Shown: positions 1 to 64,000 of the stretch, piece by piece | How the letters are laid out: every line of letters begins with the position of its first letter | Numbering within the stretch: the first letter of the stretch is position 1 | From: Eutreptiella sp. 'Long Island Sound 2002' | Lineage: Eukaryota; Euglenozoa; Euglenophyceae; Eutreptiales; Eutreptiaceae | NCBI GenBank assembly: GCA_964036045.1 | Contig: OZ038383.1 | Coordinates: forward strand, 62,315,725-62,379,724 | Direction of reading: 5' to 3' | Length of the DNA: 64,000 nt | Made by a program: the position numbers and the translations under genes | The notes under the pieces: model-generated | What the model was told of the DNA's origin: nothing | Seen by the model: the letters and a program-made list of their open reading frames with translations, nothing else | Databases searched by the model: none

Positions 1-1300
1 TTCCTCATGCTGATTTTCGAGATGTGTATGCGCCACCACACCTCTATCGAGCAGTCTCATTTTCAGCCTTTTCAAAGTTAGAGTAGTGTCCTAGTGCTTG
101 CTGTGCCACCAGAAGGCCTTTCGACCGCAATTATTTGTGGCGGGCCCGCAGGAGTGGGTTTGGACATTGCACCCCACACGATGGTTTTATGGTCCCTGAA
201 ATATATACTGATTCTTTGCAGAACAGGGCCACATTCCTGGACCTGAACCAAGAATGTTTGCATGGTGGGTTTTCTGCTCTAAGTGCTCCCCTGCGGTCAA
301 CATTTTCTGTTGACATCTTTCCGTGGATCCTGAAAAGTGGATGTTTGCATTTCCAAAGCAACGCTCCCCTCTCCTTTTCCCCTGTCTGGTGCTGGTGCAC
401 CAAGCACATTTTTTATTTGCTGCTCCAAGTGTAAACGGTTGCAGGTCTAGCAGATGTCCTCTAGGTCCATTCCTTTCCATTAATGCCCAATTGTTCTTAG
501 ACCAATATCTCTATGGATGCAAAAGTGGGTGTGATGGGTGTTGTTTCTTTTCTTCCTATTTCTTGTGCACAAGCCTGGTCCACAGAATTGATCAAGCTGG
601 AAACAATGGGTTAGCAAGCATATGCAACTCCAATGAATGAGTGAACATTGTATAGCTTTCCGAATCTGAAGAACTCACAGATTTTGCTTTTCATGCTGTT
701 TGAGCCTCTCCGTACCTCGAGAGTATGACCCATGTTTTTGCCTTTTGCAGTTACGTTTGGGAGTGCCAGACTGGCAGGCAGCTGTGGCCTGGGGATATCA
801 GGACAGTGGAAAAAATTTTATGTCTGTGTGTGTGGGGTATTTCTTGGGGGGGGGGTGCAGGAAGGGGTTCCTTCAGCCGGGCTTTTGTAAAAGTCCTTTA
901 TTTCATTGTATTGCTTGTAGTGTCACACAAGAGCTTGAGATGCTGGGAGTTGGATGTTGTCTTGATTGCTGCCATAATAATTTTGCCCGATTTCCGCACT
1001 TTGCCTCAACTCCAGAGAATGGGGGAGCGTTAGCGCACTGGTCATCTTTTTTGGCCCGTGCCCTACCGGTGACCTTTTCGGGGGTGCAATAAGCGCAGTG
1101 CGCGCGCAGTGCAACTATTTGGACGTCTAGCCGTCCTAGAACCCCATACTTTGGGCATGATTGTAAAGGTTAAAAAAAAGTGTGTTCACTCCATGTGTCT
1201 ATCCTCGGTATACTCGGAATTTGCAGGAAAATTCAAAAATGCGGGAAAATTGGCCTTTTTCAGGTAGCACAAAATTAGTATCCCATCTCTATCCACAAGA
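1..1300. other. No gene recognised
   Basis: Open frames here are short and overlap on both strands, and none shows a domain I recognise. The stretch 1016-1265 belongs to a dispersed repeat described separately. I see no RNA gene. Confidence 0.5.
1016..1265. repeat. Dispersed repeat, copy 1
   Basis: A segment with GCGTTAGC, then a GTGACCTTTT motif followed by a G-rich run, then GCGCGCAGTGCAACTA and ATACTTTGG. The same order recurs at 1905-2232. The tail at 1190-1265 (TACTCGGAATTTGCAGG) resembles 44,880-44,940. Function unknown; probably the end of a mobile element. Confidence 0.5.
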
Positions 1301-1313
1301 TGTCAGAGATGGC

Positions 1314-1440
1314 CACTACCCTCGTTGGTGGTGCAGTGCACCTGCAATTTGAGGGTCCTAGGTTCAATCCCTAGTTCTGACCGTATTGGGCCACAAGCTG
1401 ATTGGGGTGGTATGATTGGATTGGATTGGATTGGATTGGG
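1314..1440 (+). mobile_element. tRNA-derived SINE-like element
   Basis: The segment has a pol III A-box-like motif (TGGTGCAGTGCA, 1328-1339) and a B-box-like motif (GGTTCAATCC, 1361-1370) about 30 bp apart, as in a tRNA head. It ends in a tail of about five TTGGA units at 1412-1440, typical of a SINE with a simple-repeat tail. It does not fold as a complete cloverleaf that I can support, so I do not call a tRNA gene. Only one copy is seen here. Confidence 0.5.
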
Positions 1441-1904
1441 CTTTGAAATTTTCCTTTCCTTTTTTATGCCAATGCCTCATCATGAATCCCTTGTTTTATG
1501 CTTAAAACAGTTCTTTGCCTTTTTTTAGCAGGCAGTTTTCTGTCCCACCCAGTTTGAGTTACATGAAATGTATTGATTTATGCAGTGCCCCCCCCCCCCC
1601 CCCCTTGGCAAAGTACTTTTCCAAGCCATGCGTCATGTAGCCATTTTTCAATTTGTCCCCTTCTAGGGCTCGAGGGTTCTGATGAGGCTTTTGTACAAGG
1701 GGCCAATGAGGCCGAACAAGCTTTGGTGGCCTTCTCCATAAGGGGGTAAATCCGGGGCTGAAGTGGGGATAGTTAACAGACAGGTAGCGTGCCGGGCAAG
1801 CATTCCCCCAATGTTCAGTTTGCAATGTGCAGTGATTAGACCTTTGTTTCAGTTGGGTTTCACCGTAAGGCAGGGGGGGGGTACGTGGCTGAGAAAGGCG
1901 CTCA

Positions 1905-2232
1905 ATGGTGGAGCGTTAGCATGCCGGTGTGCAGCCCGCGCCGCCTGCCACGCTGGCTGGACTGCCTCGGGGCGCAGCACCACGGGTGCTGGCGGCAGTG
2001 CACCCGGGTACGGCGGTGGGGGGGAGGTACATGGGCAGTACCCCTGGGTACGGCGGTGGGGGGAACGGTGGGACGATACCCCCCCACCACCATCCGCCGC
2101 CCCTGTGGCATCTTTGTTAACCCCAGCCCCACCAGTGACCTTTTAGGGGGGTGCACCACGGGCGCGCAGTGCAACTAGTTGGGTGTTTGGCCCTAGAGGA
2201 CCGTACTTTGGCGTACTAGGGGCATCATTTTT
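1905..2232. repeat. Dispersed repeat, copy 2
   Basis: Shares with 1016-1160 the ordered motifs GCGTTAGC, GTGACCTTTT followed by G-run, GCGCGCAGTGCAACTA and TACTTTGG. It carries an extra GC-rich insert at about 1925-2110 that holds a short direct repeat (CCCGGGTACGGCGGTGGGGG, seen twice with a slight change). It abuts the 103-bp array on its right. Confidence 0.5.
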
Positions 2233-2239
2233 GCCCCCA

Positions 2240-5200
2240 CCGTAGGTTTTGATTTGTGATTTTGTCCCCTTGTTTGGGGACCCCCAAGAATGCATGGGTT
2301 ACGTAGCGCTTGCGCCCTCTTTTGGGCACCTGAGAAGGCAAGGGTGAGGTAGCCATTTCTGATTTTGTCTCTTTTAGTGGTGACCACCGAGAATGCAAGG
2401 ATTGTGTGGCATTTCCATCCTTTTTTGGGCCCCTAAGGAGGCAGGGTTGAGGGAGCTATTTATGATGTTTCCCCCTTTTTTTGGGACCCACGAGGATGCA
2501 GGGATGATGTAGCATTTATGCCCTCTTTTGGGCCCCGGAGACGGCAGGGGTGAGGTAGCCACTTCTGATTTTGTCCCCTTGTTTGGGGACCCTTGGGAAC
2601 GCATGGATTAAATAGCATTTGCGCCCTCTTTTGGGCGCATGAGAAGGCAGCGGTGACCTATCCACTTCTAACTTTGTCCCCTTTGTTCGGGACCCCCGAG
2701 AATGCAAGGATTATGTTGTATCTCCGCCCTCTTTTGGGCCCCGGAGAAGGCAGGGGGGAGCTAGCCACTTCTCATTTTGTACCCTTTGTGGGGGACCCCC
2801 GAGAATGCAAGGGTTAAGCAGCATTTCCGCCCTCTTTTTGGCCCCTGAGAAGGCAGGGGTGAGGTAGCCACTTCTGAGTTTGTCCTTTTTGTTGTGGACC
2901 CCCGAGAATGCAGGCGTTACGCAGCATTTCCGCCCACTTTTGGGCCCCCAAGAAGGCTGGGGTGAGGTAGCCACTTCTTGTTTTGTACCCTTTGTTAGGG
3001 ACCCTCAGAATGATGGGATTGCATGGCATTTCCGCCCTCTTTTGGGCCCCTTAGAAGGCTAAGGCCAGGTAGGCACTTCTGATTTCGTCGCCTTTGTTTG
3101 GGACCCCCGAGAATGCAAGGACTAAATAGCATTTTCGCTCTACTTTGGGCCCCCAAGAAGGCTAGGCTGAGGTCGCCACTTTTGATGTTGTCCCCTTTGT
3201 TAGGGACCCCGGAGAATGCAGCGGTTCCATAGCATTTTTGCCCTCTTTTGGGCCCTTGAGAAGGCAGGGGTGAGGTAGCCACTTCTGATTTTGTTCCTTG
3301 GTTCGGGGACCCCCGAGAACAATGGGATTAAATAGCATTTGCGCCCTCTTTTGGGTCCACGAGAAGACAGGGGTGACCTATCCACTTTTGACTTTGTCCC
3401 CTTTGTTGGGGATCCCCAAGAATGCAAGGATTATGTAGTGTTTCCGCCATCTTTTGGACCCCTTAGAAGGCAGAGGTGAGCTAGCCACTTCTGATTTTGT
3501 ATTTTTTGTGGGGGACCCCGGAGAATGCAAGGGTTAAGCAGCATTTCCGCCCTCTTTTGGGCCCCTGAGAGGGCAGGTGTGAGGTAGCCACTTCTTAGTT
3601 TGTCCTCTTTGTTGTTGAACCCGATAATGTTGGCGTTACACAGCATTTCCGCCCTCTTTTGGGCCCCCAAGAAGGCGGAGGTGAGCTAGCCACTGCTGAT
3701 TTTTCTCCCCTTTGTTAAGGACCCCCGGAATGAGGGGATTAGATAGCATATCCGCCCTCTTTTGGGCCCCTTAGAAGGCAGAGGTGAGGTAGGCACTTAT
3801 GATTTCGTCCCCTTATTGGGGGACCCCGGAGAATGCAAGGATTCAATACCATTTTTTCGCTCTATTTTGGGCCCCCGAGAATGCAAGGGTGAGGTCGCCA
3901 CTTTTGATTTTGTCCCCTTTGTTCGGGACCCGTGAGAATGTAGGGATTACATAGCATTTCCGCCCTCTTTTGGGGCCCCAAGAAGGCAGTGGTGAGGTAG
4001 CCACTTCTGATTTTGTCCCGTTGTTAGGGACCCCCGAGAATGCAGGGATTACATAACATTGCCGGCCTCTTTTGGGCCCCCGAGAAGGGAGGCATGAGGT
4101 CGCCACTTCTGATTTTGTCCCTTTTCCCCGGGACCCACAAAATGCATGGGGTTAGGTAGCATTTGCCTCCTCTTTTGGGCCCCCTAGAAGGCAGGGGTGA
4201 GGTAGCCACTTCTGATTTTGTCACTTTTGTCGGGGCATCCCCGAGAATGCAGGGACGACGTAGCGTTTCCGCCGTCTTTTGGCCCCGTGGCAAGGCAGGG
4301 GTGAGGTAACCACTTCTGATTTTGTCCCATTTGTTTGGGACCCCCGAGAATCAGGCGTTACGCAGCATTTCTGCCCTCTTCTGGGCGCGCCACAGGGCAG
4401 GGTTGAACTAGCCACTCTTATTTTCTCCCCTTTGTTAAGGACACCTAGAGTGAGGGGGTTACGTCGCATTTCCGGCCTCTTCTGGGCCCCTTAGAAGGCA
4501 GAGGTGATGTAGCCACTTCTGACTTTGTCCCCTTTGTTGGTGACCCCCGAGAATGCAAGGTTTGCGTAGCATTTCCGCCCTCATTTGTGCAAGGATTTCA
4601 TAGCATTTGCGCCTTTTTGGAGGCCCATGACAAGGTAGGGGTGACGAGGCACTTGTAATCTCGTCCTTTTTGTTCGGGTCCCCCGAGAATGCAGCGGCCA
4701 CGTAGCGTTTCTGCCCTCTTTTCGGCCTCCGAGAAGGCAGGGGTGAGGTAGCCACTTCCGATTTTGTCCGCCTTTGTTGGGGACCCCAGGAATGCAGGGA
4801 TTACGTAGTGTTCTCACCCTCTTTTGGGCCCCCGAGAAGGCGGGGGCCGCTTAGCCAATCCCAATTTTGTACCCTTAATTAGGGACCTCCGAGAATGCAA
4901 GTGTTAAGTAGCATTTCCGCCCTCTTTTGGGCCCCCGAGAAGGCACGGGTGAGGTAGCCACTCTAATCTTGTCCTCTTTTTCGGGTCCCTCGAGAAAGCA
5001 GCGGTTATGCCACATTTGCGCCCTCTTTTGGGCCTCCCGGAAGGCAGGGTTGAGCTAGGCACTTCTCATTTTGTCCGCTTGTTAAGGACCCCCAAAAGGA
5101 GGGGGTTACTTGGCATTTTGGCCTTGTTGTGGGCCCCTTAGAAGGCAGGGGTGAGGTAGCCACTTTTGATTTCCTCCCCTTTCTCCGGGACCCCTGAGAA

Positions 5201-5880
5201 TGCAAGGGTTACATAGCATTTCGGCCCTCTTTTGGGCCCCTGAGAAGACAGGGGTGAGGTAGCCACTTCTGATTCTGTCGCCATGCTAGCGACCCTTGAC
5301 AATGTAGGGCTTACGTAGCATTTTCGCTCTCTTTCGGGCCCCCGAGAAAGCACGGGTGAGGTTGCCAATTCTCATGATGTGGTCTTTGTTGGGGACCCCC
5401 GAGAATGCACGGGTTACGTACCATTTCGCCCTCTTTTGCCCCCCCCCCCCCGGAAGGCAAGGGTGAGGTAGCCACTTTTTGTTTTTGCCCTTTGTTGGAG
5501 ACCGTTGAGAACGCACGGTTAGGTAGCATTTCCGCCCTCTTTTGGACCTCTGGGAAGGCAGAGATGAGGCAACCACCTCTGATTTTGTCCCCTTAGCTCC
5601 GGACCCCCAAGAGTGCAAGGCTTATGCAGCATTGTGGCCCTCTTTTGGGCCCCCAACGGGGCAAGGATAAGTTAGCCACTTCTCATTTTGTCTTCTCTGT
5701 TCGGGACGCCCGAGAGTGCAATGCTTATGTAGCATTTCGGCCCTCTTTTGACCTTCTGAGAAGGCAGGGGTGAGGTAGGCTTTTCTAATTTTGTCCCCTT
5801 TGTTGGCGTCCTTCGGGAATGCAGGCGTCATGTAGCATTTTCGCCCTCTTTTGGTCCCTTGAGAAGGCATAGGTGAGATG
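2240..5880. repeat. Tandem array of about 103-bp units, about 35 copies
   Basis: Successive copies of the landmark CCCTCTTTTGGGC start at 2521, 2624, 2727 and 2830, giving a period of 103-104 bp. The unit also contains GGCAGGGGTGAGGTAGCC, CTTCTGATTTTGTCCCC and GACCCCCGAGAATGCA. Copies are diverged with point changes and small indels. The many minus-strand open frames inside only reflect the repeated unit and are not genes. The core GGCAGGGGTGAGGTAGCC also occurs in the 84-bp arrays at 30.3 kb and, diverged, at 45.0 kb. Confidence 0.95.
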
Positions 5881-7484
5881 GAAAATACATACAAAGATCT
5901 ACAACCCGCCCCCCCCAAGGCATTCTAGGGTGACGTACATGGATGGACTGATGTACAGTTGAAGTATAAACAAGGTGCAAATAGGTGGCCTGCCGATGAT
6001 CTTTTTGTTTGTGCCCGTATTCAGCTCCTATGTTTGTTGCTTGGGATTCTTTGCGCTCTACAGTTCTCGGCGTGGAAATAATCACCACTCCCACCACCGC
6101 AGTGCCTCTACCGATAGTACTTGTAAGAAATCCACGTTGGGACTTGAAGTGTGGAAGCTTCGAGCGACGATCGTGGGTGAATACCTCAAGTACACTGGTC
6201 CAGGATGTGCGTTTTTCGACACTCCTCCCAGGAGCCACGCCCTGGCCTGCCCCCCCCCCCCCGACACGACACCATCTCTAGCAACAACCTCTCCGAATTG
6301 ATTGGTGGGCTTGCAAAAGCTGTGGAAGCCCACACCACTGCATACCGTCTGCAAGAGCTACGAATTACCCCCCCCCCCCCACAGCTTCCCGTGAATGGAG
6401 ACATGCCTCACCCGCATGAAGCTGTAGGCTACCCAGTTCATGCTGCACATGCTCTCTTGGCCTGGACGCCCACGCACACCGGAGGCCACATGGCCTGAAT
6501 TCAGTCTGGTGTGAGCAACGAAGAAAAAGCATGCCTCTAGACCACGGCCGCCATTGTAGGGTTCATGTGGGTAAAAATGTCAAATTCGTAGGAAGCTTGT
6601 TGGAAATTTGGACGAAATTTGAGTGAAAGTGACTACGAAACTGACTACGAACTGTACAGTCGGAACAGGGTGTACTAGATTTAATTGGTACAAAATTGGT
6701 ACGAAATTTGTACGAATAGTGCATTCATTTCGTATGAGGCGTGGTTCCTAGTGGGGAGCATGACATACCGTGTCCTCCGGGGACAAGTGTATGGCATACT
6801 CCGCCAGCTAGTAGTCCCGGGTGTTCACCGCCCATACGTGGGATGACACGGCCAACCATGGAGCGGCTTGCTACCTGCCCGACCGCCTTACCCACCTGAC
6901 AATTGTCAACCACCCCCACCATTGGACATCATGTAGCCCATAAACCAACGGTTGCATTGGCTAACCATCGTTGTGGATTGTACATCCCGGCATGGGCCCT
7001 CATATGTCCATTGCACACTTGGTGGCACCTGCAGCCCCAACCAACTATCCAGTAGCAAAAAGTGGGCGACCCTGTAAGCGGCCTCCCAAGAAGTAGGTTT
7101 GGATGATGAGTTGTGCAAGGCTGGAACCGCAAGTTTTAAGGATACCGAAGGGAATGATGGGCAGTCACCTTTTTTTTTGTATGTGTGCAGATGGGAAAAA
7201 AAGCCTAGGTGCTCGTGTGGGGTGTGCCGAAACTGGAAGGCATAATCTTCCGTTGCCACTGTGTGTTAGATCTGCATGCAAAGCTTGCCGAGTGCCTTGT
7301 TGCCTTTGGCATAGCAAGAGCAATAGATGCGGTGTGGCGAGGTGCCGTATCCATCGATTCTATATGTAGGACTATTGCGTGGGATAGGTGAGTACGTGAT
7401 TATGGTCTCCACGGGGTCCTCCGTGTCCTATTGTGTGGTATCAATGGGACAGGGAACCTAGTTGTGCATTTGACAGGGAAGGTA
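5881..7484. other. No supported gene; AT-rich motif cluster
   Basis: Short frames only. Two 13-base C runs lie at 6250-6262 and 6368-6380. At 6560-6720 there is a cluster of a TACGAAAT/ATTTCGTA-type motif, seen again at 9310-9380 (and its copy at 17.46 kb). This resembles the intron-borne motif clusters of the DNA transposons further right and may mark another element, but no transposase was recognised. Confidence 0.35.
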
Positions 7485-9814
7485 CCGGCCACTGGTGCAC
7501 GCACCATGCTGCACCCAATTTTTAGATGAGGCACCGCTCGCTACAAAATTTTGCACCCGTGCCTCATTAATTAATAGTGAGAAGGCAAACAGCAGGGAAG
7601 GTAAGGATGGAGTGTGGTGCTGCCATACCCTACATGCGGAACAAGGGATCCCAAAAGGTGATTGATGCTTGCCTACAACACCCCAGTGTGGAGCAAGATC
7701 AAGTAGCAGGGGAGTCGGTGTGCAAAACCTAGTGGGAAAATTTTGCAACCATATGCGTGTTCGCGTCGTTTTCCACATGGCTGTTTGGAGCTGACGTTGG
7801 GGAGCTCCGGCGATATAGAGGGAGTGTTAGCATGCAAGGCGCGCAGGGCACGCGCAGCTCACCTTTTTGGGCTATTTCCAATCCATACCCCTGGGATGGG
7901 ATGCCTTACAAGGCAGCGGTTATGAGTGGTGATATAGCCAATGTGCCCAATTATGGGCCTCCAACCTCCCGGTGCGCTTGAGAAAACCGGGCGAATTATG
8001 ATTAATCTTCGGGTGCTATTGAGGGTACACGGTTCACAGTTCGCTCCTCCACGTTGGGAGCCCTTGGAGTTGGGGTGATGGACTCCCACCGTTTGGTGTA
8101 ACCCCGTAGAGTTGGGGATACAGGCGGTGGGGTGTGGCGTGTGTACGGGATTTTTTGAATCATGTTGTTCACGAAATCAGGTGGTCCGACATGTTGAATC
8201 GTTTCAACCATTGTCCCCACTTCCCAAATTTCATGAGACACTTTGCGGATTCCATGCTGATCAGTTCCGTCAGTGGGATCTGGTTTGTGGACCTTGGGAA
8301 CCCAAAGTGCGCGGCTAACATTTTCAAGGTCATCGTGGCCGTTGATATTTGAAAATATTATGAATTTGTCGTTTGGCTCCTGGCACCTCCGCAGGTGTAT
8401 GGATGTGGGAGGGTCATGGACCTTCCCGCATGCAAGGAGATTTTTTTTTTTGGGCTTGTTGGGGGGGAGGTTGGTATGTCTGCATTCTGCCCGTCAAAAG
8501 CACACTATGACCGAATGTGGTGAATGCCATTCCAATTATTGTGCGGAATGTATTGAGACACACACCTGTGGGGACAAGACTGTTTGTTGAACAATCTTGC
8601 TTGTTCAATTTGAGGGCACAACTTTGGTGGAACAAAGGTTTGAAGTTGATTCAGATCTGCTTTTCTTGTTCAATGTTGTGATGGATGGTTTGTTGCTTCA
8701 TTTGGTGGCAAGAGGCAGCTATTGGTCTACTCGGGGGCTTCAACCGGCAAATGGTAAACTTGGGGACTCAATTGGTGAATATCATCATGAAATTAGCGCG
8801 CAGGGCGCGCCGAAGGCACGCGCAGCCCCATGACATAGCCATGGGCACTGCCCACCATGAGCTCCAGTGGGGCAAATTTGTATGCACACATCTTTGCATC
8901 GACCACATGTATTTTTTTTGCAGAGAAATGGAGAATCTTGTCAACCTTCTCCTGCTTTGCTACGGAGCGGAGTCACCGGTGGCTGAGGCGCATGTTGCGC
9001 AACAGCGCGGGCCTAAGCCTCCTCCGGAGGAGACTAGGGGTGCCAGTGGTTGTGGACAACCACACCATTGATTATAGCCCGGGACCGCATGGGTGGGATG
9101 TCACCAAAGGTGGGCCGTACAAGAAGATGACTTCTAACCGACGTGCAGCACCTTCAGACCCTAGAGCAGCGGTTCCGATGCCGCAAGAAAAGGCGGTGAG
9201 AATAGAACATGAACAAGGACCATTGTTGCCTGTGGCTAGGGTGCATGCACGGGCGCCCGGGGCGCATAGTCTGGGTGGTATGGCAAAGGTGGGGGTGAGC
9301 AAGTCTGAAATTAAGGTGAATTCGTGCGAAACTCGCATGAGAAACGTACGAAATTCGTCGGAATTTGCACGAATTCATATGTTGGCTAGGCCTCAGGCTT
9401 CTCAGGTTTAGCCACTGTTTTCTTGTTTGGCCGTGGTGCATGCTTTTCGGGCCGGGCTTTCACCGAAGGATGCGTAATGAAATCGGGACATGAATTATCC
9501 CCCTTCAAATTCCTCAAAAGGAACCAAAAGTGTAGTGTTTTCCAAAAAAAACCGCAAAATTTAGGTGCATTCACCCAAATTCGAACCATGCATTCAAACG
9601 ACTGCTTACCTCCTGCTCACGAAGGGTACACGAAGCCTCCAGCCACCCAAGCATCCAAGCCACCGTCCCCGCAGCGTGCCAGGCCAGAGGCCCAGCAATG
9701 GCAAGCCCGTAGCATGGAGTCCCACAAAGCACCCGGTGGCGGAGGCCGGGACGCGGGACAGGTTGTTTCACGCCGTTGGCGGTGGCGATGCTGGCGTTTG
9801 GCAAAAAAGCTTCG
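7485..9814 (+). other. Block Y (arm A): unidentified ORFs
   Basis: Holds plus-strand open frames preserved in both arms. 8273-8590 ends in a Cys/His-rich stretch (C-x2-C, YC-x2-C, H-x-C, residues about 81-105). 8597-8833 is an 78-residue frame. 8857-9411 is 184 residues, Arg-rich in its middle. The last may end at a GT donor near 9291 (GTGGGGGTGAG), followed by a candidate 125-bp intron rich in CGAAATTCG-type motifs with acceptor CTTCTCAG near 9408. I recognise no family. A short minus-strand frame (8002-8241) is also kept in both arms, so the coding strand is not certain. Confidence 0.3.
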
Positions 9815-12800
9815 TGTCGAATCATGTGTGTGCCCTTTGCCCTCCAAAAGATGACCTATTTGCTTATAGGGCCACGTAGCACTGTGTGGTAGCAATGCAT
9901 GGCTCGCCAGGCGTGCTTGGCATAACAATGTGTCTCACACTTCATGGGGCGCACCAGGTTTTGATGTATGCTACCGTGGCAGTGTCGTTCTTTGAGGAGC
10001 GCATTAGCCAAGAACCGTTGCATCTCCAAGACCTGGGATAGTGCTTTGCTCACCGCGCCTGGGAGGGGGGGTGACGCAGGGCTATGCCCCAGGCATCGTT
10101 CCAGCTCTAGCCGGAGTTCATTCTAGGTTTGCGGTAAATTGCTCATGATCTGGATGGCTTTCAGTTTGGTGATGTGTGTCGGGAGCTTGCTCACCGGGGC
10201 ATGCACTTTTTTCCGTTGTGTGTCCGCAGGAGGAGGGAGTTTGGCTCTTTTCTTGTGCCTTGGCCGTTTATATAAAAGCATTGCTTCCACCACTTCTTGA
10301 TGGTAGGATTGGGCTTGACTATGTGTGGATTTAGCTTATAGTACCATGGTGTTTCTCGTTTCTCTACGGGGTCGATTCCCTCCGTCATTGTTCGTGGTGG
10401 CATCGTCAAGTTTTTGCGGAGTTGTGTGACCCCCATCAGCATATGGTATTGGTGCCATGCCACCAGATACTGCATTGTGGGCATGTGCTCTGTTAGAATA
10501 TGGTCTATGAAGGGCTGTGGGACGTGCAAGCCTCCTACGTGGTGTAGGTCTTCCGGTCGAGCATCGTCCTGCCGCTGTTGTGCGTGGGGGCATCTAGTTA
10601 GCCTATGATGCACATACACTTGATCTTTGTCCCCACAGAATGGACACAGGCCTTTCTGTTTGGGCGATGGTGCTCTACACCCGTCTCATTGCATCGTCTC
10701 ATGGATATGGGGATTGTTTCCCCATATCCATTGCAGCCATTACGGGCGTCGTCTCCCCTTGAGTGGCCGCCATGACACCCAATGTGCCCCTGTGAATCGC
10801 GGCCATAACCTTCTTTGCAGTATCCACTTTTTTGCTGGTGTTTGGGCCGGCCCCCCTCCGACGTGTATTTCCAACATGTCCGTTGGTGGGATGCCTGGTA
10901 CTGGGAGATCTGCCGCCATCTTTGCCAAACCATCCACTTCATGGTTACATTGGTCGTGTTGTGTGTGAGGATCGTAATGTTTGGTGTCCTACAATCAAGT
11001 TGACGGGTATGGGTACCGTGGATAGGTTGTGGTGCAGACGATGGCCTAGGTCCATATTCGCACACCCCTGTACTGGCTTCAGTGGCCTAGAGTCCACCAC
11101 CGCTTGAGGGAATCGCCCTGTGGCGCCCATTTGGTGACCATCACTAATCCCTGTAGCTCTACTCGATATGAGTCTTGCGGGCCAGTGACCCGGCTTATGA
11201 TGTGCAGTGGGCCATATGCGGTTGCCGCCCCCACCCTTGCGGCCCTGGTTCGTTTGTCTGCTTGTTTGCTGCCGTCATTGTGCCATGATGTGCCCCGTCT
11301 TCGTTGTTGGTTGTGGTAGTAGGGGTTTTCCTTGTAGTGTTGGCCCTAAACCCTGTCCTCGCCCTGAGACGAGCTGACACAAGCAAAGCAACACACTCAG
11401 TGGATACTCTGGGGAGCAGTCTAGAGTCTGTGCAGAACATGATGACAGCTGCGGCATTGACTCGGCTGCTGGATAGACTGACGGCGTGCGTGGGCCATTG
11501 ATTCTTGGATGCGGTCCCTCAAAACACTTCAGTTGAGACACATACACATATCTGGTCTGTCGGGTTCTGTCCATGCGGGAAGTCAAGTCTAGAGGAGCCC
11601 CCACGGGAGTGGGACCTCGGAGGTCTCTCCTCCGAAAATCAGTGGAATCCCTGAGGAATCCGAGGCACATCGGGTGCCGAAGAAGGCTCCAGAAGAGCCA
11701 AAACCACTGAGTTTCGCTACTCCCAACCCCTGGAGCGCCCTGCCCCCCCGGCCGATTGAAGCGAAACCTAGGTTATTGGTAACCTAGGATGCCATCGATG
11801 ACACATGGTATGAAACACGGCGGCACTACGCCATCCTTAGGCGTGGGTAGTGTGGCATCGGGACACACGTAGGTGTGGGTGTACACCTCCCTTCCTAGTC
11901 TTGCATCACTACGATGTATCGAGCCTTGAAAGCCCAAAAACTTTGGTGGAGCCCAATCCCCCCGTCGTTCTTTGGGGATATTGTGTAGGTGACATTGTGT
12001 ACCTTCTCCATACCTTTGACCGAAATGACAATAACCGACAAACCTTGTCCAACCATGAGAAAAGGCAGTTGTCTTGAACGATCAAACTATGATACACCCA
12101 CTGTGGGATCAGTATGGAGTTGAGTAGTTGTGCCCTTTCAAAGTTGTTTAGTGGGAGATGTCCATATCGGGCAACATCCGCATGTGCTCTGGACAAGATA
12201 TCTGTGTGCACCCTTTCCTAAAAAAATTGGTGTGCCGTGTACTCTCCTAGGTATTTGAGGCTGGCGCTTTCACCTTTATTGTATCCTGTTCCCATTGGGA
12301 TGTGGTGTTTCGAGCTTTGCAGATCAGTGATACACCTCGGTTTTACCGCGGTTTACTCGGAAGCCGACCACGGAGGATAGCTCATCAATGCAGTGAAAAA
12401 GGCGTCGCAATTTGCACGCATTGGGTGCTAATACAACAATATCATCTACGTACACGAAAAACTGGATCACCCGGCACTCTGCTACTCGCGTTGCATGAAA
12501 ACGTTCAAACACCAGCAGAAATAGCGACGGCGATAGGGGGCACCCTTCTTTTATGCTTTTTGGCAGCTTATATTGGAAATCTTGGTACCTGTTTGTTGAC
12601 CCGCTATAAATGGCAGACACCAGCATCCGGATGGAGTGTGGTGCTTCAATTAGCTCTAGCGCGGCGTGTATAGCATCGGGTGGTGTGCTTGGAAAGGCTT
12701 TCGCTATGTCAAGGAGACATATGACCGCATCATCCATTGCGGACAAGCATGTCATTAACTGGATCGCCTGCTTTGTGGGGGTACACCCCTTTCGGCTGCC

Positions 12801-12987
12801 ATACTGATGCGTTGACAGCGACTGGTCTAACGCCTTTTGCACTGCAACTGGTATTAGTGTGGCCATTACCACATAAAGTGAGTGGTTGGCGGATATGGGT
12901 CTGTAATTCGTGCAACGGTGGGTTGACCCTTTTTTATAGAGTAAACTGATGTATGACTGTAGCCATGGCTTCGGGATGTGTCTTGAG
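7485..12987. repeat. Inverted, circularly permuted duplication: arm A
   Basis: This 5.5-kb segment is repeated, reverse complemented and nearly identical, at 16,994-22,350, but the two halves are swapped. Block Y (7485-9814) and block X (9818-12987) are adjacent in arm A at 9814/9818. In arm B they are joined at the other end, 7485 to 12987. Encoded peptides differ by only a few residues per hundred, so the event is recent. Arm A has about 150 extra bases in the 11,575-11,745 interval. Confidence 0.9.
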
Positions 12988-13168
12988 CTCCATGTGTGCA
13001 CCACTCATAGATGCCATTGAACATCTTGGGGAAGGTGGGTGAGGAGGTGGTGGGGAGAATCCCTCCGAGCCTGCCGCTTTGTCCTTGGGCCAGCGCAGGG
13101 CCTGCAAAAGTGGCCCATGTGGGGCAGTTGGTGTCGGAACCATGCCGTGGGTCCCGTAGAGCCCTCAT
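9818..13168 (-). pseudogene. LINE (non-LTR retrotransposon) ORF2 relic, arm A
   Basis: Minus strand, in order. A degenerate pre-RT region (13,168-12,990) includes FPKMFNGIYEW. The RT domain (13,004-12,324) shows KKG...NYRPIS, motif A DIAKAF, the GCPLSP motif and catalytic YVDD. A post-RT segment follows (12,211-11,909), then RNase H with DGS and VELQGL near 11,250-11,130 and VDGLAKMAA near 10,935. A C-x2-C...HH...C zinc segment lies near 10,600. Stops and at least three frame changes break it, so it is not functional as read. RT plus RNase H plus terminal zinc finger is a layout known from several LINE clades; the clade cannot be fixed by eye. Confidence 0.85.
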
Positions 13169-14165
13169 GTGGTGTGTGGCTTCTTGCGCATTGCATGGTG
13201 GGTTGCCTACCTTGCTTACCTATTTGTGGTTACCTCCCGACGTACTTACCTTACAATTGATGCTTACCTTGTGAGGTGCTTCACCTGCGATTGGTGGTTC
13301 TCTTGTGAGGCACTTCCCCTACCATTGATGGCTACCTCGTGAAGTCCTTTGCTTACCATTGTTGGCTACCCCATGAGGTACTTCCCCTACTGTTGGTGGG
13401 TACCGTGTGAGGAACTTTGCTTGTGATGCGTGGTTGCCTCATGAGGCACTTGGCGTGCGGCTGGTAGTTACCTTGTGTAATGCTTGGCTTGTGATTGGTG
13501 GCTAGCCCATTAGGTACCTCATTTACAATTCATGGCTACCGGGACAGTTACTTCACTTGTGCCTGCGGGCTTCCTCATGGGGTACTTCTCTGGCAATGGA
13601 TGGTTACTTAGAGAGGTACTCTGCTTGTGACAAGTGCTTAATCACGCCCCAAGAATCTCGTGAGGTTACCATTGTTACAGGGGAAGCACCTCAAGGCTCA
13701 GGGGCTAACCATTGGTTGCAAGCAAAGTACCTCACGAGGTTACCAGAAATCCCAAGCGAAATACCTCAAGAGAGAAATACCAATGGCAGGCGGTGTGCCT
13801 TGCAAGGTAACCAACCATCGGGGGTGAGGTACCTTAGAAGGAAGGGAATTAATCACACACAAAACACCTCGGGATGCAACTACAAATCGCAAGAGAAAAC
13901 CAAGTGACGTACCCAGCATTCACAAGTGAAGTACCTCATAAGTTAACCACTCATCAGCAGCAAAGCCCCAGAAGGAGAACAGCCAATTGCAAGCGAAGTA
14001 CCCCCTGGGGTCACCACTAACGCATCTCACAAGGTAACCGCCACACGCACGCGAAGTACCTCACCAGGTGATTCCCCATCGCAAGCAACGTATGTTGCGA
14101 GGCCACCATAAACCACAAGCGAAGGACCTCAGCTAGTAGTCACCAATGATAGGGGAAATACCCTC
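13165..14165. repeat. 34-bp minisatellite arranged as two inverted halves
   Basis: From 13,201 to 13,642 thirteen consecutive units are each exactly 34 bp, consensus near TCATGAGGTACTT, then GCTTGCGATTGGTGGTTACC. A less regular unit precedes at 13,165. From about 13,655 to 14,160 about fourteen units of the reverse complement follow (GGTAACCA, then ATCGCAAGCGAAGTACCTCA), mostly 33-35 bp with one short unit. The switch point is near 13,645-13,655. The array directly abuts the 5' side of the arm-A LINE. Confidence 0.9.
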
Positions 14166-16480
14166 CCCGTGCATATCCATCCCTCTCCCTGGGGACGACA
14201 GTTCCGCGCTACCCGGGGTGGGGTGGGGGGGCATCCCCAAGTGACACCCCCCCGAGGGCCGCATGCAGGTCACAAAGCGCTCCACATGTGCACTTTTTGT
14301 TATACATATGCAGCAATGATCGGCAGTTCGATCATATTCCACATGTGTGTGGTGAACCACTTTATTCCTTCTCTACTAGCCTGGGTTGGGCAGCACCACA
14401 CATACCACACCGCATAGACTTGGGGGATCGAGGCCAGCACCGCCCGGGCCACGTCCATGGGGTCCGGGGTCATGGCCAGATGTTGGTTGCCCCGGAGGAG
14501 GCAAAGGAGGCTGCCGCCGCAAGTGACGCCCCCTCGGTGTCCCTCGGACACCTCGGCCTCGCCGTGCCACCCCTGGACCATGAGTGCCCTGCGGTGTGGC
14601 GCCTCCGCCTAGGCTCGAGGGACGGGGGCGCCGTGCTGGCGTACGGGGAGAGGGCCCACGTGCTAGAGGGGCGCCTATAGTGGGGCCACTGCATCCGGCT
14701 CCACTCCATGGCGTCCGTGCAGGGGGGGGGGTTGACGGACTGGGAAACCGTCGCCATATCGCTAGTGGTAGGCGTCGTGGATGGTGGCCCCTGCGACGGC
14801 GAGGCGCCGGGGGACCCGCTCCAGCGCCCAAAACACTCACTTGATGTCCGCCCCTGTGGCGGTCCAGTAGAAGAAGCATCCTACGAAGATGTCCTCTAGC
14901 CTGAGCTGGCACGGTAGCAGCCCCAAGACATGCAGTGCGCACGTGTGACGCCCAAGGGACACGTTTTTTGCGCCGGAGGCCCGCCGGTAGCGACCGGATC
15001 ACGCAGCGCAGCCCCAGGCGGAAGGCCAGCGCTACGTTGTGCCGTGCTATCCAACTATGTGTCTCCTACCGCCACTTGTTGCATCCCGTGCAGGGCAGTG
15101 GCAGCAGCCCACATTGGCCTTGCTCGAACGGGGTCCGCGACGGGAGGGCGCGGTAGGGCGGATACGTCACATTGTGCCTGGTGGTGGTGTGTATAGAGGA
15201 ACACGGCGTCCGGAACGCGCTAGACGGCCCCTGTACCTCAATGAGTGGGGGGCGGGGGTTCACGAATCACCCCAAGAAAGAGAAGTTTGCCGAAAGTTGT
15301 ACCTACTATGTCGAAAAGGGGCTGCAAGTTGCATGGTTGAATCGTGCAAACACGACCAATATCAGTGGGAGAGGATTGTCGCCCTCCCGGAAAGCTTTTG
15401 GAGAATACCTGCCTCGCAATGCCGCCAATTCGTGCATGAGGGGCTGAAGGGGGTTCCGTCAGCTTTTGGAGGAAGAGGACAGGCGCGTAATCAAGCATTT
15501 CATCTTATTTGATTTCAGGGCCGATCTTGAGGCTCACAAGTTGGCTTGGGGTGCGCGATGGCCTCCGGACGACTCTGCATATTGGCTGGCCATGTGTGTG
15601 CTGCACGCCCCGTTCGCCTGGCCAGGCCGGGGGTGGGGGGGGCATGCCACACCGCGGTGCCCCGGGTCGGGAGGGGGATGGGGGAAGGGGACGGTCTCAG
15701 CCGTGGTGGGGGGTGCTCTGGGCGGGGCTATCTGCTCCTCTCCACCGCGACTGCCTGGGGGCGGGGGGGGTGATGGTGTCTCAGTTGGCCCTGCCTCATG
15801 GGGGTTGGGGACTACACGCCGTTGCCTTCCGGGGGCTAGCACATCTGGGTCAGGGGGTGTGGAAGACGACCGTGCACGCGGCGGCGGTGTTGCCACGCCC
15901 ACATGAGCTTGCGGGTGGCGAGCAACACCCGTGCGGTGGTGTCGGTGTCCACGCGCAGCCGGTGGCGTTGCGACCCGGACTAGACATGTCCATGCCCGGC
16001 GCACCCTACTTGCTGTGCGTGACCCGCGGTGCAGACACGGTCCGCTTGGCCCGCCTGGGTGTGATCCAAGGGTGGGGGACGTGTCAGGCCATGAGGACCC
16101 AGACGGTCAGCGACCGCGGGCCGGCTGCGGAGGGGACTAGGGATCCACCGCGGGGAGCTCATGTTGCGGGCCACAGCCACATCCCACGGGTCACCGCCCC
16201 CCTGTTTTCGGTGAGTGCCGTCCATGCTAGCACCCGCAACGAACAACGACGAGGCCCGAAGGCACGGCCACCCCGGGTGTGATCCGGTGAACCAGTCATC
16301 ATTGTTGATCCAAATTGGCACACAGGGACTTCGATGCCCTGGCATACACTACGTCGAGTACCAAAACATCTAGCTCTTGGGGAGATGGTCGGCGAGGCCA
16401 TCCAAGGACGTTGTCATGTAACTCTTCTTGGCCGGCTATGAGGAGGTCCGCGGCTTGCGTGCCATAAGAAAGGCGTGTCG
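14166..16480. other. GC-rich spacer between the inverted arms, no supported gene
   Basis: Long open frames exist on both strands (for example 15,509-16,282 plus and 14,376-15,002 minus). They are Gly/Pro/Arg-rich, as expected from high GC, and show no recognisable domain. A plus frame at 15,039-15,512 has a more varied composition and could be a decayed coding fragment. I cannot assign any product. Confidence 0.4.
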
Positions 16481-16496
16481 GGCGTCATGTGCATTG

Positions 16497-17243
16497 CTAG
16501 TGACCCAAAAGGCGACCTACCGTAGCAGTATTACCACCTCTTGTTGCATACCGCCCTTCTTGCCCTTTTACGTAGTCACGCGCTTCATCCCTGGCTTCTG
16601 CCTTGCGAAACTTGCAGAGGCATGTCTCGCGGTCTCGCACTTCCCTAGCTTCTACTTGTGACTTTTTTGCCTGCTCCAGCATTTGGGTGGCTTTGGTTGC
16701 GAGCTGCATTCTCTCCTTCTTTCGATTTCTTCGGCTGCCACATTTCGGCATGATGCTATTGTCTGTCTACATCCATTCCTTCCTCGCTTTGTGTGCATGG
16801 GCCTCCTTGTCTTTGATGATCTTTCCGCCCCCTTCTGCCACCTTATCGCCCCGTGGCTCCCGTAGCTGCCCTTGTAGCCCACATCGACTAACAGCCATTA
16901 TGTTGTTCTTCCCCTGTTCAATTAGCAAGTTGCCAAGCCGCAAGGATATTTCCCGGGACCGGCAATAACCTGCCGGTTCCGTGGTCGAAAGTGCGAAGCT
17001 TTTTTGCCAAACGCCAGCATCGCCACCGCCAACGGCGTGAAACAACCTGTCCCGCGTCCCGGCCTCCGCCACCGGGTGCTTTGTGGGACTCCATGCTACG
17101 GGCTTGCCATTACTGGGCCTCTGGCCTGGCACGCTGCGGGGACGGTGGCTTGGATGCTTGGGTGGCTGGAGGCTTCGTGTACCCTTCGTGAGCAGGAGGT
17201 AAGCAGTCGTTTGAATGCAGGGTTCGAATTTGGGTGAATGCAC
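16497..17243 (-). other. Charged coding fragment reading across the arm B boundary
   Basis: A minus-strand frame (17,243-16,767) starts inside block Y and continues without a stop across the arm-B edge at 16,994 into unique DNA. It is followed in other frames by 16,751-16,497, a Lys/Arg/Glu-rich helical-looking segment (MPKCGSRRNRKKERMQ...). The varied, charged composition suggests a once-continuous gene interrupted by frameshifts. No family recognised. The continuity matters for deciding which arm keeps the ancestral order. Confidence 0.35.
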
Positions 17244-20200
17244 CTAAATTTTGAGGTTTTTCTTTTTGGAAAACACTACACTTTTGGTTCCTTTTGAGGA
17301 ATTTGAAGGGGGATAATTCATGTCCCGATTTCATTACGCATCCTTCGGTGAAAGCCCGGCCCGAAAAGCATGCACCACGGCCAAACAAGAAAACAGTGGC
17401 TAAACCTGGGAAGCCTGAGGCCTAGCCAACATATGAATTCGTGCAAATTCCGACGAGTTTCGTACGTTTCTCATGCGAGTTTCGCACGAATTCACCTTAA
17501 TTTCAGACTTGCTCACCCCCACCTTTGCCATACCACCCAGACTATGCGCCCCGGGCGCCCGTGCATGCACCCTAGCCACAGGCAACAATGGTCCTTGTTC
17601 ATGTTCTATTCTCACCGCCTTTTCTTGCGGCATCGGAACCGCTGCTCTAGGGTCTGAAGGTGCTGCACGTCGGTTAGAAGTCGTCTTCTTGTACGGCCCA
17701 CCTTTGGTGACATCCCACCCATGCGGTCCCGGGCTATAATCAATGGTGTGGTTGTCCACAACCACTGGCACCCCTAGTCTCCTCCGGAGGAGGCTTAGGC
17801 CCGCGCTGTTGCGCAACATGCGCCTCAGCCACCGGTGACTCCGCTCCGTAGCAAAGCAGGAGAAGGTTGACAAGATTCTCCATTTCTCTGCAAAAAAAAT
17901 ACATGTGGTCGATGCAAAGATGTGTGCATACCAATTTGCCCCACTGGAGCTCATGGTGGGCAGTGCCCATGGCTATGTCATGGGGCTGCACGTGCCTTCG
18001 GCGCGCCCTGCGCGCTAATTTCATGATGATATTCATCAATTGAGTCCCCAAGTTTACCATTTGCCGGTTGAAGCTCCCGAGTAGACCAATAGCTGCCTCT
18101 TGCCACCAAATGAAGCAACAAACCATCCATCACAACATTGAACAAGAAAAGCAGATCTGAATCAACTTCAAACCTTTGTTCCACCAAAGTTGTGCCCTCA
18201 AATTGAACAAGCAAGATTGTTCAACAAACAGTCTTGTCCCCACAGGTGTGTGTCTCAATACATTCCGCACAATAATTGGAATGGCATTCACCACATTCGG
18301 TCATAGTGTGCTTTTGACGGGCAGAATGCAGACATACCAACCTCCTCCCCAACAAGCCCAAAAAAAAAAATCTCCTTGCATGCGGGAAGGTCCATGACCC
18401 TCCCATATCCATACACCTGCGGAGGTGCCAGGAGCCAAACGACAAATTCATAATATTTTCAAATATCAACGGCCACGATGACCTTGAAAATGTTAGCCGC
18501 GCACTTTGGGTTCCCAAGGTCCACAAACCAGATCCCACTGACGGAACTGATCAGCATGGAATCCGCAAAGTGTCTCATGAAATTTGGGAAGTGGGGACAA
18601 TGGTTGAAACGATTCAACATGTCGGACCACCTGATTTCGTGAACAACATGATTCAAAAAATCCCGTACACACGCCACACCCCACCGCCTGTATCCCCAAC
18701 TCTACGGGGTTACACCAAACGGTGGGAGTCCATCACCCCAACTCCAAGGGCTCCCAACGTGGAGGAGCGAACTGTGAACCGTGTACCCTCAATAGCACCC
18801 GAAGATTAATCATAATTCGCCCGGTTTTCTCAAGCGCACCGGGAGGTTGGAGGCCCATAATTGGGCACATTGGCTACATCACCACTCATAACCGCTGCCT
18901 TGTAAGGCATCCCATCCCAGGGGTATGGATTGGAAATAGCCCAAAAAGGTGAGCTGCGCGTGCCCTGCGCGCCTTGCATGCTAACACTCCCTCTATATCG
19001 CCGGAGCTCCCCAACGTCAGCTCCAAACAGCCATGCGGAAAACCACGCGAACACACATATGGTTGCAAAATTTTCCCACTAGGTTTTGCACACGGACTCC
19101 CCTGCTACTTGATCTTGCTCCACACTGGGGTGTTGTAGGCAAGCATCAATCACCTTTTGGGATCCCTTGTTCCGCATGTAGGGTATGGCAGCACCACACT
19201 CCATCCTTACCTTCCCTGCTGTTTGCCTTCTCACTATTAATTAATGAGGCACGGGTGCAAAATTTTGTAGCGAGCGGTGCCTCATCTAAAATTGGGTGCA
19301 GCATGGTGCGTGCACCAGTGGCCGGAACTCAAGACACATCCCGAAGCCATGGCTACAGTCATACATCAGTTTACTCTATAAAAAAGGGTCAACCCACCGT
19401 TGCACGAATTACAGACCCATATCCGCCAACCACTCACTCTATGTGGTAATGGCCACACTAATACCAGTTGCAGTGCAAAAGGCGTTAGACCAGTCGCTGT
19501 CAACGCATCAATATGGCAGCCGAAAGGGGTGTACCCCCACAAAGCAGGCGATCCAGTTAATGACATGCTTGTCCGCAATGGATGATGCGGTCATATGTCT
19601 CCTTGACATAGCGAAAGCCTTTCCAAGCACACCACCCGATGCTATACACACCGCGCTAGAGCTAATTGGAGCACCACACTCCATCCGGATGCTGGTGTCT
19701 GCCATTTATAGCGGGTCAACAAACAGGTACCAAGATTTCCAATATAAGCTGCCAAAAGGCATAAAAGAAGGGTGCCCCCTATCGCCGTCGCTATTTCTGC
19801 TGGTGTTTGAACGTTTTCATGCAACGCGAGCAGCAGAGTTCCGGGTGATCCAGTTTTTCGTGTACGTAGATGATATTGTTGTATTAGCACCCAATGCGTG
19901 CAAATTGCGACGCCTTTTTCACTGCATTGATGAGCTATCCTCCGTGGTCGGCTTCCGAGTAAACCGCGGTAAAACCGAGGTGTATCACTGATCTGCAAAG
20001 CTCGAACACACCACATCCCAATGGGAACGGGATACAATACAGGTGAAAGCGCCAGCCTCAAATACCTAGGAGAAACACGGCACACCAATTTTTTTAGGAA
20101 AGGGTGCACACAGATATCTTGTCCAGAGCACATGCGGATGTTGCCCGATATGGACATCTCCCACTAAACAACTTTGAAAGGGCACAACTACTCAACTCCA

Positions 20201-22350
20201 TACTGATCCCACAGTGGGTGTATCATAGTTTGATCGTTCAAGACAACTGCCTTTTCTCATGGTTGGACAAGGTTTGTCGGTTATTGTCATTTCGGTCAAA
20301 GGTATGGAGAAGGTACACAATGTCACCTACACAATATCCCCAAAGAACGACGGGGGGATTGGGCTCCACCAAAGTTTTTGGGCTTTCAAGGCTCGATACA
20401 TCATAGTGATGCAAGACTAGGAAGGGAGGTGTACACCCACACCTACGTGTGTCCCGATGCCACACTACCCACGCCTAAGGATGGCGTAGTGCCGCCGTGT
20501 TTCATACCATGTGTCATCGATGGCATCCTAGGTTACCAATAACCTAGGTTTCGCTTCAATCGGCCGGGGGGGGCGTTCCAAATCATGTGCCGGGCATGGA
20601 CAGAACCCGATAGACCAGATATGTGTATGTGTCTCAACTGAAGTGTTTTGAGGGACCGCATCCAAGAATCAATGGCCCACGCACGCCGTCAGTCTATCCG
20701 GCAGCCGAGTCAATGCCGCAGCTGTCATCATGTTCTGCACAGACTCTAGACTGCTCCCCAGAGTATCCACTGAGTGTGTTGCTTTGCTTGTGTCAGCTCG
20801 TCTCAGGGCGAGGACAGGGTTTAGGGCCAACACTACAAGGAAAACCCCTACTACCACAACCAACAACGAAGACGGGGCACATCATGGCACAATGACGGCA
20901 GCAAACAAGCAGACAAACGAACCAGGGCCGCAAGGGTGGGGGCGGCAACCGCATATGGCCCACTGCACATCATAAGCCGGGTGACTGGCCCGCAAGACTC
21001 ATATCGAGTAGAGCTACAGGGATTAGTGATGGTCGCCAAATGGGCGCCACAGGGCGATTCCCTCAAGCGGTGGTGGACTCTAGGCCACTGAAGCCAGTAC
21101 GGGGGTGTGCGAATATGGACCTACGCCATCGTCTGCACCACAACCTATCCACAGTACCCATACCCGTCAACTTGATTGTAGGACACCAAACATTACGATC
21201 CTCACACACAACACGACAAATGTAACCATGAAGTGGATGGTTTGGCAAAGATGGCGGCAGATCTCCCAGTACCAGGCATCCCACCAACGGACATGTTGGA
21301 AATACACGTCGGAGGGGGGCCGGCCCAAACACCAGCAAAAAAGTGGATACTGCAAAGAAGGTTATGGCCGCGATTCACAGGGGCACATTGGGTGTCATGG
21401 CGGCCACTCAAGGGGAGACGACGCCCGTAATGGCTGCAATGGATATGGGGAAACAATCCCCATATCCATGAGACGATGCAATGAGACGGGTGTAGAGCAC
21501 CATCGACCAAACAGAAAGGCCTGTGTCCATTCTGTGGGGACAAAGATCAAGTGTATGTGCATCATAGGCTAACTAGATGCCCCCACGCACAACAGCGGCA
21601 GGACGATGCTCGACCGGAAGACCTACACCACGTAGGAGGTTTGCACGTCCCACAGTCCTTCATAGACCATATTCTAACAGAGCACATGCCCACAATGCAG
21701 TATCCGGTGGCATGGCACCAATACCATATGCTGATGGAGGTCACACAACTCCGCAAAGACTTGACGATGCCACCACGAACAATGACGGAGGGAATCGACC
21801 CCGTAGAGAAACGAGAAACACCATGGTACTATAAGCTAAATCCACACAGTCAAGCCCAATCCTACCATCAAGAAGTGGTGGAAGCAATGCTTTTATATAA
21901 ACGGCCAAGGCACAAGAAAAGAGCCAAACTCCCTCCTCCTGCGGACACACAACGGAAAAAAGTGCATGCCCCGGTGAGCAAGCTCCCGACACACATCACC
22001 AAACTGAAAGCCATCCAGATCATGAGCAATTTACCGCAAACCTAGAATGAACTCCGGCTAGAGCTGGAACGATGCCTGGGGCATAGCCCTGCGTCGCCCC
22101 CCCTCCCAGGCGCGGTGAGCAAAGCACTATCCCAGGTCTTGGAGATGCGACGGTTCTTGGCTAATGGGCTCCTCAAAGAACGACACTGCCACGGTAGCAT
22201 ACATCAAAACCTGGTGCGCCCCATGAAGTGTGAGACACATTGTTATGCCAAGCACGCCTGGCGAGCCATGCATTGCTACCACATAGTGCTACGTGGCCCT
22301 ATAAGCAAATAGGTCATCTTTTGGAGGGCAAAGGGCACACACATGATTCG
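16994..22350. repeat. Inverted, circularly permuted duplication: arm B
   Basis: Reverse complement of arm A with blocks swapped: Y at 16,994-19,325 and X at 19,326-22,350. The X end sits at GATTCG (22,350) and the Y start at CGAAGC (16,994). In arm A these two positions are 3 bases apart (9818 and 9814). The Y/X joint at 19,325/19,326 fuses arm-A positions 7485 and about 12,987, which in A are the two outer ends. No target-site duplication is evident at the outer edges. Confidence 0.9.
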
Positions 22351-22725
22351 TTGTCTGCAGTGTTGGGTAGAAGACCACGCAGAAACCTTGGAGGTGATGT
22401 GTCAAGCAGCCGCGACCCACGCCACACATGAGTACACAGCACAACGTCTGAAAGAATGGCGCCATCGAGTGACACACACCGTCCAGGCTTTTTGGGAATG
22501 CAAACAGTTGAATTTCTCAGGAGGCACAAAATGTGCCAGGCCCAAAAGTGGGAATCCCCCATTGTGCAGAAAAAAGGCATGTCTACGAGGATACCCAGCA
22601 GAGATTTCTCTTTATAGCCACAGAACAGGTCAGCCAGGGCATTATAGACTGAGTGACTACCTTTTCGACATTTGTGCAAGCCCCCAGGATGTGGCGGCAA
22701 TGCACAGCTACATACTCAGGTGACA
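19326..22725 (+). pseudogene. LINE (non-LTR retrotransposon) ORF2 relic, arm B
   Basis: Plus strand. The RT domain opens just after the Y/X joint (frame 19,296-19,991) with KKG...NYRPIS, DIAKAF, GCPLSP and YVDD (about 19,860). The post-RT segment lies at 20,030-20,410. RNase H follows, with DGS at 20,894, E in VELQGL about 21,010 and the final VDGLAK at 21,233. A zinc segment CPFCGDKD...HH...C lies at 21,525-21,590. The frame then runs, with two stops but no shift, past the arm edge at 22,350 into a second C-x2-C...ETLE...C segment (22,349-22,400) and on to 22,723. LINE ORF2 proteins commonly end with such a Cys/His segment. The pre-RT region present in arm A is missing. Confidence 0.85.
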
Positions 22726-23412
22726 AGAGTCCAGAGTTGCAATATACGTCCCACCGCGGCAAGCGGCATGTGAACTGTGGATCACACAGGACAATATATT
22801 GTAGGAAGACTGTCAGCATGATCCGGTCTGTTCGACCGAGCTTTTACGAGGCACACCTGAGTCTGAGTTAAAAAAAATAATGCTTGGTCCTTCGGCAATG
22901 TCCAGTATTTTAGGCGGAAATCAGAATTTCAGCTTGCCAGTATGGGAACAATTCATGCCATGCTGATTCTAGAAAAAAGGCTTCATTTCGCTTTTGTGCT
23001 GCTGTTGTGCAGGGGGGTTGTGTCAACAAAGCGTTGTACCTGGTAACAATTTGGGTCAGCACACTAGACAGCTTGCAAGAGGGCTGAATTCGGGTATGTC
23101 CATCAGGTTTGCACAAAAAATGTGTATGCTGTGCGGTTGTGCCCCCCGTGGGTCATGGGCATTCTTGGATCGGTTGGTATCTGGTACCTGACTGTTAGTC
23201 TGGCACATACCATGGAGAACCGCAACCATCTCAAAGTCTACGTTCCACCACAAAATTCGACTGAGAAATGGCGGCTTCTGTAGGATGGGGAAGATGAATG
23301 AGCTTCCTTGCTGCAGGTATTCCTAAATAGTCCATCCGCTGCATGGCCTGTTGGCGACTGTATTTTTGTACTGAGTTCACTTGTGTTGAACTGTTGAGAG
23401 CATTGAGGCTCC
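22726..23412. other. Region upstream of the ZC2HC1-like gene
   Basis: No coding region is supported. It separates the LINE tail from the first ATG of the zinc-finger gene at 23,413 and should contain its promoter and 5' UTR. I see no TATA box or other element I can defend. An in-frame TGA at 23,404 lies just before that ATG. Confidence 0.35.
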
Positions 23413-26400
23413 ATGCATGCCCATGGGGCAACCTCCCACACCGGCCCCGAATCCCACCCTGCACCAGAGCCAAAGCAAAGGTTGCACGACTTGATATTCC
23501 GGGCCCGAGGCCGTGCACATGATTTCGCACTGGAGATGAGCTATTTTCCATATCAGAATTCTGCCCGACATGTACTCCCGCTTCTCCCTCAGTGCACCGT
23601 TCACATTTTGCAGGAGCTCCATCCCCGTCTCCCACGGCATGCCTGTGCCATCAGGTGCTGGTGGCCACAACTCCCGCGCCCTGAAGCGGCCCCACCACCT
23701 CCCCTCCACCCAAGTCCCTCATGCCCCAATGCCCCCTCCTTTTGGACACCCCGCACACATGGCCCCCGCCCCTTTACTGGCCCCCCACGGATACGGTCCC
23801 CCAGGACATGGCTCGTCAGGATATGGGTCCCCAGGCTACGGGGTCCATGCATACAACCCCATGGGGGGCCACCCTGGCCCATTTTATGCCTTGGGCGCCA
23901 GGCCAAGGGCTGATGGGCAGGACGTCGTGTATGACAGCCACGCTGTGGGGGAGACGCTGGTGGATCTGGTGCCCTGTGAGAAGTGTGGTCGCACGTTTGC
24001 CCGGGACCGCATAGGGCGGCATCAGGAGGCATGTCAAGCCATGCGAAGGCGGAAGAAGTTTAATACCCGGAAGCAGCGCTTGGATGGTGACTCCTGCCCC
24101 CAGCGACGGGTTGTGGGACAAGGGATGTGCCAGAGTACATAGCAGGTGCCCTACAAATCCTAAAGATTTGCGATTTGCGTGTTGTTGTCCGCAAAAAAAA
24201 AATAAAACGCAAAAAATAAATTGATTTTCGGCGTCATGCCCTACGCAAAAATGGGTTCTGCAAAAAAAATTGCAAAAATAAAATACTTTTTGCCCCTGCC
24301 CCCTTTTTGCAGGACTGCCAGAATTTCCAAGAATGGCATTTCTCTTTCACAGCCATGTACAGTGCTGTGTTTTTTCTTGTTGTCTGATCCCGCAGAGTTT
24401 TCTGTGGCATTTTTTCAGCATTATTATTATTATTATTTCATTTATTATGTTTATTAATCTTATCACTATTATCGAGACGCACGGACAAGGCAGCATTTCA
24501 TGTACCATGGGCACTATTATGGACGAGTTTGGAACTGGTTTGTTGAAAAACTGGTAGACCTGAATCATGCTTGTTGGTGCTTATCTTGCAATCCCAGAGT
24601 CTTAGTGATCTACAGTTGTATGCCTGTCTAGGAATGGACTTGCAATCCCAGAGCCCAAGGTACGCACGGTCTCTTGCAGTAGCAACAAAATGAATCAACC
24701 CCAATCCCCAAAACGCAAAAAATGAATCAATTTTTGGCGTCATGCCCTACGGAAAAATGGGTTCCGCAAAAACAATTGCAAAAGTAAAATATTTCTCGCC
24801 CATTTTGGATGCTGTCGCCAAACTTTTGCTTACTATTAATTCAAAACACCCAACGCAAAAATTGGGATTCCGTGAATCTTTAGGATTTGTATGGTATGCG
24901 CGGGCGGGGGTAAATGTGAAGGTACAAAGGGGGCCTAACATGGACCCTCCCTCTGCGCTGAGTCGATCCTATGTGAGCACAACAACTCTGTGTGGTACAG
25001 TGGTTGTGGCAGATTTTTTGGGACCGCTGTTTCTGTGGTCCGAAATGGAATTCCACACCATTTTTCGTTGGTTTTGGTTGGAGAAGTGGGCTGTTTGATG
25101 GTTGCAAGCGTTGTGTGTGGGCATAGCAATATTCTGCTTGAGTTCCACTGCCTATCTTCCATATTTTGCTTTGTAGCTATGACTAGCATTGCTTACGGTG
25201 GCATGGTTGTCACCTTTCCGCGGTCCAATTGGCATCCTGCAGATTCTACTATTATTGGTCCCTCCATTTCGGGGGATCAAGACATTCATGTGAAGTACCT
25301 GCAGAATGGGAATGAGATAGAGCATGCTAAGAACACGAAGCTCAAATCCATTCCTCAGCCACTGCTCAAGGCCGCTTTAAACCCTCCCTCCAAGGAAACA
25401 GCCCCGGATTCAAATTAAGAGCAGTGAAAGCATGCTGCAAACACTCTGCAAAATCCCTTTGCCATGTGCTCGTGTGTACTGCCCTGTGTGCAAGGTTTGT
25501 GTCGGGTTCTGCCTCCACCATGTCACATTCTGCGTCAAGCTACGCTCAAGCACAGTGTTGCACGAGGACCCCACGGTACCGTTGTTTGGAACATGCCCTC
25601 TGAGTTCCCCGAGAACAAAGCACGGATCAATGCCTGTTTCTGCTTGCATTCACCTGTTTGACAATTAGCATTCCCTGTGTTTCCCCAGGCCTCAATGGTG
25701 AAGATTTCTTCGTGCCGAAGAGGGCCAAAAAAGTGTTCACCGCCAAAAGGCCGGAGTCCAAACCTGCATCCAACTGGAGGCAGGCGCATGAAGGTGCAGG
25801 ACCCCGCCCCAGTCTGCTCAAACCTTCTGGTCACTGAACCGTCGTGGATTCACATCCCACGGGCCTCCAAACTATCCATTTGATTCCAGTGCCGTCGGGT
25901 TGTGTTCCATTTGTGGTCAATGCGGCTTGAGTTGTGGCGATGTAGGGTGCCATGCATCGTTGGGCCTCCACTTCACCATTTTTTGCCGTGTTTTGTAGTG
26001 CCAGCGGAAACCCCGGCCCTTGCCCCTGGGAGGACAGAAGCGACAAGCGGGAGGGGGGCAGCTCGGGGTGAAGAAGAGGGGTATTGTCTGCAGCGATTCA
26101 AGACGGTTCGGCCCCATGTTTCTAAGCAATTCAAGTGCACTAAGCAGCCGAGAAGGCATGGGGGTCGAAGATCCCATGCCTGTATCGTGTGATACAAATG
26201 TCAGATGGAATTTCAGACAGATGGACGACGCAGTGGTGGTGGGCCTCCCAATGCTGGTGGACAGCGTGCGACTGCTGGTGTTCGGCAGTGATTGCCGCTG
26301 ATCTGCCACAGATGATGATCAGATCACAATAGCTGTCCAGTGGCGCAGCTTGCTGCGGGTTTTACTGGGCCTGCAGCTGCTGGCGTTGTGCACCTGTGAT

Positions 26401-29400
26401 GGGCTGGTCAGGATGAGAGGAAGGGCCAGGTGTCAACCCAGCACTTGGGAGCCCCCCCGGTACGTCAGCATGTGCGCACCCCTGAACGGGTATTGGTCAT
26501 GCTGACCTGTGATTGGGGGCTCAGGGGGTCATCTCAGGTTTCAAAACAAATGACGCTGAAAGGCTCAATCTATTCATCCGCATCACTCAGCCCCCTCCCC
26601 TTGTCAATGAAGCCCGAAGCCTAAGCCCCCATCCCCTAGAGGTTTTGATCCAGGCGAGCCCCCTAGCTGGGACGCAGACAGGCGCCAGACAGGCACTCAG
26701 ACAGACCTTCAGGAATGAACATAGACCTGCTTTTGATGGCACCACCAACCTGTGCGGGTCTCCCTCTATAGACCCCCCCCCCCCTCTTGTCAATGGTCCA
26801 TAGCGCTGCTCAGGCGCCTTCCTATGCCTTTCGGGGATGCGCTCACGGAGCTGGTGCGCATGGTAGAGCGCACTGGGATCTGGCCGCAGCACGTGGCGGA
26901 AGGCTTCACGTCATTGAAGGCTTCACGTCACTGGTGCCCAAAGGAGAAGGAGAAGGAGACCCCATGAAGTTAAGACCTCCGATAGTTTTATTGTAGATAT
27001 ATCACATTTGGGCGGGGGTAGGCATGGAAGACACACTGCAGTGGCATGAGCAGTGGGTGCATCTGGAAGCATATGGATTCCGCCCCCACAAGGGGGCCAT
27101 GGATGCCGCGACGGTGCTGACGTTGCTGGTGGAACTAGCGCAGGTGCTGAATGCCCCGCTGGTGGGCGCGGGAACGGACTACACCAAATACTTTGACTTA
27201 ATCCCCCAAGCCATCTCTATGGCCATGATGCACAAGGAGGTGCAAGGAATAGACGAAGGAGTGTTGTGGGCCTTCCGCGGAATGTACACCCAGCTGAAAC
27301 GAATTTTTAAGATCAAAGTATGTTTAGGAGCGTGGTGGGCAGCCACTGATGGAGTATTTCAACGGTGCCGGCTGAGCGTGATTATCATCAACGCCTTAAC
27401 CACCATGTGGAAGCGAATCGTCGACGATGTAAAGCAGTCGGTGACGGTCGTCACGATGGGGCTACCGCCCGCTCCAAAGAAGGAGGAGCTCCCCTCTTGC
27501 TATTGGTCCAGCTATGGGGTGGGTGTGTACCACATCCGGGTGTGGCGATGTGTGCAGCCCTACTGCTGCTATGAGCAGGGCTGGAGTGTAGATGGGGAAC
27601 ACAAACCCCCCACCAGATCCGGACCATGGAGGGGCCCCGCACCCGCACCGGAGGCCGGCAGGCGGCCAGATGGGTGAACCCACGCTAGCGGCAAAGGTGT
27701 GGGTGCGACTCGGGCTGCAAGAAATGCCCACCCCCGCAAGCACGGAGCGTTGTAGAGCATCAACAAGGGGTGTCCCCTCGCCGGGAGTGTAGTCCCTCCG
27801 CAGAGATGGTAATTTCCACACCTTGGGCTGCATCCTCGGTGATGTCCTCGTTCTCTGTGGCACTCGTTCCTTCCATTTTGCTTTTCTCATATCCCGCTCC
27901 AAACAAGTTTCGTGGGCATAGTGGTGAGACCGGTTCCTGGTTGAGTGTATCAGACTATGTGGATTATACCTACATGCTGACCCTCCACGTGCTCTTGTCT
28001 TCAGCCATGTTGGTCGCAACCAGCAAATGGTTGAAGCTCACGGGCTAGGAAGACAACGCAAAAAAGTCGCGAGCCTTCTTAGCGACCAGCTCAGCTCACA
28101 GGAAACCAAAGGCGTGGAGGCGACCCTGGACGGAGTACAGATGCCGGTCCATCAGCAAGTTCGACGGCTGAGGGTAGGAGTGCCGCGGACAGGGACCTGG
28201 CCATTGCTACAACACTGCACTACGAAGGGCAAGAAGGCAGTGAAGAAGACCCGCACTATACCCGGACGCCTTGACCGCAAGGCCACAGTAGCGGGAGTTA
28301 TGATTGTGGCGGTGGCATTGTTTTGAGGCGAGCTCGCGGACATCTCACAAAGAGACGCTAACAGCCTAGGAACGGCCATGATGAGAGAGATTTGGGGGCC
28401 CATCAGGGCCTTTAGAGCAAGAGAAGTGGTGTTTGCGCCGTTGCTGCCGAGGCAGCGGGTGGCCCCATCCATGGTGGTCCCGAACAGGAGGGTGTGTTGG
28501 CTGGCACAAGAGGGTGTGTTGGTTGGCACAGATTGCACACAGCCCGGGCACGGCACAGACGGTGGCACAGGGCATATGGGAATGTATTGAGTCGCCCAAG
28601 GCAACAAGCCCACTTGGGCGAGCGCTACTTGAATTCTGTAAGCTGTGTTAACGCTGCCTGCGGGGATGGTGGCAATGGGCCATGCCACGCACAGGGACGG
28701 CTGTTCACCTGGTACACGCCCCCAAGGAGCACGTGGAGCACCTCTTCAGAGAATCATTGAGGAGAGCTAGCTAACGGCGCTGGAAAAGCGGACACCACAC
28801 ATCCTTGGAGGAATGGGAGCGCGCCTGAACCGAAACCTGATGCCCGGCGAATTGGCCAGGTGCGCTACGCAGCTGCAAGTCGTTGATGAGGGGGGCCTTG
28901 GCGGGGCTCACCTGGACGGCCAACAGGGCGCACCGCAAGGGGCTCCGCCCAAACGACTACGGTTCCTACTGCACCAAAGGGGTCCAGGAGGACGAAGACT
29001 ACCTACTGTGGAGACCCCTTGTACCCCCCCCCCCCCCTGCAATCACGGTTTATGGGCTCTGAGATGTCCCTTCAGGAAAAGGGCCGAGAGGTCCGATTGG
29101 CGGTCACCCTCCTCGGGAAAGCGGCCGGATGGGGGTCCATTTTGCCAGTAGCCATCACCCCCCGGCACCGGGAGCTGGCACAGGGGTAGGAGTAAAGGGA
29201 CGACCCCTCTTCACCAGACCGACGGCGGTATGGCACCATCTACAGCAGCGACGCAAGTACATCTCAAATTGATGGACGCGCCAGCAACAAGCGAGGGTGG
29301 CGCGGCAGCAACAAAACGTGAGTCTAGCCCAGGGGGTGTCCACAGTGGTGCCTAGCGATAGCTCACGTCACGGAGAGAGAAGTCCAGGGAAGGGAGGAGC

Positions 29401-32400
29401 CAAGAAAGCAGCGAGGGCATATGCCAGCGATTTCTATGCAGGCCCCGTAATACCACAGGGGGCCCGCAGAGGCCCGCAATATCAAGTGGAGGAGCCGGAG
29501 CATGGCCCAGCGGACGCCACACCCTGTTCAGGGGCAGCACTGTTCACACCGCTGCAACGATGCACCAAGGCTAGGCGCCCGGATCCGCACCCCTAGCTGC
29601 AACGCCTGTGGATCTGCCCAACACACCAACACAAACAATGCGCCATCTGTGCAGCGGTGGGAAGAGGGCTGCGGCACTAGTGCGTCTGAGGACACATCGG
29701 GCACCCCCAGCCCGGCTATTGGGGCACCCGAGGGCCACACTCATGCACACGGCCGGGTCCTTTACACCAGGAGGAGGTGGGGGGGGCGGGCACCCCGGAG
29801 TTTAAACAGCGGCGAGCGGAGCAGCGGCTAGCGCCTAGGGGTGCACAGGAGTGGGTGCCGAAGAGGGGAATAGCACAGGCCCCCCCCCCCCCCCCCGGCC
29901 CCTCCAGGCAAACGGCCATGCCGACAAATTTAGGATGCGGCCCGCCACGGGCGCGCCGGTACCGAGGCTACATAACCGCCCAAACGAAACCCTTCTGACC
30001 CAAGCGAGGCCCCCAAATGCGAGCCCAACAGGCACGGAGCCGGGCCGACAAAGCTGTGTGTCAGCCTCCGCGTGATGGCGCCACAGGCAACAGCGGGGAG
30101 TCCGTGACCCATGCGGGTCTCCCTCTACAATATTGACACTCCCCTGTCCAGGGCTGTCCTTAAGGGACGAGATTTTTTTTTTGTTAAGGACAGCCCTTAA
30201 GGACAGCCCCTAGAGGCCTTTTTCCCCCGGCCGGACGCGGGCCATGTCTACCCCCCCCCCCCCCGCCCTCTTTTGGGCACCAGTTCTGATTTTGCCCCCC
30301 GCTCTGAAGCGGTGGGGCTCCCCATTCGGCAGGGGTGAGGTAGCCAATTTGCCCACTTGTGGGCCACTTCTGATTTTGCTCCCCGCTCTGAGGCGGTGGG
30401 ACTCCCCGATACGGCAGGGGTGAGGTAGCCAATTTGCCCACTTGTGGGCCACTTCTGATTTTGCCCCCCGCTCTGAGGCGGTGGTGCTCCCCGATACGGC
30501 AGGGGTGAGGTAGCCAATTTGCCCACTTGTGGGCCACTTCTGATTTTGCCCCCCGCTCTGAGGCGGTGGGACTCCCCGATACGGCAGGGGTGAGGTAGCC
30601 AATTTGCCCACTTGTGGGCCACTTCTGATTTTGCCCCCCGCTCTGCGGCGGTGGGGCTCCCCGATACGGCAGGGGTGAGGTAGCCAATTTGCCCACTTGT
30701 GGGCCACTTCTGATTTTGCCCCCCGCTCTGCAGCGGTGGGGCTCCCCGATACGGCAGGGGTGAGGTAGCCAGTTTGCCCACTTGTGGGCCACTTCTGATT
30801 TTGCCCCCCGCTCTGAGGCGGTGGGGATCCCCGATACGGCAGGGGTGAGGTAGCCATTTCGCCCACTTGTGGGCCACTTCTGATTTTGCCCCCCGCTCTG
30901 CAGCGGCGGGGCTCCCCGATACGGCAGGGGTGAGGTAGCCAATTTGCCCACTTGTGGGCCACTTCTGATTTTGCCCCCCCGCTCTGCAGCGGTGGGGATC
31001 CCCGATACGGCAGGGGTGAGGTAGCCAATTTGCCCACTTGTGGGCCACTTCTGCTTTTGCCCCCCGCTCTGAGGCGGTGGGGCTCCCCGATGCGGCAGGG
31101 GTGAGGTAGCCAATTTGCCCACTGCTGGGCCACTTCTGATTTTGCCCCACGCTCTGCAGCGGTGGGGATACCCGATACGGCAGGGGTGAGGTAGCCAATT
31201 TGCCCACTTGTGGGCCACTTCTGATTTTGCCCCCGCTCTGCAGCGGTGGGGCTCCCCGATACGGCACTTCTGATTTTGATTTCTGATTTTGCCTCCGGCT
31301 TTGTTGCGCGCCCGTGCATGCTTTTTTTTAGGTAACTGGTGGGGTGGCTCCCCACATGAAAATTGAAGCACCAAGTGGTGCCCAAACCCAAACCTGCGTG
31401 TGCCGAAACCTAAACCAAAATGAATGCACTCGCCGCAGAGCGATGGGAGTAGGCACCCAGGATAGCACTCGCCGCAGAGCGACGGGAGTAGGCACCATTT
31501 TTGGCATTTTTTCCCTGCGATCGCACGTGCTGTGTCTCTGTTCTAGTTGGACCCATGGCGCATTTTGGTGTACCTTGCGTAGTTTTTCTGCCTGACATGC
31601 ATGTGCTTATCGTCACCTACCACGCCCCCACGCCAGAGGCCGCCGATGCCGGACCCCTCTTGAGTGGTCGTGTCAGTCAAGTGTCCACGAGCTGGATATT
31701 GTGCTAGAGAATTTGCCTGCTGTTGTGGAACACTTGTCCGAGTACATTAGTCATGAGGCTGACCTGGGGCGGAGGGAGAAGGCCCAGGGCTTGTTCGATG
31801 CACTTTCGCACCCCCTCTTCAAGTTGACGGCAGCCTTTTTCTGCGATGTTTTTGCTGTGGTTTGTGCCACAAGCAAGAAAGTTCAAGCGACTAGGGGGGC
31901 ACGGGTCGCCGCCGTCCAGGGTTTGATGAACGTGATGTGCACACACCTGTTGCACACCATGCGTCATGTCATTCCAGGGGGGTGGGAGGAATCGTTGGGT
32001 GTTGACGTAGGGAGTAGCGTCATCAAGGGTAGCCGGATGAATGTTCTTCGCAGTTTGATTGAGGACCTACAGACAGGATTCAAGCGAGCTGAGTGGGATG
32101 GCAGTGCTAACCTGGAGGATTGGGTTGAGGCAAGCTCCTGTTCGTGTGAGAGAGTTTTTAGCTACGTGACGCCTACGGACTTTGGCCAAACCACGGAGCG
32201 CATGTGTGAGACGCTGTGGGTAAGGTGCAATGGGGAGGCACCAGAGGATTGGGGGCCCTTTGAGGTTCTTGAGGACCTTCGCAAGACCCCTTTCCGCCCG
32301 CGCAAACGGAAGCAAGGGCATGCGGTTGAGGTGGAAGATGTGGTTGGCTTGGGTTTGCGGCTTTCAAGGATTTGGCAGTTTCTTTGGAAGAGGATGGTGA

Positions 32401-35400
32401 GGCGGAGGTTCCGTTGGACATTCGAGATTTGTGGGTTGTCCCCAAGAGGGCGACACGTGACGCCGACATTGGCGATGTGTATGGGGTTGAGTTGGAGGGT
32501 GAGGACGAAGACAGTGAGGACGAGGATATGGAGCAGGCAGATGCAGTTGCCAGTAGCTCCTCTTCTGACCTTCGTAACCCGTCAGCTGTCCCCTCCACCT
32601 CCTCTAACCGTGCCGCGCAGTTGGTGTTTCAGTATGATGTGGATGAGGCGGTGTTGAACGCAATGGAGAGGGGGAGGTTGCATGAGTGGACTAAGGTTGA
32701 GTTTAAGGCCATTTGTAGGAAGCATGGTTTGAGTGTGGGAGGGGGGAAGGGTGAGCTTATGGAGCGTGTCAGGGTGCACTTCCAGAGGTTGTACCAGCAG
32801 TAGGCAGTTTGTTTCCAGCTGTGCCACCGGCGATGGAACATTCGGGTGGTCGAACGCCGCATCACTATATTTGATCAAAAAAAGTATTGCTCTTCTTCAT
32901 GTTGAATTGTGCAGGGTGTGAGGTAGGGTCATGCAACACATGTGGGGCTAGGATCATATGGTTATGTGCCGAGACCAATTTGGGGCTAGGGACTCATGGT
33001 TGAACAATTGGGAACACCGGGGTGAAGACATGTACTGTCCGCGGGCTCTTTTGAAATTACCCCGTTCTGGACGGGATTTTTTTTTCTTTTTTTGCGTTAA
33101 GGACAGCCCTGCCCCTGTCAATGAAGACACACACACTCTCGACGGGAAGACGGCGCTGCGAAAGGTGAGAGTGATCCCAGGAGGTTTGGACCACAAGGCC
33201 ACGGTGGCTGCCGTGATGATTGTTGTGGTGGCAATATTTGGAGTCGAGTTGGCAGACATCGCGCAGAGAAATGTGAGCTGTATGGAGGCGGCGATCATGA
33301 CGGCCATTTCGGGGCCCAACAGGCCATGCAGGGCCAAGGGGCTCGTGTTTATGCTATTGATGCGGGGTCGAGTGGCGCCGTCCATGATCGTCCCCTACAA
33401 GCGGATGTGGTGGCTGGCACAATTGGCCCGCACATAGGGGACAGTGCAAACAGTGGCGCAGGCTATTTGGGAGGAGGCGGAGCTGCCCAGGGCCACTGGC
33501 CCCTTCGGTAGGGCCGTGCAAGAATTCCGGAAGCCGGGCTGGCGTACCGCGCGAGGCTGGTGGCAGTGGATCCCGCCTTGAAAGGAAGAGGCGGTGCATC
33601 TCGTGACACACATAAGGGGTACGTGGCACACTTATTCCGAGAGTCCATCAGGGAACACCAGCCGGGTACGCTAGAGGAACGCAGGGTGCGCACTTTCGGC
33701 GGCATTGGGGCGCAGTTGGACAGGGTCTTGACCCTACTCGCCCTGACTTTGTGCGCCCCCCAGTGACCCATATTAAAGTCAAAATGGACGATTTCAATTT
33801 TTAATATATGAACCGGTTAACATATTCATCTCCCAAATATTAACACGTTAACGTTCAATTTTTATGATTGGAACGTTTGTATTCCTTTTTTCATGCACAT
33901 ATGACAACCCATAAGGGGTGTTACGTGGTATATTTTTGCACAACGGTATAGTACAGATGTTCCAATGTTGTGTTGGTGGGTGTCTTGGACACCCCCCCTC
34001 CGGTTGCCTGCATTCCCCCCCACTCCACACCACCATGTTTGCTTGTAAAGCTCTTGTTATGCCTTTCTCTCGGGACACCCTTACCAAGCTTAGCATGACG
34101 CTCGTGCATTTGAGTGGGGCCAAGAGCTTGAGGGACCCTTCGGTCTCCCAACTCCTTGGTGAGTGGGTGGCTTCCTCCCCTTTGGCCAAGGCCCGATGGT
34201 CGGAGGCCGCGGAGGTTGGCTACCCCTCCCTCATTCGCGACAAGCAAAAGGAGGCGGTGAAGCAATATGCCTCCCTCCTCTTCCCGGCCCCGGACGTCAT
34301 TGGCCTACTCATGGACTTGAACGTCCCCAAGCTTGGCTTCCGGCACATGTTGGAGTGTATGAGCCGCCGGGGGTCGGCCTACACGGCCGCAACGGGCCTC
34401 CCGTTCCCCAAGCACATCCCCACTCGGGATACGTTCACGGACACGTGGAAGGAGTTGGTCACCCCCCTTGACCTACAGCCGCCCGTGTCCATCCCCGATC
34501 CCCCGCGAGTGGGCGCTTTTGGCTGCTACTCTCATTGGCCCGGTACGTCCAATCACGTCCATCGCTAGTGGACACCATCGATTGGACAAGGCCCCTCACC
34601 TTCATTGTGTGTGGGGATGCGTATCCGTGCGCCGGTGGTAGTTGGACCGAACTCTCCATTGGGCTCCTCAACCACGGCGCACAGGGCCGCACACCCGCGT
34701 CCTCGTGGGTGATAGGGATGGCCGTGTGCGGGGACAAGGACATGGCAGCACTTGCAACAATATGGGCCGACAACTTGAAGGTTTGTGGCCCATTCATTGT
34801 TTGTTAATTTTTCCGTTAATTTCTCGAGATTATTAACTAAAATTTGGTTAATATCAACGCCGACTGAAAAATTAACTTAATATTAATCTCGAGAAATTAA
34901 TGCAAATATTAATCCATGTCCTTTTTGTAGGTCTTGCAGTCTATGCAAGATTGCAAGAAGTTCTACTGGGTGTCGCGCTGGGTGCCAAGCGGGTTGGTCA
35001 TCGGGGGAGACCAACCCTACGTGTGGCGCCTCATCGGTGTGTCCACCTCGCCCATGGTGGGCTCCATTTACAATATGGGGGTGTGGGACAAGGTTGCGGC
35101 GGCATGGGTCAACGTGGCGACCCGGCGCACATTGGACCGTGAGGAGGCCACCCGCCTCCGCTACAAGGAGACCGGCCGTAGCTTGGAGAATGGGGGATGC
35201 ACAGGGGATCCACACATTGTGGTTGACCACTGGGTGGTTTTCCTATGCATCCTCCATTGTTGCATGGCCATAGGCCGGCTCCAAGTGGCGTTCATCGAGA
35301 CACGCCTCGTGGACCTTCCCAACCAGAAAGCTGACGCCATGCAACGCATCCGCTACCGGGCCCGCACGGGTGTGAAGTTGGGTGCGACGGCGGCACCCGA

Positions 35401-38400
35401 CGGGGAGGAGGCCCGTGCGTTGTTCCTCGCCTGGGAGGAACTTGGTCCGTTGTTGGACTACGTCCCGGAGGATGGTAAATGGCAAGCCGTCGTGGCCATG
35501 CATGACCTCATCCGGGACTTGTACACGGACAAGCCGCCCCGCGGGGACCTACACCGGCCGAGGTGGCGCGCGCCTAACGTGCACATTGTTGCAAGGAGGC
35601 GTGTCAATCAAACTACCTCCTCTATTTGGAGGAGGATGTCACCGAGGCCGTGGCCAATGCACGCCGCTTGGGGGTTGGGTTGGGTGCCGTGTGCGCAGAT
35701 GTTGTTGAGAGCCTCAACGCCATCCTTAAGCGCGCATACAATGACCACTCGGGCCGGGGGGGGGGGGGGGGGGGATGCCAGGCGCAACCCAACTAGAACG
35801 GGAGGCGGAGATAGTTTCGCAAGTGTGGGAGTGGTGGTTTTTAAAATTTGACCTCCCGTTGCGCAACTACGGGACCCCCCCATACTGCCCCATGCACCAT
35901 GGCCAAACTCATGGCCACCCGTAGCCCCCGCGCTCCACCCTTGCTTCCCCTCCACCCGCTTTGTTTTCGCCTTGCCATATGCGCGTCGTCAATGCAAAAG
36001 ATGTTGTCCGACATGTTGGCAGCCAACAATCGAGCCCTGGTGTGTTTTGCTTGTGCACGCTTGCTTGTGTGTTCCGATTAATATTTGCGGCGAGTCTGTT
36101 AATATTTCGAGATTAGCATTAATAGTCGCGTCCATTAATATTCAATATATTAATTGATTTTTTGGTCGATAATGTTAGATTCAAGAAATTAAAGCGGGGG
36201 CTTAAAAATCAACCAAAAATTCATTTTGTTTTTTCGCGTGTGTCTCTCTACAGTTGGGCCAAGTGGAGGCACGACTGGCACCAGCAGCTCCGCCAGCCCT
36301 GCCGCCATCCGTTGACAGTCGCCCGCCGCCCGCGCGCCCATCCGAGGAATCAAGCGACGACTCCTCAAATATGCAAAAGAAGGAGAAGAAGGAGAAGAAG
36401 AAAAAGAAGAGGGAGAAGATGACGAGGAGGGAGAGGGAGAGGAGCCAGGGGCTTGGTGTGGGGGTACATGCCAACCTGGGGGGGGGGGGGGGGTTAAGGA
36501 AGAGGGGGGGGGGAAGTGGTGGTGAACGAGGGGAACGTGGACGGGGAGGAGGGGGAGGGAGTTGAGGTTGTTGACCCCCACCCCATGCCCCCCCCCCCCC
36601 TCCCCCATTGGCTCCTCAAAGCCTTGGGCCCCCAGTCCGCTACCACCCGGAAGGCGGGGGCGATCCCCTGGTTAGCCCAGGTGCTGGAACAGGGCTGTGC
36701 GGGGGATCAACCCGTTTTTTCCTCCCCCACGCATAGCCACATGACAATCATGTGGATTTTCCGGAGGTTAATCCGGTGTTTGATTCGCCGGAAGGAGGGG
36801 GACCATAGAGGCACCTGGGGTAAGGATGCCTCCAAGGGGGGGGGGGTTGGGTCTCGAAACCCGTCCCTGGTGCCCCCCTCGCCCCCATGCCTGAGACCAC
36901 TAGTGTGGGCATTTTACCGGCACTGAATTTGTTGTTTTACCCCCGCGCCATCCGTTTTCAAACGGCGCACTACCAGGTGCTGCTACAGCACTGGACCCAG
37001 CTAGGCTGGGTGAAGCAGTGGCGGCAAGGCATTGCCGTTGTGTTCGGGGTCGACTGGGGCACTGTCGTGGCCTTGCCCCGACCCATTTATGATCCGCGGT
37101 GTACTAGTTACAATTCTCAAAACCCAAGGCGTACTCGACGCACGTTCCCCCCTTGGGGCCCCTGCCCCGGGACTGGAAGTGGGGAGCACATTTCCAGCCC
37201 GCTCTGTTACGGTGGCTCACCGAGCTGATGTGGCTGCCCCTGGACGAGGGGGTCCTGCAAGGCGTTGTCACGTGTCCTTCAGGGAGTTGGCTTTGGACTT
37301 TGAGTCCCATGCGGGACGGGCGCTCCCACCGACACGCCAAGCGCCGTTCAAGGGGCCAAAGCTGTTGCTGCAAGGGGCAGGCCACGCCGGCAGGACACGC
37401 AGCACTAGCAGCTGGACAATATGAGCGTTGCCCAGGCACAGGAGGAGCAAAGCGCAGCACAGGGGCATACGGGATGGAGTTTTGTCCGGGGCCAGTGCTG
37501 CCCCAGGCTGCCAAGCGAGGACCACGTACCAAGTGGAGGAGCAGTTGAACTATTCTCGAATGGAAGCCGGGCGAGCCCTTTTCACCCCGCCAGGCAGGTG
37601 CCCTTGGGCTAGGCGGCCGGAAGCTCGGCCAGGATTGCCGGAGCTGTGGATATGCGATACACACCAACACATGCAATGCGCCGCCTTTGCGGCACTGGGC
37701 AGGGGGGTAAGGCACTGTTGCCAAGAGGCCACCCAGTGCACCGCCCCGCCGTCGCCACGGCTCAGCCGTGCGACAAGCCCCAGCGGCTAGAGTGCGCACA
37801 CCCGGGGAGGGGGTCGTCGGCCAAGCGGCACAGAGTTTAGCGGCAGCAGCCGCTTTAGGCCGCCAGGGGGCGGGCCTTCAAGAGGGGGAGGCACCCCCCC
37901 TCCCCGGCCAAACGGGCATGCACGCGGCCACACAGCGAGGCACGGCATGGACACGCAAGGAGGAGTTGACTGAAATCCCCATGCCCCATACATTGTGGCT
38001 CAGGCGAGGCCCGCAGCTGAGACCCTAGCAGACGTCAGTCTCTAAGCGGCAAGGGATGCTCATTCTGCTAACGCTGCACAGCCCGATAGATTGCACTCGT
38101 GTCGTCATACTCATAGCAGTAACTCTAAAACAAGTGAAGCTCAACAAGAAGCTGCACTTCGCTGCAGCCCCGACCCCAAGCACACATTGTGGTATAACAG
38201 ACGCGGGCAAGAGGAGGCACAACTGCGGCAAGGGGTGCTCTTTTGGAAGGTGCAGATATGCTTCACATACTCTTCAAGGAATGGCATGGAAGGTAGAGGG
38301 GGGGCGGCCGAAGGGCCATTGCCTGTGGGTGAGGCACAACCTAACTTCCTTGCAGCACCTGCACATATCAGTGGCACGCCTCTTGCAACTCTTGGTGGCA

Positions 38401-41400
38401 AAGAAGTGTACTTTCCTCCCTCGTGGCTTACCCGAGGTTGCGATTCCGCAGAAATGGGGGACGCACATTTACAAGGAGGCATCAATTGTTCCAGCTGACT
38501 GGCACCACCCCTCTATCCTTACTTTTCGGTATCCCTCAAAAATAGTACAAGATTGGACCACTAAGGTGTAGTGTCCTCCCCCTTTGCCCACCCGTTGCTC
38601 TTCACCTACCTGTGGTGTTCCATCCTCCGGGGTGGCGGGTCTTGACCTCTTTGGCTGAGGTTCACTAATGGAGCCATGTAGGTTCGCTTTGTGCGTGTAT
38701 GTGTGTCTTCATTGACATGATTGAAGACCAATATTATAGAGGGAGGCCCGTATGGGTCCAAGGCCCCGATGGCCGCCTCAGGCACCTTCAAAAGCATATA
38801 GATGGTCATGCAGCGAGCGCTTTTCGGCGCTTGTGTGCCCAGTATGATGTAGAATTCACATGCCCTAAGGATGAAACGTGTCTTCCCCTCCTCCGGCTCG
38901 ATCTGCTCGCGTCTCCTGTGTTGTATGTTACCGATGCAAGGTTGCAGACAAGAACATGACTCAAGCCCTGCTCCATGGTGGGGCTGGGTATTGTTATCAT
39001 TGATGGTTTAGATAGATATTCGACATACAGCTGGGGCGTGTACGTAGCCGCGCCGTCCTCCTTTGTGCTTGAGTGGGTGGCAAAGTTCTTGGCGCTCCTA
39101 CTCCTTCTAACAGCAGGCTACGATGGGCATATATGCTTTTTCTGCATTCATATGTCGACACTCGTGTGTGAGGGGAGGCAATGGCAGTAGCTAGGATCCT
39201 CCTTTGACATGGTAGCTAAATATGTCCTCATGCATGTGGACCTGATCAAAGTTCAACAGTTTGGCTGCCTGCCGAGCATGACACCCATGATGTATATGTG
39301 GCTGCCTCATGGTAGAGGTAACCCGACGAGCTAGCCACCTTTGCTATCCACGATGTGCGTGCTTCGTCAATTCCGTGGGGCTAGATGGTGAGGCACCTCG
39401 CCGACCGGCCTCACTTCTTGCCCTTCCGGGGTCACCGAGCTCTGAAACCGGGGACCTTCTTTCCACCTATGTTAGGTTTTGTTATCGCGCCGCTGCAGCC
39501 TAGCCGAAAGCATGCTCGCAGCGGGTTACAATATGGCGACGCGGACTCATGTGTGTGGACACTCGCCGCTGCCCCTGAGTTGTCATAGAAACACCCTTGC
39601 TCGAACACCCTCCCCTCTATGCCCCCCCAAGGGGGCACACATTGCGGGTGTGCCCTCCCCGTAGTGCCCCGTGCACTATACTCCCGCCCTGGTGTCGTTA
39701 CAGGCACCACAAGTGCTGGCGCGGCTCGTGCGAAGAGACGTAGAATGGTCCTGTGTAGTGCAGCGGGTCTAAGCATCAACATCCCGCGCTGAGCATACGG
39801 CCCGCAAGTGGTGCGGGGTTAGGTGGTGTGGGTGTGTGGCCCGGAACCCCGTGGGTCAGTCCCGGTGCAAGTCATGTGCACGTATGGTACTAAGATTGCA
39901 CAGCCATGGCAATGGGCCTGTAGCGGACTTTCGCTACACCACGCCACCAGAAATGAATTACGGATTCAGCTTATACCAGTGCTTCGTATTGTGCGTGGTA
40001 TGCAGTGGGAGTCGAGTCTCCTTGATCCCCCCCCCCTCTCGCCCGCTAGTCCCTTGTGGACCATTCATCGATTTGCCGAGGGTGCTTTGTGATATTGTTG
40101 TTGGTCGGCTGGTGCCAGTGCCCCCAGCAAATCCTAGATGTCGCCCAGGCATACCATACCCGCGCCTGCCATGCATGCCCCTGCCCCAGTGCTGCGAAGC
40201 CCCCCGCTGGGTGCCCCATGATGGCAAAAGCACCAATGCGGCACACCTCTACGGCCCTTGCATGAAATGCATGCCGGGGCCGTGTGAACATGGCACAGTA
40301 TCTGCCTTTTGCACAATGGCAGCCTCAGTCTCTTGCCCCCAAACCGCGGCTGTTGTGGCGAAGGAGGGGGGGGGTCGGCTAGCAGCCTCCGCAGCTAGTT
40401 CTTGGGTCCCTGCCACCCCCTGCTGCATCGGTGTCCACTTCATCCCCCATGTTGGCCATGCCAGCATCCTCCAACCTTATCCATTGCCTCCGGTGGGGGC
40501 TACCGTGGGATGGAAGGACGCGGCAATGAGGAGAGAAAGAGTCAACCCATTTAATCCGAGGCCACTACAAGGCTTGCTAAAATGTGGCAGCACACGTCCG
40601 CCATCCCCCTCCCCCTGCCATCCATGGGTGTCTCGTGGCACCCCCCTCTCGTGTCCCCTCCTCCTCATCCCCTGTTGGTGGTAGCTAGAGAGGGAGGGGA
40701 AGACCTTGGGGAAGGAATCCATTGCCCCTTCTGACGCAAGAAGGAGGAGGGGGGACTCTGGTCGACCGCGTTGGTACTCGCCAGACTTTTGGCTAGTGTG
40801 GATCCCCAAAAAAACCTTCTGCGTATCGTTTGAATCCCAACATTTTCCCCATATATCCGAGTGTATCCTATTTTTGTCCGCCGTGTGTTGCATTGTATCG
40901 CAATTCCTGTGTTCCGCACTTCTTCTGGAAAAATTGCATGTGCAATGATTTGTGTGCCTGCTGCATGTAGTGTGAATGCACACCATAAAATATAGACACT
41001 GTGTTCACTCACAATGTGTTCTCTCTAGGCACTAAAGATTGACGCACGTTGGCGGTGGAGGGCCATAAATTGATGGATATGCCACACTCTTTGTTTGATT
41101 CGTTATTGATTAGTTGCTGTGCATGATCGCTGTGTTACTCTGGGGTCGGGGGTTACACTCTTTGCCACCCCCCCTCCCCCTGCAACGGGACCCCGGGGAT
41201 CCAAAAAATTCGTTTGCGCCTAGGACGGGGTCATATGTCCACTTCTGGACCCCCCCCCCCGTTGTGACGTGACTAGCCGTGATGGGGCTAGAGATGGGGG
41301 CAAGCAGGTTTAGCTGGGGACTGGGACGGCTTTGACCCCAACACATGGGTATCAAAATGATCAGCGCAGCATGTTGAACGTAACGGGTGCAAGGATCAAT

Positions 41401-44400
41401 TTACCACATGATTTTGTGCTCTACCAATGGGGCCTTTGGAGCTGCACGGAAAGTGGTGCTCGTTGGGATCACCATTTTCTTCACGCTTTGCATGCATAGA
41501 CATATTCTCCATGAAATGTTGTGCATTTCAAGCATAAAGACATATGATGAAAAACAGTTGGACCTCCCAAAATTGGATAAAGAAAATGCGGTGCGCTCGG
41601 ACCTAACATGGATCTTATCACATATGTCTTTTTCCCAAACCGCCCCCCCTCCTTGTAGTGATATCCGTGCCTCTTCCTCGGCGCAGAACGGTTTCCCCCA
41701 TCCCCTATCACTTAGTTGTTGGCCAACATACCCCTTCAACACATCTGCCCTTGCTCTTGACCCGATGCTATCCCGCGGAGTGCTCTGCGCCTGCCTAGGC
41801 GCGGCGCATAGCTGCTCTTCATGCCTTATGCAAACCCCAATCCTGGCTGCGCACTGTCGCCACCGCTAGCCAGATCAGTCGCCGGCCGCCCTCGACTCAG
41901 TTGCCTGCGCGGTAGGTGCTCATAGGGGCGTACCCCAGCCATCCTGAGGTCGGTCGACGGCAATTGGTCCAGCAATGAGCAGTATTGCCGTCCTTGTCCC
42001 GGCTGCGCCAGCCGCTGCGTCCCCAGCGAGCAAGATTGCGTCTGCTGTTTGAGCATCTAGATAGGCCTCGTTGCAGGGCGCAAACATTATGGCCCTTGTG
42101 TGCTCCTGATGTAGCGAAAGGGCTCCATGGGAAGCATTGATTTAGCAAGCAAATGTCTTTCCATTGCTGCAAGCAAGTGTGCAGATGGGGCTATAGCTCT
42201 TTATCGAACCATCGTTAGAACCAAGGGCCAGGCCCTGCCCCGCCGGCCGCCCTTGACTCACTTGCCTGCGCGGTAGGCGCTCATAGGGGCGTACCCCAGC
42301 CATCCTGAGGTCGGTCGACGGCAATTGGTCAAGCAATAAGCATTATTGCCCTCCTTGTCCCGGGTGCGCCAGCCGCTGCGTCCCCAGCGAGCAGGATTGC
42401 ATCTGCTGTTTGAGCATCTAGATAGGCCTCGTTGCAGGGCGCAAACAATATGGCCCCTGTGTGCTCCTGATGTAGCGAAAGGGCTCCATGGGAAGCATTG
42501 ATTTGGCAAGCGAATGTCTTTCCATGGCTGCAAGCAAGTGTGCAGATGGGGCTATAGCTCTCTGAGAACCATCGTTAGAACCCAGGGCCAGGCTATGCCC
42601 CGCAAGCGATGGTAGATGGGCAATGGCATAGCCCTACTTGTATGCGCTTCAAAGTCAAGGGGCATCTCCACGTAGGTCACACAACCTTGGCCCGCCACGT
42701 GAGCTTGGTGCCACAGTGAAGCAGGGCCTCAAAGGGGGGCCTCCCATAACTAGGCCGGTTGCGCACCCTCCCTCGGACTAGCCGCAGCAGATGGATACTC
42801 TCCGTGACGGCCCTTCTCGGAGCAATCCCTAGCAGTATCCGTGCCGTGCGCCCATCAGCGTTTGTCACGATTGCGCAACCACCCCAACACGTCTACCCGC
42901 TTTCCGTGCCCCAACCTTTGCCACCATGCGGGAGGATAATACCTTAGCAGGCCCATAGTGCCCTCTATCGTTTTAGCAAAAAAAGGGGTGATAGACCATT
43001 TTTTGCACATGCTAAAATAGGGGTGCAAAATTGCAGTTTTGCACCAGGCTGGGCTCTGCAGCGCCCAGATCATTTGTGTAAGTCATTTTAGACCCCGATA
43101 TTACACACTTTATATTTCGGGGCTCTGTAGAGCCTAGGCTACAAGTTATTCCATGTGTTCCAACCTCCGTTGCAACAATTGGGCCATGGATGCAATGGTC
43201 AAGTGGCCGCCCGACAGGCCGCTGGGTGAAATGGTATACTTTTTCTGCTGCTCTAACATAGTTGGCCTAAACGTCGTCCCGATCCGTTCGGCAGAAAAAG
43301 GAATCAAGGATACAACGCCTTCATACATGACTTTTGGGCAATGTTAAAGACACGTGCTGCACCAGGCACCACACCATCTAGATTAAAATGCCAAAACCAC
43401 ACCTATACTAGGAATTTCCAACAATCTGGGCTCTGCGGAGCCCAATGATCATATATTGGGTACTTACGGGGTGCATATTAGGGTTTCTTTGTTGCGTGGG
43501 CTGTGCAATACAAACCTTCACAATGTCCCATGATGGCCCCTTGTTGTCTGACATAATAGCACTATGACACCTTGATACTTGTTCTACAAGTGGTGTGTTG
43601 TTGTATGGTTTGTATTCTTTTGTGCAGTGCCATTGTATCCCGTTGTACAATGGTGCCAATGTGGTATTATGTAAGTATCACAGTTCACGGTTGTTTAGGA
43701 GTACTATACAACAAGCCTTAGACTGTTTGCACATTGGTATATTTGCAGCTTGGTGATGCGATGTTTATATTGCTGTGGCGTGTTTGAGTATATTGGACCC
43801 TCGTCCATTGTAGTTGACTTTGGTGCATGGTGTGCGCTGCTGTTAAAATTGCTGTGTGCTTCTGTGTCTCATGGATTAAGTACATGTAACTTGCTATCTT
43901 CTTTTTGTAACAACATGGAAAGTGTTGTGCCATTGGGACCTTCATTAGTAGCCTGTCCCGAGCGGGTTGCCGGGGGGGGGGGGGGGCATGAGAGGCTCCT
44001 ATAGCTCCAATCAGCGCAGGGACTCCCGATGTGGCACTTGCTCCGGATGCAATTGCACCGCACGAACAACACGCAACGTGGCCTTTTGATCTGCGCTGCA
44101 CAGAGTGGTCACACTTGTGACCATAGCAGCAATGGGCGGGTTTACCATAACAACGTCCATGCGCGTTTGGCGCCCTACACTCGGAACGAGCATTGGCAGT
44201 GCGCCGCCTCTTGCGCGATCTCTGCATTATGGGGGCTTCACGTGAGCAGATGCCTTAACACTAGTGCTGATACCGACCTGTGGTTCCCATTGAGAAAAGT
44301 ACAAATCCCCCCTCCCCCCCTCCAATCAAGTGGGACACACACCCCAGGCGCGTGGTGTAAAGAAGAACAATGTCCTCAAGATGGCTAAAGATATTGTAGA

Positions 44401-45724
44401 GGCCCGTCACTGTTAGTCCAAAGGAAGTCATATGAGCCGCACCTAGGACCGCTGGGTGTTTTATGTTCTGCGAACGTGCAATAGCGTTCTTTTGCATGAC
44501 TTTCGGGCAGTTGATTGACTTCTAGGGCTGGAGTAGTGGTAGGGGGGTACAAAGTTGGTGGTGAAGTACTATTAGCTTCAGTGAGCAGGGCCTCCACGAC
44601 AGTGGCACAAGGTTGCATTTCTTTTGCGGGAGACTTTGTTGTTCTAACCACGATTTTTTAGCGGCCATGCAACGGATGGACCCTATGTCCTGTCTTGGAG
44701 ATGAAACGGGGTTCAAGTGGGAGCCGGGACCCGACCCTCAAGGGGGGCGAGGGACCCCCCCCCCCCTCTACAGACCCCAAAATTGTCGTAAGGAACAATG
44801 TGCTTTGTCAACGCCGGCTGTGCCGGAGATTTTATTTTAGGCATACGGCAGGGGAAAATTTTTTGTTCGACCCTATGTGTCTGTACTCAAAATACTCAGA
44901 ATTTCGTGGAGAATTCCAAAATTTCCGAAAACCACAAAAAAGGATTTTGACCCTGACCCAGCCTCCGGGTCGGACCTTGGCTCATGGGAGCCCGTTTGAG
45001 CGTTAGCCAGGGCGGTCGTTGTCAAAGCGTTGAGGACCCCCAAGGCGGCAGGGGTTATGTAGCCACCTTGCCCACTTGTGGGCCACCTGTGATTCTGCCT
45101 TCCGCTCTGAAGCGGTGGGCCCCCAGGTGGCAGGGGTTATGTAGCCACCTTGCCCACTTATGGGCCACTTTTGATTCTGCCCCCGCTCTAAAGTGGTGGG
45201 GACCCCCTAGGCGGCAGGGGTTATGTAGCCACCTTGCCCACTTGTGGGCCACCTTTGATTTTGTCCCCCCGCTCTAAAGTAGTGGGGATCCGCCAGGCGG
45301 CAAGGGTTATGTAGCACCACCTTGCCCACGTGTGGGCCACTTTTGATTCTGCACGCCGCTTTGAAGCGGTGGGGACCCCCTAGGCGGCAAGGGTTATGTA
45401 GCCACCACCGGCCCTGCCCACTGTTCTCCCTGCTCTTCTCTCTGGGCCAAACCAGGGTAGTAGTAGTAGTGGCGGTAGCAGTAGCAGCAATTCCCCACCA
45501 ATGCCTCCTCGAGTAGGAGTGCATCCACCAGCACTAGTGCCCCGTCAGGCACTAGTGACTATGTGCCATCGGAATCCATGTCTGATGGGCCGGCAGCCTA
45601 CCGGGTCACAAGATTGCAACCAGCCCTGCCAAAGCAGCGTGCTCGCCCGAAGAGTACCGGCAAGAGGGCACGCGACGAGTGGGAGGATGATTCCGCTGTT
45701 TGAGGCCCCTCCCCTTCCTTCGCT

Positions 45725-45765
<41 letters not shown>

Positions 45766-48700
45766 TTGTGGTTTGTGACAAGGGAAAGGGTCACTATTTA
45801 TGGGCCATCGGATACCGCCCTAACCCGTTTTGCGTGCACAATTACTAAGAGCACTGCACCGACCATGCGTCAGTAACCGGGTTCCACATGGGGGGAGAGA
45901 GAGCTGACCCAAGGCAGTCTAAGACACATTTGATAGCCTTTGGGCGAACTCAAGGCAACATTCAGTACTGCTGTGAAAGTGCTGCAGTGCAGCTAAACAA
46001 TCATGAGCTATGACCAGTTGCAGTACGACTTGTTAGCTTTGTCTGTTTGCGCCCTTGGACGGGGCGTGACGGAAAAGGTGCTGCGTTTGGGTCAACGAAG
46101 GGGGGGGTGGGCCTAAGAGGGGGATCCCCCCCCCCCCTAAAGCCCCCCAAACTGTCGAACACCCCTCGGGGTCACACATTGGCTGGCGGCGGCCCCCGTG
46201 GTGGGAGTGCACCGGCCCTTTTTGGGGCTTTTTTGAGAAACACAAAGCATCGGCGTATGTTTGAGATCCTACAGTTTGGTTCACACGATGGCTAGGTGGT
46301 AGTACCCTTGGTACAAGGTAGAATACCCAATCTCGTTCTAGCCTAGAACCGGCTAGAGCGGCTAGAACGAATAAAAGAGGGGGATACCCCCCCCGCAGGG
46401 GGGGGGGATGAGGTGTCTAACCTGGACCCCCCTATCCATACTCGGGGGCCCATACTTTTTTTTCCACGATTTCACTGTTTTCGCCTGATTTTGGAGTCCA
46501 AAAATTTTTCGTTCTAGCGGCGGTCTAGCGAGCGTCGCTGGAACGCCGCTAGAACGGTTCGCTAGAACGCCGCTAGAACAATATATATGAAGGCTCCGCC
46601 ACTCCTCAAAGAGAAGCTGCCCCGGCTACCATGGCCAGTCGTGGCCAATCACAGGGTCCCGATGCTGGACCCGACTCACGGAGCGCCGGGTTCCCCCCCC
46701 CCCCCCCACCCCCCGGTTAGCCCGGTTAGCATCCCACCGCACCCCATAGATCACTTGGAAGGTCACTTGGCGGGCTGGCGCCGGGTCACTTGGTGGTGGG
46801 TTAGCCCGATTAGCCCGGTTGGCCCAATTAACCCCCCTGCCCCCCCAGGCCCCCATTCGCGAGTCGCGACACGCAGGTTGTCCCTCCTGCGTGGTGGGGG
46901 GTTGCCGGGGCTCATCCTTGCTCCCGGCACCCCCCTTCACACCCCCCGTGTCCCCTTCCTTCTCACCCCCCTTGTCATCCCCCACCTCACCCCCCTTGTC
47001 ACCCCCCTCCCCCTTGTCAGCACCCTCGTCCCCCTCGTCATCCCCGTCGTCCCCCTGGTCCCCGGCCCCCAAGGCCTCCCGGAGGTGGGCCTCCGCCTCC
47101 TCCCGGGTGCGGAAGAGAACCTCTCCCGGCACCCGGAAGGTGCCCCCCTCTTTCTCCCGCTTCCTCTTCTTCCCCTTCTTCCCCTTCTTCCCCCCCTCCC
47201 CCTCCCCATTGGTCCCATGCGACACCACCCACCACTCCCCTGGGTCCAACCCCTCATCCCAATCCCCCAACACCGTCATTTGGCTGACGGTCCCCCCATT
47301 GCCCCCCTCCGCCCAAGGGACATACCGGGTGTCCCCCACACCCGGCACATGCGCATAGGGGTCCCGGCCCCTATCTTGCAAAGGGGGGGCTTGTGGTTTG
47401 GGGGTGTGTGTGGCTTTGCCGTTGCCCTTGGCCCGGGGCCTGGCCTTGGCCTTGGCCTTGCCCTGCTACCCTTGGGGGGGGGGCCTCTTCGTCGCTACTC
47501 TCGAAGTGGCGGGGGTTTTTCTTGGGGGCCTTGGGGGGGGTTTGGGGGCCTTGGGGGGGGGGTATCCTCCCCCCGCTGTTGGTGCTGCTGCTGCGGCTGC
47601 TGGTCTCCCCCGCCCGGTCCTGTAACCTCCCCCAACCCTTGCGCTACGGGTCCATGCCCCCCGCACTCCTGCGCGCTTCCCACCTACCCAAACCCTCCAG
47701 CACCGAGAGGGCCAAATTGGGGTCCGTCCCCATCATCCGGCCCAACTCGGTGACCCCCACGAGGCGCGTCCGCCCTCCGCCATCACGCCACTCCATGCGC
47801 ACCCCGCGGGGGTCGGCTCCACACGTCTGCACGCTGACAACCTGAAGACACAAACAAAATGCAGGTGCGTTCTAGCGTCGTTCTAGGCGACTGTTCTAGC
47901 GGTGTTGTAGCGACGTTCTAGCGGCGGCGGCACGGCGGTGGCTAGATCAAGACTAGAACGGTTCGCTAGATCAACACTAGAATGCAATCAACATACCGTG
48001 CCTTGGCGGTCCAGGGCGGGGGAGATGGCCCCTAGGGCCCAGGCGAAGGCGTCCCGCGGGTTGGGGGGGTGCGGCTGCGGGGGGCGCCCAGCGGGGGTTG
48101 CGGCGGGCTTGGGCTTGGACTTGGGCCGGGAGGCGATGCCGTGCACCACCCCGGCATACGCCCCCCGGTTCGCCGCCTCGGGGTTGAAACCCCCGAAGTC
48201 CAGCAGCGCCGACCAGGTCGGCGTCCAAACCCAGGCCTTCCCCACCCAATCAACTCCCCCCCAAGCCCAGCCCGTGCCAGCAGTGGGCGACGAATCGCCA
48301 GTGGGTGCCCCCCCCCTTTTTCCGCTCGGGGCTGAAGTTGTTGGTTTGCGCCAACTCAAACATCTTCACCCCCATTTCGGGGGGGGGGGGGGGGGGGCAC
48401 CTCCCCCCATTCCTTCCCCGGCCCCGGCAACTCACGTTGCCACCCCCACCACCCGTTGACCCCCCCTAGGCGCAGGGGCTTATCCAGGTGGACAACCCCC
48501 CCCTTGTCCACCCATACCCACCGCCCCGCCCCCAACCCGGTGGTGCACCCGCACCAACAAAAACCACAGAGTCCATACCGGACTCTCCGGGGCGACGAGG
48601 AGGGGGGTGTCTAGGTTTGGGGGGTGGGGGCCAGCCAGGATAGCCGGGTCCCATGGCAGGTCTTGGAGGCCCCCCGTATCCCTCGACCCCATCATCCCCC

Positions 48701-51700
48701 TGAGCCACTGGCTCAGCCCCCCCGCCGCCGGCGTCGCCACCACCACCTTCGCCTCCTCCTTCTCCTTCACGATCTCCTCCTCCATCTCCTCCGCCTCCGC
48801 GTCCAACTCCACCACCTCGTCCACCTCCTCCTCCTTCATCCTCGCCACCACCGCCGCCAACTCCCTCTCGCTCCGCCGCACCGCGCGATCGAACCCCTCG
48901 ATCGCCTGCTCCTTCTCCGCCACCTTCGCCTTCGCCTTGCGGAGGTTGGCCTCCGCCATGCGGATCCTATCCGCATCCCCCCCCTCCCGGAGGCTGGCCA
49001 ATTTGGTCTCCCATTGGGAGACTATGGTCTCAGCCCTTCCCTTGGCCGCCTTGGAGGCTGTGAGGGAAGCCGAGAGCCCTTTGAGCTCCCCCCCGCGCCT
49101 CCTCCACCTCCGGGTCCTCCGCGGGGACCGCTGCCGCCGACTTCCTGGCGACCAACGGGGGAGGGGGTGGCGATGGTGGATGTGGGGCTTGGGGTTGGGG
49201 TTGGGGCTTGGCCTTGGGCTTGGCGAGGGGGGGTGCCTTGCCCTTCGGGGCCTGCTCGGCCTTTGGCTCCGCCTCCTCGGCCGGAGCCTGCCGTGCCTGC
49301 CTCTGCGCCTCCAGGATCTGCGCAATCAGCGCCTGGGTCGCCGCATTCTGTAGCAGACACAGGAGCGTTCTAGCGGCGTTCTAGGCAACTGTTCTATCGG
49401 CGTTCTAGCGACAGTCTAGCGGCTGATCGTGCTGCCTAGATCAAGACTAGAACGACTCCCTAGATCACCACCAGAACGCACAGCAAGACATATACCTGCT
49501 TCAGCAGCTCGTCCATCAACTCTTGCGATGCCATCTTGCGAAATAGTCTGGTTCAGGGAAGCCTGCATGTGGCCCTAGCCCCTCCTTATCTCCATGGCAT
49601 CCCTGCCCGAGCATGGCACTTGCGACCGCGGCCCCCCATGCACAACCCATAACACGTCAAAGTATGCAAACAACCATGTCATGCACTGTGCTTGCACATT
49701 GGCCTCCTTGTGGATTGCCGACCACTGACGACGCGACACCTCGTCCACCCCCTCCACCCGACAGCCCCCCCCCCCCCCTCCCGGTTGCTGTGCCCGTTGT
49801 GACCATGTTTCAGAAAGCGGTTGATGCTTTCCGAAATGTCACCCCAGAAGATAGCCAGGCCAAATGGCTTAATGTTCTGCAACATGGTATCTACATCATG
49901 CTCAAGGCTTAATAGATACCATGATGTTGTTCCGACAGTACAGTGGCGCCGGAAATCGCGGGCCACGGCAGCACAATTCAATGGGTTAGGGCCCTGATAT
50001 GTACAATAGAGGGCCTGCAGCAGGTCCCACATGTTCGCGATGGCCTTGTACTTGGCCGTGCTTGGCCTAATGCCGAGGCACTTAGCAATATCCGGCCATG
50101 CGTCAAAAAAATTGGCCGTCTCTTCCCCGTCCGGGGAAGCTGACCCATAAACGCTCCAACCTACACGCCTCTCCGTCAGGAGAACTTGCAGGTCTTGACG
50201 GAGCGCAGGGGTGACCGACCTAGCCTCCCGGTCGACAAACTCCCCCAACAAGCGGCCCATGGCCATTGTCAAGTGCAAAATGCACAAGACGACCGAGGCA
50301 CATGGCAATTTCAAAATGCGCTGCGTACTGCAGCCGGCGGCTTGCAAGGAAGGCGTCCCAAGGAGGAAGGCCGTGTAGTTGGCCTCATCACCCTCCGCGG
50401 TCCGCGGGATAGCACTACCCTCCCAAGTCTTCGTTTGGGCATTCCATATCCCCTCATTGAACATGGAGCCCACTTGGGGGCATGTGGACACCCCGATCAC
50501 CCTTCACGTCCACGGTTGATCCCCCCCGAGGATCACCTTTGCCTCCTCCTTGGAGGCCCCCCATTGGACCAGCCCCGTGTCGATGATATCTTGAATCACC
50601 TAAACACGAGACATGGGGGGTTGTTAATTTCGTTCTAGTCTAGTCCAGTCTAGCGTCTAGCGAGCGCTGTTTGAGGCCGACTACATCAAAACTAGACCGA
50701 GCGAAAGGCACTAGGTGAGAGGAGTACCTCCCAATTGCTCTTCCACAACGTGCCAAGGGTGTCCATGGCCTTGTCATCGCAATTGGCCATGCTCAACACC
50801 CAAAGGCCCGCCGGGGAGCGGGCCAAGCGGTCGAAGTTGGCCAAGGAGATGGTGAGTTGGGTCCAATTGCCCCCGGCCACGGGGTAGGCATCTCCCCGGA
50901 CGATGAACGTCAACGGGAAGGTGCGGTTGATTGACCGCACCAAGCCCGGCCGGGAGAGGATATATGTGACCCATGAGGCGAAGGGCCATGAGATCTCGGT
51001 GGCCTTGGGCAACACCGTGGCAACGGGGTCATCCAATTGCACCGGGGCGACCAACTCCTTCCAACGGGCTTGGAAAGCCCGCTCGTTACAAATTGGACGG
51101 GAGTAGGGGCCACTAGGGACGGTGCGGTGATACTCCAACTTACGGAGCGTGTAGAGCTCCGAGAGGGTCCTCCACGAGGACTTGGGGGCCCTCATGTTGA
51201 GCACTAGTTCACACATGGCGTTGGGGGGGAGTAGGGAGGCGGCGTATGCCTCAACGGCGGCCTTGCATGCCTCACCCGTGGTATGGGTAGAAGTGGCGGA
51301 GTTCACATATTGGACGGCGTTGTTGAATTGCCGCCGTGCTAGGGGGCATGATAGCGCCCACGTGGCCAAGTAATGGCCCACCCGCTCATCCTTGAGGTTA
51401 GATGCCCCACTCAAATCCCGTAGTGCCTTAGACAAGAGGGAAGTATCCTTCCCGGTTGAGGAGGGAGCAAGGGGGGAAGTGGCGGGGCGTTTCATTGCAA
51501 AGAAATGTGCAATATCTAAGCGGGAAAGAAGGAACCATGGAACGATGCACTACGGACAATAGCAAGCATGCACGGCGCAACAATGAAGAAATTGGCACAT
51601 CTTGGTAGACATTATATCGTTCTAGTATTGATCTAATCTAGGCTAGAACATCTAGGCTAGAGTGTTCTAGGCTAGAACGAGATTGGGTCTTCTAGCGTGT

Positions 51701-54700
51701 ACCAAGGGTAGAGGTGCACACCCTCACCAAGGAGCTTGGGCCGGTGGCGGGGGATGCGCAACGGCTCATTGCCTTGCCAAAAGCTCGCATCAAATGGCTA
51801 ACGGGAAAATTTTTTTTGCACTCGCGGAATGCATTTTTTGAGATCCCCCCCTCACAAAAGGTGTACCAGAGAGGTTGTACTATGTATGAGCATTGTGTCC
51901 GTCATAGTAGGGCTACCGTGGTCCCTATGTTGAGTACTTTAGTGCCCTTGTTGGGGATGTGGAGGTGGCGCAAGTTTTTGAAAGCTGCACGTGCACATTC
52001 GAGGTAGGATGTTTTGTCGTTTGGCGCATAATGCTTTCCCTTGAGGATAAAGCTTACCTAGTCCATGTTTGGTGCTACTCGGTGTCGCAAGTATCGTTCC
52101 ACCGCAATGGGTTATTGTTCGCCTGAGGGCTGCCCTGAGGATGGCTTTTATAACATGTAGTTGGAAAATGACACTGGATATCCTTTCCCTGCCTAAATGG
52201 GGGGGAGGGCATAGGCTTTCAATGCCCGATGTGTATTTGTCTTTTGCTCATGCTTCGTCGTTTTGGTGGTAATCCGCTTCAGCTTAACATAATGGATGGC
52301 GTTGGGTGCTGTGGGCAGCATGTCTCGTGACGGCTATGTCGTAGCTCAATAAGCCGTGGTCTAGCTTGTGGCTTGCGTGATTTACTATTGTTGCTGCCCT
52401 TGCGTGGAACCGTCTAAGTTTCGCTGTGAACAACCAGACACTGCCATGCTGCTATTTCTTTCTGCGCTCGTGCTTATGTATTGCGATCTACTTGACATGG
52501 ACGCATGCTCCGTCAAGATACAAGATAGCGATTTGGGCCCAAAAAACTTAGTAGTGCCCACTGGCACAAGCTCTCTAAGGTTCTATGGCACCCGGTGAGG
52601 GCTTGGGAGGGTGATCGCCGTGTAGAAGGGTTTTGTGGGGCCCAGGCTGTGGTGAGGCCTTGCGTTGTTCACCCCCCTCACATTCTGTAGCATGTGAACC
52701 ATCAAGAGGCAGCTATGTGGAGGGTGTATCACCGCTTTTGCCCCCCCCCCCCCCCCCCCCCGCAAAATTTGGACTTTGTACATATTGGCTTGCGGAAAAC
52801 CTCTTGGTGGCATAGCGCCTGCACGACATTTTTCTTGCATTCCATTGCAGTGTTCTTTTGATGGCGCCCGGGGGGACGTCAATCATAGGCTCAAAGTCTA
52901 TAGTTTGTTAGCTATTCTCACATGTATCTTGCAATGTACTTCCCCCCCTCTGCATACTGCCCTGGGGCGTGCGCCTTTAGACAGCTGTGTACTAACTACC
53001 TGCTTCTTTCACTAACGACGGCGCCGGGCATCCTTGTTCAGAGGGTTGCTAGCGTACTACGGTGTACCAGTGCACGGTAATTGTTTAGTTTAGAGCAGCT
53101 TGTTCAGTCATATTCTTTGGGTCAATTGCACTTGCAAGTAGCAAAGTGGCTAGAAATGCCACATCTGTCACTTTGCATGATGCAGTGCACGTCTTTTTTG
53201 AGGGCATTCAAGGCTCGGTGTTGGATGGCAACATCCATGTTCTCTCTGGCTCTGACATGTGAGTTCAAAAGTGCCCGCTGGATGTGGTGGTTTTGGTCCC
53301 GGACCTATATCTGTCCTGCCAACTTGCACGGGATAAGGTTGGCCACAAGCGGGCTCGCACAAAGGCTGACCATCTCCACGGGAGGCTGACGGCGTGCGCA
53401 TTCCATAATTGTTCAGCAACTCTCACGTAGTTGAAGCACCGGGGTGTCATTTTACTGGTATGGTGTATGGTTTGGTCCCCTGGACCTACGGTACATCTCC
53501 TCCTCATTGCCCGAGAAGGCATAGAGCAAGAAGAGGGCAGTGTTGATGGCATGCATTGAGGCACTTTGCGTGCTGCCATCGTCGTTGGTGATTCGTGTGG
53601 TCGTGGGCAGTCAGTCCGCACACTCATTACCTAGAACACCGATATGGCTGTATGCATGCCGCAAAAGGGTCTAGGCTGTGTTGTTGTGAAGCACTTGTCG
53701 CAACGCCTCCCACAAGTCCGCATTTGCCACCACTCGCCTTTGCAAGTCACAACGCTACATATACCTTGTCACACCGTCATATCTTGCACGCTGGTCTCAC
53801 CCATAGCACCTGCAGTCTTTGAGGGAAGTTCAGGAGCGTCATGGCCTGCCGCGGCTGTGCTTAGCAGCCTCATGATTGCAGCCCACTTGATTTTGTCACC
53901 TTGTAGTGGGAAGATTTGTAAACAAAGATACCGTGGAAACGCCGCAACTAACAAACCACGTTAGATCAAGAGAGAGAGGCTAGTGGTAATCAGAAAGCAT
54001 AGGAGGAAGAGGGGACATGAGCAAGCTTTCATGATACCCCCTGCTGGCCCAGCGGGCCGCCATCCAACCAACCATCAAAAGCAAAGTGAAAACACGGAGG
54101 AGATCCACTGGGGCTCCAATCAGCACGAGTCCGGTCGCTGTGACCGCAGTTTTCTTCAAAGCACCTCTGTGGGCTACCACGCCAGCCCCCCCCCCCCCCC
54201 CCCCGCCCCCCAGCCTGACCAAGGATGTGTGGGGATGGGCTATGGGGAGCGGTAGGGCACATGTGCATGCAATGTGTGTGTTGTTGCACCGAGGCAGGGT
54301 TCTAGGGCAGGAGCTGTGGTTGTTTAGCGGCGTATATCCGAATGCGCCAGGGCGGCCTACTGCAGGGCCTGATCTTTGAACTGATGGTTCGCAGCAATGG
54401 TAGTTGGTAATGGTAATGGTAATGGTAGTTGAACTCACAGTTGGAACGTGACTGGAATCGATACCCTGGCACACGCATGCAACGTTGCAAAGACGGTGCA
54501 AGGCTGGCAAGATGCGGGCAAAGCAAGAAGCAAAATTTCTCAAAAGTACTCGACGTCTGCAAGACACAACAGTAAGCACAGCCCAGTCAGTTCCATGGAG
54601 CAAATGTCCGTAGATCACTGCCCAAGCCCCACCTGCCAATTAGTTCTATCCTCGCGTCATTTTCCCAAATGACCCCCCCCCCCCCCCCGCCCCCCATTTG

Positions 54701-57700
54701 CTGGACAGGGGGGGGGGGTTTCGTTTTGTTTGTCGGTAATCCCGAGGTTCATTGGAGGTCGGTCATCCCCTTGTAATGGCATTGACACCGCTCCGAGGCC
54801 TCCATCCAACACACCGGGATCCCAGTGTCGCCCTCAGTGTCCTTCTGTGCGCCTTGTCCCCTCATAACCACCGCTGGCCCACTCCGTGTGTCCAGAGTTC
54901 CAGCAAATCGTGCGGTACGCCCGGAAAACCGCTGCACAGAGTGCCCCAGCACAGGCCCGAGGGAGAGGGCAGGCCCCATGGGCCAGCAAGTCTGCGACCA
55001 GAGGCGGTGGCCCAAAGGGCGGCCGTAACGGTGGGTCGCTGCCTGCGTTGCCGCCCCTGCCGCCGTCCTCCAACCCTCACTACGTGCAGTGCCCGCACTG
55101 TACCCGTAAGTTTGCCCCAGATGTGGCGGGGCGGCACATACCGAAGTGCAAGACCACTCTGAACCGGCCCAAGGCCCCACCCGGTGCCGCGAGAGATGCC
55201 GCAGGGCCAATGGGTATGTGTGTGCGCGCGCAATGAATCTCCTTGTTTTTTTACCTCCACGGGAATCTGTGATACCCTAAGAGCGGTTGGCAGTTGGCGG
55301 TTGGAGGTCAACTCTGCAGTGTCAGGGTGCACAGCTCCTGTCAGTGCTGTTATTCCATACGTCACATGTGACTGGCTGCATCCTCGTCCATCGTCCATAG
55401 CCCATTTGCAGTGCACTCATGTTCCACATCAGACCTCCACGTCCGCCTCGACAGCCTGTGCCCCATGACCTAGACCCCATACCCCTATATTCCTGAAACA
55501 TGCATCGGCGCCTACATACCGTAAGCAGCAGACTCTCCATGGATCCCAGGCCTGGTACTCATATCTTCTCTGATCATCGCAACGTGCACGCTTCTCTCAT
55601 GCAGGTGCAAGTGGGAGTGGGAGCAGGGGCGCACACTCAGCTCCCTCTGCGACACGACCATCCTTGCCGAAACCTGCTGTTGGAGTCCGATTGGAGCCCC
55701 TGCGACGCGGCAATTCTGCCAGTGCAAGACCTAGGCGGTGAGAGCCCACAGCCCTCGGAGCCCCAACAGGGGCCAGTTAACCCCCACCCCCCCTTTCAAC
55801 AAGCACACACACGCAGAGACAGAAAGGGGGGGAGAGAGATCGGTCAATGCCGTCTCTTTTCAGTCCATTTTCCAGAGAAGATATTCTGAATGTAATTTAG
55901 ATTTCCAAGGCTTCGTTTAGATACTTCTTCGACCACACTATGCAGGCCTTTGTATTCGCGGGCAGAGTGCTGATGTCACAGAGTTACACAATTGCAGTGC
56001 ATGCCGCACCCGGATGTGTTGTCACAACGCGCAATAGTGTGAAGCTGACACAGCAGAAGGTGTGAATAAATTTTTTGTTGTTTTTGATCATATTGAAAAT
56101 CATCACGTTTTCTCATTGTCCGTTTCTGAGGCAGTTTTGTAGGGTCCAGGCCTCCTCTGCACCCTGTGCCGAGCTGATGCTGGCTACTGCAAGTACTCCC
56201 ATTCACATTCACTCGTTTTCATGCTGCTTGGTGATTGATCTGCCAGCCATTGGATGAAGACTCGTGTGGAAATCGGCGCACAAGGCCCTGTAAATTTGTT
56301 TTACAGTTGTTATCAGTGATTTCATTGAAATTTTGTGCGCAACCGTACACTCGAATTTCCTTCACAACGACCGGCTGGCCTGTTGGTTTGTTGCTACGCC
56401 GTTCTCCGGCACTTGTGCAGGGCCGTACGTTTGGCATAGACCCGCCCTCCGCCCTCTTATGACCCAATATTTTCCAGGTTACCCACGGCTGCTCATGGGA
56501 ATGATTAGTGTGGGGCCTCGTGTGGGCGGCCGTGAGGTCCTTCTTGGAATCAAACCTCCCCTGTGTGTCCTGTATCAGCCGCACCCGCCCACAACTTTCA
56601 AGTTGAAACAGAGCAAGCGCCAAAGGGTCAGAGCCGCAGTGGAAGCGGCTTGCGGTTTGGCCCTGTCCATGTCACCAATGACATTAATCCCACCCTACCC
56701 GATGACCTTTAACCCTTTCCTCATTGAGCCCTGACCTGCCAGTTGCTACCCTATTTGTTCCTACGGTGTGTGCATACGTAAACCCAATGTGTCAATATTG
56801 TAGCTGGTAAGGGAATGTCCCCGGTCCCACTCAAGATTTGGTTCATGCTGAGCATCATCCTGTTTACCCAGAGAAAAGGTTTCCTCTGGGAGTTTTCGAG
56901 AGGAATTGCTTGAAAGACAAAAACGACACTTGTTATCACCTTGTACCTCCAGAACCTGTGCTGGTCGTGGGTGTAAAACCACCCCCAACTCCCTTTTTCC
57001 TTTTTGGCCATTTTTGACCCCCGGTGTGGTTTCGTCCCCCCATTTGGTCATTGGGGGGGGAGGGTATCACCCCTTTGTGGTGATTTTATACCCCGTTTTT
57101 GGTGATTTTATCCGTTAACCTAGAACCACAGTACCGGAAGACAAGCTGCCTTAGGTCTATATGTTGTGCTGTAAGGAGAACACCCTTGGGGATGGGGGCG
57201 GGTGCTTGCCCCATTTCCATTTCGGGTATGGAGGTAGGAGAGGTGATGCAGGGTCAGGGAACGACATATGGTTTTACACTCAGTGTTTTGCTTCACATTG
57301 CTCTTTGCATATGTGTTATAGGATGTCTGACCTGGCTGGGGACAATTGTACAAGTGGGGTCTAAGATGGGACTTGAGATGGGACATGGTTTGGGTTTGCC
57401 ATTCATCTAGTTTGACATGCATTGCTTTTGTGGCAGCATTGCTCAGACTGCTTTTGTTTGTTGTGTTATGTCATTTGTTGCTTTGGTGGCATAAAACCAC
57501 CCCGGGGTGGTATTATCACCCCGAAGGTGGTGGTTTTAAGAAGGGGGGTGGTTTTATTCCCCAAAAGGGGTGGTTGTACCCCCCCCCCCCCCTCAAAGGG
57601 GTGGTTTTGTCCCCCTTAAAAGTGGGCATGAAACCACCTGGGGTGGTTTTAAGGGTGGTTTTATCCCCCATTTGGGGGTGGTTGTATGCCCGGGACCAGA

Positions 57701-57956
57701 ACCTGTACAGACCATACCCTAACTAAACACACCCATGCTCTTTCTGCAAAGCACTGCCATCAGCCCCTTGAGCGCAGTGGCTGCCGAACCTTGCAACACA
57801 ACCCTGCCACGTGAAGCAGGCCCCATATTGCCAAACCCTCCTACCACCAACCTACAACCCCATCCTAAATGCCATGACTGCAGGTCTTCGCCGCTACCCA
57901 TGCCACCTTCAAACCCAAGGTCTCATCAGCACAACAACAACAAGAATCGAGGCTAG
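23413..57956 (+). CDS. ZC2HC1-type double C2HC zinc-finger protein with a 29-kb intron
   Basis: Six exons: 23,413-23,480; 23,614-24,086; 25,689-25,793; 54,896-55,213; 55,605-55,737; 57,884-57,956. All introns are GT-AG and phases match throughout (2,1,1,1,2), giving 390 codons including the TAG stop. The N-terminus (residues 1-140) is Pro/Gly/Tyr-rich and disordered. Zinc finger 1 is C144-x2-C147-x11-H159-x3-C163 followed by RKKFNTRKQR. A linker carries SNWRQAHEEF (208-217). Zinc finger 2 is C281-x2-C284-x11-H296-x3-C300. The tail is Ser/Pro/Arg-rich. Both finger spacings and the NWR..HEEF linker match animal ZC2HC1 proteins, whose molecular role is poorly defined. Exons 1-5 are well supported. 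The last exon is less certain: an acceptor at 58,344 has the same phase, and one at 56,477 could join exon 4. Confidence 0.8.
24087..25688 (+). other. Intron 2 of the ZC2HC1-like gene
   Basis: A 1602-bp GT-AG intron. It holds a pair of diverged direct repeats (24,200-24,305 and 24,715-24,806), each with GGCGTCATGCCCTACG, AAAAATGGGTT and GCAAAA-rich DNA, and a TTA trinucleotide stretch near 24,420. An open frame at 24,990-25,418 has protein-like composition in its last 80 residues but no recognisable domain and no clear exon phase. Confidence 0.65.
25900..26790. other. Intronic stretch before the LINE relic, no gene seen
   Basis: Short frames on both strands and no recognised domain. A 12-base C run lies at 26,773-26,784. 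A CTTGTCAATG-type motif occurs at about 26,600 and 26,787 and in variant form at 33,115, where it also precedes LINE sequence. Confidence 0.4.
26800..29900 (+). pseudogene. LINE ORF2 relic (RT, post-RT, zinc knuckle), copy 1 of a second family
   Basis: The plus strand reads through several frames. A pre-RT segment (26,800-27,020) has PKGEGEGDP and KLRPP. The RT core (27,024-27,480) has YGFRPHKGAMDAA, TDYTKYFD as motif A, and RLSVIIIN in place of the usual QGCPLS. The catalytic box is at about 27,950 as YVDYTYML, with Tyr where the second catalytic Asp should be. A post-RT region (28,030-28,770) and a C-terminal region with the knuckle CNACGSAQHTNTN (about 29,600) follow. It is inactive: the active site is changed and there are many frameshifts. 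It is homologous to 32,950-33,770 and 36,925-38,035. The style resembles LINEs common in algae and dinoflagellates. Confidence 0.8.
30145..30212 (-). repeat. Retroelement 3' tail-like hairpin
   Basis: GGGCTGTCCTTAA (30,151-30,163) is inverted as TTAAGGACAGCCC, present twice at 30,184-30,210, around a T10 run. Read on the minus strand this is GGGCTGTCCTTAAC followed by poly-A. The same motif with a longer A-rich tract occurs at 33,074-33,110. This looks like the polyadenylated 3' end of a short retroelement. Confidence 0.5.
30262..31280. repeat. Tandem array of 84-bp units, about 12 copies
   Basis: The unit contains GCTCTGAGGCGGTGGGG, CTCCCCGATACGGCAGG, GGTGAGGTAGCCAATTTGCC and CACTTGTGGGCCACTTCTGA; copies start at 30,301, 30,385 and so on. 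Identity is high, so it is younger than the 103-bp array. It shares GGCAGGGGTGAGGTAGCC and CTTCTGATTTTG with that array. Because 84 is divisible by three, three minus-strand frames stay open for 340-396 codons; I do not call them genes. Confidence 0.95.
31640..32806 (+). pseudogene. hAT/ZNF862-like fragment with C-terminal SAP domain
   Basis: The frame from about 31,640 to 32,370 has VLENLPAVVEHLSEY, then a helical segment with LSHPLFKLTAAFFCDVF and SKKVQ. This is the layout of the RNase-H-like tail of hAT-derived transposases such as ZNF862. The +2 frame (32,330-32,803) continues with an acidic stretch (EGEDEDSEDED) and ends in a SAP-like helix-turn-helix (EWTKVEFKAICRKHGLS, then GKGELMERVRVHFQRLY, last 40 residues), a DNA-binding motif. 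The frame changes near 32,330-32,370, by a one-base shift or a small intron. No catalytic triad is visible. The SAP call is firmer than the hAT call. Confidence 0.45.
32950..33770 (+). pseudogene. LINE ORF2 post-RT fragment, copy 2 of the second family
   Basis: Plus strand. 33,120-33,437 reads IPGGLDHKATVAAVM, ELADIAQR and RVAPSMIVPYKR, closely matching 28,255-28,505 (IPGRLDRKATVAGVM, ELADISQR, RVAPSMVVPNRR). 33,620-33,766 reads AHLFRESIRE and matches 28,730-28,770. Only the region after the RT is present. The left edge has the motif GTTAAGGACAGCCCTGCCCC next to a T-rich tract (33,078-33,100). Stops interrupt it; it is a truncated dead copy. Confidence 0.75.
34035..35924 (+). pseudogene. DDE transposase-like gene, copy 1
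   Basis: Exon 1 is 34,035-34,780, a GT-AG intron lies at 34,781-34,930 (150 bp), and exon 2 is 34,931-35,924. It is homologous to the gene at 51,495-49,575 with the intron at the same place. Conserved blocks: PLTFIV-GDAYP-AGG (about 34,595), LVIGGDQP (about 35,000), CILH--MA-GRL (35,250) and ESLNAILK (35,705). The spaced Asp, Asp and Glu in GDAYP, GGDQP and ES-N fit a DDE catalytic triad, which is my inference. Frames shift near 34,510 (after a C5 run), near 35,580, and by -1 at a 19-base G run (35,756-35,774). Inactive unless the breaks are sequencing errors. Confidence 0.6.
35992..36890 (+). pseudogene. Accessory coiled-coil-type gene of DNA transposon copy 1
   Basis: A start ATG at 35,992 (MQKMLSDMLAANN) would be spliced from a donor near 36,040 to CTCTACAG at 36,253, leading to a Pro-rich then Lys/Glu-rich segment (KKEKKEKKKKKREK). 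This mirrors the first exons of the gene at 49,534 (MASQELMDELLKQ, intron, Ala/Pro/Lys-rich). 17-base G and 13-base C runs (36,478-36,494; 36,588-36,600) obscure the frame further on. Role unknown; its constant position next to the transposase suggests an accessory transposition function. Confidence 0.4.
36925..38035 (+). pseudogene. LINE ORF2 C-terminal fragment, copy 3 of the second family
   Basis: Plus strand in several frames. 36,925-37,030 reads LPALNLLFYPRAIRFQ. 37,260-37,360 reads VSFRELALDFESHAGRALPP. 37,440-37,548 matches 29,385-29,490 (GGAKRSTGAYGMEFCPGPVLPQ against GGAKKAARAYASDFYAGPVIPQ). The zinc knuckle CRSCGYAIHTNTC at about 37,640 is C-x2-C-x4-H-x3-C. A Pro-rich stretch and an end at about 38,028 follow. 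This is the best-preserved 3' part of this LINE family here, but no single frame covers it. Confidence 0.7.
38056..38571 (+). other. Unidentified 171-codon open frame
   Basis: The frame has mixed composition and ends with a basic, aromatic stretch (KKCTFLPRGLPEVAIPQKWG). An overlapping frame (38,091-38,498) is equally long. No domain recognised. It may be the end of the preceding LINE unit or random. Confidence 0.2.
38600..41390. other. Intronic stretch without a supported gene
   Basis: The longest frame is plus 39,836-40,684 (282 codons), Pro/Cys-rich, with no domain and with competing minus frames. A 10-base C run lies at 40,027-40,036 and a 12-base run at 41,249-41,260. No repeat array or RNA gene seen. 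Confidence 0.35.
41400..43070 (-). pseudogene. Degenerate unidentified coding region
   Basis: Minus strand, protein-like pieces in several frames. 43,073-42,855 reads LLRYYPPAWWQRLG. 42,868-42,677 reads TARILLGIAPRRAVTESIH. A tandemly doubled segment at 42,600-41,881 has KSYSPICTLACSNGKTFACQ followed by HGALSLHQEHTRA. 41,742-41,401 also has mixed composition. This looks like one decayed gene with an internal 360-bp duplication. I do not recognise the family. Confidence 0.3.
41881..42600. repeat. Tandem duplication of about 360 bp
   Basis: 41,881-42,240 and 42,241-42,600 are near-identical direct copies. Each contains GGGGCGTACCCCAGCCATCC, GGTCGGTCGACGGCAATTGG, TAGATAGGCCTCGTTGCAGG and GGGCTCCATGGGAAGCATTG. 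Differences are scattered point changes and small indels. Confidence 0.9.
43040..43450. repeat. Three copies of a GGCTCTG hairpin motif
   Basis: Short palindromes GGGCTCTGCAGCGCCC (43,052), GGGGCTCTGTAGAGCC (43,120) and GGGCTCTGCGGAGCCC (43,428) share a GGCTCTG stem with varying loop bases. Surrounding DNA is AT-rich with no gene seen. Function unknown. Confidence 0.5.
43718..44227 (-). other. Cys/His-rich ORF, unidentified
   Basis: The first 60 residues (44,227-44,040) are basic and rich in Cys and His: RSRKRRR, NAHGRCYGKPAHCCYGHKC and VACCSCG, a possible zinc-binding segment. The rest looks noncoding and includes a 15-base G run (43,972-43,986, as C on this strand). Could be the tail exon of a transposon gene; not assignable. 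Confidence 0.25.
44700..45030. other. Dispersed repeat related to 1190-1265
   Basis: 44,878-44,950 (TGTCTGTACTCAAAATACTC, then GAATTTCGTGGAGAATTCC) parallels 1196-1250. A 12-base C run is at 44,755-44,766. GCGTTAGCC at 45,000 also recalls the repeat at 1023. No gene seen. Confidence 0.4.
45040..45410. repeat. Tandem array of 82-87-bp units, 5 copies
   Basis: Copies of the landmark GGCAGGGGTTATGTAGCC (or GGCAAGGG variant) start at 45,047, 45,129, 45,213, 45,299 and 45,386. Units also hold CCTTGCCCACTTGTGGGCCA and CGCTCTAAAGTGGTGGGG. It is clearly related to the 84-bp array at 30.3 kb but changed to GGGTTATGTAGCC where that array has GGGTGAGGTAGCC. Confidence 0.9.
45724..45764. repeat. (CT)n(AT)n microsatellite
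   Basis: A run of about twelve CT dinucleotides followed directly by about seven AT dinucleotides. No gene around it is supported; the plus frame 45,501-45,848 runs through it but has no recognised domain. Confidence 0.85.
46626..49534 (-). CDS. Transposon accessory protein: Pro/Lys-rich, coiled coil, several exons
   Basis: Start ATG at 49,534. Exon 1 (49,534-49,496) encodes MASQELMDELLKQ; intron 49,348-49,495 (148 bp). Exon 2 begins NAATQALIAQILEAQRQ, continues Pro/Lys-rich, then has a strong heptad-type coiled coil (about 49,080-48,770, with an acidic run EELD/EAEEMEEE) and ends at a GTGAGT donor near 48,433. A short intron with a 19-base C run leads to MFELAQTNNF (48,360). The intron at 47,842-47,996 (155 bp) separates ALDRQG from VQTCGADPRG. 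The C-terminal part (47,841-46,626) has YAHVPGVGDTRYVPWAEGG, a KKGKKGKKRKR basic patch and Asp/Gly repeats. A further intron near 47,684-47,380 is likely. Frame changes coincide with G runs. Function unknown. Confidence 0.5.
49575..51495 (-). CDS. DDE transposase-like protein
   Basis: Exon 1 is 51,495-50,728, intron 50,600-50,727 (GTACTC donor, GTTTAG acceptor, 128 bp), exon 2 50,599-49,575. Homologous over its length to the gene at 34,035-35,924. Conserved landmarks: FPLTFIVRGDAYPVAGG, VILGGDQP, CILHLTMAMGRL, ASPDGEE, SLEHDVD, and ESINRFLKHGHNGHSNR near the end. By position, D of GDAYP, D of GGDQP and E of ES-N are candidate catalytic residues (inference). A TGA interrupts exon 2 where copy 1 has TGG (Trp), just after GGDQPWT. 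A -1 shift at a 14-base run (49,765-49,778) is needed to reach the conserved C-terminus. Probably recently inactivated. Confidence 0.6.
51709..53640 (+). pseudogene. Decayed LINE post-RT fragment and unclassified flank
   Basis: At 52,110-52,272 the plus strand reads FITCSWKMTLDILSLPKWGGG, then MPDVYLSFAHAS. This is the pattern seen after the RT in LINE ORF2 (a Trp-rich strand, LP--GG, then Y--A) and also at 20,300-20,400. Downstream frames are short. A 21-base C run, the longest in the window, is at 52,741-52,761. The remainder to 53,640 shows no gene I can support. Confidence 0.4.
53980..54639 (-). other. Unidentified open frame with a hydrophobic C-terminal segment
   Basis: Minus-strand frame of 219 codons. 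The last 60 residues (GLVLIGAPVDLLRVFTLLLM) could form a membrane helix. The middle is interrupted by a 19-base homopolymer (54,186-54,204) and by TTACCA simple repeats (54,395-54,430). No homology recognised; possibly random. Confidence 0.2.
57040..57700. repeat. Degenerate GGGGTGGTTTTATCCCC repeats
   Basis: Within intron 5 of the zinc-finger gene the motif GGTGGTTTT followed by a short C run recurs about ten times, often next to its complement (AAACCACC) so that small hairpins such as CCCCAAAAGGGG form. A 14-base C run lies at 57,579-57,592. No coding region seen. Confidence 0.6.
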
Positions 57957-58023
57957 CAAGCATTATTGCATCACCTTTGTTGAATTTAAGTCCTCAAAAT
58001 AGCATCGGGCATCGGGCATACCA

Positions 58024-58290
58024 TCTGCTCAGAGAACAGGGGTCTTCCTTCGCTGGGGGACCTATGCAGAGAGTTCATCGCAGAGGATCACAGGTACTTT
58101 CTGAATGTTGTAAAGTAGGGTACTCAGCCACCTTGGCCAGAGCCCATGTGCACAATTTCATCTGCTCAGAGAACAGGGGTCTTCCTTCGCTGGGGGACCT
58201 ATGCAGAGAGGTAATTTGAACGGATCATGCATAATGCCTGAATTTTGTGAAGTAGGGTACTCAGCCACCTTGGCCAAAGTGGCAGACAGA
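58024..58290. repeat. Tandem duplication of about 134 bp
   Basis: 58,024-58,157 and 58,158-58,290 share CTGCTCAGAGAACAGGGGTC, TTCCTTCGCTGGGGGACC, TATGCAGAGAG and, after a diverged middle, GTAGGGTACTCAGCCACCTT. It lies just 3' of the proposed stop of the zinc-finger gene. Confidence 0.85.
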
Positions 58291-58564
58291 AAAGAAACCC
58301 AGTTCCCATTCTATTACAGATGTGTTTCTTACTGCTTTTCATAGCATTCCAAGTTCGGATAGTGCATCAGAGGCCCCTTTGTATCCGGAGTCTGACCACG
58401 AAGCTACTGACCCAAAAACCCCCCTACGCTCAGCTGCTCAGCAGAATACCCAGACGCAGAGTGATCCAGCCAGGCTTTTTCTGCTCATTTCTTCTGCAGT
58501 ACAACAACGTGCCACCCACGTGGCTGTGCTGCATTGTCTGACAGCCATAGTGATCAACTCCTTA

Positions 58565-58660
58565 CCCCCCCCCCCCCCTTGTATAAGCTACGCCCGTGTC
58601 CAAGCTACAGTAGGCGTAGGGACTGTAATAATTGTGTACGTAATTTTAATTGCGTACGGT
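58565..58660 (+). mobile_element. Small inverted-repeat element with poly-C end, copy 1
   Basis: A C14 run followed by TTGTATAAGCTACGCC, then GTGTCCAAGCTACAGTAGGC and GTAATAATT. The same body occurs at 59,262-59,346, where the opposite end is GGCGTAGCTTATACAA followed by a G run. The two end sequences are inverted relative to each other, so the unit looks like a tiny MITE of 75-95 bp whose terminus includes the homopolymer. Confidence 0.5.
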
Positions 58661-58682
58661 ATGTAGTGCGGCCACAAAAGAC

Positions 58683-59093
58683 ATGGGTTTGGTGATGAAG
58701 TTGTCGGAGCTTGAGGATTTGAAGTATTTTGCTAATTCTGATTCTGATTCAAGTTGTGATTCTGATTCTGATTCCGGGACGGACACCGATGATGATGGTC
58801 CCATTTCTGAGTCTTCCTCAAGTGATGATTCTAGTGACTCCGATGATGAACCCACTGAAGTTGTTTGGGCTAAGGCTGCCCGAGGCGTGTGGGGAATGGC
58901 CCATGTCTTCGATGGTAAGTTGTATTTTACAAGGGACCACATGCAAGGCAATTTCATTCCCAAGAATTTGACGTTGCCCAAGCCCAAACCAGCCCCTAAG
59001 CCTCAGCCAAAGGCATCTTCAAGTGGTGAGCATGTGCAATTGTTCTGCATGGTGTATGATCGCAAGAAGGGTTTCCGAGCCGAACATTTGTAG
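58683..59093 (+). CDS. Acidic Ser/Asp-rich protein, function unknown
   Basis: 136 codons from ATG 58,683 to a TAG at 59,091. The N-terminus (MGLVMKLSELEDLKYF) is followed by Asp/Ser repeats encoded by GATTCT units (residues about 18-58), then a more ordered part with EPTEVVWAKAARGVWGMAH and VFDGKLYFTRDHMQGNFIP, a Lys/Pro linker (LPKPKPAPKPQPK) and a C-terminus VQLFCMVYDRKKGFRAEHL. The composition is protein-like and the frame is free of stops. It may be a final exon of a larger gene: CACAAAAG before the ATG could be an acceptor. No family recognised. Confidence 0.45.
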   Translation: MGLVMKLSELEDLKYFANSDSDSSCDSDSDSGTDTDDDGPISESSSSDDSSDSDDEPTEVVWAKAARGVWGMAHVFDGKLYFTRDHMQGNFIPKNLTLPKPKPAPKPQPKASSSGEHVQLFCMVYDRKKGFRAEHL

Positions 59094-59261
59094 GCTTCGC
59101 ATTCCTCATTGCTTGTGCCAACATTTGTGTAAACCTGAAATTTTCATGTTCCCAAGGCCTTCTTGTGTTTGCATGCACTTGGTAATGTGGGCGGAGGTCA
59201 AGGGGCACTCATACCATGCGCGCGCGCACGTGTGTGTCGGTAGTTGTATTTATTGCGCGTA

Positions 59262-59346
59262 AGCTACGCCCGTGTCCAAGCTACAGTAGGCGTAGGGACC
59301 GTAATAATTCCGTACATTGGCGTAGCTTATACAAGGGGGGGGGGGT
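59262..59346 (+). mobile_element. Small inverted-repeat element, copy 2
   Basis: GTAAGCTACGCC at the left is inverted as GGCGTAGCTTAT at the right, followed by ACAA and a G run of about 12. The internal GTGTCCAAGCTACAGTAGGC matches copy 1 at 58,590. Confidence 0.5.
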
Positions 59347-59379
59347 ACAACCCTGCATCCCAACACAACAGTTCGTGCA

Positions 59380-59640
59380 TCAAATGCTCATTTTCTGCGG
59401 CTTTCGCAGCCTGCCCAGTCAGTCCCAAGTTCTAGATTCCTTGCTCAGACTTTGTTCAGAGGCATTATTCCATGCAAAAAGACGAGTGGTTTTGCCTCTG
59501 AGAGGTGGTTTTCAAGCACTACTCAGTCGGTGCACAATTTTGCCCATAATTTCATGCTCAAGTGTTGCTCTTTCCAAATGTCTTCACATGGTGGGTCAAC
59601 ATAGGCCGACCAGGGTGCACACAGGGAGGGATGCTGATTC
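59380..59640 (+). other. Possible orphan exon
   Basis: A good acceptor (TTTCGCAG near 59,410) opens a frame with protein-like composition (PAQSVPSSRFLAQTLFRG) that stops at about 59,604. There is no matching donor or partner exon that I can prove and no domain recognised. Confidence 0.2.
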
Positions 59641-60024
59641 TGTATTTGTTTGGGTCATGTCCAAAAAGCCATGGCACTCCAGCCCTTGTCCACAACGAAG
59701 GCGTCTTGTGCATCAGTTGCACAGTGGCAGGTTCCTACGCCATCAAGTGGGTTGCATTATCCATCATCCTCACGTAATGTAAAGTGTACAGCAACAGCAC
59801 GTTCGGAAAGTGCATCTGCCATCAGGCAATCCTGTTGGCACTAGTGTCATGCTGAGGCCCTAGATGCAACGAACAGTGTGAATCAACGGTTTCTATTGCA
59901 TGTTGCCTGTAGGGGCAGGGCAGGGACGTGGGGGTAGCGTTATCCGTTATTTTAATTTTTTTTAGATGCAGATTATTTTTTTTTAGATCCCGAAGTCTGT
60001 TCCTGGTTAGGGTTAGGGGAGTTC

Positions 60025-63000
60025 TCATTCCATTTCCTTGGGGCTAGCAGCGCCCTGTAGGTCCAGAGCGGTGATCTCCTCGTCGTTCAGTTCCCATTCT
60101 TCTACACAGAGGTCTTCAGGGTCGTAGTAGTGCTTCAGCTGTTGCGCTGCGCCCACCAGGGTCCCCCCTAGCCGGGGAGAACACCGCACTGTGATGCGGT
60201 GGCCGTCCACTGCTAGGATCTTGTAGGGCCGTAAGTAGGGGTCATCGCTGGTAGAGCGTGGCCACGCGGGTAGCGACTGTAGTGCACCAACACCCAATCA
60301 CCCTATTGCTAGGTGGCGGGCACTCGGTGCTTGTTCTTCTTGTCCCACTGTTGCTCCCTCACTCGCTGGAGCATAGCCTTGGCCTTCTTCACCTTGTCTT
60401 GTTGCTCCTTCATCCATCCTCCTACTATAGGGTAGGAATCCTCACGATAGGGAGCATGTAGGAACCACGCTAGGCGCCCCATGAATAGCTCGTGGGATGA
60501 GTAGCCAGTTGCTAAACTCTCCTGAGAGTTCATCATCAGGGAGATGACGGGGAGTCTCCCCCAGTCTTTGGTGCCCTCAGTCTTGCACCATATCCTGGCG
60601 TTCTCCTTGAGAACTCGGATCAGTTGCTCGCATAGGGGGCTACTCGTATGAGTATAGGGATTCCCAATGGACACTTGGACACAGAGGGCCCTCAGTTCTC
60701 TCTTGTACCAACCAGTGGCTGAGCGTACTCTGACATCTTTTTTTGAGTTGATCTCCTTAAGTGTGCCATAGACACTGAACCACTCTTCGAGGAGGATCTT
60801 GATGGTCTCCTCGCCGGTGATGTGCTTTGTGCATGGGAACACTCGGGTGAACCTGGTGAACCCACAGGTCACCACTAGGGCGACGTTGTAGCTCCCAAAC
60901 TCCGTGTCGTCTACATAGAGCACACCGTTGGCACAGTGCGGGATGGGAATGATCGAATAGAGACCTCTCTCCCTGACATCTCCAGGTTTGCAAGACCAGC
61001 ACGGCCACTTGTCCACGATAGGCTGGAGGGTGTTCCGTAGGTGATGATCACTCCACGTAGTGTGGAACCACTTCTTGAACAGATTCAAGGTACGGTCAGC
61101 TCCAACATGACCACTGGACTCATGGGTCCATTTGAGGTGAGCTGGGATACGGTCGCTAGGTACGACAATCCGGTCTTCATGGCAGAGGTAGGTCTTATCT
61201 TGTTTCCACTGCTCTTGGTTGACCAGGACACGTTCTAGACGCTTCTCCAGGCGTTTGTAGATATCCCCAAACTCTTTCAGGCCCTCAGCTTGTCGGAGTC
61301 CATGTAGAGGTCGAATCATGGTCATGTTCCGGTCAAGGTGTACACCCATACGGCTGAAGGCCTTTTGAGCTAGCTCCTCCGACCTAGCACCAATCATGTG
61401 TTCGAACCTGTGGCGGCCTATGTAATCCGCACATTCATTTTTGACACCCTGGATATTGTGCACTGATAGCCGCAGGTAGCGCAAGTAGGTGCACCAGCGG
61501 CGGAGCTTAGCTCTCTCAGGTGAGGGTCCCTTTTTTGAAGATGCGTACCGGTTCTTGGTCGCACAACCAAACACCATGGTTGCTCCCCAATAGTCGGGAC
61601 TGAGAAGATAGCACCAGCATACCCGCAAACAGCTCTTGCTCACAGGTAGAATACTTACCGCTAGCCTGGTTCCATCTCCAGTTCGAATGGCCCAGGGGAA
61701 TTAGCACCCATTTGTTTTTAGGGTAGCTGTGCTTCAGAGTTCCATCTCGGTTCAGTCCATCGGTCCCCCATTGGGATATGGCCTAGTCAAACTCGACTTT
61801 CTCTAGCTCTTGCCACCGGAACAACGTTCCACCAACGCCCACGTTGTAAACGGCTGTCACCATGATGATTTCACCTTGTACCTTAGGCACGCCCAAGCAC
61901 TTAGCATTAGCCACTTTGTCTTCGAGTTCGTCCAACGCTTGTGGCTTTTGAGAGCCCCGGCGCCAGGTAGTGCTCTTCTTGATGAGATCCGTCACGATGG
62001 CGCTACTGTAGGTGAAAATTTTGATGTGGCGATGGTGGAAGTTGCGGGCCCGAATGAAGCTATGTACATCATGGAGTTTTTTCTTTGGATTTTCATGTCG
62101 TACTTTGGCATCCATCAGGGGTTTGGTGTTAGAGTCTGCAAAGGTCCACCACCCATTGCAAAAGTAGAACCTCAGGTACTGCATAGTCTCTTGCATGAAC
62201 TCACACTTCTCCAGCTTGAGTCTTGTGTGGTTCACTTTGTACACATCAAAGAACCCCCCAAGGATAATTAGGTGGTCCTCTTGGGTATTTGTAGCCAAGC
62301 ATACATCATCGATGTGGGCTTCCATTTTGGCGTCTGGGGATATAAGTTCTTGCACCAAGGGTCTTGGACGTAGGATGGACAGTATCTTGTTCACCTCCCC
62401 CCCCATGGGGGGCTTTTAATTAGGGGGCCGGGGAATGGGGCCCCGCCCCCCTCTAAAAGCAGTCCTTATGCCATTATATACAATCCGCGCGCCGAAACGA
62501 AACATACCTCAAAAGTGTACGATGCAGCCTCTCTAAATGACCGCCTCAGAGAGCTGATTGGCGCCGTCATCTTTGTTTTGATGAATCATGGCTGTTTTAC
62601 AAAGTTAGGACTCTTACCGGGTTTTAACTTCTTTACCAGCATCCACTAATTCCATATAAGCTAGGGATGCAATTTAAAGGTGCACTAGCAAAGTTGAGGT
62701 GCCGAACAACACTATCAAGAAGCCACAGGCCCCAAAACGCAAGAAATCTATTTGCTATATTATTTATTTGCTGGGCACGCGTGCATTTCGCAGTCGCCGG
62801 CATTTGCGATCTTTCATTTTGACTGTCCAAAGTGAAATCGGGCTACAGTGCACAAAATTTCGATCTAAGACCAATCTTATAAATGATTCTAGAAGCCGCA
62901 TCTTGCTGTTTAATTGGAAAACCGCCGTCATTTTGTTTTAGCACCGCTTTTCGATTTCACGGTTCTCAGCGCACGCGGACGCCTTTTTGAGCTCAAAAAT

Positions 63001-63984
63001 TAAAACAACACTGCCGAATTGACCAAAATTGCCTGTAATTTTGTCAAAATCCGATACAATGGGCCCGAGTTATGAATATGTCAATTGTATGCTATTTGTA
63101 CCATGTGTCGCTAATCTTGCCCAATGCACCCTCCCTGTCCTTGCGCTGCTAGCTTAAACATAAGGCAAAGGAGTGTTTTTGCCTTTGTTTGTCACCGCCC
63201 GGCTCCATTTCCGACATGGAAAGGCGATCCGAAAATGGCTAGAAATGTAATAAGGCTTTTCTTTTGATGGTGCTTCGCACCAGCAAAGGAAAAGCCAGAC
63301 AAATGACGCAACACGAAGGATTCATTTAATCCTACTTTTCCACATCCTCCACAAGATATCATGTATCATTGCTTCATTGAAATTTCCTCAAAATGCTCAT
63401 CGTTCTTTGTTATAAATAATTGATCATGCACGTGCATATCTTGCAATCCGACTTTCACGTCCGACACATAGCCATCAGAGGCATCAAAGCCCGCACACTA
63501 CCCTTCACCATCTCGTGGAACCCCCCTCCGCTTGTTCATCAGCACTTGAAAAAGAGCGGGTGTGTTGGTCATGCCAAAGGACATGACCTTTCACTTCAAC
63601 ACCCTCCCCTGAGGGGTGATGAATGCTCGGAGTTCTTGGGCATTGGGTGTCAAGTCCACCTGCCAGAACCCATTTAGCTTGTCCATCTTAGTTTGTAGCG
63701 GCTGGAGGCTATCTTCTCTGGGGCAGACTCCATGTTAGCAATAGACCCGGAGTGGTTCAATGTATTGTTTTTCAGCTCTCGATGATCCACTACCAGCCGT
63801 TTGGCTGTAGAATCAGGCTTAGCCGCCAGGAAACAAGGGCTGCAGTGGTGGGCATAGTCCCCATCTTTATTGTCCAAGACCAGGCAAGCGTCGGTACATT
63901 CTCGTAGGTGGCACTCAATCTCGTCAGCCTGTTATTTAGGAGCTGGGTAGGGCCTCCGGCGCATCTTCTGCCACACGAACTCAA
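60025..63984 (-). pseudogene. Ty3/gypsy LTR retrotransposon pol region, partial
   Basis: Minus strand, from the right edge. The RT N-terminal half (63,984-63,531) has SPCFLAAKPDS, LVVDHRELKN and SFGMTNTPALFQVLMN. The RT palm (62,390-61,783) has HIDDV and KLEKCEF. RNase H lies at about 61,790-61,490 (YSTCEQELFAG). Integrase (about 61,380-60,310) has an HHCC zinc site (H-x3-H, CWSC), then candidate D, D and E in YVDDTEFG, NSKKDV and CEQLIRVLKE. A GPY/F-like C-terminal module (LRPYKIL, 60,297-60,025) follows. The domain order RT, RNase H, integrase defines Ty3/gypsy. It is defective: a 1.1-kb insertion splits the RT and frames shift near 61,700 and 60,300. Protease and gag would lie beyond the window; no LTR was identified. 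Confidence 0.85.
62393..63530. mobile_element. 1.14-kb insertion inside the Ty3/gypsy RT
   Basis: CTTGTTCA occurs on both sides (62,385-62,392 and 63,531-63,538), consistent with an 8-bp target duplication. The insertion falls within the codons between LMNK and the HIDD motif. The inserted DNA is AT-rich in the middle with no coding region, has GC-rich, C-run-bearing edges, and shows no convincing terminal inverted repeat. Its class is unknown; 8-bp duplications are typical of hAT and some other DNA transposons. Confidence 0.5.
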
Positions 63985-64000
63985 GCTTAAGCTTCAGATC

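Follow-up and report, generated by a model that had tools for sequence, protein, structure and literature searches.

Does one gene really continue across 29 kb of repeats, and is an intron of that size exceptional in the genome that carries it? The question arises from a zinc-finger gene annotated in a stretch of 64,000 nt (C6:62315725-62379724, hereafter the window) of an assembly of 2,280,300,865 bases (2.28 Gb) in 2,205 contigs. The window is free of any N, and neither Rfam, at gathering scores, nor ARAGORN, for tRNAs, finds anything in it. Its features are compiled in Table 1. The sequence argues that it very probably holds one ZC2HC1-family gene with a 29.1-kb GT-AG intron, grown by transposon insertion in a large, euglenid-like nuclear genome.

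Gene model and protein family

Rebuilding the gene from the DNA reproduces the six exons proposed in the initial annotation, with their coordinates, phases and GT-AG borders. The five introns measure 133, 1602, 29102, 391 and 2146 bp, and the exons sum to 390 codons, stop counted. This sum and the matching phases had been offered as support for the model. The arithmetic is correct, but its diagnostic value is low, many other choices of exons 1 and 6 fitting equally, and the sum is no evidence because the exons had been picked to fit.

The core of the model holds: exons 2-5 constitute a gene for a ZC2HC1-type protein. Pfam finds two PF13913 C2HC stretches in the protein (62.7 bits versus a cut-off of 27). 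Both fingers, read off the translation, have the annotated spacing C-x2-C-x11-H-x3-C, and the expected W..H..F linker lies between them, with W210 and F217 invariant in the 10 sequences of alignment A1. Two PF13913 fingers around an NWR..HEEF-type linker are also the arrangement of the ZC2HC1 family (animal ZC2HC1A/C; kinetoplastid C2HC-finger/double zinc ribbon), from which the present protein differs by a proline-rich N-terminal part that has no evident similarity in A1. The nearest relative is P0014, a transcript-derived EukProt sequence (GGOE01020174, which we take to be from Euglena longa), with 54% identity over 92% of residues 135-332. Among the best 8,000 candidates of a database search, ZC2HC1-type relatives occur in rotifer, insects, fish and birds, and an alignment query adds trypanosomes and euglenozoan transcripts (again among the best 8,000 candidates).

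Work on human cells and C. elegans links animal ZC2HC1A to cilia. Its ciliary localisation was validated in CilioGenics, its depletion leads to fewer ciliated RPE1 cells, and the C. elegans counterpart is expressed in ciliated neurons, cilium length being normal in the mutant (PMC11317154). By analogy, the protein of the window may act at the flagellum.

The two terminal exons did not survive scrutiny. Exon 1 could be any of 48 phase-compatible ATG..GT segments in the 1.5 kb upstream, and 99 of the 176 AGs within 3 kb past exon 5 yield a tail equal to or longer than that of exon 6; exons 1 and 6 as proposed are therefore unsupported. Read through unspliced, exon 5 runs into its own TGA, ending GVRLEPLRRGNSASARPRR-stop near P0014's own end. 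The preferred model thus comprises exons 2-5, with the stop at 55,741. In a euglenid the 5' end may be a spliced-leader acceptor, and the first real exon could begin at such a trans-splice acceptor, e.g. at 23613/23614. Degenerate GGTGGTTTTATCCCC-like repeats are visible by eye at 57000-57700, inside the proposed intron 5.

Table 1. Features of the gene and of its third intron (window coordinates)
Feature	Position	Strand	Remarks
Proposed exon 1	23413..23480	+	GT-AG and phase fit; weak, without clear counterpart in P0014
Exon 2, coding for the proline-rich N-terminus and for zinc finger 1 (CEKCGRTFARDRIGRHQEAC)	23614..24086	+	PF13913; tblastn with P0014, E 4.9e-15
Exon 3, linker, ends SNWRQAHE/	25689..25793	+	P0014 residues 111-148, E 0.17 alone, abuts finger-1 match; alignment A1
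Intron 3 (GT-AG, 29,102 bp), with many dispersed repeats	25794..54895	+	
Old dispersed-repeat stretch, reverse-transcriptase-like motifs GFRPHKG and DYTKYFD (by eye)	26800..28750	+	Ends are those of the query, not element borders
85-bp satellite array, 11.6 copies	30280..31266	+	Same family in other loci, C8 paralog intron included
Middle-age dispersed-repeat stretch, transposase-like ORF 34931-35848 (likeness by eye)	34800..36400	+	Ends are those of the query
361-bp unit duplicated in tandem	41880..42603	+	Repeat D5
82-bp satellite array, kin to the 85-bp array	45024..45406	+	
Young element between 54-nt terminal inverted repeats (TIRs) with 89% complementarity; two ORFs (274 and 285 aa)	46303..51710	-	TIR pair I1, ends read directly
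Exon 4, starts /EFQQIVRYARK.., linker plus zinc finger 2 (CPHCTRKFAPDVAGRHIPKC)	54896..55213	+	Highest of 1,610 acceptors at the junction; P0014 match by tblastn, E 8.6e-18; PF13913
Exon 5, to its own TGA (55739-55741)	55605..55741	+	GVRLxPL common to P0014; initially annotated as 55605-55737
Proposed exon 6	57884..57956	+	Unsupported

The join of exons 3 and 4

The claim on which the long intron depends, that exons 3 and 4 are joined over 29,102 bp through a split codon restoring HEEF, was reproduced: the join 25,793 to 54,896 gives HEEF in frame, and the intron splits the codon of the second E. Two scans of alternative acceptors single out the same site. Donor 25793 was joined to 2,197 downstream AGs up to 63,600 and the products, with a read-ahead of 320 nt, were scored against P0014. 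Acceptor 54896 scores 292, other AGs within exon 4 score 255-258 (113 in one case), and outside exon 4 no AG exceeds 73. With a read-ahead of 240 nt (2,221 AGs), four AGs within exon 4 outrank 54896, because the short read-ahead truncates the finger. The second scan compared the first 11 residues after the junction with four relatives and two paralogs of the same genome. Of 1,610 acceptors that leave 11 or more codons open (mean score -10.7, sd 5.75), 54896 scores 30.7 and the runner-up 16.3.

The alignment with P0014 continues across the exon 3/4 join (STWRQAHKEF versus SNWRQAHEEF) and likewise across the exon 4/5 join, at the common GVRLxPL. Exon 3 by itself is weakly similar (tblastn E 0.17), which counts against the join; it is nevertheless supported, because the tblastn intervals on P0014 abut, with residues 68-111 matched by exon 2 and 111-148 by exon 3, followed by exon 4, whose finger covers 216-258. 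Over 43 residues, the peptide of exon 4 shares 79% identity with P0014. Collectively, this is strong evidence, at the level of sequence, that exon 4 continues exon 3.

The introns have GT-AG ends, like the conventional introns of E. gracilis. Four of the five acceptor tracts (exon 6's included) contain more C than T, which would fit the C-rich tract described for E. gracilis (PMC11170887). Over the 20 nt that precede the AG, the raw, uncontrolled C:T counts are 9:5 for exon 4 and 6:7, 8:7, 8:6 and 6:5 for exons 2, 3, 5 and the proposed exon 6. Separate transcription of the two halves and their joining by trans-splicing, with no 29-kb precursor, is highly improbable, given that both halves follow one another in the right order on the same strand of one N-free stretch and that cis-splicing over long introns requires no new mechanism. 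Spliced-leader trans-splicing, moreover, adds a leader to an mRNA and is not known to join two coding halves. In favour of trans-splicing, acceptor 54896 has no feature telling cis from trans, and the machinery is present in relatives, spliced-leader trans-splicing in E. gracilis being estimated at >70% by full-length RNA-seq (PMC10679874). It would take a bolder conjecture to regard exons 1-3 and exons 4-5 as two transcription units joined in trans, the 'intron' being intergenic DNA open to transposons. Its milder version assumes a heavy tail of introns up to 50 kb or more, missed by draft-genome surveys and needing special handling, e.g. recursive splicing. We give this conjecture, in either form, very little credence. 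Instead, we infer from the sequence that the 29.1-kb intron is spliced in cis.

Paralogs and integrity of the locus

PF13913 has at least 32 matches in the genome (best 150 of 382 candidates), two of them the window's own. Of the 30 outside the window, 28 were inspected in their loci, two on C11 being left out. Apart from the window's own, no near-identical second copy exists among these inspected loci. The initial annotation had named separate complete paralogs, each explaining one half of the gene, as a finding that would undo the model; the finger exons at the 28 inspected matches provide none.

These observations bear on whether exons 3 and 4 come from different places and were misjoined via repeats during assembly. 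The repeats of the intron do have many near-identical copies, where misjoins occur, and other inspected scaffold stretches contain 200-N gaps. The window, on the contrary, is without N, and a database ORF identical to its positions 23759-24139 (part of exon 2 and bases beyond) sits on a contig of 2,073,724 bases, which covers the exon 2 side. Each half meets its partner here in phase, and the 28 inspected outside matches include no near-identical finger exon. Such an assembly artefact is therefore very unlikely.

Five paralogous loci could be viewed across the linker by its W..H..F motif (L009, L013, L015, L023 and L027). Unlike the window gene, whose linker carries an intron, none of them has the codon split in the linker, an observation that counts against the model. 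A further locus, L018, matches both fingers without the linker motif and was left out of this count. In the L023 paralog (C23) a finger exon is apparently duplicated locally, ~0.5 kb apart. A long interval nevertheless recurs in the family: in a paralog on C8 (L009-L010, L029-L031), finger 1 is split from linker and finger 2 by a 31,735-bp GT-AG interval (C8:64683709-64715443, including one 200-N gap), and the join is in frame and colinear with P0010.

The unsplit HEEF codon of the five paralogous loci, together with an identity of just 54% to the closest relative, P0014, would suit a decaying or dead gene whose intron outgrew splicing and whose protein is made as fragments only. Decay, on the other hand, is hard to reconcile with exons 2-5 being open and preserving the linker as well as both fingers, or with the similarity of the exon 4 peptide to P0014 given above; in addition, a presumably important Cpn60 gene of the same genome bears longer gaps. 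That the gene is dead or dying seems extremely doubtful.

Composition of the intron

The intron was annotated as holding LINEs, DNA transposons and satellites in both orientations. Dispersed elements, satellites and the two orientations are all present; the label 'LINE' goes back to motifs read by eye, to which Pfam gave no match. The genome-wide search for copies covered three intron stretches (26800-28750, 34800-36400 and 49680-51560) and considered the closest copies only, so that all copy counts are lower bounds. Three degrees of divergence emerge. The oldest stretch, 26800-28750, is found in at least 39 other places (best 40 of 222 candidates), with identities of 71-80% over the first half of the stretch and 65-71% over the second. 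Its reverse-transcriptase motifs were seen by eye, Pfam and PDB sequence scans being without match. Within it, ~148 bp (27794-27941) are inverted relative to the rest of the element, an internal inversion recognized by comparison with five other genomic copies. The stretch 34800-36400 recurs in at least 39 further main matches that are 84-92% identical (best 40 of 1,231 candidates). The youngest, 49680-51560, the one part of the 46303-51710 element that was searched, has at least 39 other copies at 94-96% identity (best 40 of 1,231 candidates). At both outer ends of this element stands TA, which represents either a target duplication or arm sequence. The ORFs 34931-35848 (+) and 49682-50503 (-) share 34% protein identity over 166 residues, and related elements thus lie in the intron in both orientations.

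The intron contains or overlaps 227 stop-to-stop stretches that reach 70 aa or more; 12 of them were scanned with Pfam (two also versus PDB sequences), and none exceeded the cut-off; the sole hint among them was SPRY at E 0.18 (33915-34565). The 85-bp and 82-bp satellites belong to one family, which makes up ~7.2 kb (23%) of the C8 paralog intron and 10,165 of the 283,619 bases in a survey whose sampling was biased. The 85-bp family's profile also matches part of a long array of a 103-bp satellite (2257-5877) upstream of the gene.

Intron length in the genome and in Euglena gracilis

How unusual are 29 kb? A survey of single introns between profile-adjacent exons of conserved genes on large scaffolds gave 52 introns (26 from chaperonin, 24 from kinesin and two from PRP8 genes), with a median of 969 bp and a mean of 1,534 bp. 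Four exceed 5 kb, two of these exceed 10 kb (10,141 and 11,164 bp), and none is longer than 29,102 bp, which counts against the model. For PF00118, 79 matches were used (87 of 88 candidates scored), giving 37 single introns, 11 of which were dropped as lying on small contigs, possibly of other organisms. For kinesin, 62 of 146 matches (best 122 of 649 candidates) were used, a by-eye pick of large-scaffold entries with a same-strand neighbour. The survey omits gaps <20 bp or >300 kb and lists apart those with unmatched profile residues; the ZC2HC1 paralogs are outside the 52. Because both profile-adjacent exons are needed, long introns whose partner exon goes undetected are missed.

Longer intervals do occur in the same genome. 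In a Cpn60 gene, plastid-type by eye (C3:48718753-48889464; L033-L036), the four detected exons extend over 171 kb. Two exons that are 36 profile residues apart are separated by 101,967 bp, an assembly distance that may include gaps, and a second interval measures 56,744 bp over 194 profile residues. If one exon is missing in the 101,967-bp interval, one intron there is at least ~51 kb long. The intron of the window had been called far longer than is usual in microbial algae. It does lie far above the ~1-kb median, but the 31.7-kb interval of the C8 paralog and the 102 kb of the Cpn60 gene deprive it of singularity, and 'microbial alga' is a poor yardstick because the genome has 2.28 Gb. The 29-kb intron belongs to the upper tail and is not alone there; it is long, yet ordinary in kind.

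The genome is probably that of a euglenid other than E. gracilis or E. longa. P0053 (a GGOE accession, which we take to be from E. longa) and P0054 ('EG_transcript', which we take to be from E. gracilis) share 80% identity over 760 residues. To either of them, the C9 locus of the genome studied here is 60-72% identical in colinear segments of at least 120 residues in L002 and L014 and 48% identical over ~190 residues in L015, with short stretches (26-27 residues) of up to 85%.

Compared with published E. gracilis introns, the difference is large: 29,102 bp stand against a mean of 512.5 bp and a maximum of 8,197 bp for the 11,527 GT-AG introns reported from an incomplete draft genome (PMC11170887). 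An older draft study reported 271 introns averaging 1,027 bp, some of them very large (PMC6366073). The chromosome-level assembly of E. gracilis comprises 2.37 Gb with 58.84% repeats, and the word 'intron' is absent from the main text of that paper (PMC11252322). Our literature search on giant introns with transposable elements in an alga found no report.

Probable growth of the intron and what it suggests

How such an intron is handled, and how it arose, can be proposed from the arrangement of the locus. The gene would be transcribed across at least 32 kb, and the ordinary spliceosome would excise a single 29.1-kb GT-AG intron splitting the codon of the second E of HEEF. The intron was probably once shorter: a smaller ancestral intron may have expanded via repeated insertions of mobile elements of different ages and via satellite arrays, and the three divergence layers are consistent with such stepwise growth. 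Long introns inflated by transposons are a known class in large plant and animal genomes. The intron of the window resembles that class in that dispersed repeats of varied age and satellites make up much of its length; it differs in that its host is a protist, and nothing else is known to set it apart.

The finding suggests that introns in a euglenid-like genome can exceed the 8.2-kb maximum published for E. gracilis, a value from a draft genome, several times over, and that the published range of euglenid intron lengths is cut short. With its three repeat layers of differing divergence, the intron provides an example of intron growth. The window gene, the C8 paralog and the Cpn60 gene would each be broken up by a gene finder that sets an upper limit on intron length.
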